In this document: one piece after another, positions 1-64,000 of the stretch | Layout: each line of letters starts with the position of its first letter | Position numbering within the stretch: position 1 is the first letter of the stretch | NCBI GenBank assembly: GCA_030147525.1 | Contig: JASBVF010000034.1 | Span: 1 to 64,000 of the forward strand | Direction: 5' to 3' | DNA length: 64,000 nt | Origin: Bacteroidota bacterium | GTDB lineage: Bacteria; Bacteroidota; Bacteroidia; Chitinophagales; Saprospiraceae | Translations under genes and position numbers: made by a program | The notes under the pieces: generated by a model | What the model was told of the DNA's origin: nothing | The model's database searches: none | What the model saw: only the letters and a program-made list of their open reading frames with translations

Positions 1-136
1 GGTAGGCAAGTAGGCAAGTAAGCCGGTAGGCGAGTAGGGACCGTATTTCAATGGTTTAGAATTTAGCAATTGAAAAATGGTCCCCTACCGGCATACTTGC
101 CTACTCGCCTACCGGCCTACTTGTTTACTGCCTACT
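1..136. repeat. Octamer-repeat hairpin, locus A
   Basis: An inverted repeat whose left arm (2-42) is a run of 8-base words with consensus GTAGGCAA. Its right arm (79-135) is the reverse complement of the same kind of run. Variant words such as GTAAGCCG/GTATGCCG appear in the same order in both arms, but the arms differ by a whole word near the loop (43-78). The right arm runs into the last codons and stop of the thioredoxin gene on the minus strand. The left arm may continue outside the window. Confidence 0.85.
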
Positions 137-667
137 CTCCAAAAAACTATCCACCTCCGCAGTCGACATATCCACCCCGGTGATGTGCCCTTTTTCATCG
201 ATCAAAAACTTGGTAGGAAGTTGCTTAACACCATACTGGTTAGCGATGGGCGAATCAAAAAACCGCAGACTGCTGGCAGGGTCCAGTATCTGGTATTTCC
301 ACGGCATCTGAAAACGCTCGAGCGCCCGGGCCCAGCGGTCTTTGTCCTTCTCCACCGCTACGCTGACGATGGTAAAACCTTCCGCTTCCCTGAATTTCTG
401 CCCCTCGTACTTTTGATACAAAGCCTTTAATTCCGGCATTTCCTGGATGCAGGGACCACACCAGCTGCCCCAAAAATCGAGCAGCACGTAATGCCCCCGC
501 AGATCGGAGAGCTTGAACGCCTTGCCGTCGGGGAGCATGGAAATGAAATCCGGCGCTTTGTCTTTTTCATTGAAATCCGGCTGCATGTAGAAGTGTTTCA
601 CCACCGTAAAAATGCCGACAAACACTACGAAACCGATGAGAATATTGATGAAGTTGAACTTTTTCAT
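125..667 (-). CDS. TlpA-family thioredoxin-like protein, membrane anchored
   Basis: A 180-residue thiol-disulfide oxidoreductase-like protein. One N-terminal hydrophobic segment (about residues 6-24) should anchor it in the inner membrane with the thioredoxin fold in the periplasm. The active site is WCGPC at residues 69-73, and the cis-proline loop QLPT lies near residue 151. This is the TlpA/ResA architecture, in which proteins reduce disulfides in exported or cytochrome c maturation substrates. The substrate cannot be read from the sequence. The ATG at 667 is preferred over an in-frame TTG six bases upstream, because a promoter-like TAATCTTTG ends three bases before that ATG. The last codons lie inside the arm of repeat locus A. 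Confidence 0.88.
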
Positions 668-727
668 ACGCAAAGATTAGAAAACGTGAGGTAAACAAGC
701 CATGATAATATTTGGTTGGATCAAGCC

Positions 728-755
728 TTGTTAGCAGGGTAAAGTTATATGTTTG
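728..755 (+). promoter_or_regulatory. Bacteroidota-type promoter upstream of the 843 lipoprotein
   Basis: TTG (728-730), 17 bases, then TATGTTTG (748-755). This fits the Bacteroidota sigma-ABfr consensus (TTTG/TTG, about 17-20 bases, TAnnTTTG). Confidence 0.6.
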
Positions 756-770
756 TGGCACTGCACTTTT

Positions 771-831
771 AGCTATTGGCCTTTGGCTTTAGCTTCCGGA
801 TCGTGCCAAAGGCTAATAGCCAAAAGCCAAA
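771..831. repeat. Heptamer-repeat hairpin, locus B
   Basis: Stem arms 771-787 and 805-821 match at 15 of 17 positions. Read on the minus strand, the right arm is a run of 7-base words of the form TTGGCTT/TTGGCTA/TTAGCCT/TTGGCAC. It lies between divergent genes, in the likely 5' leader of the 843 gene, so it is unlikely to be a plain terminator. Confidence 0.7.
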
Positions 832-842
832 ACCAACCCATC

Positions 843-1241
843 ATGAAAATCAAAATCCTGCTTTCATTCTTCTCTCTTTCGCTTTTCATCGCCTGCGGCA
901 AAGACCCCGACATCCTGGAAGACCCCACGTCTTTCGAAGAACCTGCCAAGCTGGAAGTCCAGGTACAACTTTGCCTCAACGAAGCCTGCGACTCGCTGAC
1001 ACAGATGCCCGGCGCCCGCATTTTTTTATTTGAAAATGCACAGTATCGCTCCGAAGGCTCGCCCATCGCTTACGACGGCACGACCAACGGCTTTGGCAAG
1101 GTAAGATTTGAAGCCCTCGACAGTCTGAACTATTGGATGACGATCAAAATGCCCAACCCCGATGGCAGGTCGCAATTTGAACAGGTCAAAACGCCAAAAC
1201 GCACCACGACGTTTGTGGAGGTGGTTTTTGAAAAGGGATGA
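843..1241 (+). CDS. Small lipoprotein of unknown function
   Basis: A 132-residue protein with a signal peptide and lipobox ending at Cys18 (LFIAC), so it is predicted to be a lipid-anchored envelope protein. The mature part is acidic at its start and then looks like one small beta-rich domain with a Cys pair (CLNEAC). No family was recognised. The ATG at 843 is chosen because it gives a standard lipoprotein signal; the longer reading frame upstream would bury that signal. A promoter lies at 728-755 and a repeat hairpin sits in the leader. It converges on the GCS2-CBS gene. Confidence 0.75.
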   Translation: MKIKILLSFFSLSLFIACGKDPDILEDPTSFEEPAKLEVQVQLCLNEACDSLTQMPGARIFLFENAQYRSEGSPIAYDGTTNGFGKVRFEALDSLNYWMTIKMPNPDGRSQFEQVKTPKRTTTFVEVVFEKG

Positions 1242-1310
1242 GAAAATAGGGATGAGGAATGCTGAGTGCCGTTTCATCCCTCATTCCTCATCCCTATTCC
1301 CTATTTCGTC
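1237..1310. repeat. Heptamer-repeat hairpin, locus C, between convergent genes
   Basis: A perfect 17-base-pair stem (1245-1261 with 1282-1298) built from 7-base words of the type AATAGGG/ATGAGGA. It fills the gap between two convergent genes whose stop codons are at 1239-1241 and 1301-1303, and the outer repeat words extend over those stops. It could end transcription from both sides, but there is no clean T-tract. Confidence 0.8.
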
Positions 1311-3238
1311 GCTTCCAGCCGTTCCATCAGGCGGGCAGAAACCCGGAGGAAATCCATTTCAGTGATGATGCCGACAAGCTCCCGGTGGTCGCCCTGCACG
1401 ACGGGCAGGCAGCCGATATGATTTTCACGCATCATACGCATGGCATCCATGATGGGCGTTTTGGTGGTGACGGTTTTTGGGTCTTCGATCATAATATCTT
1501 TGACCGTGGTTAACTCATCCTTGCCATTCAGCCGGCTTTTGCGGGCATAATGGCGAAGGAGCAGCCGGGAAGTAACCAGCCCGACCAGTTTCCCCTTCGA
1601 ATCTTCCACCGGAATATAACGCACCTTGCGCCAATCCATCATTTCAGCCAGCAGGTCGATGATGTCGTCCTTTTGCACGGTGATGAGGTCGGTGGTCATA
1701 AACTCTTCGACTCGCAGCCGGGAAGGAACGTACTCTTCCAGCTCGGCCGGGTCCGGAAGATTCCAGGTGTGTACGGGCATTTCTTTTTCCTGATTTTTAA
1801 CAATGCAGGCCGTCATGACGGCGGCTGCCTCATCGTTGGTGATAGATTGTTTCAGTTTGGTGAAAGCACGAAGCTGCCACCGGGCGCCGGTCATGTGTGC
1901 TTTGGCCCGCTCTTCGATGGTGCCCAGGTAGCGGTCAATGTCGGCAGTATCGATTTTTCGTTCCTTCAAACCTTCCCGTGCAATGGGTAGCAACTCATTC
2001 ACAATCAGATCTACTGCCGTGTATTTTTTATCGTCGTACCAATTGAATTTTGAATCAATGCCGTAGCGGGCTGCTTTGAGGAAGTTGTCCCTCACGTCCT
2101 CCCACGACAACCGTTTGCAGATGTCGTCGCAAGTTTTTTGCATACCCACCATGGCGCCCAGCCAGAACGCTGCGTTGGCCATTTCATCAATCACCGTTGG
2201 CCCTGCCGGCAACACCCGGTTTTCGATGCGAAGGTGCGGCTTGCCGTTGGCGCTGATGCCGTAGCAGGGGCGGTTCCAGCGATACACCGTGGAGTTATGG
2301 ACGAGCAGCGATTTCAGTTTGGGTGTTTTACCCTCCATGATTTTTGCCAGCGAATCTTCCAGCTCGTCGGCCGTCATGAGTACCCGGAAGCGGGCGATGT
2401 CCTCCCGGTATATTTCCAAAATGGAATCGTGCAACCAGCCGCTGCCGAAGTTTACCCTCGGGCTGCGCTCCCGCAGGTGGTCGTGCGAGGTGCGGGTGTC
2501 GAGTGACTGCTGGAAAAGGGCGATCCTCGTTTCATGCCAGAGGCGTTTTCCAAAAACAATGGGCGAATTGGCTGCAATCGCCATCACCGGCGCCGTCAAC
2601 GTCTGTGCAATGTTGTAAAGGCAGACAAAATCCTTCGGCGCCACCTGCAGGTGTACCTGGAAACTCGTGTTGCAGGCTTCGAGCAGCGGCGAATCGTGTT
2701 TGATGTGCAGCTCGTCGATGCCGTTGAGATTCAGCTCAAATGTTTCACCAATCAACTGGCTGTGCAACGCATCCATCAACGCCCGGTAACGAGGCTTGGG
2801 CGTGAGGTTTTCAAGATCGAGATCTGACTTCCGGAGAGTGGGCAGAATGCCGGTGAGGGCAATGCTTGCGCCCATTTTTTTCACCGTTTGCCGGATTTTT
2901 GCCAGGTTCGTGAGGTTTTCATCCTCCATCGACCGAAGCGCATTGCCGGTGAATTCAAACGGCGTCATGTTGGTTTCAAGATTGAATTGCGCCAGCTCGG
3001 TGTCGAGCCAGGGGTAATCCTTCATCTTTTTTATCACCTCCATGTTGATCTTTGCCGGCTTGAAGGTTTTGCTGTCAACGATACACATTTCCTGCTCGGC
3101 TCCGATGCGCACAATGTCGCTCTCGAACCAGTCGTTATCGAGCATGTACTCGAAGGCTTGCAGGTCGTCGAGCAGACCTCTGACAAATTTTTGCAGGTCG
3201 GTCTGCGTTTTTGCTAAGGAAACTTTTTGTTCGCCCAT
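1301..3238 (-). CDS. Glutamate-cysteine-ligase-like (GCS2 superfamily) protein with C-terminal CBS pair
   Basis: A 645-residue protein. The first ~490 residues resemble the GCS2/YbdK carboxylate-amine ligase fold (IGAEQEMCIVD near residue 45, then conserved NTSFQVHLQV, SPRVNFGSGW and HLRIENRVLP segments). The last ~150 residues hold two CBS repeats (VEEFMTTDLITV and VKDIMIEDPKTV) that usually bind adenine nucleotides. The inference is an ATP-dependent peptide-bond-forming or related enzyme controlled by nucleotide binding; its substrate is unknown. The ATG at 3238 fits the protein start. The in-frame extension upstream is a low-complexity run of 8-base words and is probably leader. Confidence 0.82.
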   Translation of the reverse strand: MGEQKVSLAKTQTDLQKFVRGLLDDLQAFEYMLDNDWFESDIVRIGAEQEMCIVDSKTFKPAKINMEVIKKMKDYPWLDTELAQFNLETNMTPFEFTGNALRSMEDENLTNLAKIRQTVKKMGASIALTGILPTLRKSDLDLENLTPKPRYRALMDALHSQLIGETFELNLNGIDELHIKHDSPLLEACNTSFQVHLQVAPKDFVCLYNIAQTLTAPVMAIAANSPIVFGKRLWHETRIALFQQSLDTRTSHDHLRERSPRVNFGSGWLHDSILEIYREDIARFRVLMTADELEDSLAKIMEGKTPKLKSLLVHNSTVYRWNRPCYGISANGKPHLRIENRVLPAGPTVIDEMANAAFWLGAMVGMQKTCDDICKRLSWEDVRDNFLKAARYGIDSKFNWYDDKKYTAVDLIVNELLPIAREGLKERKIDTADIDRYLGTIEERAKAHMTGARWQLRAFTKLKQSITNDEAAAVMTACIVKNQEKEMPVHTWNLPDPAELEEYVPSRLRVEEFMTTDLITVQKDDIIDLLAEMMDWRKVRYIPVEDSKGKLVGLVTSRLLLRHYARKSRLNGKDELTTVKDIMIEDPKTVTTKTPIMDAMRMMRENHIGCLPVVQGDHRELVGIITEMDFLRVSARLMERLEATK

Positions 3239-3302
3239 GGACTTTGGGTGTTTGTGTTTTTGAGTATTGATGTTTCTTTTGTCTGGATTTTTGTGTGTCT
3301 TT
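3239..3302. repeat. Single-armed octamer-like repeat upstream of the GCS2-CBS gene
   Basis: On the plus strand the stretch reads as about eight successive degenerate 8-base words (GTGTTTGT, GTTTTTGA, GTATTGAT and so on), like loci E and H, but with no opposing arm. It may be a decayed or half copy of the hairpin family. It lies in the leader of the minus-strand gene. Confidence 0.5.
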
Positions 3303-3436
3303 GAAGCGCTTTCCTCCAACCGTTCAACACAACAATAATTCAGCAAAGCAATTAATATTGCTGAAATTAGCCAAATCTCTTCGAGATTAAAATTTTTTTA
3401 AAAATTCATTGTGTTACAAACAACAAGAATTCGATA

Positions 3437-3967
3437 ATGAAAAACTTCTCCATCTTTTTATTGGCGGCCCTTTTCTTTTTTTCCTGTAAAAAAGAAGAAG
3501 CCCCGTCCCTGCTCAGAATTCCCGTTACCAACCTGAAATTTTCCGTGGACCAAACCTACCAGCCCGGTTTCGAATATTTCATCCCCATCAACAATGTGAA
3601 AACCAACGCCATGAACCTGCTCAACGCCCGTGGCATCGATACCACCACCATCAACAGCATCCGCCCGGGCAGAGCTACCCTGACCGCTCTTTTCAACCAG
3701 TCGGATCTTAACTTCATCGACGCCGTCTCCATTCGCCTCTGCCCCCTCGGCGAGGACAAGGAAAACTGCGGCCAGGAAGTCTTCTACCGTGACCCCGTCC
3801 CGTTTCAACCCGGCATCGACCTCGACCTCATCCCCAGCAATGTCAATGACATCCGGGACTTCGTGCTGCCCGACAACATCAACGTGCAGGTCAAGTTCGA
3901 ACGCCTGCGGTCCTTTCCCCAGGGAAGTTTCGATATAATATTGGATATGGAGTTTTATGTGCGGTGA
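3437..3967 (+). CDS. Lipoprotein of unknown function
   Basis: A 176-residue protein with a short signal peptide and lipobox (FFFSC, Cys17) followed by a charged KKEE linker. The mature part looks like a single beta-sandwich (many alternating hydrophobic strands, e.g. LKFSV, NVQVKF, DIILDMEF). Its role is not recognisable. It stands alone, upstream of a second secreted protein with which it may be co-transcribed (gap 113 bases). Coding is supported by strong C-ending codon use and an intact frame. Confidence 0.72.
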   Translation: MKNFSIFLLAALFFFSCKKEEAPSLLRIPVTNLKFSVDQTYQPGFEYFIPINNVKTNAMNLLNARGIDTTTINSIRPGRATLTALFNQSDLNFIDAVSIRLCPLGEDKENCGQEVFYRDPVPFQPGIDLDLIPSNVNDIRDFVLPDNINVQVKFERLRSFPQGSFDIILDMEFYVR

Positions 3968-4080
3968 GGGGGGAGAGTGTCGAGTTGAAAACAGGTGAGA
4001 AGAATTAGTGATAAGGTTATATCTTGCGAAGCAATGGCCGGAGTTAGCACCACTATGAAAATCATTTTTAACACCATCAC

Positions 4081-4716
4081 ATGCCTAAAACAATCAACAT
4101 CCTGGCGTTCATCTTTATGTTCGCCGTATCCGTCAGGGCACAGGACCATGAGACGGAGGCGGTCAGGGCTGCATTTGAGAATTACAAATCGGCCATCCTC
4201 AACGACAGGGGAGAGGAGGCTGTCAACTACATCGACAGCCGCACAGTGAAATACTATTCGGACATCCTGGAGCAGGTAAAACAGGCCGACTCACTTACCC
4301 TGGAATCCCTCTCCCTGCTCGATAAAATGATGGTACTCTCGATCCGCCACCGCTCGACAAAGGAGCAGATCGATTCATTTGACGGCAAAGGAGTGCTGGT
4401 GTATGCCATCCGTGAAGGGATGGTGGGTAAAAACAGCGTAGCCAACAATGGCATCGGCGATATTACCGTCGATGGCAGCTTTGCCAAAGGACAACTGAAT
4501 ACCAACGGGCAAAAAGCGCCGTTTTATTTTCATTTCTACAAGGAAGATGGCGCATGGAAGATCGACCTCACCTCGCTTTTTCCGGTATCGAACATGGCTT
4601 TTAAAAAAATGGTCAACGAAAGCGGCCAAACCGAGAACGGCTTCCTGCTTTTGTTGCTTGAAATGATCAGCGGGAAAAAGCCGGGCAAGGAGATTTGGGA
4701 GCCTTTTGGAAAGTGA
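4081..4716 (+). CDS. Secreted protein, possibly NTF2-like
   Basis: A 211-residue protein with a cleavable signal peptide (cleavage likely after Ala20, VRA|Q). The early helix 'EAVRAAFENYKSAILNDRGE', a tyrosine/serine-rich middle and 'YKEDGAWKIDLTSLF' near the end resemble NTF2/DUF4878-type domains, where a helix is followed by a curved sheet. This is a resemblance only and no ligand is implied. It is followed by a terminator that serves the opposing CsbD-like gene. Confidence 0.65.
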   Translation: MPKTINILAFIFMFAVSVRAQDHETEAVRAAFENYKSAILNDRGEEAVNYIDSRTVKYYSDILEQVKQADSLTLESLSLLDKMMVLSIRHRSTKEQIDSFDGKGVLVYAIREGMVGKNSVANNGIGDITVDGSFAKGQLNTNGQKAPFYFHFYKEDGAWKIDLTSLFPVSNMAFKKMVNESGQTENGFLLLLLEMISGKKPGKEIWEPFGK

Positions 4717-4798
4717 TACCTGGCTGATCTGTTGATCCTAAGTTTTTCATTTGAAATATTACATCCGCTCCTGACAGAAGGAAGCGGAATACGTAGCC

Positions 4799-4844
4799 AA
4801 AAAAACAAAAAAGCTCCACATTGTGCCTGCGCAGAATGTGGAGC
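4799..4844 (-). terminator. Intrinsic terminator of the CsbD-like gene
   Basis: A 10-base-pair stem (4813-4822 with 4835-4844), followed on the minus strand by TTTTTTGTTTTTTT. It lies 23 bases past the stop of the CsbD-like gene. Confidence 0.85.
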
Positions 4845-4866
4845 CGGACTATAACTTTTATCGCTG

Positions 4867-5067
4867 TTAAGCTTCCACAGCGTTGTCAATAAATTCTTTG
4901 AGTTCTGATTTGGCTTTACCGGTTTTCTTCTGAATACGGCCCAGCAGTTCTTCCTCCTGGCCTTCGGCATAGACGAGGTCCTTGTCGGTCAGCTCGCCGT
5001 ATTCCTGTTTCAGTTTACCTTTGATGACGTTCCAGTTGCCTTTTAGTTTATCGGTGAATGCACTCAT
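4867..5067 (-). CDS. CsbD-family stress protein
   Basis: A 66-residue soluble, highly charged protein that starts MSAFTDKLKGNWNVIKGKLK, the classic CsbD/YjbJ opening, and continues with a GELTDKDL stretch. CsbD-family proteins accumulate under general or osmotic stress; their biochemical role is not established. The ATG at 5067 is chosen because it begins the conserved domain exactly. A minus-strand promoter-like TACTATTTG (5104-5112) and a palindrome just upstream suggest the gene is regulated. It has its own terminator and is monocistronic. Confidence 0.88.
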   Translation of the reverse strand: MSAFTDKLKGNWNVIKGKLKQEYGELTDKDLVYAEGQEEELLGRIQKKTGKAKSELKEFIDNAVEA

Positions 5068-5120
5068 GATTTTAATATTTTTGGTTAGAAAAAATGGTTT
5101 TGACAAATAGTAAAGATCCA

Positions 5121-5141
5121 TGCACCTCATTGAAAGGTGCA
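5121..5141. promoter_or_regulatory. Palindrome upstream of the CsbD-like gene, possible operator
   Basis: A perfect inverted repeat TGCACCT-N7-AGGTGCA. It sits directly upstream of the minus-strand -7-like element, in the position of a spacer/-33 operator. There is no T-tract on either side, so it is not a terminator. Confidence 0.45.
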
Positions 5142-5367
5142 GGCATCAACCTGTTTTTCGTTAAAATAAAGGGAAGTTGAATGGCGGATCTTTATGGTCG
5201 GTTGAGGTTTGGTTTTCAGGGTGATTCATTCGGGTTAATCTGTGGTTAAAACGGGCGGGCTGGGTTGATGTTCAAATGAAGTTTAAAAATGGTGGAAAGG
5301 TGTGCATGCGGTGATAGCGGGCTAACTTTTTTCCTCTTTTTAAACCCATCCTACTCTCCCGTTCCCT

Positions 5368-5375
5368 TAACTTTG
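5368..5375 (+). promoter_or_regulatory. -7 box TAACTTTG upstream of the aldehyde dehydrogenase
   Basis: TAACTTTG followed by CGG, 60 bases before the start codon. It matches TAnnTTTG; no clear -33 TTTG is seen. Confidence 0.5.
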
Positions 5376-5435
5376 CGGCCTTCCTGAAAAACCGGTGTTT
5401 CCCTGACATGTTTAAAGCCATTTTAAAATCCACCA

Positions 5436-6962
5436 ATGAATAAAGATTTCCTGCAACAGCTCGGTTTAAAAGAAACCAATGCCGGCACGAGCACCGGCCT
5501 CCACGCCGAAACCTCCGGCGAACTCATTAAATCTTACTCCCCCGTCGATGGCCAGTTCATCGGCAGCGTCAGCCAGACCACCAAGGAGCAATACGAAGCC
5601 GTGATCGCCAAAGCGGAAGCAGCGTTCAAGATCTGGCGTGAAATCCCCGCACCCAAGCGTGGCGAGATCGTGCGCCAGTACGGCGAGGAGCTTCGCAAAT
5701 ACAAAGACCCGCTCGGCCGCCTCGTCAGCTACGAAATGGGCAAAAGCCTCCAGGAAGGCTGGGGCGAAGTACAGGAGATGATCGACATCTGCGACTTCGC
5801 CGTGGGTCTGAGCCGTCAGCTTTACGGCCTCACCATGCACTCCGAGCGCCCGCACCACCGCATGTACGAGCAGTGGCACCCGCTCGGCATCGTAGGCATC
5901 ATCTCGGCCTTCAACTTTCCGGTGGCCGTCTGGTCCTGGAACGCTATGATCGCCATGGTTTGCGGCGACGTTTGCGTTTGGAAACCTTCTGAAAAAGCTC
6001 CGCTTTGCGGCGTAGCCTGTCAAAACATTTTTGAAAAAGTTTTAAAAGCCAACAACGTCCCCGAAGGCGTCGTTTGCCTCGTCAACGGCGATTACAAAGT
6101 CGGCGAATACATGACCACTGACAGCCGTGTGCCGCTCGTTTCTGCCACCGGCAGCACCCGCATGGGCAAGATCGTTGGTCAGACCGTCGCTGCTCGCCTA
6201 GGCCGCAGCCTGCTGGAGTTGGGTGGAAACAACGCCATCATCGTCACCCCCAGTTCTGACCTCGACATCGTGCTCACCGGGGCGCTCTTCGGCGCTGTGG
6301 GCACCTGCGGACAGCGTTGCACCAGCACCCGCCGCCTCATCATCCACGACAGCATTTATGAAGAAGTGAAAAATAAAATGGCGAAAGCCTACGGCCAACT
6401 CCGCATCGGCGACCCGCTCGACGAGCACAACCACGTCGGCCCGCTCATCGATCAGGATGCCGTGAACGCTTATTTGACTACCATTTCAAAAATAAAAGAA
6501 CAAGGCGGCAGCATGGTCGTAGAAGGCGGCGTCCTCGAAGGCAAGGGCTACGAAAGCGGCTGCTACGTGAAGCCCTGCATCGCCGAAGCGAAGCCGGACA
6601 TGGCCATCGTGCAGCACGAGACCTTTGCGCCCATTCTTTATTTGTTGAAATACAATGACTTAGACGAAGCCATCGCTATTCAAAATAATGTACCGCAGGG
6701 CCTTTCTTCCGCCATCATGACCACCGATATGCGGGAAGCGGAGAAATTCCTCAGCGTGGCCGGTTCCGATTGCGGCATCGCCAACGTGAACATCGGCACC
6801 AGCGGCGCCGAGATCGGCGGGGCTTTCGGCGGTGAAAAAGAAACCGGCGGCGGCCGTGAAAGCGGCAGCGATTCCTGGAAGGCCTACATGCGCCGCCAGA
6901 CGAATACGATCAACTACAGCCGGCAACTTCCGCTGGCGCAGGGGATTAAGTTTGACCTGTAA
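5436..6962 (+). CDS. Aldehyde dehydrogenase, ALDH7 (antiquitin / piperideine-6-carboxylate dehydrogenase) type
   Basis: A 508-residue NAD(P)-dependent aldehyde dehydrogenase of the usual length. The general base is Glu261 in LELGGNN and the catalytic Cys295 is in GQRCTSTRR. The C-terminal signature GGEKETGGGRESGSD and the RRQTNTINY end are typical of ALDH7/AmaB enzymes, which oxidise alpha-aminoadipic semialdehyde in lysine breakdown. Family assignment is firm; the exact substrate is inferred. It has its own promoter-like box and strongly C-ending codon use, suggesting good expression. Hairpin locus D separates it from adk. Confidence 0.93.
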   Translation: MNKDFLQQLGLKETNAGTSTGLHAETSGELIKSYSPVDGQFIGSVSQTTKEQYEAVIAKAEAAFKIWREIPAPKRGEIVRQYGEELRKYKDPLGRLVSYEMGKSLQEGWGEVQEMIDICDFAVGLSRQLYGLTMHSERPHHRMYEQWHPLGIVGIISAFNFPVAVWSWNAMIAMVCGDVCVWKPSEKAPLCGVACQNIFEKVLKANNVPEGVVCLVNGDYKVGEYMTTDSRVPLVSATGSTRMGKIVGQTVAARLGRSLLELGGNNAIIVTPSSDLDIVLTGALFGAVGTCGQRCTSTRRLIIHDSIYEEVKNKMAKAYGQLRIGDPLDEHNHVGPLIDQDAVNAYLTTISKIKEQGGSMVVEGGVLEGKGYESGCYVKPCIAEAKPDMAIVQHETFAPILYLLKYNDLDEAIAIQNNVPQGLSSAIMTTDMREAEKFLSVAGSDCGIANVNIGTSGAEIGGAFGGEKETGGGRESGSDSWKAYMRRQTNTINYSRQLPLAQGIKFDL

Positions 6963-7002
6963 AGCGGCATTTTTGCTAATTTCGCCGCTCGTTTTTGAAA
7001 AT

Positions 7003-7064
7003 GGGGTGAAAAGTTGAAGGGTTGAAGTGTTTAACCTTTTCAACCCTTCAACTTTTCAACCCAA
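7003..7064. repeat. Octamer-repeat hairpin, locus D
   Basis: A perfect 20-base-pair stem (7007-7026 with 7039-7058). The words are 8 bases long (GGGTTGAA/AAGTTGAA). It lies between two co-directional genes, aldehyde dehydrogenase and adk. Confidence 0.85.
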
Positions 7065-7094
7065 CATTTTTTCAGCTTTTCAAACCAACTACAG

Positions 7095-7667
7095 ATGATC
7101 AACCTCATACTCTTCGGCCCTCCCGGCTCCGGCAAAGGAACACAGGCAGCCAAGCTCGTCGAGCAATACGAACTGGTGCACATTTCCACCGGCGACCTGT
7201 TTCGCTATGAAATGGGCAACGACACGCCCCTCGGCAAGCTCGCCAAAAGCTACATCGAAAAAGGCGAGCTCGTGCCCGACTCGGTCACCATCGGCATGCT
7301 GAAAAACAAGGTGGACGCCAACCCCGATGCGAACGGCTTCATTTTCGACGGCTTCCCCCGCACCGTAGCCCAGGCCGAAGCCCTCGATGAACTGCTGGAA
7401 GAAAAAGGCACCGCCGTCTCCGGCCTGCTTTCCCTCGACGTCAGCGACGAGGAAATCACCCAGCGCATCCTGCTGCGTGGCAAGACCAGCGGCCGTGCCG
7501 ACGACAACGACGAGAAGATCATCCGCAATCGGATTGAAGTTTATAAAAATGAAACCACGCCGGTCTTTGACTACTACGCCAAAGCCGGCAAAGCACAAAA
7601 GATCGACGGCATGGGCAGCATCGAAGAGATCTTCGGACGCCTCTGCGCTGCGATCGATGCACTTTGA
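7095..7667 (+). CDS. adk: Adenylate kinase
   Basis: A 190-residue enzyme catalysing ATP + AMP = 2 ADP in the cytoplasm. The P-loop GPPGSGKGTQAAKL begins near residue 6, the FDGFPRT segment of the AMP site is near residue 80, and the GRADDN lid start follows. The lid is the short form without zinc cysteines, as expected for about 190 residues. It lies directly upstream of obgE with only the octamer hairpin (locus E) between them, so a shared transcript is possible. Confidence 0.97.
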   Translation: MINLILFGPPGSGKGTQAAKLVEQYELVHISTGDLFRYEMGNDTPLGKLAKSYIEKGELVPDSVTIGMLKNKVDANPDANGFIFDGFPRTVAQAEALDELLEEKGTAVSGLLSLDVSDEEITQRILLRGKTSGRADDNDEKIIRNRIEVYKNETTPVFDYYAKAGKAQKIDGMGSIEEIFGRLCAAIDAL

Positions 7668-7668
7668 T

Positions 7669-7745
7669 TGTGTTTGCGTGTTTGTGTGTTTGGGTGTTTG
7701 TGACGCCGCAAACACATAAACACCCAAACACACAAACACACAAAA
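7669..7745. repeat. Octamer-repeat hairpin, locus E (adk-obgE)
   Basis: A perfect 22-base-pair stem (7678-7699 with 7718-7739) made of 8-base words GTGTTTGT/GTGTTTGG. It begins two bases after the adk stop and ends just before the obgE start. It uses the same word as locus H, about 41 kb away. Confidence 0.88.
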
Positions 7746-7752
7746 ATCATCC

Positions 7753-8769
7753 ATGGCTGAACAAAACTTTGTCGACTACGTGAAAATCTGCTGCCGCTCC
7801 GGACATGGAGGCGCAGGTAGTGCGCATTTTCACCGTGACCGCTTCACACCCAGAGGCGGCCCCGACGGTGGCGACGGAGGACGTGGCGGCCATATCATCC
7901 TGCGGGGCAACCGCAATACCTGGACGCTGCTCCACCTCAAATACCGCAAACACGTCATCGCCTCCGACGGAAAACCCGGTGGTGCCAGTACTTCCACCGG
8001 CGCCAGCGGCAAGGACGTCATCCTCGACGTACCCCTTGGTACCGTTGCCAGGGATGCCGAGACCGGTGAAATTCACTTTGAAATTACCCAACACGAAGAG
8101 GAAAAAATCCTGACGCCCGGCGGCCGTGGCGGCCTCGGCAACAATCATTTCAAAACAGCCACCAACCAGGCCCCCGAATACGCCCAGCCCGGTGAAGACG
8201 GCCGGGAAGAATGGAAAATCCTGGAGCTCAAGGTCCTCGCCGATGTTGGTCTCGTCGGCTTTCCGAATGCCGGCAAGTCAACCCTCGTTTCGACCTTGTC
8301 AGCAGCCAGACCTGAAATCGCCGATTATCCTTTCACCACGCTCGTGCCACAGCTTGGCATGGTCAGTTACCGGGATCACAAATCTTTCGTCATCGCCGAC
8401 ATTCCGGGAATCATCGAAGGAGCACACGAAGGCCGTGGCCTCGGTCACCGTTTTCTCCGACACATCGAGCGCAATGCTACGCTGTTGTTCATGATTCCCT
8501 GCATCACCGAAAACATTCGTAAGGAGTACGATATCCTGGTCAATGAGCTCAGGCAATATAACCCCGAATTGCTCGACAAACCCCGGGTGCTTGCCATCAC
8601 CAAGGTCGACCTGATTGATGCGGAAATCGTTGAAATGCTGCGCAGGGAGGAAGTGCCGCAAGACATTCCCGTCGTTTTCATCTCAGCTGTTGCCGAGCAG
8701 GGCATCGACGAGTTGAAAGATGTACTGTGGGCAACGATGAACAAGGATGCGGAGGAATCAGGATTCTGA
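7753..8769 (+). CDS. obgE: GTPase Obg/CgtA
   Basis: A 338-residue ribosome-assembly and stress GTPase. It has the glycine-rich Obg fold (about 1-158, with [16 protein letters not shown] and [11 protein letters not shown]), then the G domain: G1 [11 protein letters not shown]3 ADIPGI, G4 TKVD and a G5-like FISA. It lacks the extra C-terminal OCT domain, as is common outside Firmicutes. The protein acts on the large ribosomal subunit. The ATG at 7753 follows hairpin locus E directly. Confidence 0.97.
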
Positions 8770-8803
8770 TTACAGACAGGCAGTTTTCACTTTATTTACA
8801 GGC

Positions 8804-8832
8804 AAAAAAAAATCCGGCATAAAAATGCCGGA
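8804..8832 (-). terminator. Intrinsic terminator on the minus strand
   Basis: An 8-base-pair stem TCCGGCAT/ATGCCGGA (8813-8820 with 8825-8832), followed on the minus strand by nine T. It lies 390 bases beyond the end of the nearest minus-strand gene. Confidence 0.85.
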
Positions 8833-9128
8833 CAGGTGCTTCAATAGTGTGAAGGGGGGTAGAATAATAGTGTGTGGGTCTTGCTTGTTTTCAAACAGGG
8901 GAAATTCCCTGGATTGCGCTGCAACGATTAACGCAGTTGCAGCGCACAGGGTGAAATGTTTACAATACTCTACTTAATAAGGCTTAGAAATAATTTGCAA
9001 AAAATTCGGTTTCCGGGAAAAACCGTTTTTGGGATGCCGGTTTCCGGAATTTATTTGAGAATGAGTGAAGTCTTCTTTAAAATACGCTCAAACCCCTCGC
9101 CTTTCTTACCACATTAAATCTGTTTTTA
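8804..9128 (-). ncRNA. Candidate small RNA or long structured 3' UTR
   Basis: Read on the minus strand, a -7-like TATTTTTG (9135-9142) is followed by about 325 bases ending at a strong terminator. In between are an 11-base-pair stem TGCGCTGCAAC/GTTGCAGCGCA (8916-8947 region), a CAGGG/CCCTG-type stem (8896-8911) and a short CTTCA/TGAAG stem (8838-8854). It does not show tmRNA or RNase P RNA signatures. It may instead be the 3' end of the aldolase transcript. Confidence 0.4.
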
Positions 9129-9223
9129 ATGTTTCAAAAATATTGCCATTCGGGCCAATTTCGGACATGAAATGAAAAAAAATTTTAATCTTTTTTTGGT
9201 TGAAAACGCTACCTCGCTGGCAG

Positions 9224-9835
9224 TCAGGTGTTTAGGGCAAGTTGCCTGAGGGAAGAAAAAATAGCTGCGGTTGCAGCTTCCAATGTTTCACCAAAACTGA
9301 ATATTCCCTCCGGGTGGCCCTCCATCACAAAAATCTTTTGCTCCCGCAATTCCGTCTCTCTCAACAGCCGGATAATCGACCGGGCCATTTCCGGCGAACC
9401 GTAAGGAGCTCCCGCATCTGTCGTAGGGATTTTGTGAAGCAAAAACTCCCAGAGCCCTGCGTGGTGAATATGAATAACCCCATTGACCTCCGGGCATTCC
9501 CGGTAAATGACTGCGTGGCTCATCGACTCCGACGAGGCAATAATCGGCCCGCTGCACACCACTTCATTTTGATCCAAATCAAAACCGGTGACGGTAGTGA
9601 AATGCTCAGGTGAGAGTGCCGGCAGTTGCCCGGTCGCCGATCCGGTGATGACAAACTGACCATCTGGCCTGAGGCGGGAGCTGATGTTTCCGTAGCCCAC
9701 CCCGTTCTCGTACACTCCAATGAGGCTGTGCCGATGCATCTCATTCCGCCAGTAGCATAGGTTTTGCAGCGCTTTTTCAGGCAGTGGCAGAGCTTTTTTC
9801 CATCGGGCATTAAACTTTATGTACCCTTCATCCAT
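9224..9835 (-). CDS. Class II aldolase/adducin family protein
   Basis: A 203-residue protein of the class II aldolase/adducin fold, which uses a divalent metal to cleave or epimerise sugar phosphates. The expected pieces are present: GYGNISSRL, then ITGSATG, SSESMSHAVIY with a metal histidine, and HIHHAGLW with the histidine pair. The length and metal ligands suggest an active enzyme. The substrate (fuculose-, ribulose- or methylthioribulose-phosphate-like) cannot be decided. The ATG at 9835 is preferred over the longer start because the fold begins just after it. No sugar-catabolism genes lie nearby. Confidence 0.8.
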   Translation of the reverse strand: MDEGYIKFNARWKKALPLPEKALQNLCYWRNEMHRHSLIGVYENGVGYGNISSRLRPDGQFVITGSATGQLPALSPEHFTTVTGFDLDQNEVVCSGPIIASSESMSHAVIYRECPEVNGVIHIHHAGLWEFLLHKIPTTDAGAPYGSPEMARSIIRLLRETELREQKIFVMEGHPEGIFSFGETLEAATAAIFSSLRQLALNT

Positions 9836-9913
9836 TTGTTGGAAGTAAAAATGTGAAAGTGCCAATAACTCCAAATCCTTTCACTTTCACAAACGATTTT
9901 TTCAGGAAGAAAC

Positions 9914-9921
9914 TACCTTTG
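9914..9921 (+). promoter_or_regulatory. -7 box TACCTTTG upstream of the MlaE-like permease
   Basis: TACCTTTG lies 66 bases before the permease start and matches TAnnTTTG. The -33 region is poorly conserved. Confidence 0.45.
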
Positions 9922-9987
9922 TGCGTCTTTGACGAATCTACGCCAGGAAAACAATGGTTTTAAACCGGATTTTCCAATTGTAACTTT

Positions 9988-10734
9988 ATGAATTTCAACC
10001 TTTTATACCACGTTGGCCGATACATTTTGCTGCTGCGCCAAGCTTTTTCCCGGCCTGAAAATTTTTCAATGTACTGGAAAGAGACCATGCGGCAGATGGA
10101 AGACATCGGCATTGGCTCGCTGGTCATCGTTGCATTGATTTCAGTATTTATGGGGGCGGTGGCCGCTGTTCAGTTCTCGTATCAGCTCGACGGGACGCTT
10201 GTGCCACGCTGGTACATTGGCTACATTGTGCGTGACCTTGCCATCATTGAATCCGCACCAACCATCACCTGTCTTGTGTTAGCCGGTAAGGTTGGCTCCA
10301 ACATGGCCGCTGAGTTGGGAGGTATGCGCCAGAAAGAGCACATCGACGCCATGGAAATCATGGGTGTTAACACAGCGGCCTACCTGATTTTACCTAAAAT
10401 TATTGCAGCACTTTTCGTGATTCCTTTGCTGGTAACGCTTTCGGCTTACATTGCTATCGGTGGGGGTTATCTTTCAACGGTACCTGTCGGCACACTTTCA
10501 GCAGATGAATATGACCGTGGACTTCGGGCGTTTTTCCTGCCTTTCAATGTGACGATGATGTATGTGAAGGCAGTTGTGTTTTCATTTATTCTAACAACCG
10601 TCCCGTGTTTTCAGGGCTATTTCGTGACCGGTGGAAACATCGAACTTGGCAAGGCCAGCACGAATGCCGTCGTTTTCAGCAACATTCTCATCCTGTTGGC
10701 TGATTACCTGCTGGCAGTTTTGCTTACAGGTTGA
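9988..10734 (+). CDS. mlaE: MlaE-family ABC transporter permease
   Basis: A 248-residue inner-membrane permease of the MlaE family, which moves phospholipids between inner and outer membranes. It has an amphipathic N-terminus followed by about five hydrophobic segments and the family pattern GxVGSNMAAELGGMRQKEHIDA near the middle (about residues 98-120). It is followed after 61 bases by the ATPase MlaF. The substrate-binding MlaD partner is not next to them, so it must be elsewhere or absent. Confidence 0.9.
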   Translation: MNFNLLYHVGRYILLLRQAFSRPENFSMYWKETMRQMEDIGIGSLVIVALISVFMGAVAAVQFSYQLDGTLVPRWYIGYIVRDLAIIESAPTITCLVLAGKVGSNMAAELGGMRQKEHIDAMEIMGVNTAAYLILPKIIAALFVIPLLVTLSAYIAIGGGYLSTVPVGTLSADEYDRGLRAFFLPFNVTMMYVKAVVFSFILTTVPCFQGYFVTGGNIELGKASTNAVVFSNILILLADYLLAVLLTG

Positions 10735-10795
10735 GCCTGATGAAGCAGGACGATACTTTTTGAATCATTTTTTTAAAAAAAGGGAAAAACCCGGC

Positions 10796-11560
10796 ATGAT
10801 CAAAGCAGAAAATATATTCAAATCCTTTGAGGGCACAGAAGTGCTGAAAGGAATTTCTATGGAGTTTCATCCCGGAAAAACCAATCTCATCATCGGGCGA
10901 AGTGGCGCCGGTAAAACTGTTTTTCTTAAAATTCTAGTCGGTCTCATCGAGCCGTCCTCAGGTAAAGTTTGGTATGATGATGTAGACTTTTTCACCCTCA
11001 ATAAAAAACAGATCCGGGAAATCAGGATGAAGGTTGGGATGCTTTTTCAGGGATCTGCCCTCTTTGATTCGATGACCGTGGAAGAGAATGTCCGTTTCCC
11101 GCTCGATATGTTCTCCAAGGACACTTTGGGAGAAAGAAAAAAACGGGTCAACTGGTGCCTCGAAAGGGTTGGACTGACGGGCGCCAACGATAAATTTCCC
11201 TCTGAAATTAGTGGCGGTATGCAGAAACGGGTTGGTATCGCAAGGGCTATCGTCATGGAGCCGAAGTATCTTTTTTGCGATGAGCCCAACTCCGGCCTCG
11301 ATCCCCGCACAGCGCTCACCATCGACGAACTTATCCAGGATATCACCTACGACCAGAATATGACCACCATCATCAACACCCATGACATGAACTCGGTGAT
11401 GGAAATTGGCGACAACATTGCCTATCTGCATCTCGGCCAACTTGCCTGGACTGGCAGCAAAGACGAAGTTTTGACGAGTGAAAATGAACTGCTGCAGGGA
11501 TTTATCTTTGCTTCTCCCTTCCTCCAGCGCCTGCGTAGTGCTGCGCTGAAAGAAGAGTAA
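10796..11560 (+). CDS. mlaF: MlaF-family ABC transporter ATPase
   Basis: A 254-residue ATP-binding subunit that powers the MlaE permease. It has Walker A GRSGAGKT (about residue 34), the ISGGMQKRVGIARA signature, Walker B YLFCDEPNSGLD and the H-loop NTHDM. The ATG at 10796 gives the standard MIKAENIFKSF start; the longer frame upstream reads out of the permease gene and is rejected. It forms an operon with the preceding gene. Confidence 0.92.
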   Translation: MIKAENIFKSFEGTEVLKGISMEFHPGKTNLIIGRSGAGKTVFLKILVGLIEPSSGKVWYDDVDFFTLNKKQIREIRMKVGMLFQGSALFDSMTVEENVRFPLDMFSKDTLGERKKRVNWCLERVGLTGANDKFPSEISGGMQKRVGIARAIVMEPKYLFCDEPNSGLDPRTALTIDELIQDITYDQNMTTIINTHDMNSVMEIGDNIAYLHLGQLAWTGSKDEVLTSENELLQGFIFASPFLQRLRSAALKEE

Positions 11561-11578
11561 GCTTAGATTTTCCGATCG

Positions 11579-14500
11579 TTAAAGTTCCAATTCGTCCGTC
11601 AGCTTCCAGGGACTCAATCCGGTCAGCTTGATACTGAACGCTATCCGCTCAAAAAAGCCGCTTCTGCCGCTTTGGTTGTACAAGTCTTTGACATTCTTCG
11701 AGTTGACCACGGGTACGTAAACGCCCAGCATGCCTTTCGCCACCTCCACTGCGATTCCGCCCTGCCACCAGACCTGATCAGAAAAACTCAAATCCGATGA
11801 AATGGGCCGCTGGTCGGCGTAGTAGCCGAGGTCGAAGTAGGGCCTTAGCGGAAGCTTGCCCGGCAGATCCTGCGGCAAATCGGCTTTCAGGTTGATAGCA
11901 AAAAGAAATGAATTGCTCCGTCCTTCGGAGTAGGGGCTGCCAAGTGGAATCTTCATGCCGCCTTCCCGCTCGTAAATTTGCTGAGAGAGCAACCCGCTCG
12001 TTTCCGACCTTCCGAAGTACAGTTCGTCAAAACGGTAATCGTTGAAGCCCTGCCCCGTGAGGTTATAAGCTCCGGGGGCGATGAAACCCCGATTTCTGGC
12101 TGAATTCTGCAAGAAACCGCCTGCAAATACCCGCAAGTCAACCTGCTTGCCTTTTTCGTAAGTGTAAGCTGATTTGTATTCAAGAGAAGCCCGCACATAG
12201 CTCAGGTCCTCTCCCCCGAACGGATCTTCGTACTTGCGTTGTTCAAATGCCAGCAACAGGTTGTAAGGATTGATCACTCTTCGGTTTCCGAGCTCCCATG
12301 TCAGTTCGTGGATGACAGCGCCGTGCCGTGAGTTGCCGGTGTAAAACCGGGTAGAATCCTGCCTGAAATCTGCATTTTCATGCACCCGCATGATGTTTCG
12401 ATACTGAATTATCTGGTAAAACTTGCTGGTGGGCGATCGCATCAACTCCACTCTCAGGAAGGGCACGAGGCGCCAGTATTGCAACAAAGTGGATTCGAAG
12501 CCAGTCTCCGTTTGCAGGGAGTCCAGTTCGATGAAGTTGAAAGTTTTGGTTGTGAAACCCAACTGAACCTTGCGCACCTTCTCCGATTCCGGGAAGATGT
12601 TGTATCGGAAACCCGTCATTCCCACGATGTCTTTCGATCCGAAACCATACGTCGCAGCCACCTGATATTCAAACTTTCTGGCCGGAACGAGTCCGTTGTG
12701 CAACAACAGACCGGCCATGAGTCCGTCGTAGTTGTTAGCGCCGGCGATGGGAAAGAAATTAAGGTTGGTCTGCCGGGAGTTTTCAAGCACTCCGAGCAGC
12801 CGCAGCCTGAAGGGTTCTGCGGTTTTTATCAGGCCGCTTGTTCTGATGTTGTTGTTGTTTCTGAAATAATCCAGCGTCACATGGTGGCCGTCGATCACGA
12901 ACGCATCGCAGTCGCAGGCCGGGAAGGCAATTTCCTGCTCGCCTGTAAAGCCCTCGAACCACTCGGTTTTCACCCATTCGCTGTGCTTGTAGCCTGCCAC
13001 CGGGAACGGTGCAGCGATTTCACCTTTATTTTTTATCAAAATCCTGAAGTCACGCTCGCCGGTCTCCGGGTCCGGTTGGCTGGCAGCTTCAATCCCGGCC
13101 ATCGAGTAGTCCAGTTTTTTCTTTGAAAACAGGTAACCATCGAAGAACCACCCCAGATCCTTCCCGCTTTCCGACTCAAAATGCTTGCGCAAATCCTCAG
13201 GATAGGGGTGCCTGAACTTCCATTTTTCAAAATACGACTGCATAATTTCATCGAAAACCTCCGTGCCGAGGTACTGCTCCAGGTGTCCGAAAGCCGAGCC
13301 GGGCTTCACGTAGGAACTGAGGCCGTAATTCACGGCCAAAAAATCATTTGAAGTCGTTTCAGGCGCCTGATCGAGGCTTCGACGGCACTGGAAGAGCAGG
13401 GCCAGTTCGTAGAGGTCAGCGTCGGTGGATTTCATGATGAAATCCGGCAACATCTCACTGGTCCTGTTACCATAGTATTTCGTCATGTAACGGTATTCGT
13501 AGTAGCTGTTCATGCCCTCGTCCATCCAGGCGTGGTCCCGCTCGTTGGAGGCCAGCAGCCCGTAAAACCAGTTGTGTCCGACCTCGTGCGTGATCACGTC
13601 GTCGAGGGCACGGGCATTGCCGGATCTGCCAATCACCGTAATCATCGGGTACTCCATGCCCGCCCCGGCGCTGAGGGCGCTCTGCACCGCCGTCGCATGC
13701 GGCCAGGGGTATTCGCCCACGTGTTCGGAGTAAAATTCCACGGCTCGCTTCACGTAATCGGCGCCCTTCGTCCAGAGGTCTGCCTCCACATTGGTGAACA
13801 TAGCCCAGGCATCTACCTGCCGGCCGGAAGCCAGTGTCGCCACGTTTTTCAGCACATGAAACCGCTTGTCGGCAAACCAGGCAAAATCATGCACATTCTC
13901 CGCCCTGTACCGGATGGTTTTCATCGTAGCGCTGGAAGGCGGGAAGGCAGTTTCATCAGGAAATCCGGATTTCACCAGCGCTTCCGTTTCCGCTATTTTT
14001 TGGGTCAAAAACCGGCGCTCGCTCTCGGTTTGCAGTGTGCCGGTGGCGCCCACGACATAGTTTTCTGGCAGGGTGATCGTCACGTCGTAACTGCCAAATT
14101 CGGAGTAAAACTCCCCCATGTCGAGGTAGGGCATCGGGTGCCAGCCCTTGTGATCAAAAACGGCGGGCTTGGGGTACCACTGCGTCATCTGGTAAGATTC
14201 ACCGACGTGGCCGAGGCGGGAGAACGAGTCGGGAATTTTCAACGTGAACGGCGTGCGAATGGTGATTTTTTCGTTGGTTTTCAATGGCTTCGCCAATTTG
14301 ATCAGGGCGATGTCGGGGTTTTTTTTGTCAAAAATCCAGGTTGCTTTTTCTCCGTCAATAGAAAAATCCAGTCCTGAGTAGTATCCCCGGTCGCTATCTT
14401 TGGCAAAGTAAAACTCTGTGCTGCCCATGCGCAGTTTCTGTTCGCCGAAGGCGGTCGTTGGTTTGCTGAATGCATTGCCCCAGAGGTGCATCCAGATGGA

Positions 14501-14677
14501 GTCGAGCGATTGCGGGGCGTGGTTGACGTACTCGATTTCGATGGCGCCGGAGATGGTGTGGGCCTTGTCGTCGAGCGTGACGTCGATTTTGTAGTTGACT
14601 TCCTGCTGGAAATAATCCTGGGAAAATGTTGGTCTGGCAACGAGACAGGCCAGGGCGATGAGGAATTTTATTTTCAT
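11579..14677 (-). CDS. M1-family metallopeptidase with C-terminal barrel-like extension
   Basis: A 1032-residue exported protein with a cleavable signal peptide (TFSQ end). The M1 aminopeptidase part (about 25-600) carries HEVGH at 364-368 and the third zinc ligand Glu387 in WMDEGMN. After residue ~630 the sequence switches to many alternating amphipathic strands, ending in 'ERIAFSIKLTGL', like an outer-membrane beta-barrel. M1 enzymes trim N-terminal residues from peptides; a barrel could tether the enzyme to the outer membrane. That coupling is inference. It stands divergent to the small secreted protein at 14724 with only 46 bases between, and a minus-strand TATTTTTG box (14709-14716). Confidence 0.85.
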   Translation of the reverse strand: MKIKFLIALACLVARPTFSQDYFQQEVNYKIDVTLDDKAHTISGAIEIEYVNHAPQSLDSIWMHLWGNAFSKPTTAFGEQKLRMGSTEFYFAKDSDRGYYSGLDFSIDGEKATWIFDKKNPDIALIKLAKPLKTNEKITIRTPFTLKIPDSFSRLGHVGESYQMTQWYPKPAVFDHKGWHPMPYLDMGEFYSEFGSYDVTITLPENYVVGATGTLQTESERRFLTQKIAETEALVKSGFPDETAFPPSSATMKTIRYRAENVHDFAWFADKRFHVLKNVATLASGRQVDAWAMFTNVEADLWTKGADYVKRAVEFYSEHVGEYPWPHATAVQSALSAGAGMEYPMITVIGRSGNARALDDVITHEVGHNWFYGLLASNERDHAWMDEGMNSYYEYRYMTKYYGNRTSEMLPDFIMKSTDADLYELALLFQCRRSLDQAPETTSNDFLAVNYGLSSYVKPGSAFGHLEQYLGTEVFDEIMQSYFEKWKFRHPYPEDLRKHFESESGKDLGWFFDGYLFSKKKLDYSMAGIEAASQPDPETGERDFRILIKNKGEIAAPFPVAGYKHSEWVKTEWFEGFTGEQEIAFPACDCDAFVIDGHHVTLDYFRNNNNIRTSGLIKTAEPFRLRLLGVLENSRQTNLNFFPIAGANNYDGLMAGLLLHNGLVPARKFEYQVAATYGFGSKDIVGMTGFRYNIFPESEKVRKVQLGFTTKTFNFIELDSLQTETGFESTLLQYWRLVPFLRVELMRSPTSKFYQIIQYRNIMRVHENADFRQDSTRFYTGNSRHGAVIHELTWELGNRRVINPYNLLLAFEQRKYEDPFGGEDLSYVRASLEYKSAYTYEKGKQVDLRVFAGGFLQNSARNRGFIAPGAYNLTGQGFNDYRFDELYFGRSETSGLLSQQIYEREGGMKIPLGSPYSEGRSNSFLFAINLKADLPQDLPGKLPLRPYFDLGYYADQRPISSDLSFSDQVWWQGGIAVEVAKGMLGVYVPVVNSKNVKDLYNQSGRSGFFERIAFSIKLTGLSPWKLTDELEL

Positions 14678-14708
14678 AAAAAATCTGGTTTCAAAATTTT
14701 AGCTCACG

Positions 14709-14716
14709 CAAAAATA
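14709..14716 (-). promoter_or_regulatory. -7 box TATTTTTG for the M1 peptidase gene
   Basis: CAAAAATA on the plus strand reads TATTTTTG on the minus strand, 31 bases upstream of the M1 start codon. Confidence 0.5.
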
Positions 14717-14723
14717 TCATTTC

Positions 14724-15251
14724 ATGAAATCTATCCTTGCAACGATTCTATTCTTCTCCGTCAACCTGATTTTTGGTCAAAACAACTTCCCCGCCGCCTG
14801 GCAGGGCGAATGGACCGGCACTCTCGAGATCGTCACCGCTGCCGGTAAGGTGCAGGAACTCCAGATGGAGTTGCACATTTTACCCATCGACTCTTCGGAA
14901 AATTTCACCTGGACCATCATCTACGGCGAGGACCGGGAGGCAGGAACCCGCCCCTACGAACTGGTCACCCTCGACGCAGCGAAGGGCCTCTACGCCATCG
15001 ACGAAAAAAATTCCATCCAGATGGAAGCCTACCTGCTCGGCGGGAAATTTTACCAGTGGTTCGAGGTGAGCGGCAGCCTGATTGTGACCAGCACCTGGCT
15101 GGAAGGCGAAGAATTGGTATGGGAGTTGGTGTCGGGCAGCATCGAACCGGTGAGTACGACGGGCGGGCAGGAAATGGAAGGCGTGGAGATTCCGCCGGTG
15201 AAGACTTTTCCGGTGCGGGTGGCACAGGTGGCGAGGTTAGTGAGGCGGTAA
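14724..15251 (+). CDS. Secreted protein of unknown function
   Basis: A 175-residue protein with a signal peptide (LIFGQ end, cleavage about residue 18). The mature part starts AAWQGEWTGTLEI and has repeated short strands with aromatic residues (FTWTIIYG, FYQWFEVSG, LVWELVSG), suggesting a small lipocalin-like or beta-barrel ligand fold. No catalytic residues stand out. It converges on the M23 peptidase gene, with a perfect 18-base-pair hairpin between their ends. Confidence 0.7.
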   Translation: MKSILATILFFSVNLIFGQNNFPAAWQGEWTGTLEIVTAAGKVQELQMELHILPIDSSENFTWTIIYGEDREAGTRPYELVTLDAAKGLYAIDEKNSIQMEAYLLGGKFYQWFEVSGSLIVTSTWLEGEELVWELVSGSIEPVSTTGGQEMEGVEIPPVKTFPVRVAQVARLVRR

Positions 15252-15258
15252 ACGGATT

Positions 15259-15303
15259 GCGGCAAACGGTGGACGGGACCGTTGACCGTCCACCGTTTGC
15301 CGC
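15259..15303. terminator. Perfect hairpin between convergent genes
   Basis: An 18-base-pair perfect stem (15259-15276 with 15286-15303) and 9-base loop, ending exactly at the stop of the M23 gene (15304). It could serve as a bidirectional terminator, but T-tracts are weak. It resembles the repeat hairpins in position but has no short-word periodicity. Confidence 0.6.
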
Positions 15304-16197
15304 TTAACGAAAATTCACAAAATTCGTCGGATCCACAGGCTTCCCCCTGTGCCAGAGTTCGAAGTGAAGGTGCGGCCCGTCGGTCAGCTCGCCGGTATTT
15401 CCGATGATGGCGATCGCCTCACCGGCCCTGACGTAGCTGCCCGCTTTTTTCAGCAGGGCGGAGTTGTGTTTGTAAAATGTGACGATGTTGTTCGTGTGCT
15501 GGATGGCGATGGTATTACCCGTTTCCAGCGTCCAGTCAGATGAAATGACCCAACCGTCCATTACTGCTTTGACCGGCGTGTTTTTCGGAGCGACCACGTC
15601 CACGCCGAGGTGTTTTTTTTCGGGGTCAAAAGTCGCTACAACCGAGCCGCCGAGTGGTGGTGTGAAATACATCTGTTCGAGCGGAATTTCTCTGGGTGAA
15701 ATATTCACTGGGTTTACAGCCTTTGACCCGCCCGTAGCTTCCCTGATGAGACCCATTTCTACCTCGTTCCGGAGTTTATCATCCTCCTCAGAACGTTTGA
15801 CTTCAGGGTGTTCCTCAATCGATTTTTTCGGTGGTGGATCTGTTGGAGCATACTGAACTTCACCTGCGAGGAGACGGCGGATACCTTCGTTGTAACGCTC
15901 CTGCGCAGCAACGAGCGTTTCGAGAGAGTCAAGGTCCTGGTAAAGTCTGACCATCTCGGCATGGTTGTTTCCGTTGCTGAATCCGGGGATCAGCCGCTTG
16001 ACAGGAGTGAAGGCCATTGCCAGAATTACGAATCCTGCTACCAACACGATCAATGTGCTGAGAAGGACGTAAACATTGAGCAATGTCAACTTGTAGGAAT
16101 TGACCTCTTCAAATGTTTCATCATTAAAAATGACCAGCCGGTAGGGGTCTTTCCAGCGTTCCCAGCGGGATCGCTGTTTTTTGTTTTCTTCTGCCAT
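15304..16197 (-). CDS. M23-family peptidase, membrane anchored
   Basis: A 297-residue protein with one transmembrane segment at about residues 40-65, a charged middle linker and a C-terminal LytM/M23 domain. Zinc ligands are visible as HLGVDVVAP (H and D) and HLHFELW near the end, so the domain should be active on peptidoglycan cross-links or similar peptides. The membrane topology puts the peptidase in the periplasm. The ATG at 16197 is preferred to a GTG three bases upstream. It is divergent from porW. Confidence 0.88.
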   Translation of the reverse strand: MAEENKKQRSRWERWKDPYRLVIFNDETFEEVNSYKLTLLNVYVLLSTLIVLVAGFVILAMAFTPVKRLIPGFSNGNNHAEMVRLYQDLDSLETLVAAQERYNEGIRRLLAGEVQYAPTDPPPKKSIEEHPEVKRSEEDDKLRNEVEMGLIREATGGSKAVNPVNISPREIPLEQMYFTPPLGGSVVATFDPEKKHLGVDVVAPKNTPVKAVMDGWVISSDWTLETGNTIAIQHTNNIVTFYKHNSALLKKAGSYVRAGEAIAIIGNTGELTDGPHLHFELWHRGKPVDPTNFVNFR

Positions 16198-16223
16198 CAC
16201 GTTATCAATTGTGCTGAATAAAA

Positions 16224-16231
16224 TAAATTTG
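16224..16231 (+). promoter_or_regulatory. -7 box TAAATTTG upstream of porW
   Basis: TAAATTTGCCG matches the TAnnTTTG consensus but lies about 200 bases before the porW start, implying a long leader. Confidence 0.4.
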
Positions 16232-16431
16232 CCGTTTCTAAAGTTAAAAGTGCGTTTGGGCGTTTATCGCAACTCGCTTCGAAATAGCCCGTAAAATTCG
16301 AAATTCTTTTTAGAACAATGAATTATTAATCAGAAACGGTGGATTTAGGCGTCGAATCGAGTTGAAAACCATCCCCCTGTTTCAGTTTCCATTGTTGATT
16401 GTTTTTCGCTGATTTCAAAATACTTGCAGGT

Positions 16432-19401
16432 TTGAAAAAGTTTAATACTTCGCTGATTTTAATTGCCGCATTCTTGATCGCATCCGGCTGCGTCACCCAA
16501 AAGAAAAAAGAAGATGTCGGCGCCGTCGGTAAGGCTTATCACAATATGACGGCCCGATACAATGGCTACTACAACGCCGATGTGCTGCTGTACGAAAGTA
16601 CGCTCGAGCTGGATGCCCAGGTCCAGGATAATTACAATAAAATTCTTCCCATTTATAAATATGTGGAAGCCGACAATCCCAAGGCTGTGGCTGATCGCAT
16701 AGACAAGGCTATCAAAAAGGTGTCGGTGGTGGTGAACCTGCACCGGGTAAGTCACTGGACAGATGACTGCTACCTGTTGATGGGTCAGGCACAATACCTG
16801 AAGCAGGACTACGAAGCAGCCGAAGAGACCCTTGAATTCCTGATGGCTGAGTTTAACCCGAAGGAAATGGAGAAAAAAGCAGCCAAGTCCAACGCTTACA
16901 AAAAAAGAAAAAAAGCCCTCAAAAAAGGAGAACTCAGTAAAGATGACGGAGTAGACAAGTCTCAGTTGTCCAAAAAGGAAAGGCAGAAACTGGCGAAACT
17001 AAAGCGGAAAGCAAGAGAAAAAGAGCGCAAGCAAAAAATCAAGGAAGCTAAAAAACGCCGAAAAAACAAAGGCAAGAAAAAATCTCCACCCCGTAAAAAA
17101 CCGAAGGAGGAAGAGAAGCAGGATAAAGTAGTCGAGGCAGACGAAGAAGTGGACGACTTACTCTCAGACCCCAGTGTTCGTCCGGCTCCCGGCTCCATTA
17201 CGCTTGGTAACCTCGGCAACGACGTCGTGGAATCCGATCCGGAAAATTATTTCATGAAACATCGCCCGGCCTACCAGGAGGGCGTGCTTTGGCTGGCCAG
17301 AACGTACATCGAACGCCAGAATTTCTCCAATGCGGAGCGCCTGCTTAATCAACTGGAACGCAGTCCAAGCACTTTTGACGATGTGCGCCGGGATGCAGCG
17401 GTGGCCAAGGCTTGTTATTTTCTGAAACAGAAAAAATACGACCAGGCAGTAGAGCCGCTTGAAACAGCCATTTCAATCTCAAACGATCGCCAACTGAAAG
17501 CCCGCATGAGTTTTATCCTTGGTCAAATTCACCAGCAGGCAAAACGGGGGCAGGCTGCCTACGCAGCGTTCGAGCAAGTACTAAAAAACAGCCCGCCTTA
17601 CGAGATGGAGTTTACGGCTCGCCTCAACCTTGCGCTCGCCGGGGTCAATTCTGAAGAAGAGTCCGTACGCCAGTTGGAACGGATGCTAAAAGAAGAGAAA
17701 AACAAGGAGTTTCAGGATCAAATTTACTACGCACTTGCTGAGATCGCACTGGAAAAGGGCGACCGGAAAAAGGCCATTGAAAATTTGGAATTATCCCTGC
17801 AGAACAGTTCCCGAAACATTTCACAAAAAGCAGAATCCTATCTGCTGCTGGCGGATCTTTATTTTGAAGATCAAAATTTTGTGGATGCAAAACTCTATTT
17901 CGACAGCACACTTCTGGTGATGACCAATGCTGACGAGCGTTACGGACGGGTGTCAGCCATGGCAGCTAACCTTAAAGATATTGCTGAAAATATTCAGATT
18001 ATCGCCCGCACGGACAGCCTGCTGAACATCAGTAGGATGACAGATTCCGAACGGAGGGAGTTGGCTGAAAAAATTTACAAACAGCGGGAGGAAGAGCGTT
18101 TGAAAAAACTTCGTGAAAAAGCCACCGCCGGTGCAAATTCCCCCAACGTCCCCAAAGGTCTTCAGCCTGCGGATGCCAAGAACAAATCAAAGTTCTGGGC
18201 CTACGACGAGAAGGAAGTGAAACGGGGCGAGCGGGAATTTCAACGAAAATGGGGAAGCAGAGAGCTGTCGGACAACTGGCGGCGCTCCAACCAACAATCC
18301 ATCGGTGGCGGGGAAGAGACCTTTGCGGACAACAGTGTAAAAGGCATTACCGAGGAAGATATCAATGAAATACTAAAGGATGTCCCAGACACTCCTGATG
18401 AAATTGCCGCTGCCAACCGGCAGATCGAAGCTGCATACTTTGCACTCGGCGGTCTTTACCGTGACCGTATTCAAAACTACCGAAAAGCGATTGAATCGTT
18501 GAATACCTTGCTTGAGCGTTACCCGGAAACGCAGTACCAACTGGATGCCCTCTACTACCTCTACCTGTCTTATAAAGACTTGGGCGACATTGCCAATACG
18601 CAGTTGTACTACGATAAAATTGTCAATGGCTATCCAAATACAAATTATGCCAGGATTCTGATTGATCCCGAATATTTGTCTCGTGTAATGGCCAAGGAAA
18701 ACACCCTGACGGATTACTACAACGAAACATACGGCCTGTTTCAAAGCCGTCAGTTTCAGCTTGCTTACGAACGTATTTCCAAAGTGGGTGAAAAATTCGG
18801 AGCAACGAACAAGTTGCAACCCCGGTTTGCCTTGCTGAGCGCCATGTGTGTCGGTAACATGGAAGGAAAAGACGAATACATTGAATCGCTGAAAGAAGTT
18901 ATTGCAAAGTATCCGGAGGCGCCGGAAGCATCAAGGGCAAGGGAAATCATGCGTTTGCTCGGCGAAAACGTAGCCAGTGGCCCCGGTCAGCAACGTGACC
19001 TGCCCAAAGGCCAGGGGCAGGTGGGGGATTACAAAGTTGCCGATGATCAGTTGCACTATGTGATTGTTGTTTTCAAAAATGACGTTTCCCTGAATGATGC
19101 TAAAATTGCGATCACGGATTACAACAACAAATACCACAGCCTGCAGAAACTGCGAATGAACAACATCTTCCTCGGCGATGGCGATACCCGGTATCCACTC
19201 ATTGCCATTCGACGCTACAAAGACAAAGCCGAGGCGATGGATTATTACAGGACTGTCCAGAAAAATGAAAAAGACTTTCTGGATAAGAAAAAATTTGACT
19301 TCTACGTTCTTCCAATCGGACAGGACAATTACCGGGAGCTGCTTAAGTCGAAAAACCTGGACGATTACCGAACCTTCTTCGAATTAAATTATCTGAAATA
19401 A
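16432..19401 (+). CDS. porW: Type IX secretion lipoprotein PorW/SprE
   Basis: A 989-residue TPR lipoprotein needed for T9SS and gliding in Bacteroidota (SprE of Flavobacterium, PorW of Porphyromonas). The opening KAYHNMTARYNGYYNADVLL after the lipobox is diagnostic. TPR-like helices fill most of the protein (17250-18000 and 18400-18950), and a conserved segment near residue ~860 onward (HYVIVVFKNDVSLNDAK) ends it. The start is a TTG at 16432, giving a textbook signal peptide with lipobox ASGC; no ATG fits. Unusually, residues ~145-235 are a dense Lys/Arg/Glu tract. The assignment is by sequence resemblance, not by neighbours. Confidence 0.88.
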   Translation: MKKFNTSLILIAAFLIASGCVTQKKKEDVGAVGKAYHNMTARYNGYYNADVLLYESTLELDAQVQDNYNKILPIYKYVEADNPKAVADRIDKAIKKVSVVVNLHRVSHWTDDCYLLMGQAQYLKQDYEAAEETLEFLMAEFNPKEMEKKAAKSNAYKKRKKALKKGELSKDDGVDKSQLSKKERQKLAKLKRKAREKERKQKIKEAKKRRKNKGKKKSPPRKKPKEEEKQDKVVEADEEVDDLLSDPSVRPAPGSITLGNLGNDVVESDPENYFMKHRPAYQEGVLWLARTYIERQNFSNAERLLNQLERSPSTFDDVRRDAAVAKACYFLKQKKYDQAVEPLETAISISNDRQLKARMSFILGQIHQQAKRGQAAYAAFEQVLKNSPPYEMEFTARLNLALAGVNSEEESVRQLERMLKEEKNKEFQDQIYYALAEIALEKGDRKKAIENLELSLQNSSRNISQKAESYLLLADLYFEDQNFVDAKLYFDSTLLVMTNADERYGRVSAMAANLKDIAENIQIIARTDSLLNISRMTDSERRELAEKIYKQREEERLKKLREKATAGANSPNVPKGLQPADAKNKSKFWAYDEKEVKRGEREFQRKWGSRELSDNWRRSNQQSIGGGEETFADNSVKGITEEDINEILKDVPDTPDEIAAANRQIEAAYFALGGLYRDRIQNYRKAIESLNTLLERYPETQYQLDALYYLYLSYKDLGDIANTQLYYDKIVNGYPNTNYARILIDPEYLSRVMAKENTLTDYYNETYGLFQSRQFQLAYERISKVGEKFGATNKLQPRFALLSAMCVGNMEGKDEYIESLKEVIAKYPEAPEASRAREIMRLLGENVASGPGQQRDLPKGQGQVGDYKVADDQLHYVIVVFKNDVSLNDAKIAITDYNNKYHSLQKLRMNNIFLGDGDTRYPLIAIRRYKDKAEAMDYYRTVQKNEKDFLDKKKFDFYVLPIGQDNYRELLKSKNLDDYRTFFELNYLK

Positions 19402-19494
19402 CCAAGATGGCATTAAACCTGAAACGGGGCATGGCGCAATACCCATGCCCCGTTTTGTTTATGTGAAAAATTCAACTGGCGCAAAGATTTCCTA

Positions 19495-19502
19495 TATCTT
19501 TG
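19495..19502 (+). promoter_or_regulatory. -7 box TATCTTTG upstream of the E1 dehydrogenase
   Basis: TATCTTTGCCC matches the consensus, 78 bases before the start codon. A weak CTG lies 16 bases upstream. Confidence 0.55.
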
Positions 19503-19580
19503 CCCCGCTTTTTCGATGCCGGCTGCCAACCGGCACCGTCCTAACCAAGCCGGCCGGCAACCGGAGTTATTTTTTGAAAA

Positions 19581-21584
19581 ATGCTGACAGCACCCGCATC
19601 CCGGATAAAATTTGAGCGTGAAAAACTGAGCGATAAAATGCTCGTGACGCTCTACCAACGCATCCTCAAACCCCGTATGATTGAGGAGAAAATGCTCATT
19701 TTACTACGGCAGGGGCAGGTATCCAAATGGTTTTCGGGTATCGGCCAGGAGGCAATCGCAGTGGGTGTCACGAGTGCCCTGCTGCCCGACGAGTTGGTTT
19801 TTACCCTTCATCGAAATCTTGGTGTTTTTACCGTGCGGGAAGTGCCGCTGGCCAAGCTTTTTTCACAATGGCAAGGTAAAAAAAGCGGCTTCAGCAAAGG
19901 TCGTGAACGTTCCTTCCACTTTGGAACGCTTGACTACGGCATCGTCGGAATGATCAGTCACCTCGGCCCTCAACTAACGCTCGCAGGCGGCGCTGCCCTG
20001 GCCAGCAAGCTGGCAGACGAAGGCCGTGTCGCACTGGCATTTTCGGGTGAAGGCGGTACCAGCGAAGGTGATTTTCACGAGGCGCTAAACGTAGCTTCCG
20101 TGTGGGATTTGCCAGTTATTTTTTTGGTGGAAAACAATGGGTACGGGCTTTCCACCACAACGAAAGAACAATACCGCTGCGAAAACATCGCTGACCGTGG
20201 TATTGGCTATGGCATGAAATCAGTCATCCTTGACGGAAATAATATCCTCGAAGTTTATAACACCATTTCGAAACTGGCCGCTGATATGCGGAAAAAACCA
20301 CACCCGGTTCTCGTCGAATGCAAGACATTCCGCATGCGAGGACACGAAGAGGCATCCGGCGTGAAATATGTTCCCAAGGAATTACTCGAAGAGTGGGCCG
20401 GCAAGGATCCCGTGCAGCAGTACGAGCAGTACCTGTTGGAGGAAGGTGTTTTAACCGAGAAAAAAATTGCGGCTATTCGTAAGGAAATCAAAGCGGAAAT
20501 TGATGCTGCCTGGCAGGCTACGGTTGCAGAACCTGAAGTAGAAGCTGACACTGCGGAAGAGTTGGCCGATGTTTACGCTCCTGTCGTGAACCCTGTCAAG
20601 CATCCTGAGAAGGATGGACAAACTACTGAAAAAAGGTTTATCGATGCCATCTCCGACGGTCTGCGCCAGGCAATGAAAAAATATGACAAGCTCGTCCTGA
20701 TGGGACAGGATATTGCAGACTACGGCGGTGTTTTTAAGATTACCCAAGGGTTTGTTGAAGAATTTGGCAAAGACCGGGTGCGAAATACCCCAATTTGTGA
20801 AAGTGCTATTATCGGTGCCGGTCTTGGCCTAAGTCTTAAGGGCTTCAAGGCCATGGTGGAGATGCAGTTCGCTGATTTTGTTACTTCCGGTTTCAACCAA
20901 GTGGTCAATAACCTTGCAAAAATCCACTATCGATGGGGCGCCAATGCCGATGTGGTCGTGCGGATGCCTACTGGCGGGGGGGTAGGGGCAGGGCCTTTTC
21001 ACTCACAAAGCAACGAGGCTTGGTTCGTGCACACGCCCGGATTGAAAGTAGTATTTCCTTCGAATCCATACGATGCAAAAGGGCTATTGCTTGCCGCATT
21101 CGACGACCCTAATCCGGTGCTATTTTTTGAACACAAAGCACTGTACCGGAGCCTGACGGAGGTAATTCCTGATGAATATTACACCATTGAAATTGGCAAG
21201 GCCAAAGTCGTTCGCTCTGGTCAGGCACTCAGTGTCATAACTTACGGGATGGGCGTTCACTGGGCACTGAAGGTTTGCGAAGAGGAAGGCATCGATGCTG
21301 AAATTCTCGACCTTCGCACGCTACTCCCTCTTGACTACGATGCTATCAGCGAAACGGTGAAAAAAACAAACCGGGCGATTCTGCTCCATGAGGATACAAT
21401 GACAGGTGGTATCGGAGGTGAGATAGCTGCGTGGATTTCAGAACATTTGTTCGAGCACCTGGACGCTCCCGTGCTTCGGGCTGCGGCACTCGACACGCCA
21501 GTGCCTTTCGCTATTCCGCTGGAGCAAAACTTCATGCCGGCCGAGCGCTTTCGTCAGCAGGTGAAAAGGTTGGCTGCCTATTGA
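19581..21584 (+). CDS. Fused 2-oxoacid dehydrogenase E1 alpha/beta
   Basis: A 667-residue fusion of the alpha and beta chains of a thiamine-diphosphate E1 component, as found in branched-chain (or pyruvate) 2-oxoacid dehydrogenase complexes. The alpha half has the ThDP motif GEGGTSEGDFHEA...VENNGYG (about residues 155-195). The beta half starts near residue 350 (KRFIDAISDGLRQAM) and has GQDIADYGGVF and MPTGGGVGAGPFHSQSNE. The fused form is common in Bacteroidota. E2 and E3 are not in this window. Substrate preference (branched-chain acids most likely) is inferred. Confidence 0.93.
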   Translation: MLTAPASRIKFEREKLSDKMLVTLYQRILKPRMIEEKMLILLRQGQVSKWFSGIGQEAIAVGVTSALLPDELVFTLHRNLGVFTVREVPLAKLFSQWQGKKSGFSKGRERSFHFGTLDYGIVGMISHLGPQLTLAGGAALASKLADEGRVALAFSGEGGTSEGDFHEALNVASVWDLPVIFLVENNGYGLSTTTKEQYRCENIADRGIGYGMKSVILDGNNILEVYNTISKLAADMRKKPHPVLVECKTFRMRGHEEASGVKYVPKELLEEWAGKDPVQQYEQYLLEEGVLTEKKIAAIRKEIKAEIDAAWQATVAEPEVEADTAEELADVYAPVVNPVKHPEKDGQTTEKRFIDAISDGLRQAMKKYDKLVLMGQDIADYGGVFKITQGFVEEFGKDRVRNTPICESAIIGAGLGLSLKGFKAMVEMQFADFVTSGFNQVVNNLAKIHYRWGANADVVVRMPTGGGVGAGPFHSQSNEAWFVHTPGLKVVFPSNPYDAKGLLLAAFDDPNPVLFFEHKALYRSLTEVIPDEYYTIEIGKAKVVRSGQALSVITYGMGVHWALKVCEEEGIDAEILDLRTLLPLDYDAISETVKKTNRAILLHEDTMTGGIGGEIAAWISEHLFEHLDAPVLRAAALDTPVPFAIPLEQNFMPAERFRQQVKRLAAY

Positions 21585-21656
21585 GGTCGACCTGTTGTAA
21601 TTTACTGAAAATTAAATAGTTGCCAAAAAACTTAAACACTATTAAACATCACATCA

Positions 21657-22031
21657 ATGACCATTCTGCTTTGCACAGCTGAAGAACTCATGCTGACGAC
21701 CCTGGAGTACCGCTTCCGTAAAAATGGCTGGAAGCTTGAAGTGGCTGAGAACATTCAGATTTCACTTGAAAAAGTAAAAAAGCGTTCCCCCGATCTTGTG
21801 GTGGTGGATCTTGAGCTTCCAGGCTACTCTGGCCTTGATATTATCCAGTTTTTAAAAAAAGAATACAACCACTCACTTCCCATCGTAGTTGCTGCCTCGT
21901 TGGATGATGATTCAATGGTGTTGGAATCGTTGCGGCTTGGTGCGCATGATTTTATTATTGCGCCATACAAGCCGGATGAACTGGTGTTGCGGATCCGCCG
22001 CTTGTTACAGTTGAAAAAGGTGGTGAGCTAA
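21657..22031 (+). CDS. Stand-alone response-regulator receiver domain
   Basis: A 124-residue single receiver domain. The phospho-acceptor is Asp51 (VVVDLELPG), the acidic pair is Glu9-Glu10 instead of the usual Asp pair, and the switch lysine is Lys105 in APYKP. No output domain follows, so it would act through protein contacts, like CheY or Spo0F. No kinase is adjacent. The Glu-Glu metal site is atypical but seen in some receivers. The neighbours are E1 dehydrogenase and rfbA, which give no clear pathway. Confidence 0.85.
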   Translation: MTILLCTAEELMLTTLEYRFRKNGWKLEVAENIQISLEKVKKRSPDLVVVDLELPGYSGLDIIQFLKKEYNHSLPIVVAASLDDDSMVLESLRLGAHDFIIAPYKPDELVLRIRRLLQLKKVVS

Positions 22032-22078
22032 TTGCTATATATTTTTACTGAAAAAATAACAATTCAAAAACCTGTAAA

Positions 22079-22939
22079 ATGAAAGGAATTATTCTCGCCG
22101 GTGGCCTTGGCACCAGGCTTTATCCCCTTACACTTGCCGTGAGTAAACAGCTGATGCCTGTTTACGACAAACCGATGATTTACTATCCGTTATCCACGCT
22201 GATGTTGGCGGGTATCCGGGATATTATGATCATTTCCACGCCCTACGATCTGCCCAATTTTGAAAAACTGTTGAAAGACGGAAGCGACATTGGCTGCAAT
22301 TTCTCCTACATGCCACAGCACGAACCAAACGGGCTGGCTCAGGCATTCGTGCTTGGCGAGGAGTTTATCGGGAATGACAGTGCAGCGCTTGTTTTAGGTG
22401 ATAATATTTTTTACGGAGCAGGAATGTCCAAGGTGCTCCAATCAAGTTTCAATCCTGATGGAGGTATCATCTTCGCTTATCAGGTAGCCGACCCCGAACG
22501 CTATGGAGTGGTTGAGTTTGACGATAACTTAAATGCGATCTCCATTGAGGAAAAACCCAAAAAGCCCAAGTCGAATTTTGCTGTTCCGGGCTTGTATTTT
22601 TATGATAACCAGGTAGTTGAAATAGCGAAAAACCTGAAACCCAGCCCCCGAGGCGAGTACGAGATTACCGACGTCAATAAAACCTACTTGGCAATGAATA
22701 AACTCAAAGTGGCTTTGCTCAGCAGGGGGACTGCATGGCTCGATACCGGTACGCATGATTCACTGCTGCAGGCAGGCCAGTTTATTCAAGTGATCGAAGA
22801 GCGGCAAGGGTTGAAAATAGGCTGCATCGAAGAAGTTGCCTGGGAGATGGGCTTTATCGATGATGAACAACTTGATCGGCTCGGCAACAAATACATTAAA
22901 AGTGGCTACGGAGAATATTTGTTGAAACTTTTAAAATAG
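22079..22939 (+). CDS. rfbA: Glucose-1-phosphate thymidylyltransferase
   Basis: A 286-residue enzyme that makes dTDP-glucose from dTTP and glucose-1-phosphate, the first step to dTDP-rhamnose. It has the nucleotide loop [11 protein letters not shown], the [20 protein letters not shown] segment and GDNIFYG in the middle. Length is typical (about 290). It usually sits with rfbB/C/D, but none of them is in this window, so the gene is isolated or transcribed after the receiver gene 48 bases upstream. Confidence 0.95.
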
Positions 22940-23003
22940 CCTGTTATGACAGGGCCCCGTCAAAATGCCATCCTAATTAACATTTTTCGGTGTAATTTTT
23001 GCT

Positions 23004-23064
23004 GTCTTTAAGGTTTGCGTACTGAGGCTTGGCCATTCAGTTGATACACGTAAACCTTAAAGAC
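23004..23064 (+). promoter_or_regulatory. Inverted repeat in the leader of the M48-like gene
   Basis: Arms 23004-23021 and 23047-23064 pair over about 18 bases with one mismatch (GTCTTTAAGGTTTGCGTA against its complement). It starts just after a TAATTTTTG-like -7 box (22992-23000) and ends 7 bases before the start codon, so the mRNA would begin with this hairpin. It could be a control element or mRNA stabiliser. Confidence 0.45.
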
Positions 23065-23071
23065 AAAAACA

Positions 23072-23920
23072 ATGAACTATGACAAACTCCGGCACTGCCT
23101 CCCGGCAGGGTTGACAATGATTATTCTTTCGCTTTTTCTCTTTTCTGCCTGTCAGGGTGAACTTCCTGAAGTTCCTACCAATAAAGAATTTACCAAAGAA
23201 AAACTGGAGAAACTGGGCACTTTGGTGCAACCGGGTCTTTTGAGAGACTACGATTTTTTACCGCAGGTAGCACCCTACGACACCACTGTTTACTGGTACG
23301 TGCAAACGCTCTACAATCAGGCTTCCAACGTTATGCACCGTGACATGCAATCAGCCCCGGGGAATCGTTGGGATCAAAACCGTGAGTGGCGGGTTTTCAT
23401 CATTAAAAATGATGAGTCGCAGCATGCTTTTACGCTGCCCGGGGGTGATCTTTTCATCACCACCGGCATGTTGAAAAGTTTTGAAAAAGAATACGAGCTG
23501 TATTATCTGCTCACTTTTGAGGCAGCTCTCATGCATGAAGGTCATTTGCTAAACCGGCTTATTTTTGAGTATAACTCTTTGACAATTAATAATTTAATTG
23601 AAGGGAATGAAGGGGTGAATGAAATTACAGTTGACGACATTGCGGAGGACTTGCCGCATCTTGATTTTGATGAGAGTACAATCAAAGAGGTTGATAAATA
23701 TACCGTGAATTCCGTTTGTAAAACATCCATCCTCGACCCTACAGGCATTGGCCCGTTTCTATTGATGCCGGAATTTGAGGATGCCAAGTGGTTACAAACC
23801 CGTCCCTCTTACGAAAGCAGGGTGAACATCATTGCCTCATTGCTGGAGGGGCGTACGGATTGCGGCTACAAAAAGGGTTTGGGCAATTATGAGCGTTTTG
23901 TACTGGATGTATTGAATTAA
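23072..23920 (+). CDS. M48-like lipoprotein with degenerate zinc site
   Basis: A 282-residue protein with a lipobox at Cys27 (LFSAC). The layout follows M48 metallopeptidases: AFTLPGGDLFITTGML (119-134), then the helix where HExxH should stand, then EVDKYTVN (206-213), where M48 carries its third ligand in ExD. The expected HExxH is FEAAL at 149-153, so two zinc histidines are lost, although a separate MHEGH follows at 154-158. The inference is an inactive relative or one with a shifted site. It ends overlapping the P450 gene by four bases, tail to tail. Confidence 0.75.
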   Translation: MNYDKLRHCLPAGLTMIILSLFLFSACQGELPEVPTNKEFTKEKLEKLGTLVQPGLLRDYDFLPQVAPYDTTVYWYVQTLYNQASNVMHRDMQSAPGNRWDQNREWRVFIIKNDESQHAFTLPGGDLFITTGMLKSFEKEYELYYLLTFEAALMHEGHLLNRLIFEYNSLTINNLIEGNEGVNEITVDDIAEDLPHLDFDESTIKEVDKYTVNSVCKTSILDPTGIGPFLLMPEFEDAKWLQTRPSYESRVNIIASLLEGRTDCGYKKGLGNYERFVLDVLN

Positions 23921-25284
23921 GCCTGGCTTAATGCGGCCCTTATCCGTGGTTTCACCTGCATTAAAATTCCGTATTTCGGTTTCAAGGTAATTAACGGCTC
24001 AGCCTCGATGGGATGATCTTTTTTTAATTCAAAGTCAAACTGCCGCACAAGCATAGCCAGCAGCAGCTGCATTTCCATCAAAGCAAAATGATTGCCGATG
24101 CACATTCTCGGGCCGGCCCCGAATGGCATGTAGGCCAGCCGTGGGCGTTGTTTTTCCTGCTCAGGGTCAAAATGCTCCGGGTAAAATTCGGCGGGCCTTT
24201 CCCAGTACTTCGGGTCCCGGTGAAGGGCGCCGATGCTGATGAAAACGACAGAACCAGCAGGAATTTTTTGCCCTGAGATTTCATCATCTTCCACCGGTTG
24301 GCGGCCCAAAGCGAATGCAGGCGGATAAAGTCGCATGCCTTCCTGAATGACCTGCATGGTGTAAGTCAACTTTCGCAAATCTTCGAACGTGGGTGTTCGT
24401 TCGCCAATAACTGCTTCCACTTCCAGCCTGAGCTTTTTCAAAACCTCTGGATTTTGCGAGAGCAGGTAGAGCGTCCAGGCCAATGCGTTGGAAGACGTTT
24501 CATGACCGGCAGCGAAGAGCGTGACTGCTTCATCCCGTAGCTGCTGATCGTTCATGGTCTCGCCGGTGTCCGCATCCGTAGTTTGAAGGAGCATGGTGAG
24601 CAGGTCGTTGGGCGGGTCTTTTTGTTTCCTTCGTTCATCAATGAGCTGGTGGATGTAGCTATTGAACCAAATCATATCTTTTTTAAAACGATAATGCCGT
24701 CCGCTGAGGTAGCCAAGCGGGATCAGGTGTGGGCGGGTGGTTCGGAAGACAATGTAATCCTGGGCGTCCATCATGATGCGGTACATCTCCGAGATGTCGC
24801 CGGGGTTGTCGGAGCTGAAAAGTGTTTTGAGCACAATGTCAGCCGTCAGGCTCATCATTTCTTTAGAGATGTCGAGCGTCTCGCTGCCGGTAGTTTTTTT
24901 TGTTAAATTTTCTACGTAGCGGTCGGCCACCTCCGTCATTTTTGCAAACAGGTCTTCGAGCTGTTTTTTGTAAAATGCAGGTTGCGCCAGCCTGCGCTGC
25001 CTCCGCCAGAAGTCACCCTCACTGGTGACAAGGCCGTTGCCGAGGGCGAGTTTGAGGTGGCGGTAAGCGATACTTTTGACGTAGTTTTTCTGGTTTTTCT
25101 GAAGTACGTAGCTGATGACTTCAGGGCTGGTGGTCACAAATAATTTTCTGAAAATAAACGGTACCCGGTAAAAATCGCCCATTTCGCCGGCATGTTGGAT
25201 GGTAAACTCGAAGGGGTTGCGGATAAACTCAGCACCGGGAAGGATGGGGTTTTTACCTTTAAAAACGGGGATGACAGATTTCAT
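23917..25284 (-). CDS. Cytochrome P450
   Basis: A 455-residue soluble P450 monooxygenase of usual length. The I-helix oxygen motif AAGHETSSN, the K-helix ExxR in QEGMRLYPP and the heme-cysteine loop FGAGPRMCIG are all present. The overall look is CYP102/CYP4-like bacterial class (fatty-acid- or hydrophobic-substrate-like), but substrate and redox partner cannot be told. No ferredoxin or reductase is adjacent. It is monocistronic and converges on the M48-like gene. Confidence 0.94.
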   Translation of the reverse strand: MKSVIPVFKGKNPILPGAEFIRNPFEFTIQHAGEMGDFYRVPFIFRKLFVTTSPEVISYVLQKNQKNYVKSIAYRHLKLALGNGLVTSEGDFWRRQRRLAQPAFYKKQLEDLFAKMTEVADRYVENLTKKTTGSETLDISKEMMSLTADIVLKTLFSSDNPGDISEMYRIMMDAQDYIVFRTTRPHLIPLGYLSGRHYRFKKDMIWFNSYIHQLIDERRKQKDPPNDLLTMLLQTTDADTGETMNDQQLRDEAVTLFAAGHETSSNALAWTLYLLSQNPEVLKKLRLEVEAVIGERTPTFEDLRKLTYTMQVIQEGMRLYPPAFALGRQPVEDDEISGQKIPAGSVVFISIGALHRDPKYWERPAEFYPEHFDPEQEKQRPRLAYMPFGAGPRMCIGNHFALMEMQLLLAMLVRQFDFELKKDHPIEAEPLITLKPKYGILMQVKPRIRAALSQA

Positions 25285-25456
25285 GTAAAAAAGTTTTTTG
25301 ATTCAACGCACCGGGCGGGGTTTGGTTTTGAGGTGAAATTTTAGCCATCCTTTTTTAATTTGTCAGTGCCCTTGCATGGATGGCTACTTGGCTTGCCAGC
25401 GGAGGGAAGGTGGTGTAAATTGTTGACGAAACCTGTTTCAATAAAATCAAACCATC

Positions 25457-26947
25457 ATGAAAAATACACTACTCGTTTCATTCCTCTTCTTTTTTTCTTT
25501 TCAAATGCAGGCTCAGATTGAATTTGCACCGGTGGGAGCGACGTGGCATTATGGATATTTCTCTTACGCTTATTTTTCAGGCTTTACTGAAATTGTTTCA
25601 GTATCCGATACGTCGATATTGGGGAAAGTGTCAAAAAAGTTAGAAGTAAAAACCGAAAAAAGAAACCTTGTAAATGGAAATATTATAACGGACAATGAGG
25701 TTCACTATCTATGTAACCAAGGCGATACAGTCTTTCATTATGACCCGCAATCCATGATCGATTTTACTGTCCTTTTCGATTTCTCAATGGATTCCGGGGA
25801 TACCTTATTTTACGTTGACGACTGGTATTATTTTGTTTTGGATAGTATCGGAACGGTTGAATTAAATGGTGACCCGATAATCGTTCAATATGGAAGAACA
25901 TCAACAGATCAGGCTGATCATTTCGTATCCACAGCAGTGACTGCGAAATTCGGCCCCCTCGATCGGTTTCTTTTTATCGATTTGCTTGACTGGTGCTTTC
26001 TCGGTGTTCAACATGGTCCTTGCTATGATTTCCGTTGTTATGAGGACGACAATTTCCCGCTGCTACAGCTTTCGGAAGAGGATTGTGACTACATTCCGGG
26101 TTATGAAAGCGTACTGACAGATGACAAAAAATGGAAGTACGCATTCGCTGCCTGCGATATTGGCGGCGGCTATGAAGCCAGGCTTGGGAGTGATACTTTA
26201 ATCAATACCTCTACTTATAAAGCATTAATTATCAGTGATACCTGTGGTAATATGGCGAATCCGGGATTTCTGCATGAAAATATTGTCTCTGGTAAATTAT
26301 GGTTTTTAAGGGCTTCCGATTGGGAGGAAATATTACTGATGGACATGAGTCTGGAAGTGGGAGATACTTTCATTTACACACCTGATACACCGGAACCTCT
26401 GGTGACTACTACAGTATCAAACATTGAGTTCATTAATGGCCGAAAAGTGATTACGCTTTCACACTATCCTTCGTTTTGCCTGACAGGCGGAAATCTTAAA
26501 TTCATTGAAGGGGTAGGGACGTCGGCAGGAATGGTCAAGCAAACGTTTTTCGACGATTGGAACGAATTACCATTTCTCTTTGGTGCTGGTTTAATTTGTG
26601 CGCAAAACGATACCATTACCATCTACGAAACGCCCGAATTGTCCTGGATGGATTGCAGTATTTCATGTTTGTCGACAGACGTGACAGAGATACAGGGTTC
26701 AGCCATGCTGATGACAATTTCACCTAACCCCGTCAACAGGCGCCTCCAAATCAACTTTTCCCAACCAGCCCGCAAGTCAAGTCTTTGTTTGTTTTCAGCT
26801 ACTGGTGAACTTCTGCGTGAGCATCCGCTTCCCGATGGCGTAAAACAGGGAGAACTCAATATGGATGCACTTTCGGACGGACTTTATCTCCTGCAATTTC
26901 GTGAAAACGGGAGGCCTGTATACTCAAAAAAAATCATCAAAAACTGA
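25457..26947 (+). CDS. T9SS type A sorting-domain protein
   Basis: A 496-residue exported protein with a signal peptide (QMQAQ end). It has two related lobes, each starting with an aromatic box (GATWHYG near residue 25, KKWKYAFA near residue 230) followed by a D-T/Y-K strand pattern. The C-terminal ~75 residues (ISPNPVNRRLQINFSQ...GLYLLQF...YSKKIIKN) are a type A T9SS sorting signal, so it should be secreted and attached to the surface. The function of the lobes is unknown. Base composition is AT-rich relative to neighbours, as in other cargo genes here. Confidence 0.88.
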   Translation: MKNTLLVSFLFFFSFQMQAQIEFAPVGATWHYGYFSYAYFSGFTEIVSVSDTSILGKVSKKLEVKTEKRNLVNGNIITDNEVHYLCNQGDTVFHYDPQSMIDFTVLFDFSMDSGDTLFYVDDWYYFVLDSIGTVELNGDPIIVQYGRTSTDQADHFVSTAVTAKFGPLDRFLFIDLLDWCFLGVQHGPCYDFRCYEDDNFPLLQLSEEDCDYIPGYESVLTDDKKWKYAFAACDIGGGYEARLGSDTLINTSTYKALIISDTCGNMANPGFLHENIVSGKLWFLRASDWEEILLMDMSLEVGDTFIYTPDTPEPLVTTTVSNIEFINGRKVITLSHYPSFCLTGGNLKFIEGVGTSAGMVKQTFFDDWNELPFLFGAGLICAQNDTITIYETPELSWMDCSISCLSTDVTEIQGSAMLMTISPNPVNRRLQINFSQPARKSSLCLFSATGELLREHPLPDGVKQGELNMDALSDGLYLLQFRENGRPVYSKKIIKN

Positions 26948-26991
26948 CATCTTTCACAACTTAGTTCCAGGCTAAAATCGATGGTTGTTAA

Positions 26992-29007
<2,016 letters not shown>

Positions 29008-29034
29008 TTTTTTTTAAACAGGAAAATTCACACT

Positions 29035-29076
29035 TGGCAGTTGCTGGTCAAATACCATCAACTGCCATTTTTTTTT
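29035..29076 (+). terminator. gyrB terminator
   Basis: Stem TGGCAGTTG (29035-29043) with CAACTGCCA (29059-29067), followed by a run of T. Confidence 0.88.
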
Positions 29077-29487
29077 GAGAAAATACTTTCCTTCTCACAA
29101 CATTCCTTCACTGTGGGACGATGACTTGAAGTAGCCTAAACGGAAGTTGGCATTGGCGTTTTGGGGGTCGGGCGGTCTGAAAAGTGAGCATATCCCAGGC
29201 AATTTGTATTACCTGCTGTGCTCATTTTGGGAAACACAAGAGCCAAATAGCATTTTATAAGTTCCGATATTTGCAAGTAATTGAAGACCAAATATTTAGC
29301 ACTTTATTTTTTATTCAGAAATATCCTCCTGCATTTAAACTTAGACGACCACAGGTCTGTTGAAAAAATAGGTGTTTTGCAAATTATCCTATCCCGCAAC
29401 TACGGAAATGTCCTGCTATTTTGGTCAATTCTTCAGAATTCCGTTTATTAAGCGCCTTTCAAATTTCAATAAATTTAAATTAAAACT
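29077..29487. other. Intergenic region upstream of the KamA-like gene
   Basis: About 410 AT-rich bases with no convincing ORF, tRNA or repeat unit. It has one imperfect palindrome of about 40 bases (29185-29224). Confidence 0.5.
29185..29224. promoter_or_regulatory. Imperfect palindrome in the gyrB-kamA gap
   Basis: The outer arms TGAGCA/TGCTCA (29185-29190 with 29219-29224) and inner AGGCAAT/ATTACCT-like bases pair imperfectly. There is no long T-tract, so a regulatory or structural RNA role is as likely as termination. Confidence 0.35.
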
Positions 29488-30852
29488 ATGCCTATGATTG
29501 AAGCTACCGTAGAAAACAAGTATCGAGCTTTTGCGCTCCACAATTTTAGGAGCATACCGCAAATGGCTCTCCTCAGCGAGGAGCAGCTGTTTGATATTGA
29601 AGTCGTCGGAAATGTATTGCCATTCAAAGTGAATAATTACGTACTGGATGAGCTAATCGATTGGACGAACTATGAAGACGACCCGATTTACCGGCTTACA
29701 TTTCCTCACAGGGATATGCTTAAGCCGGAACACTATGAGCTAATGGCCAATACGCTCCGAAAAACCTCCAACAAGATGGAAATCAAGCAGGTGGCCAATA
29801 AAATCAGGCTTACGCTCAATCCCCATCCTGCCGGCCAACTCGAATTGAACGTCCCGGAAATCGACGGCGTAAAATTGACCGGCGTCCAGCACAAGTACCG
29901 GGAAACCGTACTTTTTTTTCCAAGTTCCGGGCAAACCTGTCACAGCTACTGCACCTTCTGCTTCCGCTGGCCGCAGTTCACCGGAATGGACGAGTTGAAG
30001 TTTGCCATGCGGGAAACCGAACTCCTCCAGCGATACCTCGAACGGCACCATGAGGCCACTGACCTCTTGTTTACCGGAGGTGACCCGATGATCATGAAGT
30101 ACAAAGTATTCCGGCAGTACATCGAACCGTTCCTCGCTGAAGATAACCAAACCAACATTCAGACCATCAGGATTGGCACCAAGTCGCTTTCTTACTGGCC
30201 CTACAAGTTCACAACCGATCCGGACGCCGATGATTTTCTGCGTTTGTTCAAGGAAATTGTCGACAGTGGCATCAACCTCGCTTTCATGGCGCACTTCAGC
30301 CACCCCGTTGAGCTGGAAACGGAAGCGGTGCAGGAGGCTATTCGCCGGTTGCGCAGTGTAGGTGTTCAAATTCGCACCCAATCGCCCGTACTCCGGCATA
30401 TTAATGACAATGCTGACGTCTGGGCTGAAATGTGGCGCAAGCAGGTCAATCTGAACTGCATCCCGTACTACATGTTCGTGGAACGAGACACCGGTGCCAA
30501 GGAATATTTTGATATTCCGTTGGAACGTGCCTGGAAAATTTACCGGCAAGCCTACCAGAAAGTGAGCGGAGTCTGCCGTACCGTACGGGGCCCGAGTATG
30601 TCCTGCACGCCTGGTAAAGTTCAGATTTTGGGCGTATCGGAAGTGGCTGGAAAAAAAGTTTTCACCCTCCGGTTCATTCAGGGACGAAATCCCGACTGGG
30701 TAGCCCGGCCATTCTTCGCTGAGTACGACCCCGAGGTGAGTTGGTTTACAGGGTTGAAACCAGCTTTTAGTGAAAAGTTCTTTTTTGAAGACGAGTTGGC
30801 TCAAATCTACCAACAAAAGGTCGGCGACCCTGAGGCCGCTAATTTTGAGTAA
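29488..30852 (+). CDS. Lysine 2,3-aminomutase family radical SAM protein
   Basis: A 454-residue KamA-type radical SAM protein. The iron-sulfur motif is CxxxCxxC at Cys151, Cys155 and Cys158 (SGQTCHSYCTFC), followed by the FTGGDPM SAM loop. PLP-dependent relatives hold PLP by a lysine in a PGGGGK loop. Here the corresponding region reads SCTPGKVQ, keeping the lysine but losing the glycine run. The enzyme is therefore a divergent member; 2,3-aminomutase activity on lysine should not be assumed. It is monocistronic with its own terminator. Confidence 0.82.
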   Translation: MPMIEATVENKYRAFALHNFRSIPQMALLSEEQLFDIEVVGNVLPFKVNNYVLDELIDWTNYEDDPIYRLTFPHRDMLKPEHYELMANTLRKTSNKMEIKQVANKIRLTLNPHPAGQLELNVPEIDGVKLTGVQHKYRETVLFFPSSGQTCHSYCTFCFRWPQFTGMDELKFAMRETELLQRYLERHHEATDLLFTGGDPMIMKYKVFRQYIEPFLAEDNQTNIQTIRIGTKSLSYWPYKFTTDPDADDFLRLFKEIVDSGINLAFMAHFSHPVELETEAVQEAIRRLRSVGVQIRTQSPVLRHINDNADVWAEMWRKQVNLNCIPYYMFVERDTGAKEYFDIPLERAWKIYRQAYQKVSGVCRTVRGPSMSCTPGKVQILGVSEVAGKKVFTLRFIQGRNPDWVARPFFAEYDPEVSWFTGLKPAFSEKFFFEDELAQIYQQKVGDPEAANFE

Positions 30853-30873
30853 CTCATTCAAGTAAAATACCTG

Positions 30874-30903
30874 ACCGGCAGGACTGACCTGCCGGTTTTT
30901 TTT
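30874..30903 (+). terminator. Terminator of the KamA-like gene
   Basis: Stem ACCGGCAGG (30874-30882) with CCTGCCGGT (30888-30896), followed by seven or more T up to 30903. The next gene begins a few bases later. Confidence 0.9.
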
Positions 30904-30915
30904 ATGAAAAATATC

Positions 30916-31116
30916 ATGCTGAAGTCTATGATTTCCTGTCCGCACTGCGGTCACTCAAAGGAGGAAAATATGCCTGTCAATGCCTGTCAATTTTTTTATG
31001 AATGTGAAAATTGCCACCGCATTTTAAAGCCGAAACCAGGGGATTGTTGCGTATTTTGCAGCTTCGGTTCGGTGAAATGCCCGCCCGTTCAACAAGGCGG
31101 AAAAAGCTGCTGCTGA
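30916..31116 (+). CDS. GDCCVxC-domain small cysteine-rich protein
   Basis: A 66-residue protein with the family signature GDCCVFC (about residue 43) plus a CPHCGH knuckle near residue 8 and CENCHR in the middle, ending KSCC. Members of this group are often encoded near mercury or metal transport genes; some forms carry selenocysteine in place of a cysteine, but this one reads cysteine throughout. A metal- or thiol-handling role is likely but unproven. The ATG at 30916 fits the family start and keeps clear of the preceding terminator, unlike the ATG at 30904. Confidence 0.82.
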   Translation: MLKSMISCPHCGHSKEENMPVNACQFFYECENCHRILKPKPGDCCVFCSFGSVKCPPVQQGGKSCC

Positions 31117-31142
31117 TTTCGTCGTCATTAACTCCGATATCC

Positions 31143-32522
31143 TTGGAACTGACCTACGATAAAATCCTTTCCCTTGCTCCCGACCCCGGCACCGCACAGC
31201 GGGCCAAGTCGGTTGCCCATGCTCAGCGCTGGCATACGCTCGAAGGCACCGGCCGCTCCATTTGGGGAACGTTGGGCAACCCTGCTGATCCCTACCGGAC
31301 GCAGGTCGATTTTCAGGGGCCCGGCTTTAGTTGCTCCTGCCCCGTTCGGCGACAGCCTTGCAAACATGGCATTGGCCTGCTGTTGCTTTTTTCAAAAAAC
31401 AACGATGCATTCCGGGTAGTGGATGAACCGCCGGAATGGGTAGTTTCCTGGTTGGCCGGCCGGGACAAACGTGCCGCAAAAACAGAAGAAAAAGCGCCTG
31501 CCCGGTCCACGGAAGCTGAGATGGCCCTTGCTGAAAAACGGAAACAGAACCGGGAAAAGCGCATGTTTCAAATGGCCGCCGGGCTTGCCGAACTCGAATC
31601 ATGGCTAACGGACCTTTTCAGGCAAGGGCTTGCTTCGCTCGAAGGCCAGGCTGCCGGTTACTGGCACGACCTTGCCGCTCGCATGGTAGATGCCAAACTT
31701 GGCACGCTCGCCCGACGTATCCGGCAGCTTCCCCACCTGATGAGCCAGGCCGACTGGCACGAAAAAATTTTATCGGAACTTGGTGATATTTACCTGATGG
31801 TCAAAGCTTTCCAGCGAATGGAGTACTTGCCGGATTCCTTACAGGATGACCTGCTTGGACTCGCAGGTGTGAATTTTAAAAAGGAAGACATACTGGCACA
31901 GTCAGGCCTCAACGATACCTGGCTCGTGGCCGGGCAGACGGAAACAGCCGAAGAAGGAAACCTGCTGGCTCGCCGCACCTGGTTTTTGGGTGAAAAAAGC
32001 AGGCGGACAGCCCTCCTTCTCGAATTTTCGTGGGGAGGGCAAGGCTATGAAACTGCCTGGCGCATGGGTACGGTGCTGAACGGGGAGGTCGTGTTTTACC
32101 CCTCCGCTTATCCGCAGCGGGTGCTGCTGAAAAGTTTTGAGTTTTCCGGCCGGCCGTTCGATGTGGCCAGTGGATTTTCTACGTTGGAAAGTTTTGCCCA
32201 AAAGTATGCGGAAGCGCTGGCGGCAAATCCGTGGCTTTCGCAATTCCCGGCATTTCTGGAAAATGTAGTGCCTGTTTTTCAAAAAAATAAATTTGTGCTG
32301 GTGGACCGGCAGCGGAAACAATTGCCGCTGCTGATCAGTGAAAACGAAGGCTGGAAGCTGGTCGCCATCAGCAGTGGCAGGCTGCTCAGTATTTTTGGCA
32401 CCTGGGAAGGCGAGACTTTCATGCCGCTGAGTGCCGTGGTGGATGGCCAGTTCAGGTTGCTTCATTTTGCCGGGCAGGAAAATACAGGAGCAACAAAGCG
32501 TGAGGATGACGGGGCATTCTGA
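31143..32522 (+). CDS. SWIM zinc-finger protein
   Basis: A 459-residue protein with a SWIM domain CxC-x6-CxH at Cys64, Cys66, Cys73 and His75 (FSCSCPVRRQPCKHG), preceded by the usual DKILSLAPDPGTAQRAKS opening. The rest is helical and has no recognised enzyme motif. SWIM proteins of this kind are often in clusters with an AAA ATPase and a VWA protein (as in the E. coli yeh genes). Here a MoxR-type ATPase lies ~1.2 kb downstream but is separated by an AstE-like gene. The TTG at 31143 matches the family start; the longer frame would overlap the GDCCVxC gene. Confidence 0.75.
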   Translation: MELTYDKILSLAPDPGTAQRAKSVAHAQRWHTLEGTGRSIWGTLGNPADPYRTQVDFQGPGFSCSCPVRRQPCKHGIGLLLLFSKNNDAFRVVDEPPEWVVSWLAGRDKRAAKTEEKAPARSTEAEMALAEKRKQNREKRMFQMAAGLAELESWLTDLFRQGLASLEGQAAGYWHDLAARMVDAKLGTLARRIRQLPHLMSQADWHEKILSELGDIYLMVKAFQRMEYLPDSLQDDLLGLAGVNFKKEDILAQSGLNDTWLVAGQTETAEEGNLLARRTWFLGEKSRRTALLLEFSWGGQGYETAWRMGTVLNGEVVFYPSAYPQRVLLKSFEFSGRPFDVASGFSTLESFAQKYAEALAANPWLSQFPAFLENVVPVFQKNKFVLVDRQRKQLPLLISENEGWKLVAISSGRLLSIFGTWEGETFMPLSAVVDGQFRLLHFAGQENTGATKREDDGAF

Positions 32523-32708
32523 AACTGAGCCTCAGAGGAAGGTTAAAAGCTACGCCGGCGCTGAATTGCTTTCGTTGAAAATACACTCAAATTTGCTTTT
32601 GCTTATTTTAGCGGCTTAGGTGAACTGATAGCGAAATTCAGTGCATGATTTTTGCTTAAATAAATTGATGATCAAAGTGCTGAAAAGGGACACTCCGTAA
32701 AAATTGAC

Positions 32709-33656
32709 ATGCAAAAAAAATTAGCACCAAAACGGTTGATAGGGCGGCATATTGGCAACAAAAATGGTCCGCTTTTTATCTGTATTGCCGGGATGCATGG
32801 CAATGAGCCTGCCGGAGTGAGGGCTTTGGAAACCGTTTTTCATCTGCTTGATCGTGAGCCTGAGGTAAATCCTGACTTCATTTTCAAGGGGCGAATAGCA
32901 GGGTTTATCGGAAATTTAAGGGCTTTTAGGGAGGGCAAACGTTTCATTGTCAAGGATTTAAACAGGCAATGGACAGCCGAAAACGTTCAACGAATTCGTG
33001 CCGCACCGACAGAAGATCTCGATTCGGAAGACTTGGAATTGCTAGAGTTGCTGGCAGCTGTTGAGGCTGAAATTGAGGCAAGCCAATCCGAGCGGGTTGT
33101 TATGCTCGATCTTCACACGACCTCTGCTGCAGGTGGTATTTTTGCCATCGCTACTGACGATCCTGAAAGTATCCGAATAGCGACAGGGCTACATGCCCCG
33201 GTCATTACGGGTATGCTTCGGGGAATACATGGTACCACTTTACATTATTTCAATAAAGAGATATTCAATCGGCCCATAGCTGCTGCTGCTTTTGAGGCAG
33301 GACAGCATGAGGAGCCGCTTTCCGTTAATCGTTCAATTTCGGCTATCATCAATTGCATGCGCTCCATTGGTAACGTGAGGTCCGAGGATGTGGAAAACCG
33401 GCATGATGAAATTTTGATCGAATATTCGAAGGACTTACCCAAAATCGCCGACCTGATTAAAGTTCACCCCATCAAAGCGGAGGATGGGTTTGAAATGAGA
33501 CCCGGCTACCGGAACTTTCAACCGGTCATCCAGGGAGAGGTGCTGGCCAAAGATCGCAACGGCGTTATTTGCTCACCCGACGACGGGCTGATCCTGATGC
33601 CGCTCTACCAACCGCAGGGTAGTGATGGTTTTTTTATTGTAAAACAAATTGCCTGA
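32709..33656 (+). CDS. Succinylglutamate desuccinylase/aspartoacylase family protein
   Basis: A 315-residue zinc carboxypeptidase-fold hydrolase. Ligands His30 and Glu33 lie in GMHGNEPAG, His136 in LDLHTTSA, and a candidate catalytic Glu196 in AFEAGQHEE. Members deacylate N-acyl amino acids. No arginine-succinyl pathway genes are nearby, so the substrate is open. It lies 68 bases upstream of the MoxR ATPase and may be co-transcribed with it. Confidence 0.85.
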   Translation: MQKKLAPKRLIGRHIGNKNGPLFICIAGMHGNEPAGVRALETVFHLLDREPEVNPDFIFKGRIAGFIGNLRAFREGKRFIVKDLNRQWTAENVQRIRAAPTEDLDSEDLELLELLAAVEAEIEASQSERVVMLDLHTTSAAGGIFAIATDDPESIRIATGLHAPVITGMLRGIHGTTLHYFNKEIFNRPIAAAAFEAGQHEEPLSVNRSISAIINCMRSIGNVRSEDVENRHDEILIEYSKDLPKIADLIKVHPIKAEDGFEMRPGYRNFQPVIQGEVLAKDRNGVICSPDDGLILMPLYQPQGSDGFFIVKQIA

Positions 33657-33724
33657 TTGAAAATACTGCCCGTGGAGCCTGCTGAAAATTGGCTCAATCA
33701 TGAGCAACAAATCACAAAACAACC

Positions 33725-34843
33725 ATGTCAAACGAACATCTCGACCCAACCAACGAGCCCGAAGACGTTTCACCGGAAAACGGGGCTAATCTTGAACCTG
33801 TTTCACCTGAGGGAATGCCCAGTGAAGTGGACGAGCCTGCTGATGAGTTTGTTCCTTCTGTTGAGCAACCGCCGGCCTGGTCTCGTAACCGGCTTGACCT
33901 TTCGCCGGTCTCCAATGCCGTTGCAGCGGTTAAAAATGAACTTCGAAAAGTCATCATCGGGCAGGAAGAAATGATGGACTTGCTGCTGGCTGCGCTTTTT
34001 TGCAATGGTCACGTACTCATCGAAGGAGTTCCCGGAATTGCTAAAACGCTGACTGCCAAGCTTCTGGCGCAGACGATGCACGTGGATTTTTCACGCATCC
34101 AGTTTACGCCCGACCTGATGCCGAGCGATGTGGTTGGGACGACTGTGTTCAACCTGAAGAGTTCGGACTTTTCCTTCAACGCCGGACCGATTTTTTCCAA
34201 TATCATTTTGATTGATGAAATTAACCGGGCGCCGGCCAAAACGCAGGCGGCACTTTTCGAAGTGATGGAAGAATATCAGGTGACGGTGGACGGCGAGACT
34301 CACGCCATGAAACAGCCGTTTTTTGTGGTTGCTACGCAAAATCCCATCGAGCAGGAGGGGACCTACAAATTGCCGGAGGCCCAGCTCGATCGTTTTATTT
34401 TTAAAATCAATGTGAAATATCCGGAACTGGAGGAGGAAAAATCTATTCTTCGCCGTTTTCGAAATGACTTCAGCCTGGCGTTAAAGTCGAATGTTCAGCA
34501 GGTATTCAGTGCCGCTGGGATTGCCGAATGCCGTAAACTGGTGGAGCAGGTTGAAATCCGGGAGGAGTTGCTGGACTACATTGCATCGCTGGTGCATCTC
34601 ACCCGTGAACACCCGGACTTGTTCCTTGGAGCTTCGCCGAGGGCATCATTGGCGATACTGAAATCTGCAAAAGCCATTGCAGCAATGAGTGGCCGGGATT
34701 TCGTGACGCCCGACGATATTCGTTTTGTTGCCTATCCGGTTTTAAATCACCGCATCATCCTCACCCCTGAACGGGAAATGGAGGGCTACGATGCCAAAGA
34801 TGTGATTGAGGATATTTTAAAGAAACTGGAAGTGCCGAGGTAA
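33725..34843 (+). CDS. MoxR-family AAA+ ATPase
   Basis: A 372-residue AAA+ ATPase with Walker A GVPGIAKT, Walker B ILIDEINRAP and sensor 1 VATQNP. An acidic, Pro/Glu-rich N-terminal extension of ~60 residues precedes the core. MoxR proteins remodel complexes, usually together with VWA and DUF58 proteins encoded next door; none is present here. The gene ends at hairpin locus F, convergent with the candidate anti-sigma protein. Confidence 0.92.
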   Translation: MSNEHLDPTNEPEDVSPENGANLEPVSPEGMPSEVDEPADEFVPSVEQPPAWSRNRLDLSPVSNAVAAVKNELRKVIIGQEEMMDLLLAALFCNGHVLIEGVPGIAKTLTAKLLAQTMHVDFSRIQFTPDLMPSDVVGTTVFNLKSSDFSFNAGPIFSNIILIDEINRAPAKTQAALFEVMEEYQVTVDGETHAMKQPFFVVATQNPIEQEGTYKLPEAQLDRFIFKINVKYPELEEEKSILRRFRNDFSLALKSNVQQVFSAAGIAECRKLVEQVEIREELLDYIASLVHLTREHPDLFLGASPRASLAILKSAKAIAAMSGRDFVTPDDIRFVAYPVLNHRIILTPEREMEGYDAKDVIEDILKKLEVPR

Positions 34844-34848
34844 GGAGA

Positions 34849-34922
34849 GTTGTTTGATGGCTGAATTGTTTGATTGTTAATGCTTTACGCAACAATCAAA
34901 CAATTCAGCCATCCAACCATCA
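34849..34922. repeat. Octamer-repeat hairpin, locus F, between convergent genes
   Basis: A perfect 22-base-pair stem (34857-34878 with 34891-34912) from 8-base words of the type GATGGTTG/GATGGCTG/AATTGTTT. It fills the gap between the MoxR stop (34843) and the opposing gene's stop (34920). Confidence 0.88.
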
Positions 34923-36569
34923 TTTTAGACTGACTTTTGTGCCGAGGTTGAAGGACAGGGTGTAGAATTTATCTTTGTTGGTTCCGATTCCTTCAGACAT
35001 CAGGTAATGCTGGTAGTTAGGCTGGACAAAAAGGCTCCATCTCGGTGCAACAAATCTTTCTACACCAAAGCCAATATTGGCTGTGAGATAGAGGTTGCTT
35101 CGCAAATTCCCACCATCGAAAAGTCCTTTCGGAAATTCTTTTTCATTGCGGATGGTAGAGTTGTCTTCCAGCACATCCCCTTCAGGTGACGGCATGGCTG
35201 CAAGCTTGAAAGCCGGAGTTCTTTCGTGAGTAATTTCATACACGGAAGATGTGATGAAATGGCCGGAAATTCCACCGTTTCCGTAAAACCTCCACTTGCC
35301 TGTATTTTTGAAGTGATACTGAATGTTTAATGGAACCTGCAGCAGATCAAGCTGAACTCCGTGAAATTCTTCCCGGACGTAATAATTCACGGTTTCAAAC
35401 AAAAATACCGGGGTGTTTGGAATGTAGCGCTTGAATGAGTAAACGCCTCCGGTCTGGAATTCCCACCGGTCTTTTTTCCAGCTGATAAGTATACCGCCAC
35501 CGTAACCACTGGCCAGCGTGGTGTCGGAGTTGGTTGGTACCAGCGTGTCGAACACGCTGAGTTTGCTCGGCGGCGTAAAAACGTAACTTAAATCAGTAGC
35601 AGTGAAGAGGCTAAAGCGCAGCTCGTTATCTTTTTCAAAAAACTGCTGCGGAAGCTGTGGAATTTCCCAGGCGAATTTCGACTGCACCGGCCCGGGCTGT
35701 ATCGAGGCAAGGAAGTCCGTTCCATTCTCGCCGGGGCGAACACTGGAATTCCGTTGCGTTTTTGTCAAAAAGGTCTGTTCGGCCAATATCTCTGATAGCG
35801 TAAGCGACTTCGCTATTGAATTTACTTCGGCATTGCTGAGGAACGATAATGCAGGAGGTAAGCCCGTAGAAGAGCCGTTGCTGAATGCTATACTTTCAGG
35901 CCAACCAGCAAGTTGGGCTGCGTTATTTTTTCTCCACTGCCGGTATTTTTCGGACAGTGGTTCATTTTTATTGGATTTTGTTGAAGCTTCAGCGATTGGT
36001 AAAACCTGAAGCGTTTGTGAGTCGTGCACATTCGGGGAAACTTGCTTTGTGCCGGATGGGATAGGGGAGAGGATTTTCGGTTGTTCATGCCGGATATCAT
36101 GCTGCTGGCGTTGTAAAACTCCTTCGGCAAGCGGCGCAAACCGGATAATTGTTAACAGGAACAATGCTACCAGTGCCACCTCTGCTACTTTGTAGCGATA
36201 AAGCTTGTGGCGAAGAGAAAATTCTTCCTCCAGTCTTTTAGCCATCAAATGCCAATGGGAGTGTTGAAATGGCACCTCCATCCGGTGCAGCTTTTCGTAG
36301 GCCAGGTTATCAATGTAAGCTTCCTGCTCGATGAGTTCCGCTGTTTCTTCAGCTTCGATGCGTTGTTCCATGGCATCCCAGTCACCAGCTTGCAGCGGTA
36401 CTTCAAGACCAGACAGGCGTTCCGTCAACAGTTGATCAAACGGATCGGCTTCGTTGGAGGACACCTTGTCAAGGCGTTCCTCAAAAGCATTCCAGCTACC
36501 CGGGTCAAAATTGACTTCCAGGCCCTCCAATGCTTTCCTGATTTGTTCGTCGAGGTGCTTACCTTTCAT
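34920..36569 (-). CDS. Membrane protein with triple N-terminal repeat and C-terminal barrel-like part; candidate anti-sigma factor
   Basis: 549 residues. The N-terminal ~115 residues contain three copies of a motif of the form L-x2-[LM]EV-x6-W-x2-[MF]-x2-R[LI] (tryptophans at 26, 64 and 106). One transmembrane segment follows (about 127-143), then a Ser/Thr-rich linker and an alternating amphipathic region ending FNLGTKVSLK, like an outer-membrane barrel. Its start overlaps the end of the sigma factor gene by 11 bases, the usual place for an anti-sigma factor. The anti-sigma role is inference from this position and topology. Confidence 0.7.
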   Translation of the reverse strand: MKGKHLDEQIRKALEGLEVNFDPGSWNAFEERLDKVSSNEADPFDQLLTERLSGLEVPLQAGDWDAMEQRIEAEETAELIEQEAYIDNLAYEKLHRMEVPFQHSHWHLMAKRLEEEFSLRHKLYRYKVAEVALVALFLLTIIRFAPLAEGVLQRQQHDIRHEQPKILSPIPSGTKQVSPNVHDSQTLQVLPIAEASTKSNKNEPLSEKYRQWRKNNAAQLAGWPESIAFSNGSSTGLPPALSFLSNAEVNSIAKSLTLSEILAEQTFLTKTQRNSSVRPGENGTDFLASIQPGPVQSKFAWEIPQLPQQFFEKDNELRFSLFTATDLSYVFTPPSKLSVFDTLVPTNSDTTLASGYGGGILISWKKDRWEFQTGGVYSFKRYIPNTPVFLFETVNYYVREEFHGVQLDLLQVPLNIQYHFKNTGKWRFYGNGGISGHFITSSVYEITHERTPAFKLAAMPSPEGDVLEDNSTIRNEKEFPKGLFDGGNLRSNLYLTANIGFGVERFVAPRWSLFVQPNYQHYLMSEGIGTNKDKFYTLSFNLGTKVSLK

Positions 36570-37149
36570 AATTCGTCACATTCGCTTTTTCTGCTCCGAG
36601 GGAGTTCTTGCGGAGCAGGGCTTCCTGTAATTTTAATCTGGCTTTGACTAAGTTAGAGCGGGATGTGCTCTCGGTAATCTTCAGTAAGTCCGCAATCTCT
36701 TTGTGGGAATATCCCTCAACTATGTACAAATTAAATACCGCTCTGTAAGCGGGTGATAATTCCTGAATTACTTGCAGGATTTCTTTTTCAGTGATCTGAC
36801 TCAGCGCATCAGCGTCAGTAGTGCTCAGGTCGTAGGCTGTTTCGATGTCCTCTGTCCGGCGGCGCACCATCTTTCGGTAGTAGTCGATGGCCGTGTTCAC
36901 CATAATCCGACGAATCCAGGAGTTAAGCGATGTCCCTGGTTCGTAGCGGTGCAGGTTTTTAAATACTTTGATGAAACCCTCATGGAGGATATCCAAAGCT
37001 TCGTCCTGGCTGCCGGCGTACCGAAGGCATACCCCCATCATTTTAGGGTAATGCTCTTCGTAGAGTACCTTCTGCGCCCAGCGTTCCTTTCGGATGCAAG
37101 CAGTGATGAGGTCTTCTTCTTTGTAATCTAAGGATAATGCGATGTCCAT
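36559..37149 (-). CDS. ECF (sigma-70 family) RNA polymerase sigma factor
   Basis: A 196-residue sigma factor with regions 2 and 4. Region 2 is seen in LYEEHYPKMMGVCLRYAGS...DILHEGFIKVFKN, region 4 in LSPAYRAVFNLYIVEGYSHKEIADLL. It has no extra C-terminal domain. It is translationally coupled by an 11-base overlap to the membrane protein at 34920-36569, suggesting a sigma/anti-sigma pair responding to an envelope signal. The ATG at 37149 is preferred to the GTG at 37194. An inverted GC-rich repeat (37182-37194 with 37220-37230) lies upstream. Confidence 0.93.
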   Translation of the reverse strand: MDIALSLDYKEEDLITACIRKERWAQKVLYEEHYPKMMGVCLRYAGSQDEALDILHEGFIKVFKNLHRYEPGTSLNSWIRRIMVNTAIDYYRKMVRRRTEDIETAYDLSTTDADALSQITEKEILQVIQELSPAYRAVFNLYIVEGYSHKEIADLLKITESTSRSNLVKARLKLQEALLRKNSLGAEKANVTNYER

Positions 37150-37538
37150 GCAGTTGCTGATTCTTGTGGTTTGAGTAAAACCGTCGCCCCGCACTGTTTG
37201 TAGTTTACTTAAAGAGAACGTGGGGCGGCGGGCATCTGCTGCTAAAAAGCAAGGGGAAGGTAAAGAGAATTTTTTGGTGACAGGGAATGAGGGTGGTCAT
37301 AAAATTGACAATTTTTGAAAAGAAGGGTTTTTTTTGATGAAATTTTGACACCAATCCGTCCGGTCGTTGAGCAGCAAGTGAAGGAATTTGAACAGAAGTT
37401 CAGTACTAAATTGCGGCAAAAACAAAAAAAACTCCCGTGTTGCGACCCGTCCGGGTACTTAGAACAACACGAGAGTTTTCATGAATTTTATGGCATTCAG
37501 GTCAAAAGTCCTTTGTCCGGAAGGGCTAGACAAACGAA
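37150..37538. other. Intergenic region upstream of the sigma gene
   Basis: 389 bases with no gene. Two elements are seen: a GC-rich inverted repeat (37182-37230) in the sigma leader, and the isocitrate dehydrogenase terminator (37422-37479). The rest is unassigned. Confidence 0.5.
37422..37479 (-). terminator. Terminator of isocitrate dehydrogenase
   Basis: Left arm 37428-37442 (AAAACTCCCGTGTTG) pairs with 37465-37479 with one mismatch. Inside is an extra GACCCG/CGGGT-like pairing. On the minus strand it is followed by TTTTTTTTGTTTTT. Confidence 0.82.
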
Positions 37539-38972
37539 TTACTGTCCCTGCCCGAGCGAATATCCTTTGACTCCGTCGAACTCGTACAGGTTCTCCGTTT
37601 TAATGACGTCAATCTTTTCTTCCAAAGCCTGAGTCATAATTTTGAGAATGCTGTTTTTTTCAGCCGGAGCGCCATTGCTGACTTCGAAGCGGCACCTCCA
37701 GTGATCGGTGCAAAAGGTCTCCTCGAAACCATCGGGCCATACTTTTACGCCCCGGTTTGTAATCATGGTCAGGCGGATATCGTTGTTCAATTTTTCCAGT
37801 TGTTCGGCGAGTTTGTTCGCTTCGCCACCCTTCCAGTCAACGAAGATATCCACTCCTTTCAGGACTTTGGTAGAGGCGTGTTTCCGCTGGTACTTCGGTA
37901 TATTTAATTGAACTCCCTTCTCGTATTCGGTCGCTTTGAATACCTCAGGCTTTTTTCCAAGCCGGTTGATCACTGCATCGGCGAATTCTTGTGTCCCTAC
38001 CAACTGCTTGCTCACACCTTCCTTGAAAATATCTGCCGTGTGAATGCCTTCTTCGATGGTACACAGCCAGGCGTTTTTAATACGCTCAGCCACATCCTGC
38101 TGCCCGATGTGGTTCAGCATAAGGATAGCGCCTTTCAGAAGGCCTGTCGGGTTAGCTATATTTTTTCCGGCGATGTCAGGGGCAGAGCCGTGAATGGCCT
38201 CAAACATGGCGCATTGGTCGCCAATGTTGGCGGAGCCGGCCAAGCCAACCGAGCCGGATATCTGGGCAGCAATGTCGGAAACGACGTCACCGTATAAATT
38301 TGGAGTGACGATCACTTCGAAAATTTCAGGCGTATCAGCAAGTCTTGCAGCTGCGATATCAATGATCCAGCTATCGGCTTTGATGTCCGGGTATTCGGCG
38401 GCGATTTCTTTGAAAACTTTGTGAAACAGTCCGTCCGTGTGTTTCATGATGTTGTCTTTTACAAAACAGCTCACTTTTTTGCGCTTGTAAAGCCGGGCAT
38501 ATTCGAAGGCGTAGCGGATAATTTTTTCGCAGCCTGGTCTCGAAATCAGCTTCAGACACTGCACCACCTCGTCCGTTTGCTGGTGCTCGATGCCGGCGTA
38601 AAGGTCTTCCTCATTTTCCCTGATGATGACCACATCCATGTTCGGGTGCTTTGTGGCAATGAAGGGGTGGAAACTCTTGCAGGGGCGAATGTTGGCATAC
38701 AAACCCAGTGCCTTACGCATGGTCACGTTCAGGCTTTTGTAGCCGCCTCCCTGCGGGGTGGTGATAGGGCTTTTTAAGAAAACCTTGTTCTTGCGGATAC
38801 TGTCCCAGGCCTCCTTGCCGATACCGCTTGTGTTACCGGACAAATAAACTTTCTCACCTATTTCAATGGTCTCAAATTTCACCCGTGCCTCGGCAGCGGT
38901 CATGATTTTGAGCGTGGCATCCATGATTTCAGGACCGATGCCGTCGCCCTTTGCTATGGTTATTGTCTGCAT
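37539..38972 (-). CDS. icd: NADP-dependent isocitrate dehydrogenase
   Basis: A 477-residue TCA-cycle enzyme that oxidises isocitrate to 2-oxoglutarate. It has TIAKGDGIGPEI at the start, the IRENEEDLYAGIEH substrate segment, the metal-site NLYGDVVSDIAA and the nucleotide-site AIHGSAPDIAGKNIANPTGL. It is longer than the E. coli enzyme by a C-terminal domain (from about residue 345 on), as in Thermus-type enzymes. The ATG at 38972 starts the MQTITIAKGDG core. A 115-residue gene lies 62 bases upstream and could be co-transcribed. Confidence 0.93.
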   Translation of the reverse strand: MQTITIAKGDGIGPEIMDATLKIMTAAEARVKFETIEIGEKVYLSGNTSGIGKEAWDSIRKNKVFLKSPITTPQGGGYKSLNVTMRKALGLYANIRPCKSFHPFIATKHPNMDVVIIRENEEDLYAGIEHQQTDEVVQCLKLISRPGCEKIIRYAFEYARLYKRKKVSCFVKDNIMKHTDGLFHKVFKEIAAEYPDIKADSWIIDIAAARLADTPEIFEVIVTPNLYGDVVSDIAAQISGSVGLAGSANIGDQCAMFEAIHGSAPDIAGKNIANPTGLLKGAILMLNHIGQQDVAERIKNAWLCTIEEGIHTADIFKEGVSKQLVGTQEFADAVINRLGKKPEVFKATEYEKGVQLNIPKYQRKHASTKVLKGVDIFVDWKGGEANKLAEQLEKLNNDIRLTMITNRGVKVWPDGFEETFCTDHWRCRFEVSNGAPAEKNSILKIMTQALEEKIDVIKTENLYEFDGVKGYSLGQGQ

Positions 38973-39034
38973 ATTCTTGAATTTTTTACGAAATGTGTCA
39001 GATGGTTCAAAATCAGCGACTGAGCCGCACATTT

Positions 39035-39382
39035 TTAGTTGTTTGAAATCTCCATGTTGTTAGTCACCTCCATTTTCAGTTGTCTGGAAACAGGCTTGGA
39101 AATTCTGACTTCAATCGTACCGGTAACTTCAATGTGATAACCTTCCTTTTTGGCTTCGTTAATCAGTTCTCTGGTCATATTTTTCTCCGTCTTTATTTCT
39201 TTAATTTTCTTGTCCCAGTAGGCGGAATTAAAATTATGATTGCCTTCCCACATCCTCAGCATCTGAATATTGTGGAACCGGACTCGCTCGTCCACCAGTG
39301 CTTCAATGATTTCGGCAGCTTCGTCCGGGGTGAATTTTCCCTCGATTAATGGAATTAAGGATTCAATTTTTTTGGTTAGCAT
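39035..39382 (-). CDS. Small conserved-looking protein of unknown function
   Basis: A 115-residue soluble protein with a helical N-terminal half (FTPDEAAEIIEALVDERVRFH) and a strand-rich tail. There is no signal peptide and no recognised motif. It lies between the 39486 membrane protein and icd in the same direction. It may belong to a small operon divergent from the LysR regulator; a link to icd is only positional. Confidence 0.6.
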   Translation of the reverse strand: MLTKKIESLIPLIEGKFTPDEAAEIIEALVDERVRFHNIQMLRMWEGNHNFNSAYWDKKIKEIKTEKNMTRELINEAKKEGYHIEVTGTIEVRISKPVSRQLKMEVTNNMEISNN

Positions 39383-39485
39383 CTTAAAAGTTTTAGAAGT
39401 TTAGGCCGTTTTCCTTTCCGTCGGTTCAGAAACCGGCACAATGTGTTTTGAAGTAAGCATCCAGGCTGGCGATTATGACAGTCTG

Positions 39486-39788
39486 TCAGTTAAGGTTGTT
39501 TTGGTGATATCTGGAGTTAATTTCCCGGTGAGGTTGGTCGAACGCTCTGATCGCAATAACCATCAGAATGATCGCCCCTGAAACGACCAGCTCTTTCAGA
39601 AAGAGTCCGTTTGACATCCAGGAAAGTGAAATTGAAACGGATAGAAGAACAGCAGCAACGGCCAACATTTTTACAGGCCTGACGCTCTCCTTTCTGCTTT
39701 TCGTTTTGATAAAAGATACTTTTGGGTATCTCTTTTTGTCGTGTAGAACACTGGGTGTTTCTACTGTTTCTTGAAATGTGTTTTGCAT
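39486..39788 (-). CDS. Small membrane protein of unknown function
   Basis: A 100-residue protein with a basic N-terminal half and two hydrophobic segments (about 42-58 and 65-80) and a basic tail, likely an inner-membrane hairpin. No family was recognised. The ATG at 39788 is chosen since it lies past a CAATTTTG -7-like box (minus strand, 39811-39818). It is divergent from the LysR gene 87 bases away, so it is a candidate target of that regulator. Confidence 0.6.
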   Translation of the reverse strand: MQNTFQETVETPSVLHDKKRYPKVSFIKTKSRKESVRPVKMLAVAAVLLSVSISLSWMSNGLFLKELVVSGAIILMVIAIRAFDQPHREINSRYHQNNLN

Positions 39789-39830
39789 AAAGATTTTTTT
39801 TTTGACGGGGCAAAATTGAGGGGCATTTTT

Positions 39831-39846
39831 ATAAATCAAAATTTAT
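39831..39846. promoter_or_regulatory. Palindrome, likely LysR operator
   Basis: ATAAAT-CAAA-ATTTAT is a perfect inverted repeat in the region between divergent genes. Its right arm overlaps the TATCTTTG -7 box of the LysR gene (39844-39851). The form and place fit an autoregulatory LysR-type binding site. Confidence 0.5.
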
Positions 39847-39851
39847 CTTTG
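39844..39851 (+). promoter_or_regulatory. -7 box TATCTTTG of the LysR gene
   Basis: It matches TAnnTTTG, 24 bases before the LysR start codon, and overlaps the palindrome. Confidence 0.55.
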
Positions 39852-39875
39852 TAATGAAATGCATAAACGAATGTT

Positions 39876-40799
39876 ATGAATTACACACTCCATCAGCTCA
39901 AAATTTTTCTAAAAGTTGCTGAGCATCAGAGTATTACGAAAGCATCGGAAGAGCTATACCTGACGCAGCCGGCCGTATCTATTCAATTGAAAAAATTTCA
40001 GGACCAATTCGATATTCCATTAACGGAGGTCGTAGGAAGGAAGCTCTACATCTCGGATTTCGGCAGAGAAATCATGGAATCGGCTAACAAAATCCTCCAC
40101 GAAATAGAGGCGATTGACTACAAAACCAAGTCTTTTAAAGGACACATGGCAGGTAAAATTAAAATAGCCAGCGCCTCGACAGGGAAATATGTGATGCCCT
40201 ATTTTTTATCGGGCTTTTTAAGAATTCACAGCGGCATTGACCTCGTCATGGATGTGACAAATAAGACACAGGTTGTCAATAGCTTAGAGCAAAATGACGT
40301 CGATTTTGCACTGGTTTCTGCTATGCCGGAACATTTGAGCCTCAATGAGGTACAACTTGTGAAAAACAAACTTTATCTGATTGGTGGGACTTCCATTAAG
40401 CGGAACCCGAAAACGCCCATCCGGAAGTTGTTTGAAAGACATCCGCTGCTGTTCCGGGAATATGGATCAGCCACCCGTGCTGCAATGGAGCAATTCATTT
40501 CAAAGGAAAAACTTCCCGTTTTCAAAAAAATCGAACTGACATCTAATGAAGCGGTAAAACAGGCGTTGATTGCAGGGCTTGGGTATTCTGTCATGCCAAT
40601 TATTGGTCTGAAAAATGAATTGAAAAGCGGCGACCTGGAGATAATTCCTTACAAAGGCCTGCCTATCGTCAGCCATTGGAACCTGGTGTGGCTTTCTTCG
40701 AAGAAACTATCGCCTGCGGCAGAGGCCTACCTTGAATATGTGGCAACGGAAAAGGAAAAAATTATCAGGGAGATGTTCGAGTGGTATGAAAAATACTAA
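39876..40799 (+). CDS. LysR-family transcriptional regulator
   Basis: A 307-residue LysR-type regulator. The winged-helix DNA-binding part is at residues 1-60 (HQLKIFLKVAEHQSITKASEELYLTQPAVS as overlapping motifs), and the effector-binding domain follows (residues 90-290). It sits divergent to the small membrane protein at 39486 with an overlapping palindrome, the standard arrangement of a LysR regulator and its target. The effector is unknown; the nearby icd makes a central-metabolism ligand possible but not shown. Confidence 0.92.
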   Translation: MNYTLHQLKIFLKVAEHQSITKASEELYLTQPAVSIQLKKFQDQFDIPLTEVVGRKLYISDFGREIMESANKILHEIEAIDYKTKSFKGHMAGKIKIASASTGKYVMPYFLSGFLRIHSGIDLVMDVTNKTQVVNSLEQNDVDFALVSAMPEHLSLNEVQLVKNKLYLIGGTSIKRNPKTPIRKLFERHPLLFREYGSATRAAMEQFISKEKLPVFKKIELTSNEAVKQALIAGLGYSVMPIIGLKNELKSGDLEIIPYKGLPIVSHWNLVWLSSKKLSPAAEAYLEYVATEKEKIIREMFEWYEKY

Positions 40800-40871
40800 T
40801 TTTTAAAACAAAAAAGATTTTATTATTTGTTTTTGTAAAACAATTTGTTAAAAAATATCTTCGCCTTTTTG

Positions 40872-40879
40872 TATTTTTG
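40872..40879 (+). promoter_or_regulatory. -7 box TATTTTTG upstream of parC
   Basis: It lies 17 bases before the parC start codon. A TTTG at 40844-40847 lies 24 bases upstream, further than the consensus spacing. Confidence 0.45.
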
Positions 40880-40896
40880 CACGGAAATTTTGAAAC

Positions 40897-43611
40897 ATGG
40901 CAAAATCACAAGATACGTCTCCTGATAATCTCGGAATTCCTCCAGTCGAGCCTAACGGTAATGGTCACTCCCATGCTGAAGGGCACATCATCACTATCTC
41001 TGGTATGTACGAGAATTATTTTCTCGACTATGCCAGCTATGTCATCCTCGAACGGGCTGTGCCAGCCATTGAAGATGGGCTGAAACCCGTACAGCGGCGC
41101 ATCCTCCATGCCATGTTCGAAAAGGAGGATGGCCGATACAATAAGGTCGCCAACATCATCGGGAACACCATGCAGTACCACCCGCACGGTGACGCAGCTA
41201 TTGGCGATGCGCTTGTAAATCTGGGACAAAAAGAACTGATGATCGATACGCAGGGAAACTGGGGTGACTATCGCACCGGTGACTCTGCTGCGGCTCCCCG
41301 TTACATTGAGGCGAGATTATCGAAGTTTGCGTTGGAGGTGGCTTTCAACCCCCAAACCACAGAGTGGCAGCTGAGCTACGACGGCCGCAAGCGGGAGCCC
41401 ATCTCCCTGCCGATGAAATTCCCGATGATTCTTGCGCAGGGTACTGATGGTATTGCCGTGGGACTTTCCACCAAAATTTTACCGCATAATTTCATTGAAC
41501 TCTGCAAGGCATCGATGGATATTTTGAAGGGTAAGCGGGTGAAAATTTACCCTGACTTTCAGACCGGTGGCATGATAGATGTGACGGACTACAACGGCGG
41601 AGAACGGGGCGGCAAGATCAAATGTCGGGCGAAAATTGAAAAAGCAGATAAAAACGTATTGTTAGTCAAGGAGTTACCGTATGGCGTAACAGTATCCTCC
41701 CTCATCGACAGCATCACGAAAGCGGCCGAGAAAGGCAAGATCAAAATCAAAAAAATCGATGACAATACCGCCGCTGAGGTCGAGATCTCCATCGAACTCG
41801 CTCCCGGCGTGTCGCCCGACGTGGCAGTAGATGCGCTCTACGCTTTCACCGATTGCGAGTCCTCCATTTCACCCAACGCCTGCATCATCGTAGACAACAA
41901 GCCTATTTTTACGACGGTGGAGGAAATCCTGCGCATTTCAACCGAGAACACAAAGGATCTGCTGCGCCAGGAACTGGAGATCAAAAAACATGAGCTGGAG
42001 GAAAAATGGCTTTTCTCCAGCCTGGAGAAAATTTTTATTGAAAACCGGATTTACCACCAGATCGAAGAGTGCGAAAGCTGGGAAGCGGTAATCGAAGTGA
42101 TTTACCGGGAAATGCGAAAGTATGTCGCCACCCCTTCCGACCATGCCGGAGCTTCTGACAAACGCCTCAAACTTTTCCGGGAACTGACCGATGACGATAT
42201 CACCCGTTTGACTGAAATCAGGATCAAGCGTATTTCAAAATACAATTCCTTCAAGGCCGATGAACTCATCGAAAAAATCATCGAAGAACTGGAGGAAACG
42301 CAACACCATCTCGACAATCTCACCGATTATGCCATCGCCTGGTTCCAGAACCTGCTCGACAAATACGGCAAGGGCCGGGAGCGGCGCACCATCATTTCCG
42401 GTGGTTTCGAAAGTATTGAAATCGCCCAGGTGGCGGCCAACAATGCCAAACTTTACGTAGATCGTAAGGAGGGCTTCATCGGTATGGGTCTGAAAAAAGA
42501 AGGGGAGTTTGTTTGTGATTGTTCCGACATAGACGACATCATCGTGTTCCGGAAGGATGGCAAGTTCCTCGTCTCCCGTATCTCCGATAAAACTTTCGTG
42601 GGCAAGGATATCATCCATGTGGACGTCTGGAAAAAAGGCGACGAACGCACCACTTACAACATGATGTACCTCGACGGAAAAACGGGGATTACCCGTGCCA
42701 AGCGCTTCAACGTGACAGCCATCACCCGTGACAAAGAGTATGACCTGACCACGGGTACACCCAATTCAAAGCTGCTCTATTTCACCGCCAACCCGAATGG
42801 TGAGGCTGAACTTGTGACGATCACGCTAAGCCCAAGCTGCCCCGCAAGGATCAAGATTTTTGATTATGGCTTTGCCGACCTTGACATCAAGGGGCGTGGC
42901 TCGCAGGGCAACATCGTGACGAAATACCCTGTCAAAAAAGTCGTGTTGAAAGAAGCGGGCCAATCCACTATCGGCGCCATCAAAATCTGGATGGACGAGG
43001 TGAGCGGACGCCTGAACAATGATGAGCGGGGCAAGTTTCTCGGGGCTTTCGATACCGGCGACCAGATACTTGCCGTGTACAACGACGGCACTTATGAAAC
43101 TACTGACTTTGAAATGACCCGTCGCTTCGAAGTGAAAGATCTGGCTGCGATCACCAAACTCAAGCCGGATACCGTCATCAGCGCCGTTTATTTCGAAGGT
43201 AACAAGGAATGGACGGTGGTGAAACGTTTCCAGGTCGAGACGAATACAACTGGCCAACGCTTCCAGTTTATTACTGATCACAAAAGCTCAAAACTCTACT
43301 TCGCTTCTACGGAAGAGACGCCGGTCATTAAGTATAGTTATAAGGAAAAAAATCAGAAACACGAGGGCGAAGTCAACCTCGCTGAATTCATCGATGTGAA
43401 AGGCTGGAAGGCCACGGGCAATAAGCTTATTGATTATAAAATTTTGAGCGTCAAGGAGTTGGAGGTAAAAAAGCCGGCATCGGAAGAGGCGGAAAGTTTA
43501 ACGGCCGAAGAAGAACAGAAAACGGACAAAACAGCTCCTCAGCAAAAGCTTCATGCCGGAGACTCAATTGATCTTGATGTGGACACCAAGGGGCAGGGGA
43601 AGCTGTTTTAA
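40897..43611 (+). CDS. parC: DNA topoisomerase IV subunit A
   Basis: A 904-residue type IIA topoisomerase A subunit that cuts and passes DNA in chromosome decatenation. It has GLKPVQRRILHAM, the active-site tyrosine Tyr136 in AAPRYIEARL, and C-terminal blades. The gyrase-specific GyrA box (QRRGGKG) is absent, favouring ParC over GyrA. An acidic C-terminal tail follows. It is on the same strand as, but 12 kb away from, gyrB; parE is not in the window. Confidence 0.9.
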   Translation: MAKSQDTSPDNLGIPPVEPNGNGHSHAEGHIITISGMYENYFLDYASYVILERAVPAIEDGLKPVQRRILHAMFEKEDGRYNKVANIIGNTMQYHPHGDAAIGDALVNLGQKELMIDTQGNWGDYRTGDSAAAPRYIEARLSKFALEVAFNPQTTEWQLSYDGRKREPISLPMKFPMILAQGTDGIAVGLSTKILPHNFIELCKASMDILKGKRVKIYPDFQTGGMIDVTDYNGGERGGKIKCRAKIEKADKNVLLVKELPYGVTVSSLIDSITKAAEKGKIKIKKIDDNTAAEVEISIELAPGVSPDVAVDALYAFTDCESSISPNACIIVDNKPIFTTVEEILRISTENTKDLLRQELEIKKHELEEKWLFSSLEKIFIENRIYHQIEECESWEAVIEVIYREMRKYVATPSDHAGASDKRLKLFRELTDDDITRLTEIRIKRISKYNSFKADELIEKIIEELEETQHHLDNLTDYAIAWFQNLLDKYGKGRERRTIISGGFESIEIAQVAANNAKLYVDRKEGFIGMGLKKEGEFVCDCSDIDDIIVFRKDGKFLVSRISDKTFVGKDIIHVDVWKKGDERTTYNMMYLDGKTGITRAKRFNVTAITRDKEYDLTTGTPNSKLLYFTANPNGEAELVTITLSPSCPARIKIFDYGFADLDIKGRGSQGNIVTKYPVKKVVLKEAGQSTIGAIKIWMDEVSGRLNNDERGKFLGAFDTGDQILAVYNDGTYETTDFEMTRRFEVKDLAAITKLKPDTVISAVYFEGNKEWTVVKRFQVETNTTGQRFQFITDHKSSKLYFASTEETPVIKYSYKEKNQKHEGEVNLAEFIDVKGWKATGNKLIDYKILSVKELEVKKPASEEAESLTAEEEQKTDKTAPQQKLHAGDSIDLDVDTKGQGKLF

Positions 43612-43797
43612 ACTAGCTGATGATGTGATTGCCGGTTCTGCTTTTGCACGGTCGGGTGTTTATTTGTGCTGATTTGTTTTGAGCTTTCAGTTTTAGTTAA
43701 AACAAATGGTAAGGGTTTACCTGACCCTAAAATACAAGGTTTTTTTTATCGAATAAAAATCAAGTATTTTGAGCTTTCAAATCAAACTAAACGGCAC

Positions 43798-45633
43798 ATG
43801 GAACCAACGAGACTTTTTGATTTTCTCTACTACCAACAGCAAAAATTCCCACAGGAAAAATCTTTCGGCTACCGCCAAAATGGCAACTGGGTCTATTTCA
43901 GTACCGCTGAAATGATCGAAATGGCCAACAAGGTCAGCCTCGGCCTCATCGCCAAACTGGGCGTAGAGCCCGGCGATAAAATTGCACTCGTTTCCACTCA
44001 AAACCGACCGGAGTGGGTGGCGTTGGATATCGGCATTCAGCAGGCGGGAGCCATCAGCGTACCGGTTTATCCGACCATCAGTCAACGGGATTACGAGTAC
44101 ATTTTCAATGAAGCGGAAGTGAAATATTGCTTTTGCGGTGGTGAGGATTTGGTGAAAAAAGTCCGGGACACCCAGCAAAATGTGTCCTCCCTCAAGGAGG
44201 TTTTTTCATTTGATGAAATGCCGGGTACACCCAGTTGGGAAACAATCTGGATGGAAGGCGATTTTTCGCCGGTTGAAAAGATCAAAAATGCCATTCAGCC
44301 CGGCGATCTTGCCACTATCATCTACACGTCCGGCACTACGGGTGAGCCGAAGGGCGTCATGCTTTCCCACAACAATGTCGTCAGTAACATCCTGTCGGTG
44401 GCACCCATGGTGCCGGTAAAGGCGGGCGAACGGGCGCTGAGTTTTCTGCCGCTTTGCCACATCTTCGAGCGTGCTGTGACGTATGCTTACCTTCATCACG
44501 GTGTCAATGTTGTGCAAACCGGAACTGATAATCTTGGAGGCGATGAAGGCGACCTGAAAGCCATCAGGCCGCATTTTTTCACCACCGTGCCACGCCTGCT
44601 GGAAAAGGTGTACGAAAAAATTGTGAACAAAGGCCGTGAACTTTCCGGGCTGAAGCGCAGCCTGTTCTTCTGGGCTATGGACCTCGCCGACGATTTTGAA
44701 TACGATAAAAAATATACCGGCTTGGCTGCGTTGAAACGCAAAATTGCCGACCGTCTCATTTTTTCAAAATGGCGGGAAGCGCTCGGCGGCAACGTCAAGG
44801 GCATTCTTACCGGCTCCTCGGCTTGTCCTGTAAAAATCGCCAGGGTATTTTCGGCGGCTGGTGTCCCGATTAGGGAAGGATACGGGTTGACAGAAACATC
44901 GCCCGCCCTGACCATCACCAGGTTTGAACCCGGCGGTGCGGTGCTTGGAACGGTCGGCCCGGCCATTACGGGGGTTGAAATTAAAATCGATCCCACCGAC
45001 GGAGATTACAAGCCAGGGGAGGGCGAAATTTTAGCCAAAGGCCCGAACGTCATGCTGGGTTACTACAAAAAACCGGAGGCAACTGCGGCCGTCATTAAAG
45101 ATGTGAACGGCGAGCGCTGGTTTCACACCGGCGACATCGGCAAGTTGGTGGACGGCCCCGGCGGCAAAAAATATTTGAAAATCACCGACCGGAAAAAGGA
45201 ATTGCTGAAAACCTCCAACGGCAAATACGTCGCCCCGGCACCCATCGAGAGCAAGTTCAGGGAGGATTTTTTGATCGAACAGATCATGGTAGTGGGCGAG
45301 CAGCAGAAGTTCGTTTCGGCGCTCATTGTGCCTGCTCAGGAGGCGTTGCAGGACTGGTGCACCCACCACGGCGTTGAATTTACCTCGCTCGGTGACGTAA
45401 TTCGCCTTCCAAAAATTCAGGAACTCTACCAGGAATTGATCGAGAAATACAATCCGCTTTTCAGCCACGTCGAGCAGATCAAACAATTCCGCCTGCTCGA
45501 TGCCGTATGGGAACCCGTGAAACCCGACGGCTCGGAAGGGGAACTCACCCCGACGATGAAACTGAAACGCCGGGTCATCCAGGCGAAATATGCCCCGGTG
45601 ATTGAGGAGATTTATGCTGGAAGGAAGGAATAA
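43798..45633 (+). CDS. Long-chain acyl-CoA synthetase
   Basis: A 611-residue adenylate-forming ligase that activates fatty acids to acyl-CoA. It has the AMP motif YTSGTTGEPKGVMLSHNN, GYGLTETSPA, the WFHTGDIGKL segment and DRKKELLKTSNGKYVAP. Length and the extra insert fit the long-chain ACSL/FadD15 type. The ATG at 43798 starts the conserved domain; the longer frame upstream is AT-rich leader. No fatty-acid degradation operon surrounds it. Confidence 0.93.
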   Translation: MEPTRLFDFLYYQQQKFPQEKSFGYRQNGNWVYFSTAEMIEMANKVSLGLIAKLGVEPGDKIALVSTQNRPEWVALDIGIQQAGAISVPVYPTISQRDYEYIFNEAEVKYCFCGGEDLVKKVRDTQQNVSSLKEVFSFDEMPGTPSWETIWMEGDFSPVEKIKNAIQPGDLATIIYTSGTTGEPKGVMLSHNNVVSNILSVAPMVPVKAGERALSFLPLCHIFERAVTYAYLHHGVNVVQTGTDNLGGDEGDLKAIRPHFFTTVPRLLEKVYEKIVNKGRELSGLKRSLFFWAMDLADDFEYDKKYTGLAALKRKIADRLIFSKWREALGGNVKGILTGSSACPVKIARVFSAAGVPIREGYGLTETSPALTITRFEPGGAVLGTVGPAITGVEIKIDPTDGDYKPGEGEILAKGPNVMLGYYKKPEATAAVIKDVNGERWFHTGDIGKLVDGPGGKKYLKITDRKKELLKTSNGKYVAPAPIESKFREDFLIEQIMVVGEQQKFVSALIVPAQEALQDWCTHHGVEFTSLGDVIRLPKIQELYQELIEKYNPLFSHVEQIKQFRLLDAVWEPVKPDGSEGELTPTMKLKRRVIQAKYAPVIEEIYAGRKE

Positions 45634-45768
45634 AAAAAAACTTCGCTCATGTTCTCTTTATGCTGAAATTGTAGAACGAAGGGAAACTACATCTGAAAAT
45701 CAGGTAGATATCAATTTAATAGCTTCCTTCAGCACTAAAGAATATGAGCGGCCTTAACTTATTGCTGG

Positions 45769-47781
45769 TTATTTAATCAAAACGACATCACCACTGTAAA
45801 TAATTTTTTCCCCATCCGGAAATTCAATTTCAGCGAACCATGCATAGATTCCTCCTTGTAAATCCTTGCGTTTCGCTTTACCGTCCCAGCCGAAGTATGG
45901 GTCATTGGTCGCTCCATTTTCCGAAGTAAAAATCAAACCACCCCACCGGTCGAAAATTTTAAAACTTCGTACCGGCAGGCTGTGTTTGGATTGGAGATAA
46001 AACAGGTCGTTGATGCCATCATTGTTGGGGCTGAAGGCATTGGGTGCAAATATTTTACGCATCGCATTGATTTTCAATTCGTCGATAGCCACACACCCGG
46101 CTTCATTTTTTACCCACAGTGTCACAAGCGTATTTTCCTGCAATAAAAATTCAACTTCCTCGCAATTTTCACAGGTAAACCCACCAGGGCCACTAACAGA
46201 CCACAAATTTGTGATGATTGGAGACAAAAAATCATAAGAAGGGAGTATCTGTATTAAATCACCGAACTGGCCAATGGTGTCAGGCCCCAAAGACACAGAG
46301 AGCGGGGAGTCAATAACCAGGAAAGTAGCCGAATCTCGCTCGCAGCCACCGGTGACGGTAACCGAATATTCACCGCTTTGAGTAATACGTATTTCGGAAG
46401 CATTTGAGCCGTTGCTCCATAAAAAACTGATGCCGGTAGTATCGTTCAAAGGTCGTAAGATAAGGCTGGAGTCTTTGCAAAGCTCAAGGGCCTCTTCATC
46501 CAAATCAATCACCAACGGCAGAATCGTCAATGGGGTAGCATCTCTTTTGGCAATGGTTGCAGGGTTGTCTGAAAGGATACTGTTCATGGTTTGGTTTGTT
46601 CCGCTCAGATCAGCATCAGTCAAAACAGCTTGATTCAGATATACACCTTCTGCTCCTTCGGGCACCATAACTTTTACCATCAGGCTATCAATTCCGTAGG
46701 GTAGATTGATACCCGATATTTCAAGTGTATTGGTATTTAGCCCATTGATTTGGCCACCAAAGGGATTTCTTACTATTTCGGTGAAAAGAAAGCCGGGAGG
46801 CAGGCTGTCTCGAAAGGTTACCGAATCCTGGAGGTTTTTCGTCAGGTTTGAAATACGGAATTTGTAGAGTACTTCCGTGCAGGCATAGGTAGTGTCAGGA
46901 GTTACCGTCTTTTCTATGGATATGGTGTAGGGACAGGAGCAGCCATCATATAAAAAGTAGGCAGCGGGCACAACATTACTGAAACTGTCCATAAGAATAG
47001 TTTCAAGAATGCCTGTAGTCGTGTTAATTTCAGCCCACCGGCCATACATTGGAGGGACCCCGTCGATTCCAAATAAATTGCCAAAGGGATCGAACATCAG
47101 GGAAAATGTATGTTCATAACTTACTGGATTTTGGAAAAACAATAGGTTGTCGATAATCCCGGCAGATGGGTCAATAATTACCGTTTTCCCACCATGTGGA
47201 TTGGGTTGATTGTTGAATATTGTTTGGTAGTCAAAACTGAAAAGCTGTTCTGTCAGGGGGTGAAAAGCTATATCTCCTGTTAAAATTTGGGGTGCGCCTC
47301 CGAGTGTTTCCAACAAAATTTCATCCATTTCATAGTTGCCAGACCCCAAGTCAAAAGTTATAGCCAGATTTGGCTCAGTGATATTCCCTTTAGGGGCTGT
47401 TAAGAATATAATCTTTGATCCATCTGGTGTGACGTCAGCCGCAGACAAGAATTGCCATGTTGTAGTGTCATAAGGAATAGGTTTAATCAAACTGGCTTCA
47501 CCACTGCTATCTATACGGCATATATAAGTAATGCCATTCGACTGGGCAGTTCCATAAATGAAATTATCTTTTCTATTGTAGGCAATGGAGTGAATCAGAA
47601 AACCAGTGGGCTTGGAAAGCGGGCTTAGCTCGACAGTGTCGGCTTGGCGGTCAAAAGTGATGCGATAGACCTGGCCATGGTAGTCAACAACAAACATGCT
47701 GCCGTCGCATGAAAATGGAGTCTGAGACAAGAGAATGATAAAGGGGAGGCATAACAAAAAAGAGAGTGTGAGTTTTTTCAT
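45769..47781 (-). CDS. T9SS type B (CHU_C) sorting-domain protein
   Basis: A 670-residue exported protein with a signal peptide. It has an N-terminal SdrD/DUF6923-like repeat region (SMFVVDYHGQVYRITFD), a DUF11-type conserved domain near residues 290-400 (SIEKTVTPDTTYACTEVLYK), an Ig-like segment (LWSNGSNASEIRITQSGEYS) and the gliding-associated C-terminal sorting domain (APNAFSPNNDGINDLFY ... RWGGLIF). The sorting domain marks T9SS export and surface attachment, possibly as an adhesin. AT-rich, unlike its GC-richer neighbours. Confidence 0.88.
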   Translation of the reverse strand: MKKLTLSFLLCLPFIILLSQTPFSCDGSMFVVDYHGQVYRITFDRQADTVELSPLSKPTGFLIHSIAYNRKDNFIYGTAQSNGITYICRIDSSGEASLIKPIPYDTTTWQFLSAADVTPDGSKIIFLTAPKGNITEPNLAITFDLGSGNYEMDEILLETLGGAPQILTGDIAFHPLTEQLFSFDYQTIFNNQPNPHGGKTVIIDPSAGIIDNLLFFQNPVSYEHTFSLMFDPFGNLFGIDGVPPMYGRWAEINTTTGILETILMDSFSNVVPAAYFLYDGCSCPYTISIEKTVTPDTTYACTEVLYKFRISNLTKNLQDSVTFRDSLPPGFLFTEIVRNPFGGQINGLNTNTLEISGINLPYGIDSLMVKVMVPEGAEGVYLNQAVLTDADLSGTNQTMNSILSDNPATIAKRDATPLTILPLVIDLDEEALELCKDSSLILRPLNDTTGISFLWSNGSNASEIRITQSGEYSVTVTGGCERDSATFLVIDSPLSVSLGPDTIGQFGDLIQILPSYDFLSPIITNLWSVSGPGGFTCENCEEVEFLLQENTLVTLWVKNEAGCVAIDELKINAMRKIFAPNAFSPNNDGINDLFYLQSKHSLPVRSFKIFDRWGGLIFTSENGATNDPYFGWDGKAKRKDLQGGIYAWFAEIEFPDGEKIIYSGDVVLIK

Positions 47782-48105
47782 GGCTTAAGGTATAAAAAGC
47801 TGATATTGTATAAGTTGAAATAGTGGATCGAAAACCCGCTTATTAAAGTTGAAAAATTAACGTCGGCAAGAATGAAATATTTTGATTAAAAGTTGCTTAC
47901 ATATTCTATTAATTACAATAAAACCGATCCTTATAGAAAATGCTTTTGAAGGAAATGCTTACTGCCCTTTACACGCTTTTATTCGAACTTTCCTCCAGTT
48001 TATAACCCGTTCATTTACCTTTAATTTTTTCGTTCATTGACAATTTTTGTGGTAAAAATCCGAAGGTCTTGATGCACAGAAATTGTTAAAAAATGACTTT
48101 TTTAA

Positions 48106-48185
48106 AAACACAGAGGCACGAGACACAACGGGACACCAGAGTAAATGTCTCTTGGAAATCCGCCGTGTCTTGTGCCTCCGTGTTT
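48106..48185. repeat. Repeat hairpin, locus G
   Basis: Arms 48106-48126 and 48165-48185 pair at 19 of 21 positions. The sequence is built from CAC-spaced words (about 7-8 bases apart: CACGGAGG, CACAAGA, CACGG), more degenerate than at the other loci. Confidence 0.65.
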
Positions 48186-48224
48186 AAGTGTAACCCGGAA
48201 CCTCCATTTTTTCCCCGGCGTTCT

Positions 48225-48232
48225 TACCTTTG
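48225..48232 (+). promoter_or_regulatory. -7 box TACCTTTG upstream of glyS
   Basis: It matches TAnnTTTGC and lies between the two hairpins, so the glyS transcript should carry hairpin H in its leader. Confidence 0.5.
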
Positions 48233-48282
48233 CGCCCTTTAAAAAGAAACATTTTACGAGCAAATCGTATGTGAATAGCATT

Positions 48283-48376
48283 GTGTTTGAGTGTTTGGGT
48301 GTTTGTGTGTTTGTGAAGATGGCTGCGGCTGTCCACAAACACCCAAACACCCAAACACCCAAACACCCAAATACAC
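48283..48376. repeat. Octamer-repeat hairpin, locus H (glyS leader)
   Basis: The left arm 48283-48315 is GTGTTTG[AGT] words (8 bases each). The right arm 48334-48376 is their complement and has one extra word. It ends four bases before the glyS start codon and uses the same word as locus E. Confidence 0.88.
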
Positions 48377-48380
48377 GACC

Positions 48381-49925
48381 ATGTCTCAACCAGCAGATCA
48401 TTTCAAAAAACTCGTTGCGCACTGCAAGGAATACGGTTTTATTTATCAATCCTCTGAAATTTATGACGGCCTCAGCGCCGTGTACGATTACGGACCCTAC
48501 GGCTCGGAACTGAAAAACAACATCAAGGAATACTGGTGGAAAGCCATGGTGCAGATGCACGACAACATCGTGGGCATCGATGCTGCCATTTTCATGCACC
48601 CGAAAACCTGGAAAGCTTCCGGCCACGTCGATGCGTTCAACGACCCGCTCGTGGACAACAAGGACAGTAAAAAACGCTACCGGGCCGACCAGCTCATTGA
48701 GGGCGCCGTTGAAAAATTGCAGGAGAAGGCCGACAAGGAAGTCGAAAAAGCCAAGAAGCGCTTTGGCGATTCTTTCGATGAAAAACTCTACCGGGAAACC
48801 AACCCCCGTGTCGTCGGCTACCTGCAAAAAGCTACTGACGCCAACAACCGCATGAACGCCGCCCTCACTGCCGGCGACATGGAGGCGCTGAAAAATCTGA
48901 TCGAAGAACTCGAAATCGCCTGCCCCGAAAGTGGCAGCCGCAACTGGACCGACGTGCGCATGTTCAACCTGATGTTCAACACGCAGTTGGGCAACATCGC
49001 CGGCGAGGAGGGCAAGCTCTACCTCCGCCCGGAGACGGCGCAGGGCATTTTCGTTAACTTCCTAAACGTGCGCAACACGACCCGGCAGAAGCTGCCCTTC
49101 GGTATCGCACAGATCGGAAAGGCCTTCCGCAACGAGATCGTGGCCCGGCAGTTCATTTTCCGCATGCGGGAGTTCGAGCAGATGGAAATGCAGTTTTTCA
49201 TCCGCCCCGGCACGCAGCAGGAGTGGTACGAGTACTGGAAAAGCATGCGCCTGAAGTGGCACCTCGCCCTCGGTACGCCTGCCGAAAAGCTGCGCTTCCA
49301 CGACCACGAAAACCTGGCCCACTACGCCGATGCGGCGGTGGACATCCAGTTCGAGTTCCCGTTTGGCTTCCGTGAGTTGGAGGGCATCCACTCTCGCACC
49401 GATTTCGACCTCGGCGCTCACCAGGAGCTTTCCGGTAAAAAACTCCAGTATTTCGATCCGGAAACGAACGAAAATTACGTGCCCTACGTCATCGAAACCT
49501 CCATCGGCTGCGACCGGATGTTCCTGGCGCTGATGGGCCACGCCCTCACCGAGGAAGTTGTCGGCGACGACGAAGGCAACACCCGTGACGTGCTGAAACT
49601 GCACCCGGCGCTGGCACCCGTGAAGTTCGCTGTGCTGCCGCTGAAGCGCAACGAGGATGCCCTCGTGAATAAGGCCCGTGCGATTTTCGACACGCTGAAA
49701 CTCAGCTTCCCCGGCCAGTACGACGACACCGGCAGCATCGGTAAGCTCTACCGCCGCCAGGATGCAATCGGCACGCCTTACTGCATCACCGTCGATTTTG
49801 AAACGCTGGACGACGACACCGTCACCATCCGGGAACGGGACAGCATGGCCCAGGAGCGGGTGCCCGTTGCGAAGCTGGAAGAGATCATCGGGAAAAGGGT
49901 GGATATGAAGCAGTTGTTTGTTTGA
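48381..49925 (+). CDS. glyS: Glycine-tRNA ligase (homodimeric type)
   Basis: A 514-residue class II aminoacyl-tRNA synthetase of the eukaryote/archaeal-like single-chain type. It has CKEYGFIYQSSEIYDGLSAV at the start, motif 2 in FRNEIVARQFIFRMREFEQ and motif 3 in TSIGCDRMFLALM. An insert after residue ~70 is rich in Lys/Glu. The ATG at 48381 begins the conserved start (MSQPADHFKKLV); the frame upstream runs through repeat locus H. A bidirectional terminator follows. Confidence 0.95.
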   Translation: MSQPADHFKKLVAHCKEYGFIYQSSEIYDGLSAVYDYGPYGSELKNNIKEYWWKAMVQMHDNIVGIDAAIFMHPKTWKASGHVDAFNDPLVDNKDSKKRYRADQLIEGAVEKLQEKADKEVEKAKKRFGDSFDEKLYRETNPRVVGYLQKATDANNRMNAALTAGDMEALKNLIEELEIACPESGSRNWTDVRMFNLMFNTQLGNIAGEEGKLYLRPETAQGIFVNFLNVRNTTRQKLPFGIAQIGKAFRNEIVARQFIFRMREFEQMEMQFFIRPGTQQEWYEYWKSMRLKWHLALGTPAEKLRFHDHENLAHYADAAVDIQFEFPFGFRELEGIHSRTDFDLGAHQELSGKKLQYFDPETNENYVPYVIETSIGCDRMFLALMGHALTEEVVGDDEGNTRDVLKLHPALAPVKFAVLPLKRNEDALVNKARAIFDTLKLSFPGQYDDTGSIGKLYRRQDAIGTPYCITVDFETLDDDTVTIRERDSMAQERVPVAKLEEIIGKRVDMKQLFV

Positions 49926-49941
49926 AACAACGAGTTTTGAT

Positions 49942-49986
49942 AAAAAATAAGGCTGACGGGCGGGCGCCTGGTCAGCCTTATTTTTT
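49942..49986. terminator. glyS terminator, bidirectional
   Basis: Stem AAAATAAGGCTGAC (49943-49956) with GTCAGCCTTATTTT (49971-49984). The A/T flanks can serve either strand. Confidence 0.9.
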
Positions 49987-50103
49987 GGAAAACACTTTTC
50001 AGCTAAGGGAAAGATTTTTCAAAAAATTCACATGGTAAAATTTTGAAATACGAGGGAGGGGCGAACTATTTTCACCCATCTTTTAACCTTTTAACTTTTT
50101 ACC

Positions 50104-50772
50104 ATGATGAAATCCTCATTATTCCTCAAGCTGAGCTTTGCGCTACTCTTCGTATTGTCTTTTTCTTCCTGTGAAAAAGATCAAATTGAAAACCTTGGAA
50201 AAATCGAACAAGTTTACACGCCGGCAATAGGCAATGCACCTAATGGGATTACGCCAACAGAAAACGGATTTATTGTAAATTCTTGTAATTGCGAATACCA
50301 GGTAATGTCGATAAGTCCGGCTCCAAGCAACGACGGAGCAGCATTTTTGGATTATTACCTGACCGGCGGAGATTTGTGTTCCGGAACTTCGTGTTTCCAA
50401 ATGTCAGCCTATGGAAGCGAAGAGCAGTGTCAGTCTTATGATCCAAATTGCGAAGACGTCCTTGATCCAAACAACAATCCTAATTATTTTCCAACCGCTT
50501 TTATGCCATTTAACTGCGGTGTTGATGCAAATTCATCCTTTACAGTAGGGTGGCAGCCATCCCTATATCAACCGGGATGTAATTTTCAATTGCTTTTTAA
50601 CGCAAGTATCACTTTCAAGATAAGGTGCCAAAATACTGAAACCTCATCAGAATGTTTAGGCTATGGATACTACAGCGACCCTATTACGATCAATTATGTA
50701 TTGGGTAATGATGCCAGCGTCTTGATAGGATTAGGAGGAAAATGTGGATGTGCTCCGAGAGTGCATGGATAA
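50104..50772 (+). CDS. Cysteine-rich lipoprotein of unknown function
   Basis: 222 residues with a lipobox at about residue 23 (SFSSC). The mature part has many cysteines (e.g. CNCEY, CSGTSCFQ, CEDV, CGCAPR) in a compact beta-like layout. No family was recognised. AT-rich composition sets it apart from glyS just upstream but matches the 5' half of the next gene. It ends in a terminator. Confidence 0.72.
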   Translation: MMKSSLFLKLSFALLFVLSFSSCEKDQIENLGKIEQVYTPAIGNAPNGITPTENGFIVNSCNCEYQVMSISPAPSNDGAAFLDYYLTGGDLCSGTSCFQMSAYGSEEQCQSYDPNCEDVLDPNNNPNYFPTAFMPFNCGVDANSSFTVGWQPSLYQPGCNFQLLFNASITFKIRCQNTETSSECLGYGYYSDPITINYVLGNDASVLIGLGGKCGCAPRVHG

Positions 50773-50804
50773 AGTAATCTTACTACCTATGAAAATCTTG
50801 AATG

Positions 50805-50841
50805 AGCTACCAGAGCAAGTTTGCTTCCTGGTAGCTTTTTC
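50805..50841 (+). terminator. Terminator after the cysteine-rich lipoprotein
   Basis: Stem AGCTACCAG (50805-50813) with CTGGTAGCT (50828-50836), followed by T-rich bases. Confidence 0.85.
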
Positions 50842-50879
50842 TTTAGTTTTGAAAGCCACTATCAAAGATTGAAATACCC

Positions 50880-53213
50880 ATGATAATCATTATTGAAAAA
50901 TTGTTCCCCATCTTTTTATGTATCATTTTTTTCAATGAAAACGTTACCGGACAATCATACTCTTTCCAAATTCGGTTAGATACTTCTGGTTACCGTCTAA
51001 ACAATGTCGCTGCGAATGAAAACAACGACGTTGTTATTATTTTTGATAAACAACCTCCATACGGGCCGAATGAAGGAAAAGAATATTTCCTGTTAAAAAT
51101 AAACGGCCAACCCGGCAATCATCAAGGGTTTAAGTTACAGTTACCTGTTGGAGGAGGGAGCTTTACAACAAAATCCCATTACTTTGATGCCAGAGCATTT
51201 CTCGCTCAAACTTTCACACCTTCAAATACGGGCACAAACGATCCAATTTTAGCAGCAATAACAAGTATAGATTTAATTAACGGATCCTATTGGTGTAAAA
51301 AAATCAGGAATGGCAACATGCAAAGCGCCCGGTTCATAGCAGATAAAGCAGGCAATATATATGTTGTCAATATTCCTGAATTAAATGGATTACAAAGCAA
51401 CCCTTATCCTAATAAAAATGTAATTGAACTTTATAAACTTGATTCTCTTGGAAATCAGATATGGAAAAAAGGGTTTGTATTAAACGGATATATTCAAAAT
51501 GAAAAAGCCCGTGCTGCCTTTCCTGAAATTGAAAAAGATCATCAGGGAAACCTCTACCTGACTGGACATTATTCTGCTAACCCAGCATTTTTGGAGGGTC
51601 AGTTCATTATGAAGTTGGATTCTTTGGGAAACCAATTGGGTTGGAAATCAATACCAAATCATTTTTTTGATAAAATGACGGTTACCGAAGACGGGATTTA
51701 TTTATTGGATAAAGGCTATCTGGATTATCATTGGAATCTGGATTACTTCAATGATAGTTCTGCTGTACTGGTCAAATTTGATCATAATCTCAATTTTAAG
51801 TGGGCGAAAAAATTCAGCGCAGATCATTTTCGATATACGACTGCTGAAATAAGGCAAAATTTATCCGGAGATTTATTGATGATGCACTCAACAAAGGGAG
51901 CCTATCCAGTTATTTTGTCAGAGATCGACGGAGAAGGCAATATTTTATCTCAAAAAGGATATCCTAATCATTCGCCAACCATTAAAGTTCTTACAGACGG
52001 ATCATACTTGTTAGGCTCAAGATATTTCTTCGATAGTACTGGCCAAACAATCCAGCAAATAGTGATTGCAAAGACAGATACTGAGGGCTTGATTGAAGGT
52101 TGTGATACCTTCCCAACTTGCCTGCGTGTTGAAAATGCCTCAATCCAATTGGATAGTTTTACCGTGGATACTTTCCCTATTTTGGGTTTAGAAGACGTAC
52201 TTCTTGAAGTAGAACCAGTTTCATTTTCAATTTCTGATTTTTGCGGATACCCCCCGCCCCCCCTCCCCGACTTCAACTTTCCTTCCCCCCTCTGCCTCAA
52301 CGACACAGCCTCCACCACCCACACCTACAACCGCCTCGCCAACGCCCGTGAGTGGCGTCTCACCGGCCCCGGTGTCGATTCCGTGCTGGCGGATTCGTTC
52401 AACTTCAGCTACCGCTTCACCATGCCCGGCGAGTACCTGCTCCGCCAAACCGTCTGGGTGCTGGGGTGCAGCAGTAGTTTTGAAAAAACAATTACCGTGC
52501 TGCCGCCACTGGAAGCGGCCATCGCACCGGCGCACCTCTGCCCGGACGAACCGCAGGTGCTTCACGTGGAAACCAACCGGCCCGTCAACAGCTACCTGTG
52601 GAGTACGGGCGGCAGCACTGCCAGCCTGCCTGTGCATGCAAGCGGAACCTACACCGTGCAGGTGAGCGACGGCGTCTGCCAGGCTGCCGATACGCTGCAA
52701 GTGGAGGTCGTCGCTGAATGGATTGGCAGCCAAACACCCCTCCAACTGCCGCCCGATACGACGGTCTGCCACACGGATTTGCCCTTCCGGCTCGTGCCGC
52801 AAAGTCCTTTCACGGACAGCTTTTTCCTGGCCGGCGACCTGGCGCCGGCGGATACTTTTTACCTTCCGTCGCCCGGCGATTACCGCATCGGCATGACGGC
52901 GTTCGGTTGTTATTTTTATGAAAATTTCAACCTCGAAGTGGACTGCCGGGCGGACGTTTACCTGCCCAACGTCTTCAGCCCGAACGGCGACGGCATCAAC
53001 GACGAGTTCTACCCGATGGGCACGGACTTCGAGGTGCTGGAGCTGTCCGTCTTCGATCGCTGGGGCGGCCTGCGCTACCGTGGCAGCGGCCCCGCTGCCC
53101 GCTGGACGGGTGAACGGGCCACGCAGGGCACGTATGTTTACCAGCTGGTTTTCAAAGACCTGCTCAGCGGGAAGCGGGAGGTGCTGACGGGGGAGGTGAC
53201 GCTGGTGCGGTAG
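50880..53213 (+). CDS. T9SS type B (CHU_C) sorting-domain protein, composite gene
   Basis: 777 residues with a signal peptide, an N-terminal repeat region with PQV-type beta-propeller-like segments (residues 30-440), Ig-like stretches (about 470-620) and a C-terminal sorting domain (LPNVFSPNGDGINDEFYP ... RWGGLRY). The first part of the gene (to about 52249) is AT-rich. From a C-run at 52250-52268 onward it is GC-rich with C-ending codons. This sharp change suggests that an N-terminal module was joined to a resident C-terminal export module. Confidence 0.88.
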   Translation: MIIIIEKLFPIFLCIIFFNENVTGQSYSFQIRLDTSGYRLNNVAANENNDVVIIFDKQPPYGPNEGKEYFLLKINGQPGNHQGFKLQLPVGGGSFTTKSHYFDARAFLAQTFTPSNTGTNDPILAAITSIDLINGSYWCKKIRNGNMQSARFIADKAGNIYVVNIPELNGLQSNPYPNKNVIELYKLDSLGNQIWKKGFVLNGYIQNEKARAAFPEIEKDHQGNLYLTGHYSANPAFLEGQFIMKLDSLGNQLGWKSIPNHFFDKMTVTEDGIYLLDKGYLDYHWNLDYFNDSSAVLVKFDHNLNFKWAKKFSADHFRYTTAEIRQNLSGDLLMMHSTKGAYPVILSEIDGEGNILSQKGYPNHSPTIKVLTDGSYLLGSRYFFDSTGQTIQQIVIAKTDTEGLIEGCDTFPTCLRVENASIQLDSFTVDTFPILGLEDVLLEVEPVSFSISDFCGYPPPPLPDFNFPSPLCLNDTASTTHTYNRLANAREWRLTGPGVDSVLADSFNFSYRFTMPGEYLLRQTVWVLGCSSSFEKTITVLPPLEAAIAPAHLCPDEPQVLHVETNRPVNSYLWSTGGSTASLPVHASGTYTVQVSDGVCQAADTLQVEVVAEWIGSQTPLQLPPDTTVCHTDLPFRLVPQSPFTDSFFLAGDLAPADTFYLPSPGDYRIGMTAFGCYFYENFNLEVDCRADVYLPNVFSPNGDGINDEFYPMGTDFEVLELSVFDRWGGLRYRGSGPAARWTGERATQGTYVYQLVFKDLLSGKREVLTGEVTLVR

Positions 53214-53823
53214 GGCTTTCTCTTTTGTAAAAACAGGTAGCGTAGGCAGGGGACAGGTCCTGCTTTTTTTTTCAAGTCAAGTGCCTTTTTCTGTTGCGTC
53301 ATATCAAATATGTTATTCCTCGATAGAGAATTGGAATTTATTTTAAATTATTTTTTAGATGAAATTCAGTGATAAATTTTACGCAAAATATAAAAATATT
53401 TAATGTGTATCATTTTAAAGAAAAGTACTTTATTTCTTTGAATTGGCGGTATTTGATTATAAATTTGGATTTGTTAAAATCAGGTCTATAGCACAATTTT
53501 TTAATGTTGTGCGTGACAAAAGACAGCTTATTTTCCCGATCACTGCTTTTATTTCATTCCAGACAGCTTAATTAATTTATCCCGGGTCTTTGATAACAAA
53601 GACATCTTTTCCCAACTGGTTAGCACAGATTACGAAGCAACAAAAAGTACGGTAAGAGTCTGCGGTTATTCTCTTGACAAATGTAGGAGGAGAACTTAAA
53701 AGATGAGAAAACACCTGAGATGCCTGTCTCCCGGCGGCTTCATTGCGAGAGGCTGCAGTGGCTGGCAGCACTTTTTATTGAGCATACTATAAACTACATT
53801 TCATAACCTTTAATTTATTCCAA
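53214..53823. other. AT-rich intergenic region
   Basis: 610 bases with no gene that I can support. A 64-residue reading frame on the minus strand (53577-53771) lacks any family or codon signal. A 10-base direct repeat AGACAGCTTA occurs at 53521 and 53561. The leader of the next gene probably starts near 53790. Confidence 0.5.
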
Positions 53824-55116
53824 ATGTTTAAAACTTTAAAAATCACAGCTTCGATCATTGTATTAACGTTTGCCAGTTACAAAGCTAATGCACAGTGGGA
53901 CCTCTTTTCTAACCTGCTAAGCCAACTGGACAACACCGTTTACAATCAGTACTTTGACAACCTTGGAGGCCTTGACTCAACCTGGAGTGTAAACCAGGTA
54001 GATGGAAACGATCTGCTCAACGAACATTACGACCTGCTTAACAATCCGTCGCCGGGAGGAGGATTAGACTCATCTTACATTTTTGGGCTGGATGCGGGCC
54101 TTGATTCTTTGATAGACCGGCTTCCCGGGCAGGGGTTATTCGACCCTGATGCGGATACCCTCATTGGAGAACTCGAGCATATCCAGGATATATTCGGGGC
54201 TAATTTCGATTCTCTCGGGGGGCTTTTTGATCAGTATCAGGACAGCCTTGTTTTTGATTCAGCTAACTGGAATGTCGTTATCATTGACTTTGATGACCTG
54301 ACGGAGGGGCATTTAGATATGCTTCAGGACACGCTTGGAATGGTAATGGATACTACTTTCCCCAGCAATCCCCACAATTTTGCCGGGCTTATCGGAAAGC
54401 TTTTTGACATAAAAGCTTTCCCTGACCTGGAGTTGGCTTTTGGCGTTCAGGATGCAGATCTGAAATACTGGAACGAAGAATATTCCGCCAATTCAAAGGT
54501 CATCAGAATTGGCTCAGTGCCCAGGTTTGACAAGGATGTCATCGAATGTAATTATCCGGTTGTGCCGATTGAGGCCCGCTGGCATGTTCAGGCAAGCTGG
54601 AACGGAGGGGAAAGGTCTTCTCCAGGTGATGCTACCGGCGCCCGGGAAGAAGGGGACAAAGGAGGATTCAATCCATTACTTTTCTTCGGTGATTTTGCCA
54701 TGATGGCTACGCCAAGAATTGGAGCCTGGGGCAATACTTCCTTCCGTATAATTACTAGTCTTGGCATGGAATTCGGTACTTACGCACCTGCTCACAGGGA
54801 TTACCGGCCACCGTTTACTTCCTTCAACAAAGGATTTGCGACTGGATTTGGTCCGCAGATTGGTGCGGGTTTTTCAATGACTACCGGTCAGTTGGTTATA
54901 TATAGTCTTGCAACTATTGCTGAGGGAGATGTTCTTCGTTGCGCTTTGCCATACCGTTACAATAGCAGAAGATTTGAAGTGGGCATGCGTTATGGCAACA
55001 TCATCAACGTACGTTGTAACACTGGCCTTGCGACCTGGCAAGAGCATGACAACCGGCGGGCTGATATCAACACGCAGGTTACAGTGGGGATTATCCTCGC
55101 AGAATTACATCATTAA
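53824..55116 (+). CDS. Secreted protein with Asp/Gly/Leu-rich N-terminal half
   Basis: 430 residues with a signal peptide (ANAQ end). Residues ~30-160 hold recurrent D-S-L/G-G-L motifs (NLGGLDST, GGGLDSS, AGLDSL, FDSLGGLFD), then a beta-rich C-terminal part (SFRIITSLGMEFG, RFEVGMRYGNII) ending in VGIILAELHH, reminiscent of outer-membrane proteins. The family is not recognised. It is preceded by an AT-rich region and followed by a small gap to the tail-collar gene. Confidence 0.7.
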   Translation: MFKTLKITASIIVLTFASYKANAQWDLFSNLLSQLDNTVYNQYFDNLGGLDSTWSVNQVDGNDLLNEHYDLLNNPSPGGGLDSSYIFGLDAGLDSLIDRLPGQGLFDPDADTLIGELEHIQDIFGANFDSLGGLFDQYQDSLVFDSANWNVVIIDFDDLTEGHLDMLQDTLGMVMDTTFPSNPHNFAGLIGKLFDIKAFPDLELAFGVQDADLKYWNEEYSANSKVIRIGSVPRFDKDVIECNYPVVPIEARWHVQASWNGGERSSPGDATGAREEGDKGGFNPLLFFGDFAMMATPRIGAWGNTSFRIITSLGMEFGTYAPAHRDYRPPFTSFNKGFATGFGPQIGAGFSMTTGQLVIYSLATIAEGDVLRCALPYRYNSRRFEVGMRYGNIINVRCNTGLATWQEHDNRRADINTQVTVGIILAELHH

Positions 55117-55269
55117 CATTGGATAAATTAAATAACGAAGGTATGAGTCAACCCTGATTTCAGGGGCGGCTCATACCTTTCTTTCTGATATTTAAGGGAT
55201 GTATGGCATTTTCTCTTTTCATCAGAAGAGGGCGTGAATGTTGTTGTTCTTTTTTAAAACCAGCTAAAC

Positions 55270-55791
55270 ATGGAACCATTCATTGGAGAGATCAAACTTT
55301 TCGCCGGCAACTTTGCCCCTCGAGGATGGGCTTTTTGCGATGGGCAATTGATGCCCATTGCTCAATGGCAGGCGCTGTTTTCCATCCTTGGAACACAATT
55401 TGGCGGCGACGGCCGCACCACCTTTGCCCTTCCAGACCTGAGAGGCCGGGTCGCTGTTCACCCTGGTACAGGCCCCGGGCTGCATTCCTACAGAGCAGGA
55501 GATAAGGGTGGAGCGGAGCAGGTTGGGCTTACCGTCAATCAAATTCCCGCCCATTCTCATTCCCTCAATGCCAACACCAATACCGGTGACCACCCTGACC
55601 CCGCCGGTGCTGCCCTGGCTGATACAAAAGGCCGGGATAGAGATTACCTGAAATCCGGCGATGTGAATACATCCATGTCTGCACAATCGATCGGGAGTTC
55701 AGGTGGTGGACAGCCGCACGAAAACCGGCAACCTTACCTGGCAGTTCACTATATCATTGCTTTACAGGGGGTGTTTCCATCAAGGAGTTGA
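55270..55791 (+). CDS. Tail-collar (MdpB-like) domain protein
   Basis: A 173-residue protein of the phage tail-collar/microcystin-dependent-protein (MdpB) type. The signatures APRGWAFCDGQLMP at the start, QFGGDGRTTFALPDLRGR and the AVHYIIALQGVFPSR end are present. In other bacteria such genes often come in groups of three; here it is single. Neighbours include no phage structural gene, so it is not a prophage remnant by context. Its stop is 6 bases from the recG stop on the other strand. Confidence 0.9.
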   Translation: MEPFIGEIKLFAGNFAPRGWAFCDGQLMPIAQWQALFSILGTQFGGDGRTTFALPDLRGRVAVHPGTGPGLHSYRAGDKGGAEQVGLTVNQIPAHSHSLNANTNTGDHPDPAGAALADTKGRDRDYLKSGDVNTSMSAQSIGSSGGGQPHENRQPYLAVHYIIALQGVFPSRS

Positions 55792-55797
55792 GAAAAG

Positions 55798-57906
55798 TCA
55801 ACTAATCCTCCCCCAATCCCTCGTCCGTCCCCGCTCCTTTGCCAGGTGCTCCCGCATCGGCACGTTTAGCGGGTGCTGTAGTTCCGGGTCTTTGTCCAGA
55901 ATGCGTTGGGCGAGCGACCGGGCCGTTTGCAGGATTTTACCATCCCGCCCCAGATCGGCAATGTGGAGGTTGAGCAGGCCACTCTGCTGGGTACCTTCGA
56001 TGTTGCCAGGACCTCGCAGGCGAAGGTCTGCTTCAGCGATTTCAAAACCATCATTGGTGCGCACCATCGTCTGGATGCGTTCACGGGCGTCGGCGCTCAG
56101 TTTAAAGTCAGTCATCAGGATGCAGTAGCTCTGTTCGGCGCCACGGCCGACACGGCCTCGTAGCTGGTGAAGTTGGGAGAGACCGAAGCGGTCGGTGTTT
56201 TCAATCACCATCACGCTGGCGTTGGGCACGTTAACGCCTACCTCGATCACCGTCGTGGCGATCATGATCTGTGTTTCGCCTTTCACGAACCGCTGCATTT
56301 CAAAATCCTTGTCGGCGGGTTTCATCTTGCCATGCACGATGCTGATTTGATACTGTGGCGGGGGAAACTCCCGGCTCAGCGCCTCGTAGCCCTCCATCAG
56401 GTTTTTCAAATCCAGTTTTTCGCTCTCCTCAATCAGCGGATACACGACGTAAATCTGCCGCCCTTTTGCAATTTCTTCCTTCATAAAACCGAACACCCGG
56501 AGCCGGTGGTTTTCCGTGCGATGTACCGTCGTGATCGGCTTGCGGCCCGGCGGCAGTTCGTCGATGGCCGACACGTCGAGATCGCCGTAGAGCGTCATGG
56601 CCAGGGTGCGGGGGATAGGCGTGGCGGTCATCACGAGCACGTGTGGCGGCAGGGGTTTGCTTTTTTTCCAAAGGGAAGCCCGCTGCGCTACGCCGAAACG
56701 GTGCTGCTCGTCCGTGATAGCGAGGCCGAGGTTTTTAAAAACAACCCAATCCTCGATGAGCGCATGCGTGCCGATTAGGATGTGGATGTCGCCGGCTTCG
56801 AGTGCTTCAAGGATGGCTTTTCGTTTTTTGCCTTTCACCGATCCTGAGAGAAACTCCACCCGCACACCGAGGTCGCCGACCAGTTCGCTGATGCCGGCGA
56901 AATGCTGCTGCGCCAGGATTTCCGTGGGGGCCATCAGGCAGGTTTGGAAACCGTTGTCGAGAGCAATGAGCATACAGAGTAGGGCCACGACCGTTTTACC
57001 GCTGCCCACATCGCCCTGCACGAGGCGGTTCATTTGAACCCCGGCGCCGAGGTCGGTCCTGATTCCCTTGATAACCCGCTTTTGTGCGCCAGTGAGTTCG
57101 AAGGGCAGTTTTTCTTTGTAAAATTGATGAAAAAGGTCTCCGACTTTGGAAAAGACATACCCACGGGTGCCAGCTTTGCGGCGGTGTTTGCTTTGCAACA
57201 GGCGGAGTTGCAGGAAAAAAAGCTCTTCGAATTTCAGCCGCCGGGTGGCGGCGTCGAGTTCCTGTTGGTTTTTGGGGAAATGAATCCAGCGAAGGGCCTG
57301 GTAGCGGGCGGGTAGTTTCAGTTTTTGGAGCATATAGTCCGGCAGGTTTTCCGGCAGGTCGGCGGGAGAAATTTTTTCAAAAAGCGCCTCCATGAGCCGC
57401 CGGCGCCCCTTGGCGTCGAGGCCCTTCGTGTTGAGCTTGTCCGTGCTGGAATACACCGGGGCGAAGGTCAGTTCAGCCTGCTGGTTGCCCTCGTTCACCT
57501 CTTCCAACTCGGGGTGGGGGATGTTTAAAAAGTTATTGAAGGCGTTGACCCTGCCAAACACCACGTAGGGCGCTCCAACTTTCAGGTTTTGCTCGAGCCA
57601 GTAGATGCCCCGGAACCAGACAAGCTCGATCACACCTGTTTCATCCCGAAAGCGCCCTATCAGCCGTCGCTTACCGCCTTCTCCGAGAACATCAATTTTT
57701 CGTAAAATCCCTTTGAGTTGAACTTCGCCGCTTTCTTCACTTAGCTCATTGATTTTGTGAAACTTGGTTTTATCTACGTAGCGGTAAGGGTAAGCGTTGA
57801 GCAGGTCGCCGAAGGTGAAAATACCCAGCTCCTTTTGCAGCATGCCGGCTTTGACGGTGCCGACGCCTTTGAGGTATTCGATGGAGGTGTCGAGAGTGGT
57901 TGGCAT
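55798..57906 (-). CDS. recG: ATP-dependent DNA helicase RecG
   Basis: A 702-residue helicase that regresses stalled forks and branch-migrates Holliday junctions. It has the N-terminal wedge OB domain, Walker A GDVGSGKT, the DEQH box ITDEQHRFG and the motif TATPIPRTLAMT, plus the conserved C-terminal TRG-like segment. The ATG at 57906 begins the family start (MPTTLDTSIEYLKGVG). It shares a short convergent end with the tail-collar gene without a visible terminator. Confidence 0.96.
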   Translation of the reverse strand: MPTTLDTSIEYLKGVGTVKAGMLQKELGIFTFGDLLNAYPYRYVDKTKFHKINELSEESGEVQLKGILRKIDVLGEGGKRRLIGRFRDETGVIELVWFRGIYWLEQNLKVGAPYVVFGRVNAFNNFLNIPHPELEEVNEGNQQAELTFAPVYSSTDKLNTKGLDAKGRRRLMEALFEKISPADLPENLPDYMLQKLKLPARYQALRWIHFPKNQQELDAATRRLKFEELFFLQLRLLQSKHRRKAGTRGYVFSKVGDLFHQFYKEKLPFELTGAQKRVIKGIRTDLGAGVQMNRLVQGDVGSGKTVVALLCMLIALDNGFQTCLMAPTEILAQQHFAGISELVGDLGVRVEFLSGSVKGKKRKAILEALEAGDIHILIGTHALIEDWVVFKNLGLAITDEQHRFGVAQRASLWKKSKPLPPHVLVMTATPIPRTLAMTLYGDLDVSAIDELPPGRKPITTVHRTENHRLRVFGFMKEEIAKGRQIYVVYPLIEESEKLDLKNLMEGYEALSREFPPPQYQISIVHGKMKPADKDFEMQRFVKGETQIMIATTVIEVGVNVPNASVMVIENTDRFGLSQLHQLRGRVGRGAEQSYCILMTDFKLSADARERIQTMVRTNDGFEIAEADLRLRGPGNIEGTQQSGLLNLHIADLGRDGKILQTARSLAQRILDKDPELQHPLNVPMREHLAKERGRTRDWGRIS

Positions 57907-57964
57907 TTTTTGGATGTGTTGCCGTTCTGATGTGCGAGGGCAAAACTAAAAAAAAGTGGCAAGG

Positions 57965-58390
57965 CTAATCAATTACCTCGTGCATATCGAGATAAACGAT
58001 CTGATTTTCAACTAAGTGCCAGTTCAAGTCGTACAATTCCTGCGGGTAAGACCGGCCATTGGTTTTGCGCATGCCCTCTAATTTCTCCCAGTTTTTCACC
58101 AACATTTTAACGTCGAAACAAAGGCTGTCATTCCTGAAATTGACCAGCATACCCGTGGAATCTTTCTCGTCGATAAATGTCTTGAAAAAGTATCGGAAAT
58201 CTGCCGGGCGTTTGTTTTTCAAAATTTCAATTACCTGGTTTTGGTATGCGGCTGAAAGAGGTTCCTGCATTTGAATGGATTGGTGGGTGCAATCGGGCGC
58301 CGGGCTGAAGTAATGCTTGGGGAGGTCATGGCAACCGAGAGCTGTGAGGATAAGAAGAAACACTACTGAAACCTTTAGGAGTGTCATCAT
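57965..58390 (-). CDS. Small lipoprotein of unknown function
   Basis: 141 residues with a lipobox at about residue 20 (LTALGC). The mature part is mixed, with a helix (AAYQNQVIEILKNKRP) and a beta-rich end. No family was recognised. It lies 8 bases after the glycosyltransferase, so they likely share a transcript. Confidence 0.72.
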   Translation of the reverse strand: MMTLLKVSVVFLLILTALGCHDLPKHYFSPAPDCTHQSIQMQEPLSAAYQNQVIEILKNKRPADFRYFFKTFIDEKDSTGMLVNFRNDSLCFDVKMLVKNWEKLEGMRKTNGRSYPQELYDLNWHLVENQIVYLDMHEVID

Positions 58391-58398
58391 TTGCAGTT

Positions 58399-59466
58399 TT
58401 AAAGTGTGAGCAAAAAACTTGTAATGGCCTTGTTTAAAAGCGTTTCATCAGAAAAATTATTGGCTAAACCCTTGTATTGATCTGCTACTGTCAACGCTTG
58501 TTCAAGATTAATCTTGTCTTGAATTTGAGCATTGAAAATCCCTTTTTTATAAAATTTCTTCGCCAGATACTCCTGCTCTGTCTGCCCCGGCGTGGGGATG
58601 AGCAAGGCAGATTTTCCCAGTTTGGCCAGGTCCATGATGGTGCTGTAGCCGGAGCGTCCAATGAAAATTTCACTTGACAGAATCGCTTCGTTCAACTCCT
58701 CTGAGGCGAGGAACGACACGACTTCCACATTTTTTTTAATGAAAAAACGTTCCCTTCGCTCCGTTTTACCTTGCACAACGAGAAACCGGTACGGCAATTC
58801 GGCAGCCTGTTCGAGAATCGCCTTTTCAAGGAAAGTGCGCTGCGGCTCCGGGCCGGAGAGCACTGCGATGGCATCGTATTTTTTTTGCGTTTCAAAAAAT
58901 TTCATCCTCGAAAGCGCCCCCACGTAGCGGATTTTTTTTTGAAAAATACCGTGCGATAATTTTCCTGAAAGATTGGGTTCGTCTGCAACGTCCGGCACCC
59001 AGCACGCCGTAAATTTTTGGATAAAACGATGGTTGAAAAAATTAACGCACCGGCTGAGAGTAGGGTAGGGGGTTTGGATATTGATCTGATGTGTCAAAAA
59101 AACGCTCGGAATTTTGTTACTGAAACAGCCGAAGCGATTGTCGGAAATGATGCCGTTGAGTTGATACCTGTCAATAACTTTTTGGGTAAAACGGTGTTCG
59201 AGGTAGATCGCTTTAAGAATTTTGGGAAACTGAAGAGCCACATTTTGGACCATTTTGCCGGTTCGGTAGGTGATGTCGTAGCCGGGCATTTCAAGGGCAG
59301 GTAATTCGGGAAATTCGTTTTTCAACAAGTTAAGCGCCCGTCCATCGGCGGCAAGGAACACGTTGGCGCCCTGTTTTTGCAGTTCCCGAATGATCGGGAT
59401 GCATCGGGTTGCATGGCCCAGGCCCCAGTTCAGCGGGGCGATGAGGATTCGCTTGGCTTGGCTCAA
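58399..59466 (-). CDS. Glycosyltransferase (GT28/MurG-like fold)
   Basis: A 355-residue soluble or peripheral glycosyltransferase. The N-terminal APLNWGLGHATRCIPI loop is a nucleotide-sugar-family start, and the C-terminal GRSGYSTIMDLAKLGK...IPTPGQTEQEYLAKKF is the donor-binding part seen in MurG/UGT-like enzymes. Acceptor and donor sugar are unknown. The lipoprotein at 57965 follows in the same operon; on the other side a 31-residue lipoprotein gene is divergent. Confidence 0.88.
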   Translation of the reverse strand: MSQAKRILIAPLNWGLGHATRCIPIIRELQKQGANVFLAADGRALNLLKNEFPELPALEMPGYDITYRTGKMVQNVALQFPKILKAIYLEHRFTQKVIDRYQLNGIISDNRFGCFSNKIPSVFLTHQINIQTPYPTLSRCVNFFNHRFIQKFTACWVPDVADEPNLSGKLSHGIFQKKIRYVGALSRMKFFETQKKYDAIAVLSGPEPQRTFLEKAILEQAAELPYRFLVVQGKTERRERFFIKKNVEVVSFLASEELNEAILSSEIFIGRSGYSTIMDLAKLGKSALLIPTPGQTEQEYLAKKFYKKGIFNAQIQDKINLEQALTVADQYKGLANNFSDETLLNKAITSFLLTL

Positions 59467-59505
59467 AATGATTTTGATTTGTAATTTGCGCCAAATTAGT
59501 CAGTT

Positions 59506-59601
59506 ATGAAGAACTCAAGTTCCAGGTTGCTCTTTTTTCTAATCCTTTGCTTTGCAATTTTTATGCTTGGCTGCCGTGCGAGTGATTGTGGCTGTCCGTA
59601 G
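59506..59601 (+). CDS. 31-residue cysteine-rich lipoprotein
   Basis: An ORF too short for usual cutoffs. It reads as a full signal peptide with a lipobox FMLGC (Cys23) and an 8-residue mature tail RASDCGCP with two further cysteines. A TAATTTGCG promoter-like box lies ~20 bases upstream and a strong terminator ~20 bases downstream, which supports a real, separately transcribed gene. No function can be assigned. Confidence 0.65.
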   Translation: MKNSSSRLLFFLILCFAIFMLGCRASDCGCP

Positions 59602-59619
59602 TTGGCGGGCTGGGGCAAG

Positions 59620-59660
59620 AAAAAAGCGATACCACCGGGAAGTGTTGGTATCGCTTTTTT
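59620..59660. terminator. Bidirectional intrinsic terminator
   Basis: Stem AAAAAGCGATACCA (59621-59634) with TGGTATCGCTTTTT (59646-59659). T-runs flank it on both strands. It can end the 31-residue lipoprotein transcript from the left and the RNase G transcript from the right. Confidence 0.92.
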
Positions 59661-59679
59661 GCATAGAGTCAGGGTTCAA

Positions 59680-61230
59680 TTAATTCAACCTGATCTCATC
59701 ATCTGCATCATTGAAAAACTTGTATTCCGAAAGATGGTAACTGTTGACGGGTTTGATGCGAATCCATTTGTAATACTTGGCGTACCATTTCATTTGAATA
59801 CTGGGCAGTCCTTTTTTCAGGTAGGCCTCGACGAAAGGATGAGTTTTCAGGGTAACCTTTCCCTTAATGCCTGACTGCATGATGAAGCTCAAATCCCGTT
59901 CAATATCGTCGGTGACAAGTACCGTCGGGTTGATTTTGCCAGTGCCGTTACAGGCAGGGCATACTTCGGCGGTATTGATTTTTACCTCTGGACGCACCCG
60001 CTGCCGGGTAATTTGCATCAAACCAAACTTGCTGAGCGGGAGGATGGTGTGCTGCGCCCGGTCCTTTTTCATCGCATCCCTCATTGCTTTGAAGAGCACT
60101 TTTTTGTGCTCGTTGTTTCGCATGTCAATGAAGTCGATGATAATGAGGCCGCCAATATCCCTCAATCGCATTTGTCTCGCTACTTCTTCGGCAGCTTCCA
60201 TGTTGACATTGAGCACGGCCTGCTCCTGATTTTGGCTGCTCATTTTATGCCCACTATTCACGTCTACAACGTGCATTGCTTCCGTGGACTCGATGACGAC
60301 GTAAGCGCCGCTGGGCATGGTTGCCGTTTTACCGAAGGAAGATTTGATCTGACGTGAAACGCCGTGCGTTTCAAAGATGGGCTTGCTTTTCGTGTGCAGA
60401 GAAACGATGTCAAGCTTGTCCGGAGCAATATTGCCGAGGAACTGGCGGATATTTTGGTGCAATTGTTTGTCGTTGACGACGATCCGGTTGAAGGAGTCGT
60501 TCAAAATATCCCGGAGGATGCTGCTGGTTTTATCCAGTTCACTGAGCAGCTTAGCCGGTGGGCGGGCGTTTTTCAGTTGTTTGAAAATTTCCTCCCACTT
60601 GCTCACCATCATTGCCAGTTCCTCGTGCAGGTCCTGTACTTTTTTGCCTTCGGCAGCTGTACGAACGATGACGCCGAAATTTTTTGGCTTGATGCTTTCA
60701 ATGAGCATCTTCAGGCGCTTGCGTTCGTCGGCATTGGCGATTTTCTTCGAAACGGCGATGACGTCAGAGAACGGGGTAAGGACGAGGAAGCGTCCGGGAA
60801 TGGTCAGTTCGCAGCTTAGTCTTGGGCCTTTTGTTGAAATAGGTTCTTTCAGAATCTGAACCAGAATGGGTTGACGGCGGCTAAGCACCTGGTCAATTTT
60901 ACCGGTTTTAATGATCTCCGGTTCGATTTTAAAGCCATCCAGTGTAGCTGTCGTAATGCTGCCGGAAATTGCACTATTCGTGTATTTGATGAGCGACTTG
61001 AGTTTTGGCCCAAGATCGGTGTAGTGCAGGAATGCTTCCTTTTTGTGGCCGATGTCCACAAATGCGGCATTCAAGCCGGGCATTGTCTTGATGATCCTGC
61101 CGAGGAAGATGTCTCCGACGAGGAAGTTATTGTTCGTTTTTTGGTGGTGCAACTCTACGAGCTTACCTTCTTCCAGAAGTGCGATTTCGACTTCGGTAGG
61201 CGCAGAATTGATGATTAATTCCTTTTCCAC
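59680..61230 (-). CDS. rng: Ribonuclease E/G family protein
   Basis: A 516-residue 5'-end-sensing endoribonuclease of the RNase E/G family. The S1 domain is near the start (VGDIFLGRIIKTMPGLNAAFVDIGHKKEA), a central catalytic part has VVDVNSGHK and the metal aspartates in IIIDFIDM, and the zinc-link CPACNGTGK is near residue 425. Start: GTG at 61230 (MEKELIIN-type) is preferred over another GTG at 61260. It lies after the AURKAIP1/COX24 and TPR genes on the minus strand, as in many Bacteroidota. Confidence 0.93.
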   Translation of the reverse strand: MEKELIINSAPTEVEIALLEEGKLVELHHQKTNNNFLVGDIFLGRIIKTMPGLNAAFVDIGHKKEAFLHYTDLGPKLKSLIKYTNSAISGSITTATLDGFKIEPEIIKTGKIDQVLSRRQPILVQILKEPISTKGPRLSCELTIPGRFLVLTPFSDVIAVSKKIANADERKRLKMLIESIKPKNFGVIVRTAAEGKKVQDLHEELAMMVSKWEEIFKQLKNARPPAKLLSELDKTSSILRDILNDSFNRIVVNDKQLHQNIRQFLGNIAPDKLDIVSLHTKSKPIFETHGVSRQIKSSFGKTATMPSGAYVVIESTEAMHVVDVNSGHKMSSQNQEQAVLNVNMEAAEEVARQMRLRDIGGLIIIDFIDMRNNEHKKVLFKAMRDAMKKDRAQHTILPLSKFGLMQITRQRVRPEVKINTAEVCPACNGTGKINPTVLVTDDIERDLSFIMQSGIKGKVTLKTHPFVEAYLKKGLPSIQMKWYAKYYKWIRIKPVNSYHLSEYKFFNDADDEIRLN

Positions 61231-61260
61231 GATGTTATTTTTTAAACACCAAACGGTCAC

Positions 61261-61283
61261 TTCGCAGAATCAAGATTTGCGAA
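61261..61283. promoter_or_regulatory. Palindrome upstream of the RNase G gene
   Basis: TTCGCAGAATC and its near-complement GATTTGCGAA form an imperfect 23-base palindrome, 30 bases before the GTG start. RNase E in E. coli controls itself through 5'-UTR hairpins; an analogous role here is speculative. Confidence 0.35.
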
Positions 61284-61801
61284 GCAAGCTACTACCGGGT
61301 GCTTGATGTGGCCAGGAAGATATAAAAGCAGAGGTCGAAGGAAAGGGGAGCAATTACAAAGAAATGGTCCGGCCTGGCAATTAGAAATGAAAAATAAAAT
61401 CCGGAGGGAATGATATCGAGATGTTGGAAATGATCGAACCGGGATTTGTCCCTTTAATTCGATGGATACCCATCCTTGATTTTAATTTTTTCAATGACAA
61501 TAACTGCTAAGGTCAAAAACATTTTTGTAGTAAGTTGGGGCTTCAGGTACATTGGGCTGCATTGACGATGAGGTGATGAGAAAGTGAAAGAACTTAATCC
61601 TTCGTAAAAACTACTTTCAAGAAAAACGCTCAATGCTGTGTGTAAAATCCCGTTCCTGAATGTTGGCAAATAAGGGCTTTCAGGTTTGAAGCCATTTTAT
61701 GCCGGGACGATTTTTGAATGCTCCGTCGCCTTTTGTCGCTTTTTTACAGGGTTGATCAAATCTGGCCTGTAAAACATCCGGTAATGATAAAACTACATAA
61801 A

Positions 61802-61848
61802 CGCTAATTGACAGACATCCCCACAAGAGGACATTCTGTCAATTAGCG
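61802..61848 (-). terminator. Long hairpin after the AURKAIP1/COX24 peptide gene
   Basis: A perfect 14-base-pair stem CGCTAATTGACAGA/TCTGTCAATTAGCG (61802-61815 with 61835-61848), followed on the minus strand by TTTATGTAGTTTT. The T-tract is imperfect, so attenuation or RNA stability is also possible. Confidence 0.6.
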
Positions 61849-61867
61849 CTGTTCGTCAAATCTAAAC

Positions 61868-61963
61868 CTATCGGTTCTTCTTCTTATGACGATTCTTACG
61901 CAGTCTTTTTTTGCGTTTGTGTGTTGCAATTTTGTGACGCTTACGCTTTTTTCCACAAGGCAT
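61868..61963 (-). CDS. 31-residue basic ribosome-associated peptide (AURKAIP1/COX24 type)
   Basis: An ORF below common length cutoffs, reading MPCGKKRKRHKIATHKRKKR... and then RLRKNRHKKKNR. The pattern KRKRHKIATHKRKKR matches the AURKAIP1/COX24 domain of small Bacteroidota proteins related to mitochondrial mS38, which bind the small ribosomal subunit. The order AURKAIP1-like, TPR, HU and Rne/Rng is a recurring Bacteroidota arrangement in my recollection. The gene is monocistronic or co-transcribed with the TPR gene 98 bases upstream. Confidence 0.82.
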   Translation of the reverse strand: MPCGKKRKRHKIATHKRKKRLRKNRHKKKNR

Positions 61964-62061
61964 ATCTTTATCTTCTTTATAGTTATTAAAAAATAACGGT
62001 CATCGAGTTAGGTTCATGAGGCCGATTTCTTTAGCGCAATTCACTCCTCATGTTTTGTAAC

Positions 62062-62850
62062 TTAACGACCGGACAATTGATCGCATTTTTTTTGAAAGTC
62101 TTTCGCTTTGGTTTCGTTGCCGACACCTTCGTAGGCCTGTACTAAAAGGCAATTAGCAGTAGTATTGTTCGGTTCGGCAGCAATGGCCTGCTCCAATCTT
62201 TCAACTGCTTTGTCAAATTGGCCGGTTTTAATAGCCAACCTGCCAAGTTGAGTCAACACGATTGGGCTTCCCGGATTTTGCTTATTCAAATCCACCAACA
62301 TCAAAACCCCTTTCATGGGGTTATCCTTTGGAGGATTTTCTGCATACACCAACGCAAGGTTAACCTTGTGCTGCAGGTTCGCAGGATTGATAGAGGCTGC
62401 ATTTTCGAGAGCCTGAATAGCTCTTTCCGTGCAGAAGTTCCTCACTTTATCCGCTTGCTCTTTTTGGAGGCAAATAGAATAGGTAGTACCGGCAATAGAC
62501 CAGGCTTCTTCTCCTCCTTCCAGTTCAGCAACCTTTTCAGCAAAATATCCTGAAATGCCAGGTTTCTCCAAGCTGTACCACAAGCTTGAAAGTCGTTTGT
62601 AAAAATTCGCTTGAGAAGTGTCGGGTGCAGCTTCGAGCTCAGTTTCTAAAGCCAAAACCGAGGCAGACTCCTGTGGAGAAAGACTTTTCTTTGCATCCTT
62701 CAGCATCGAATTGATATCGGTGCTAACGGCTGCCAACACTCTTTGCTTTTCTACTTCTTTGTGTTTGCCAGGCTTTGTGTCAAAACCTAAGTACAGAATT
62801 AAGAACAACATCAACGCCGCTGAAACCACAAACCACTGAGCTTTGTTCAT
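62062..62850 (-). CDS. Tetratricopeptide-repeat protein
   Basis: 262 residues with an N-terminal membrane anchor (about residues 6-23) and TPR-like helices (LVLTQLGRLAIKTGQFDKAVERLEQAIAAEPNN is a full repeat, about residues 195-230). It likely acts as a scaffold on the inner membrane. The neighbours HU and the ribosomal peptide suggest growth-related expression. Partner proteins are unknown. Confidence 0.82.
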   Translation of the reverse strand: MNKAQWFVVSAALMLFLILYLGFDTKPGKHKEVEKQRVLAAVSTDINSMLKDAKKSLSPQESASVLALETELEAAPDTSQANFYKRLSSLWYSLEKPGISGYFAEKVAELEGGEEAWSIAGTTYSICLQKEQADKVRNFCTERAIQALENAASINPANLQHKVNLALVYAENPPKDNPMKGVLMLVDLNKQNPGSPIVLTQLGRLAIKTGQFDKAVERLEQAIAAEPNNTTANCLLVQAYEGVGNETKAKDFQKKCDQLSGR

Positions 62851-62892
62851 GATGCTTCATTTTCATTTGACACAAAGAGATGAACCTTGAAA

Positions 62893-63204
62893 TTAATCAT
62901 CCGATTCGTCATCAGGCAAATGGTCCACATTTTCTTTTACCTGTTCAAGGAAAACTTTAGCAGGTTTGAAGGCCGGGATGAAATGTTCTGGAATTTCAAT
63001 TGACACATTTCTCTTGATGTGCCGCCCAACTTTCTTCTTTCTTTTTTTGATAATAAAACTACCGAATCCCCGAATGTAAACATTCTCCCCGGTCGCCAGA
63101 GAGCCCTTCACGGATTTGAAAAACTCTTCGAGTGTGACGAGTACGTCCACCTTTGGCACTCCGGTCTTTTCGGAAATCGCTGTTACTAAGTCAGCTTTTC
63201 TCAT
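62893..63204 (-). CDS. HU-family DNA-binding protein
   Basis: A 103-residue histone-like protein. It has the KADLVTAISEKTG start, the dimer helix region and the DNA-binding arm (GSFIIKKRKKKVGRHI). It is longer than HU (90 residues) by an acidic tail DDESDD. It wraps or bends DNA as a dimer. It lies 42 bases upstream of the TPR gene and is probably in one operon with it. Confidence 0.94.
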   Translation of the reverse strand: MRKADLVTAISEKTGVPKVDVLVTLEEFFKSVKGSLATGENVYIRGFGSFIIKKRKKKVGRHIKRNVSIEIPEHFIPAFKPAKVFLEQVKENVDHLPDDESDD

Positions 63205-63639
63205 CTTATTTAACTGGTTTAGAATGAGTTATGAAAAAATCTTCGGGTTGTTGAAAACGAGTCGCAAATTTCGGAATTTTTTCCTTTTGCGGAAACAAAA
63301 GGCAATTTAATTTCTTTAATTTTCTCACTAATTATCAAGGCTTTACGTCTTTTTTCTATGGCAAATTGATTGAGGAGGGGAACTTTCTGAGGGAACAGCC
63401 ATTTTTTTTGGGTGTTTTTCGCGTGTTTTCTATCAAATACAAAATCATGCCGCAGGCAATTGCTGATTTTGAGCCGATACTTTTTTCCTTTTCCTGGCTG
63501 CTAAACTGCGTGAATTTTTGCTAACCTTTATAATTGGCTTTGAATTAACCCCGGTTGTCTATCTTTGCCAACTCCCCGATTGTCGTGTCAGAAAACGATA
63601 ATGCTTTCTCAAGCGATAAGGGTTTTTAAACTTTTTCTT
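63205..63639. other. Divergent intergenic region, HU / yicC
   Basis: 435 AT-rich bases with no gene seen. It ends with the yicC promoter: TTTG (63539-63542), 17 bases, TATCTTTG (63560-63567). On the minus strand a near-consensus GAAATTTG (about 63268-63275) could serve HU. Confidence 0.55.
63539..63567 (+). promoter_or_regulatory. yicC promoter
   Basis: TTTG (63539-63542), N17, TATCTTTG (63560-63567). This is the best two-element match to the Bacteroidota consensus in the window. Confidence 0.7.
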
Positions 63640-64000
63640 ATGCTTTTATCAATGACCGGCTACGGCCGGGCAACTAATAACTTTGATTCTAAAACGATCT
63701 CGGCTGAGGTTCGTTCGCTCAATAGTAAGTTTACGGACATGCGCCTTAAGATACCTTCAAATTTTCGGGAGAAGGAGCATGCGATCCGTCGCATGGTTAC
63801 CGAACGAATCGAACGGGGAAAGATTGACCTGACCATCGAAGTCAAGTCAGTTTTAGGTGACGATAGCTACGGCTTAAATATACCTTTATATAGTAAGTAC
63901 TACAGAGAGCTTGCTGCACTTGCTGATGAAATGGGCGCTTCGAAGGATGGATTAATGCAGGCAATTTTGCGTATTCCCAACGTAGTTGTAGCCGAAGAAG
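63640..64000 (+). CDS. yicC: YicC-family endoribonuclease, N-terminal part (cut by window end)
   Basis: The first 120 codons of an open frame that runs past the window. It starts MLLSMTGYGRA, the family hallmark, followed by SLNSKFTDMRLKIPSNF and RIERGKIDLTIEV. YicC proteins are endoribonucleases in E. coli, and in Bacteroidota the gene is often next to gmk. The ATG at 63640 (or the ATG at 63652, SMTGYG) begins the gene, 72 bases past a good promoter. The rest of the gene lies outside this window. Confidence 0.9.
   Translation, partial: MLLSMTGYGRATNNFDSKTISAEVRSLNSKFTDMRLKIPSNFREKEHAIRRMVTERIERGKIDLTIEVKSVLGDDSYGLNIPLYSKYYRELAALADEMGASKDGLMQAILRIPNVVVAEE

Follow-up and report, generated by a model that had tools for sequence, protein, structure and literature searches.

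The gap between adk and obgE harbours, in nine of 13 members of the genus, a hairpin whose arms are tandem repeats of a short word, and these nine species use nine different words. The site belongs to a set of intergenic hairpins found in the window (the whole 64-kb stretch of DNA analysed here, from an uncultured member of the Saprospiraceae) and in related genomes. We give about even chances to the explanation that these are gene-end stems, presumably functional, in which location, length and polarity are passed on, but the word is rewritten through slippage, copying from arm to arm and exchange among sites.

In the window, the genes for adenylate kinase (adk, 7095..7667, + strand; NCBIfam NF001381 over the cut-off) and for an Obg family GTPase (obgE, 7753..8769, + strand; TIGR02729 over the cut-off) flank a period-8 hairpin built of the word GTGTTTGT (7665..7749; periodicity p 0.002), whose 5' edge is the adk stop codon and whose 3' edge lies 3 nt short of obgE. 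The species carrying a periodic hairpin in this gap form one group in the tree, with modest support (82/84), and G003 and G005, which lie outside that group, have a terminator-like stem there. Both arms have been replaced together in every hairpin-bearing species, the match of an arm to its own partner being 0.68 versus 0.25 between species. Since ATTGG is common to many of the words, gradual drift may account for part of this change, rather than replacement. When 65 named loci were inspected by eye for this gap, the clear periodic hairpins were L122 and L130, which correspond to genus members G012 and G008. Among the further gaps that were checked, fewer than half of the species retain the hairpin, or it occurs alongside structures of other kinds.

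The contig (C6) opens with a period-8 hairpin of the word GTAGGCAA/GTAGGCGA at 1..136 (p 0.001 in the shuffle test used for all arm periodicity values), its right arm exceeding the left one by about two words. Period-7 hairpins follow at 766..831, with the word TTGGCTNTTAGCY (p 0.003), and in a convergent gap at 1230..1310, where the period-7 word alternates (GGGATGAGGAATGA, p 0.049) and belongs to families that recur in sister genomes. The gap separating an aldehyde dehydrogenase-type gene from adk holds a period-8 hairpin with AAGTTGAA/GGGTTGAA (6996..7074, p 0.069), a family recurring at other places. Two more convergent gaps contain the hairpin GCGGCAAACGGTGGACGG (15259..15303, lag 7, p 0.086), which was absent from the first-pass annotation, and a period-8 hairpin with GATTGTTT/GATGGCTG (34849..34922, p 0.015). 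Finally, a strong stem of CACAGAGG-type sequence, whose word period is not significant (p 0.94), lies at 48106..48185, and a period-8 hairpin with the word GTGTTTGG occupies a divergent gap at 48282..48375 (p 0.001), directly upstream of the glycine--tRNA ligase start (48381).

The first-pass annotation had listed seven of these sites plus 48106-48185 as a loose eighth, and all eight are inverted repeats at those positions, the seven being strong and intergenic. It had also assigned the periods correctly, the strongest lag being 8 at 1, 6996, 7665, 34852 and 48283, and 7 at 766 and 1230, and the whole-word differences in arm length that it claimed at two loci are seen at sites 1 and 48283. The excess of periodicity over shuffles holds for five sites taken alone, with 1230 (p 0.049), 6996 (p 0.069) and the loose 48106-48185 (p 0.94) falling short. 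Folded as RNA, these eight sites and 15259-15303 each beat 200 of 200 dinucleotide shuffles (z from -5.2 to -13.8), and Rfam 15 covariance models gave no match at gathering score within the window.

In 464 kb of the same genome, 59 hairpins reach a score of at least 17, and none does so in locally shuffled DNA (one copy of each of 16 sets). In a 2.45-Mb sample of this genome and its relatives at score 15, the setting of the counts used here, the arms are periodic in 72 of 251 hairpins; periods 7 and 8 dominate, and 9 and 10 are also present. The first 464 kb of the genome contain 28 periodic hairpins at this setting (24 at score 17) and the next 400 kb only six, so that densities are rough; they may also be high, since the sampled stretches, taken at regular steps or chosen before looking, come mostly from contigs that had already matched window hairpins or adk. 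About 7% of the sampled gaps of at least 40 bp carry a periodic hairpin (54 against 795), and unpaired half arrays are common, making up 224 of the 316 arrays with periods 7-10 and a TRF score of at least 30, many of them weak or within genes.

The words of these hairpins form dispersed families and are not unique to each site. The 63 periodic elements fall into 24 clusters, and 57 pairs of elements have at least three 9-mers in common (null mean 0.7, maximum 6), in a sample that includes one 4-kb overlap (L097, L098). Thus, the earlier claim of a different word per site was only partly right, as words recur widely and two window sites have GTGTTTGN in common. Among the members shown of 12 word families, loops and outer flanks are unrelated. 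Regarding the choice of words, a G-quadruplex explanation was rejected, with four G3 runs in just one of the 63 periodic hairpins (four G2 runs occur in 27), and stop codons in all frames cannot be a general reason, because the GTGTTTG word has none.

The two arms agree best in register: their mean identity is 0.87, versus 0.72 when shifted by one word and 0.71 for adjacent words within an arm. The in-register alignment outscores the best shift in 35 of 40 hairpins, a result favoured by the hairpin finder, which picks the best register. The first-pass proposal that the arms are copied or corrected from each other is partly supported by this match and by the joint replacement of both arms at adk-obgE, which leave copying and selection for pairing unseparated. 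In three homologous gaps with the same word, compared by eye, two paired positions were altered on both sides of the stem and another two on one side only. The order of the arms is strongly biased: of 51 complementary array pairs, 48 have a G-rich, C-poor 5' arm (two opposite, one tie), and the count is 46 to 0 when a skew cut-off is applied and two duplicate loci are included. Over all loci, eight of the 122 periodic hairpins have reverse polarity; they include a CTCCGTG-type family and a hairpin that precedes a glycine--tRNA ligase gene. In co-directional gaps, unpaired arrays favour neither strand (transcript G-rich in 41, C-rich in 32, four ties), on which ground avoidance of C-rich, Rho-loading RNA was rejected as the cause of the polarity.

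In co-directional gaps, 27 of 37 periodic hairpins start at most 12 nt from the upstream stop codon, versus 15 of 40 non-periodic ones, and 21 of 37 versus 4 of 40 reach both that stop and the next start. Such gene-end placement, together with stable stems, would suit ordinary intrinsic terminators with incidentally repetitive stems, but we consider this extremely improbable: the rule of a stem followed by a T-tract is satisfied by none of the 63 periodic hairpins versus 22 of 92 non-periodic ones, and 6 of 63 have a T-run of at least four close to their 3' end, versus 35 of 92 (Fisher p 8e-5, gap-placed hairpins only), in agreement with the earlier suggestion that the pattern does not reflect terminator selection. 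One word hairpin outside these 63, in gap L298:1674 of the sister genome G001, satisfies the rule, and in G004, G006, G011 and G013 this gap has terminator-like stems with T-tracts. The hairpins could also be neutral slippage arrays, functionless and filling spacers up to the coding sequence, that pair in inverted orientation as a side effect, as suggested by the median 84% of a co-directional gap that they occupy, by the unpaired arrays with the same vocabulary, and by the uneven density within one genome. This would be quite unlikely given that nine of 13 species keep the adk-obgE hairpin, far above the overall share of occupied gaps, that pairs are strongly polar whereas unpaired arrays lack such polarity relative to transcription, and that divergent gaps hold few of them. 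These last gaps, 18% of the total, host 4 of 54 gap-placed periodic hairpins (p 0.049), so the occurrence in convergent, divergent and co-directional gaps noted at first needs the qualification that divergent ones are uncommon hosts.

Selection alone is another candidate, unlikely in our judgement but deserving more weight than the two just discussed: base-by-base selection for pairing in RNA hairpins would match the arms, and the words would come solely from slippage within each array. It would account for the gene-end placement, the very stable stems and the terminator-like stems that relatives have in the same gaps, but not for words in common between unlinked sites, nor for close species differing by whole words in both arms at once. 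Arm mismatches in co-directional gaps also lack a G-U excess in the transcript direction (41 to 40), but so do ordinary hairpins located there (44 to 46), which deprives the test of a positive control; in divergent gaps, ordinary hairpins do show the bias (17 to 6). Mobile palindromes of the REP/MITE type, one family per word and dependent on a transposase, for example a Y1 enzyme, are very improbable, even though the families are dispersed and the genome has four Y1_Tnp matches over the cut-off, because loops and outer flanks differ within word families, arm lengths are variable, and the adk-obgE site retains its hairpin while the word changes. As far as the available text on REPs goes, these have palindrome sequence and a GTAG or CGTC tag in common (PMC3733652); the present hairpins are likewise dispersed intergenic palindromes, but have words rather than loops in common, and either tag appears within the first six left-arm bases in just 3 of 63, all explained by the GTAGGC word.

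The literature searched contains no account of such word hairpins in this phylum, as the first-pass annotation had supposed, but close cases have been published for Xanthomonas and Nostoc. The nearest are the inverted GGGAATC arrays of Xanthomonas, and the present hairpins are a variant of that type. The accessible part of that report describes tandem, G-rich, intergenic heptamer arrays near stop codons, few of them between divergent genes, with 70 (Xcc) and 75 (Xac) convergent pairs able to form stem-loops and no role found (Rehm et al. 2015, PMC4692102). To the extent of that text, the likeness lies in tandem 7-mers in intergenic DNA, here accompanied by periods 8, 9 and 10, and in inverted pairs with their G-rich strands facing (here 48/51), "convergent" being so understood in our own reading. 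However, Xanthomonas keeps one word per genome, conserved as GGGANTN and capable of forming G-quadruplexes, whereas here many words, in 24 clusters, replace each other and four G3 runs are exceptional (1/63).

In the P6b stem-loop of the Nostoc trnL intron, degenerate heptamers (TDNGATT or NNTGAGT) occupy a fixed place, and on several independent occasions one word has supplanted the other (Kaasalainen et al. 2015, PMC4476775). This resembles the word replacement at adk-obgE, with its nine species and nine words, but P6b is described there as one site within a group I intron, with two words only, whereas the present elements lie between protein genes. TAACTGA arrays are further cyanobacterial heptamer arrays, in the excerpted account (PMC4679880). 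A plasmid search with the element of sister species G008 returned 19 records (best E 4e-4), and one with two window elements returned no matches. The Nostoc plasmid arrays, which belong with the cyanobacterial STRR and other heptamer arrays, contain the GTCATTG word of this sister species; in the five plasmid matches inspected they are unpaired and direct, whereas the present elements are inverted. One such array occupies the gap between two co-directional genes (L343).

Gene-end stems with inherited place, length and polarity might originate from a tandem array of a short G-rich, C-poor word at or just 3' of a stop codon. An inverted copy on its 3' side would arise, most simply, by fold-back or template-switch synthesis off the G-rich strand. 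Further arm-to-arm copying, selection for pairing, or both, may then hold the arms in register. Template switching between inverted repeats, which homogenises arms in yeast genes, would keep them alike in this manner, tandem-word stems not being among the cases demonstrated in the part of that study available (PMC8604942). Words would spread among sites, as their sharing indicates, and the word of a site would be replaced over time, as observed at adk-obgE and partly in other gaps. The hairpin would be kept because it may serve as a stem, lacking a U-tract, that is intercistronic or ends transcripts in both directions. A bolder version, possible though on the whole doubtful, is that structure is inherited without sequence: directional synthesis that folds back at the 3' end of the G-rich strand, leaving G-rich then C-rich arrays like those of joined telomere ends, would keep rebuilding a stem at one and the same stop codon from any word, always with the same polarity. 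Just as tentatively, place, length and polarity would on this account persist through the clade while the word of every species turns over.

A conserved gene-end structure can escape detection by sequence conservation. Comparing these hairpins between strains could separate arm-to-arm copying, word turnover and stem selection. The rule that the G-rich arm comes first unites them with the heptamer pairs of Xanthomonas, and any mechanism for making or keeping such hairpins must explain it.

All the sites at which the first-pass annotation had placed an intergenic hairpin family are indeed inverted repeats, whose arms are degenerate tandem words, of 7 or 8 bases at the seven main sites. Together with 15259-15303, which the annotation did not list, the window hairpins lie at 1-136, 766-831, 1230-1310, 6996-7074, 7665-7749, 15259-15303, 34849-34922, 48106-48185 and 48282-48375. 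Folded as RNA, the nine stretches reach energy minima between -30 and -86 kcal/mol; for each of them, 0 of 200 shuffles went as low. Contig C6 starts within the hairpin at 1-136, and stems of this kind may break assemblies.

A hairpin finder covered 2.45 Mb, made up of the own genome (864 kb, window included), nine sister genomes (784 kb), four family-level relatives (400 kb) and five order-level relatives (400 kb). It returned 251 hairpins with a score of at least 15. Locally shuffled sequence, with one shuffle for each of 16 sets, gave no score-17 hairpin. Arm periodicity exceeded that of within-arm shuffles at p<0.02 in 72 of the 251, as the first reading had expected, with lags chiefly of 8 and 7, followed by 9 and 10. 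Per Mb, periodic hairpins number about 39 in the own genome and 64 in the sister genome G008, against 10 for the family-level and 2 for the order-level relatives, and the G005 and G006 samples have none. These densities are rough: most of the sampled stretches are on contigs to which earlier matches had led, and counts vary within the own genome, from 28 in one part of 464 kb to 6 in another of 400 kb. Around adk, 65 named Saprospiria loci (1.01 Mb, some from genus members) hold 94 hairpins, 14 of them periodic.

With genes predicted from a hexamer score, the 63 periodic hairpins of a 1.65-Mb genus sample were assigned to positions: 37 lie in co-directional, 13 in convergent and 4 in divergent gaps, and the remaining 9 overlap predicted genes or sit at edges. 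Co-directional gaps with a periodic hairpin have a median of 97 bp, a median 84% of which is taken up by the hairpin. There, the upstream stop is no more than 12 nt from the beginning of the hairpin in 27 of the 37 periodic cases, the next start is no more than 16 nt from its end in 25, and both hold in 21; the corresponding counts for 40 non-periodic hairpins are 15, 12 and 4. The view that these elements are not classical terminators was borne out, since an intrinsic-terminator rule flags 0 of the 63 periodic vs 22 of 92 non-periodic hairpins, and the U-tract is absent from the sampled periodic hairpins. In the window, the hairpin at 48283 occupies a divergent gap directly before the glycine--tRNA ligase gene; before the orthologue, G007 and G008 carry hairpins with other words.

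The clearest case of a kept site is the gap between adk (7095-7667, + strand) and obgE (7753-8769, + strand), which holds the hairpin 7665-7749. One of the 14 genomes of the genus, G010, gave no match to adk, and 9 of the 13 compared carry a hairpin here, beginning at -8 to +2 relative to the stop and ending at -1 to +16 relative to the start. Their words are GTGTTTGT, TATTGGG, GTCATTG, GGTTGAATT, GGATGCT, GGTTATTG, GAGTTTT, AATTGGG and AAATTGGG, and even close neighbours, G007 and G011 for example, do not have related words. On average, a left arm reaches 0.68 of the maximum match with the right arm of its own hairpin, vs 0.25 with those of other species and 0.21 with shuffled ones; the own arm is the best match in 8 of 9 species. 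Since several words contain ATTGG, drift of a single word may account for part of these differences. In the midpoint-rooted adk and obgE protein tree, a split with support of 82/84, below the tool's star level, separates the nine carriers from the rest. The rest are G009, G002, G003 and G005, together with two genomes from other genera that are nested next to G003 and G005. No hairpin was found in the gap of G002 (52 bp) or G009 (36 bp), and G003 and G005 have in common a stem with arms GGGCAATGG and CCATTGCCC around a loop, followed by a T-rich tail. The pattern scan by itself picks up such stems by chance at 0.6-0.8 per region, but this one occurs in both genomes.

Other orthologous gaps are mixed, so the stem is well conserved at adk-obgE and elsewhere only in part. 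At L055:13598, one word family is common to two own-genome copies and G001, other words occur in G011 and G006, a different hairpin family in G007, and weaker AATTGAAA-type arms, judged by eye, in G008 and G004. This region is duplicated in the own genome (C25:242516-244226 and C56:12500-14700; 82% identical), and the hairpins in the two copies of the gap use the same word. At L043:12027, G010 has another word, G009 a word-like hairpin, and G013 and G012 other hairpins; G006 and G001 resemble half arrays by eye, and the fetched pieces of G008, G004, G007 and G003 have none. At L298:1674, G001 has another word, G004, G006, G011 and G013 have terminator-like stems, and G002, G005, G003 and G007 have none; the terminator rule also flags G010 and the word hairpin of G001 here. 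Comparable hairpins are present at few of the sister loci of window sites 34849, 15259 and 1230.

The claim of a different word at each site held only in part, since words recur: 57 pairs among the 63 periodic hairpins, which form 24 clusters, have at least three 9-mers in common, whereas composition-matched random tandem words gave a mean of 0.7 such pairs and at most 6. The adk region has at least 62 matches in its own genome (40 of 120 candidates scored), which, its own locus aside, land on the two hairpins flanking adk, many places being matched on both strands. Likewise, the words of sites 34849 and 1230 reappear at many unlinked places in sister genomes. Loops and flanks showed no relatedness among the members compared within 12 word families; therefore, the sharing extends to the words but not to entire hairpins. 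Other dispersed hairpins occur as well: a non-periodic family with core TTGTCATTGCCGCAGGCAACCTG (L055:12803-12923) has many copies in the own, G007 and G008 genomes, clusters on G007:C115 and G008:C20, and occupies the place of a word hairpin in one G007 gap, and a REP-like family, GTAACACGGACTGCCAGTCCGTG, is common to G007 and G001 (L066:12651-12753, L078:4521-4620).

Across these words a single polarity prevails. Of the 72 periodic hairpins, 68 have a 5' arm in which G outnumbers C, 3 (periods 10-12) show the reverse and 1 has equal numbers, vs 96 to 51 in hairpins with p>0.1. The ratio is 113 to 8, with one tie, for 122 periodic hairpins in all fetched loci, a biased set, 12 to 2 in the 65 Saprospiria adk loci, and 48 to 2, with one tie, in an independent check that paired TRF tandem arrays. 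Exceptions include the CTCCGTG-type hairpins of G012, G013 and G006 and the one adjoining the glycine--tRNA ligase gene of G007. Adjacent arrays with unrelated words are ordered only 20 to 12, and unpaired arrays in co-directional gaps have no transcript-strand preference (41 to 32). The rule thus belongs to pairing, either to how partner arms are made or to which hairpins are kept. In G003, long GAGGAACT/ATTCCTCG arrays (L323:6218-6591, L326:206-718) follow the order G-rich, C-rich across long spacers, and some of them have unlike words.

The proposal that arms are copied or corrected from each other stands as to its pattern, since in 35 of the 40 periodic hairpins (out of 72) that allow this comparison the arms match more closely in register than in the best alignment shifted by one word; the copying itself would be one way to produce it. 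Arrays might arise by slippage, fold-back or template-switch synthesis would create the partner arm and match it, words would be copied from site to site, and selection would keep the stem at the gene end. In yeast, arms are reportedly homogenised by template switching (PMC8604942). A G-U test on arm mismatches in co-directional gaps was flat for both classes, with 41 to 40 for periodic and 44 to 46 for non-periodic hairpins.

We found no account of such hairpins in Saprospiria or Bacteroidota in the open-access full-text literature, which agrees with the annotated novelty in this phylum; however, the GGGAATC arrays described from Xanthomonas (PMC4692102) come close, and word replacement at a single place is described for the Nostoc trnL P6b stem (PMC4476775). 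The GTCATTG word of G008 matches 19 plasmid records (Rhizobium 7, Nostoc 6, Pantoea 2, and others) with weak E-values of 4e-4 to 0.8, and the five hits inspected proved to be tandem arrays lacking a partner. Clean CCAATGA heptamer arrays, likewise unpaired, on Rhizobium sp. N324 plasmid pRspN324c (L342) and a Pantoea agglomerans plasmid (L345) match this word of G008 and of Nostoc plasmids. The first interpretation is supported in part, and the hairpins are a variant of already known inverted word arrays, with the Xanthomonas ones nearest. Two things were unexpected: many different words share a single polarity, and at adk-obgE a set of related species has retained the stem although each spells it with a word of its own.
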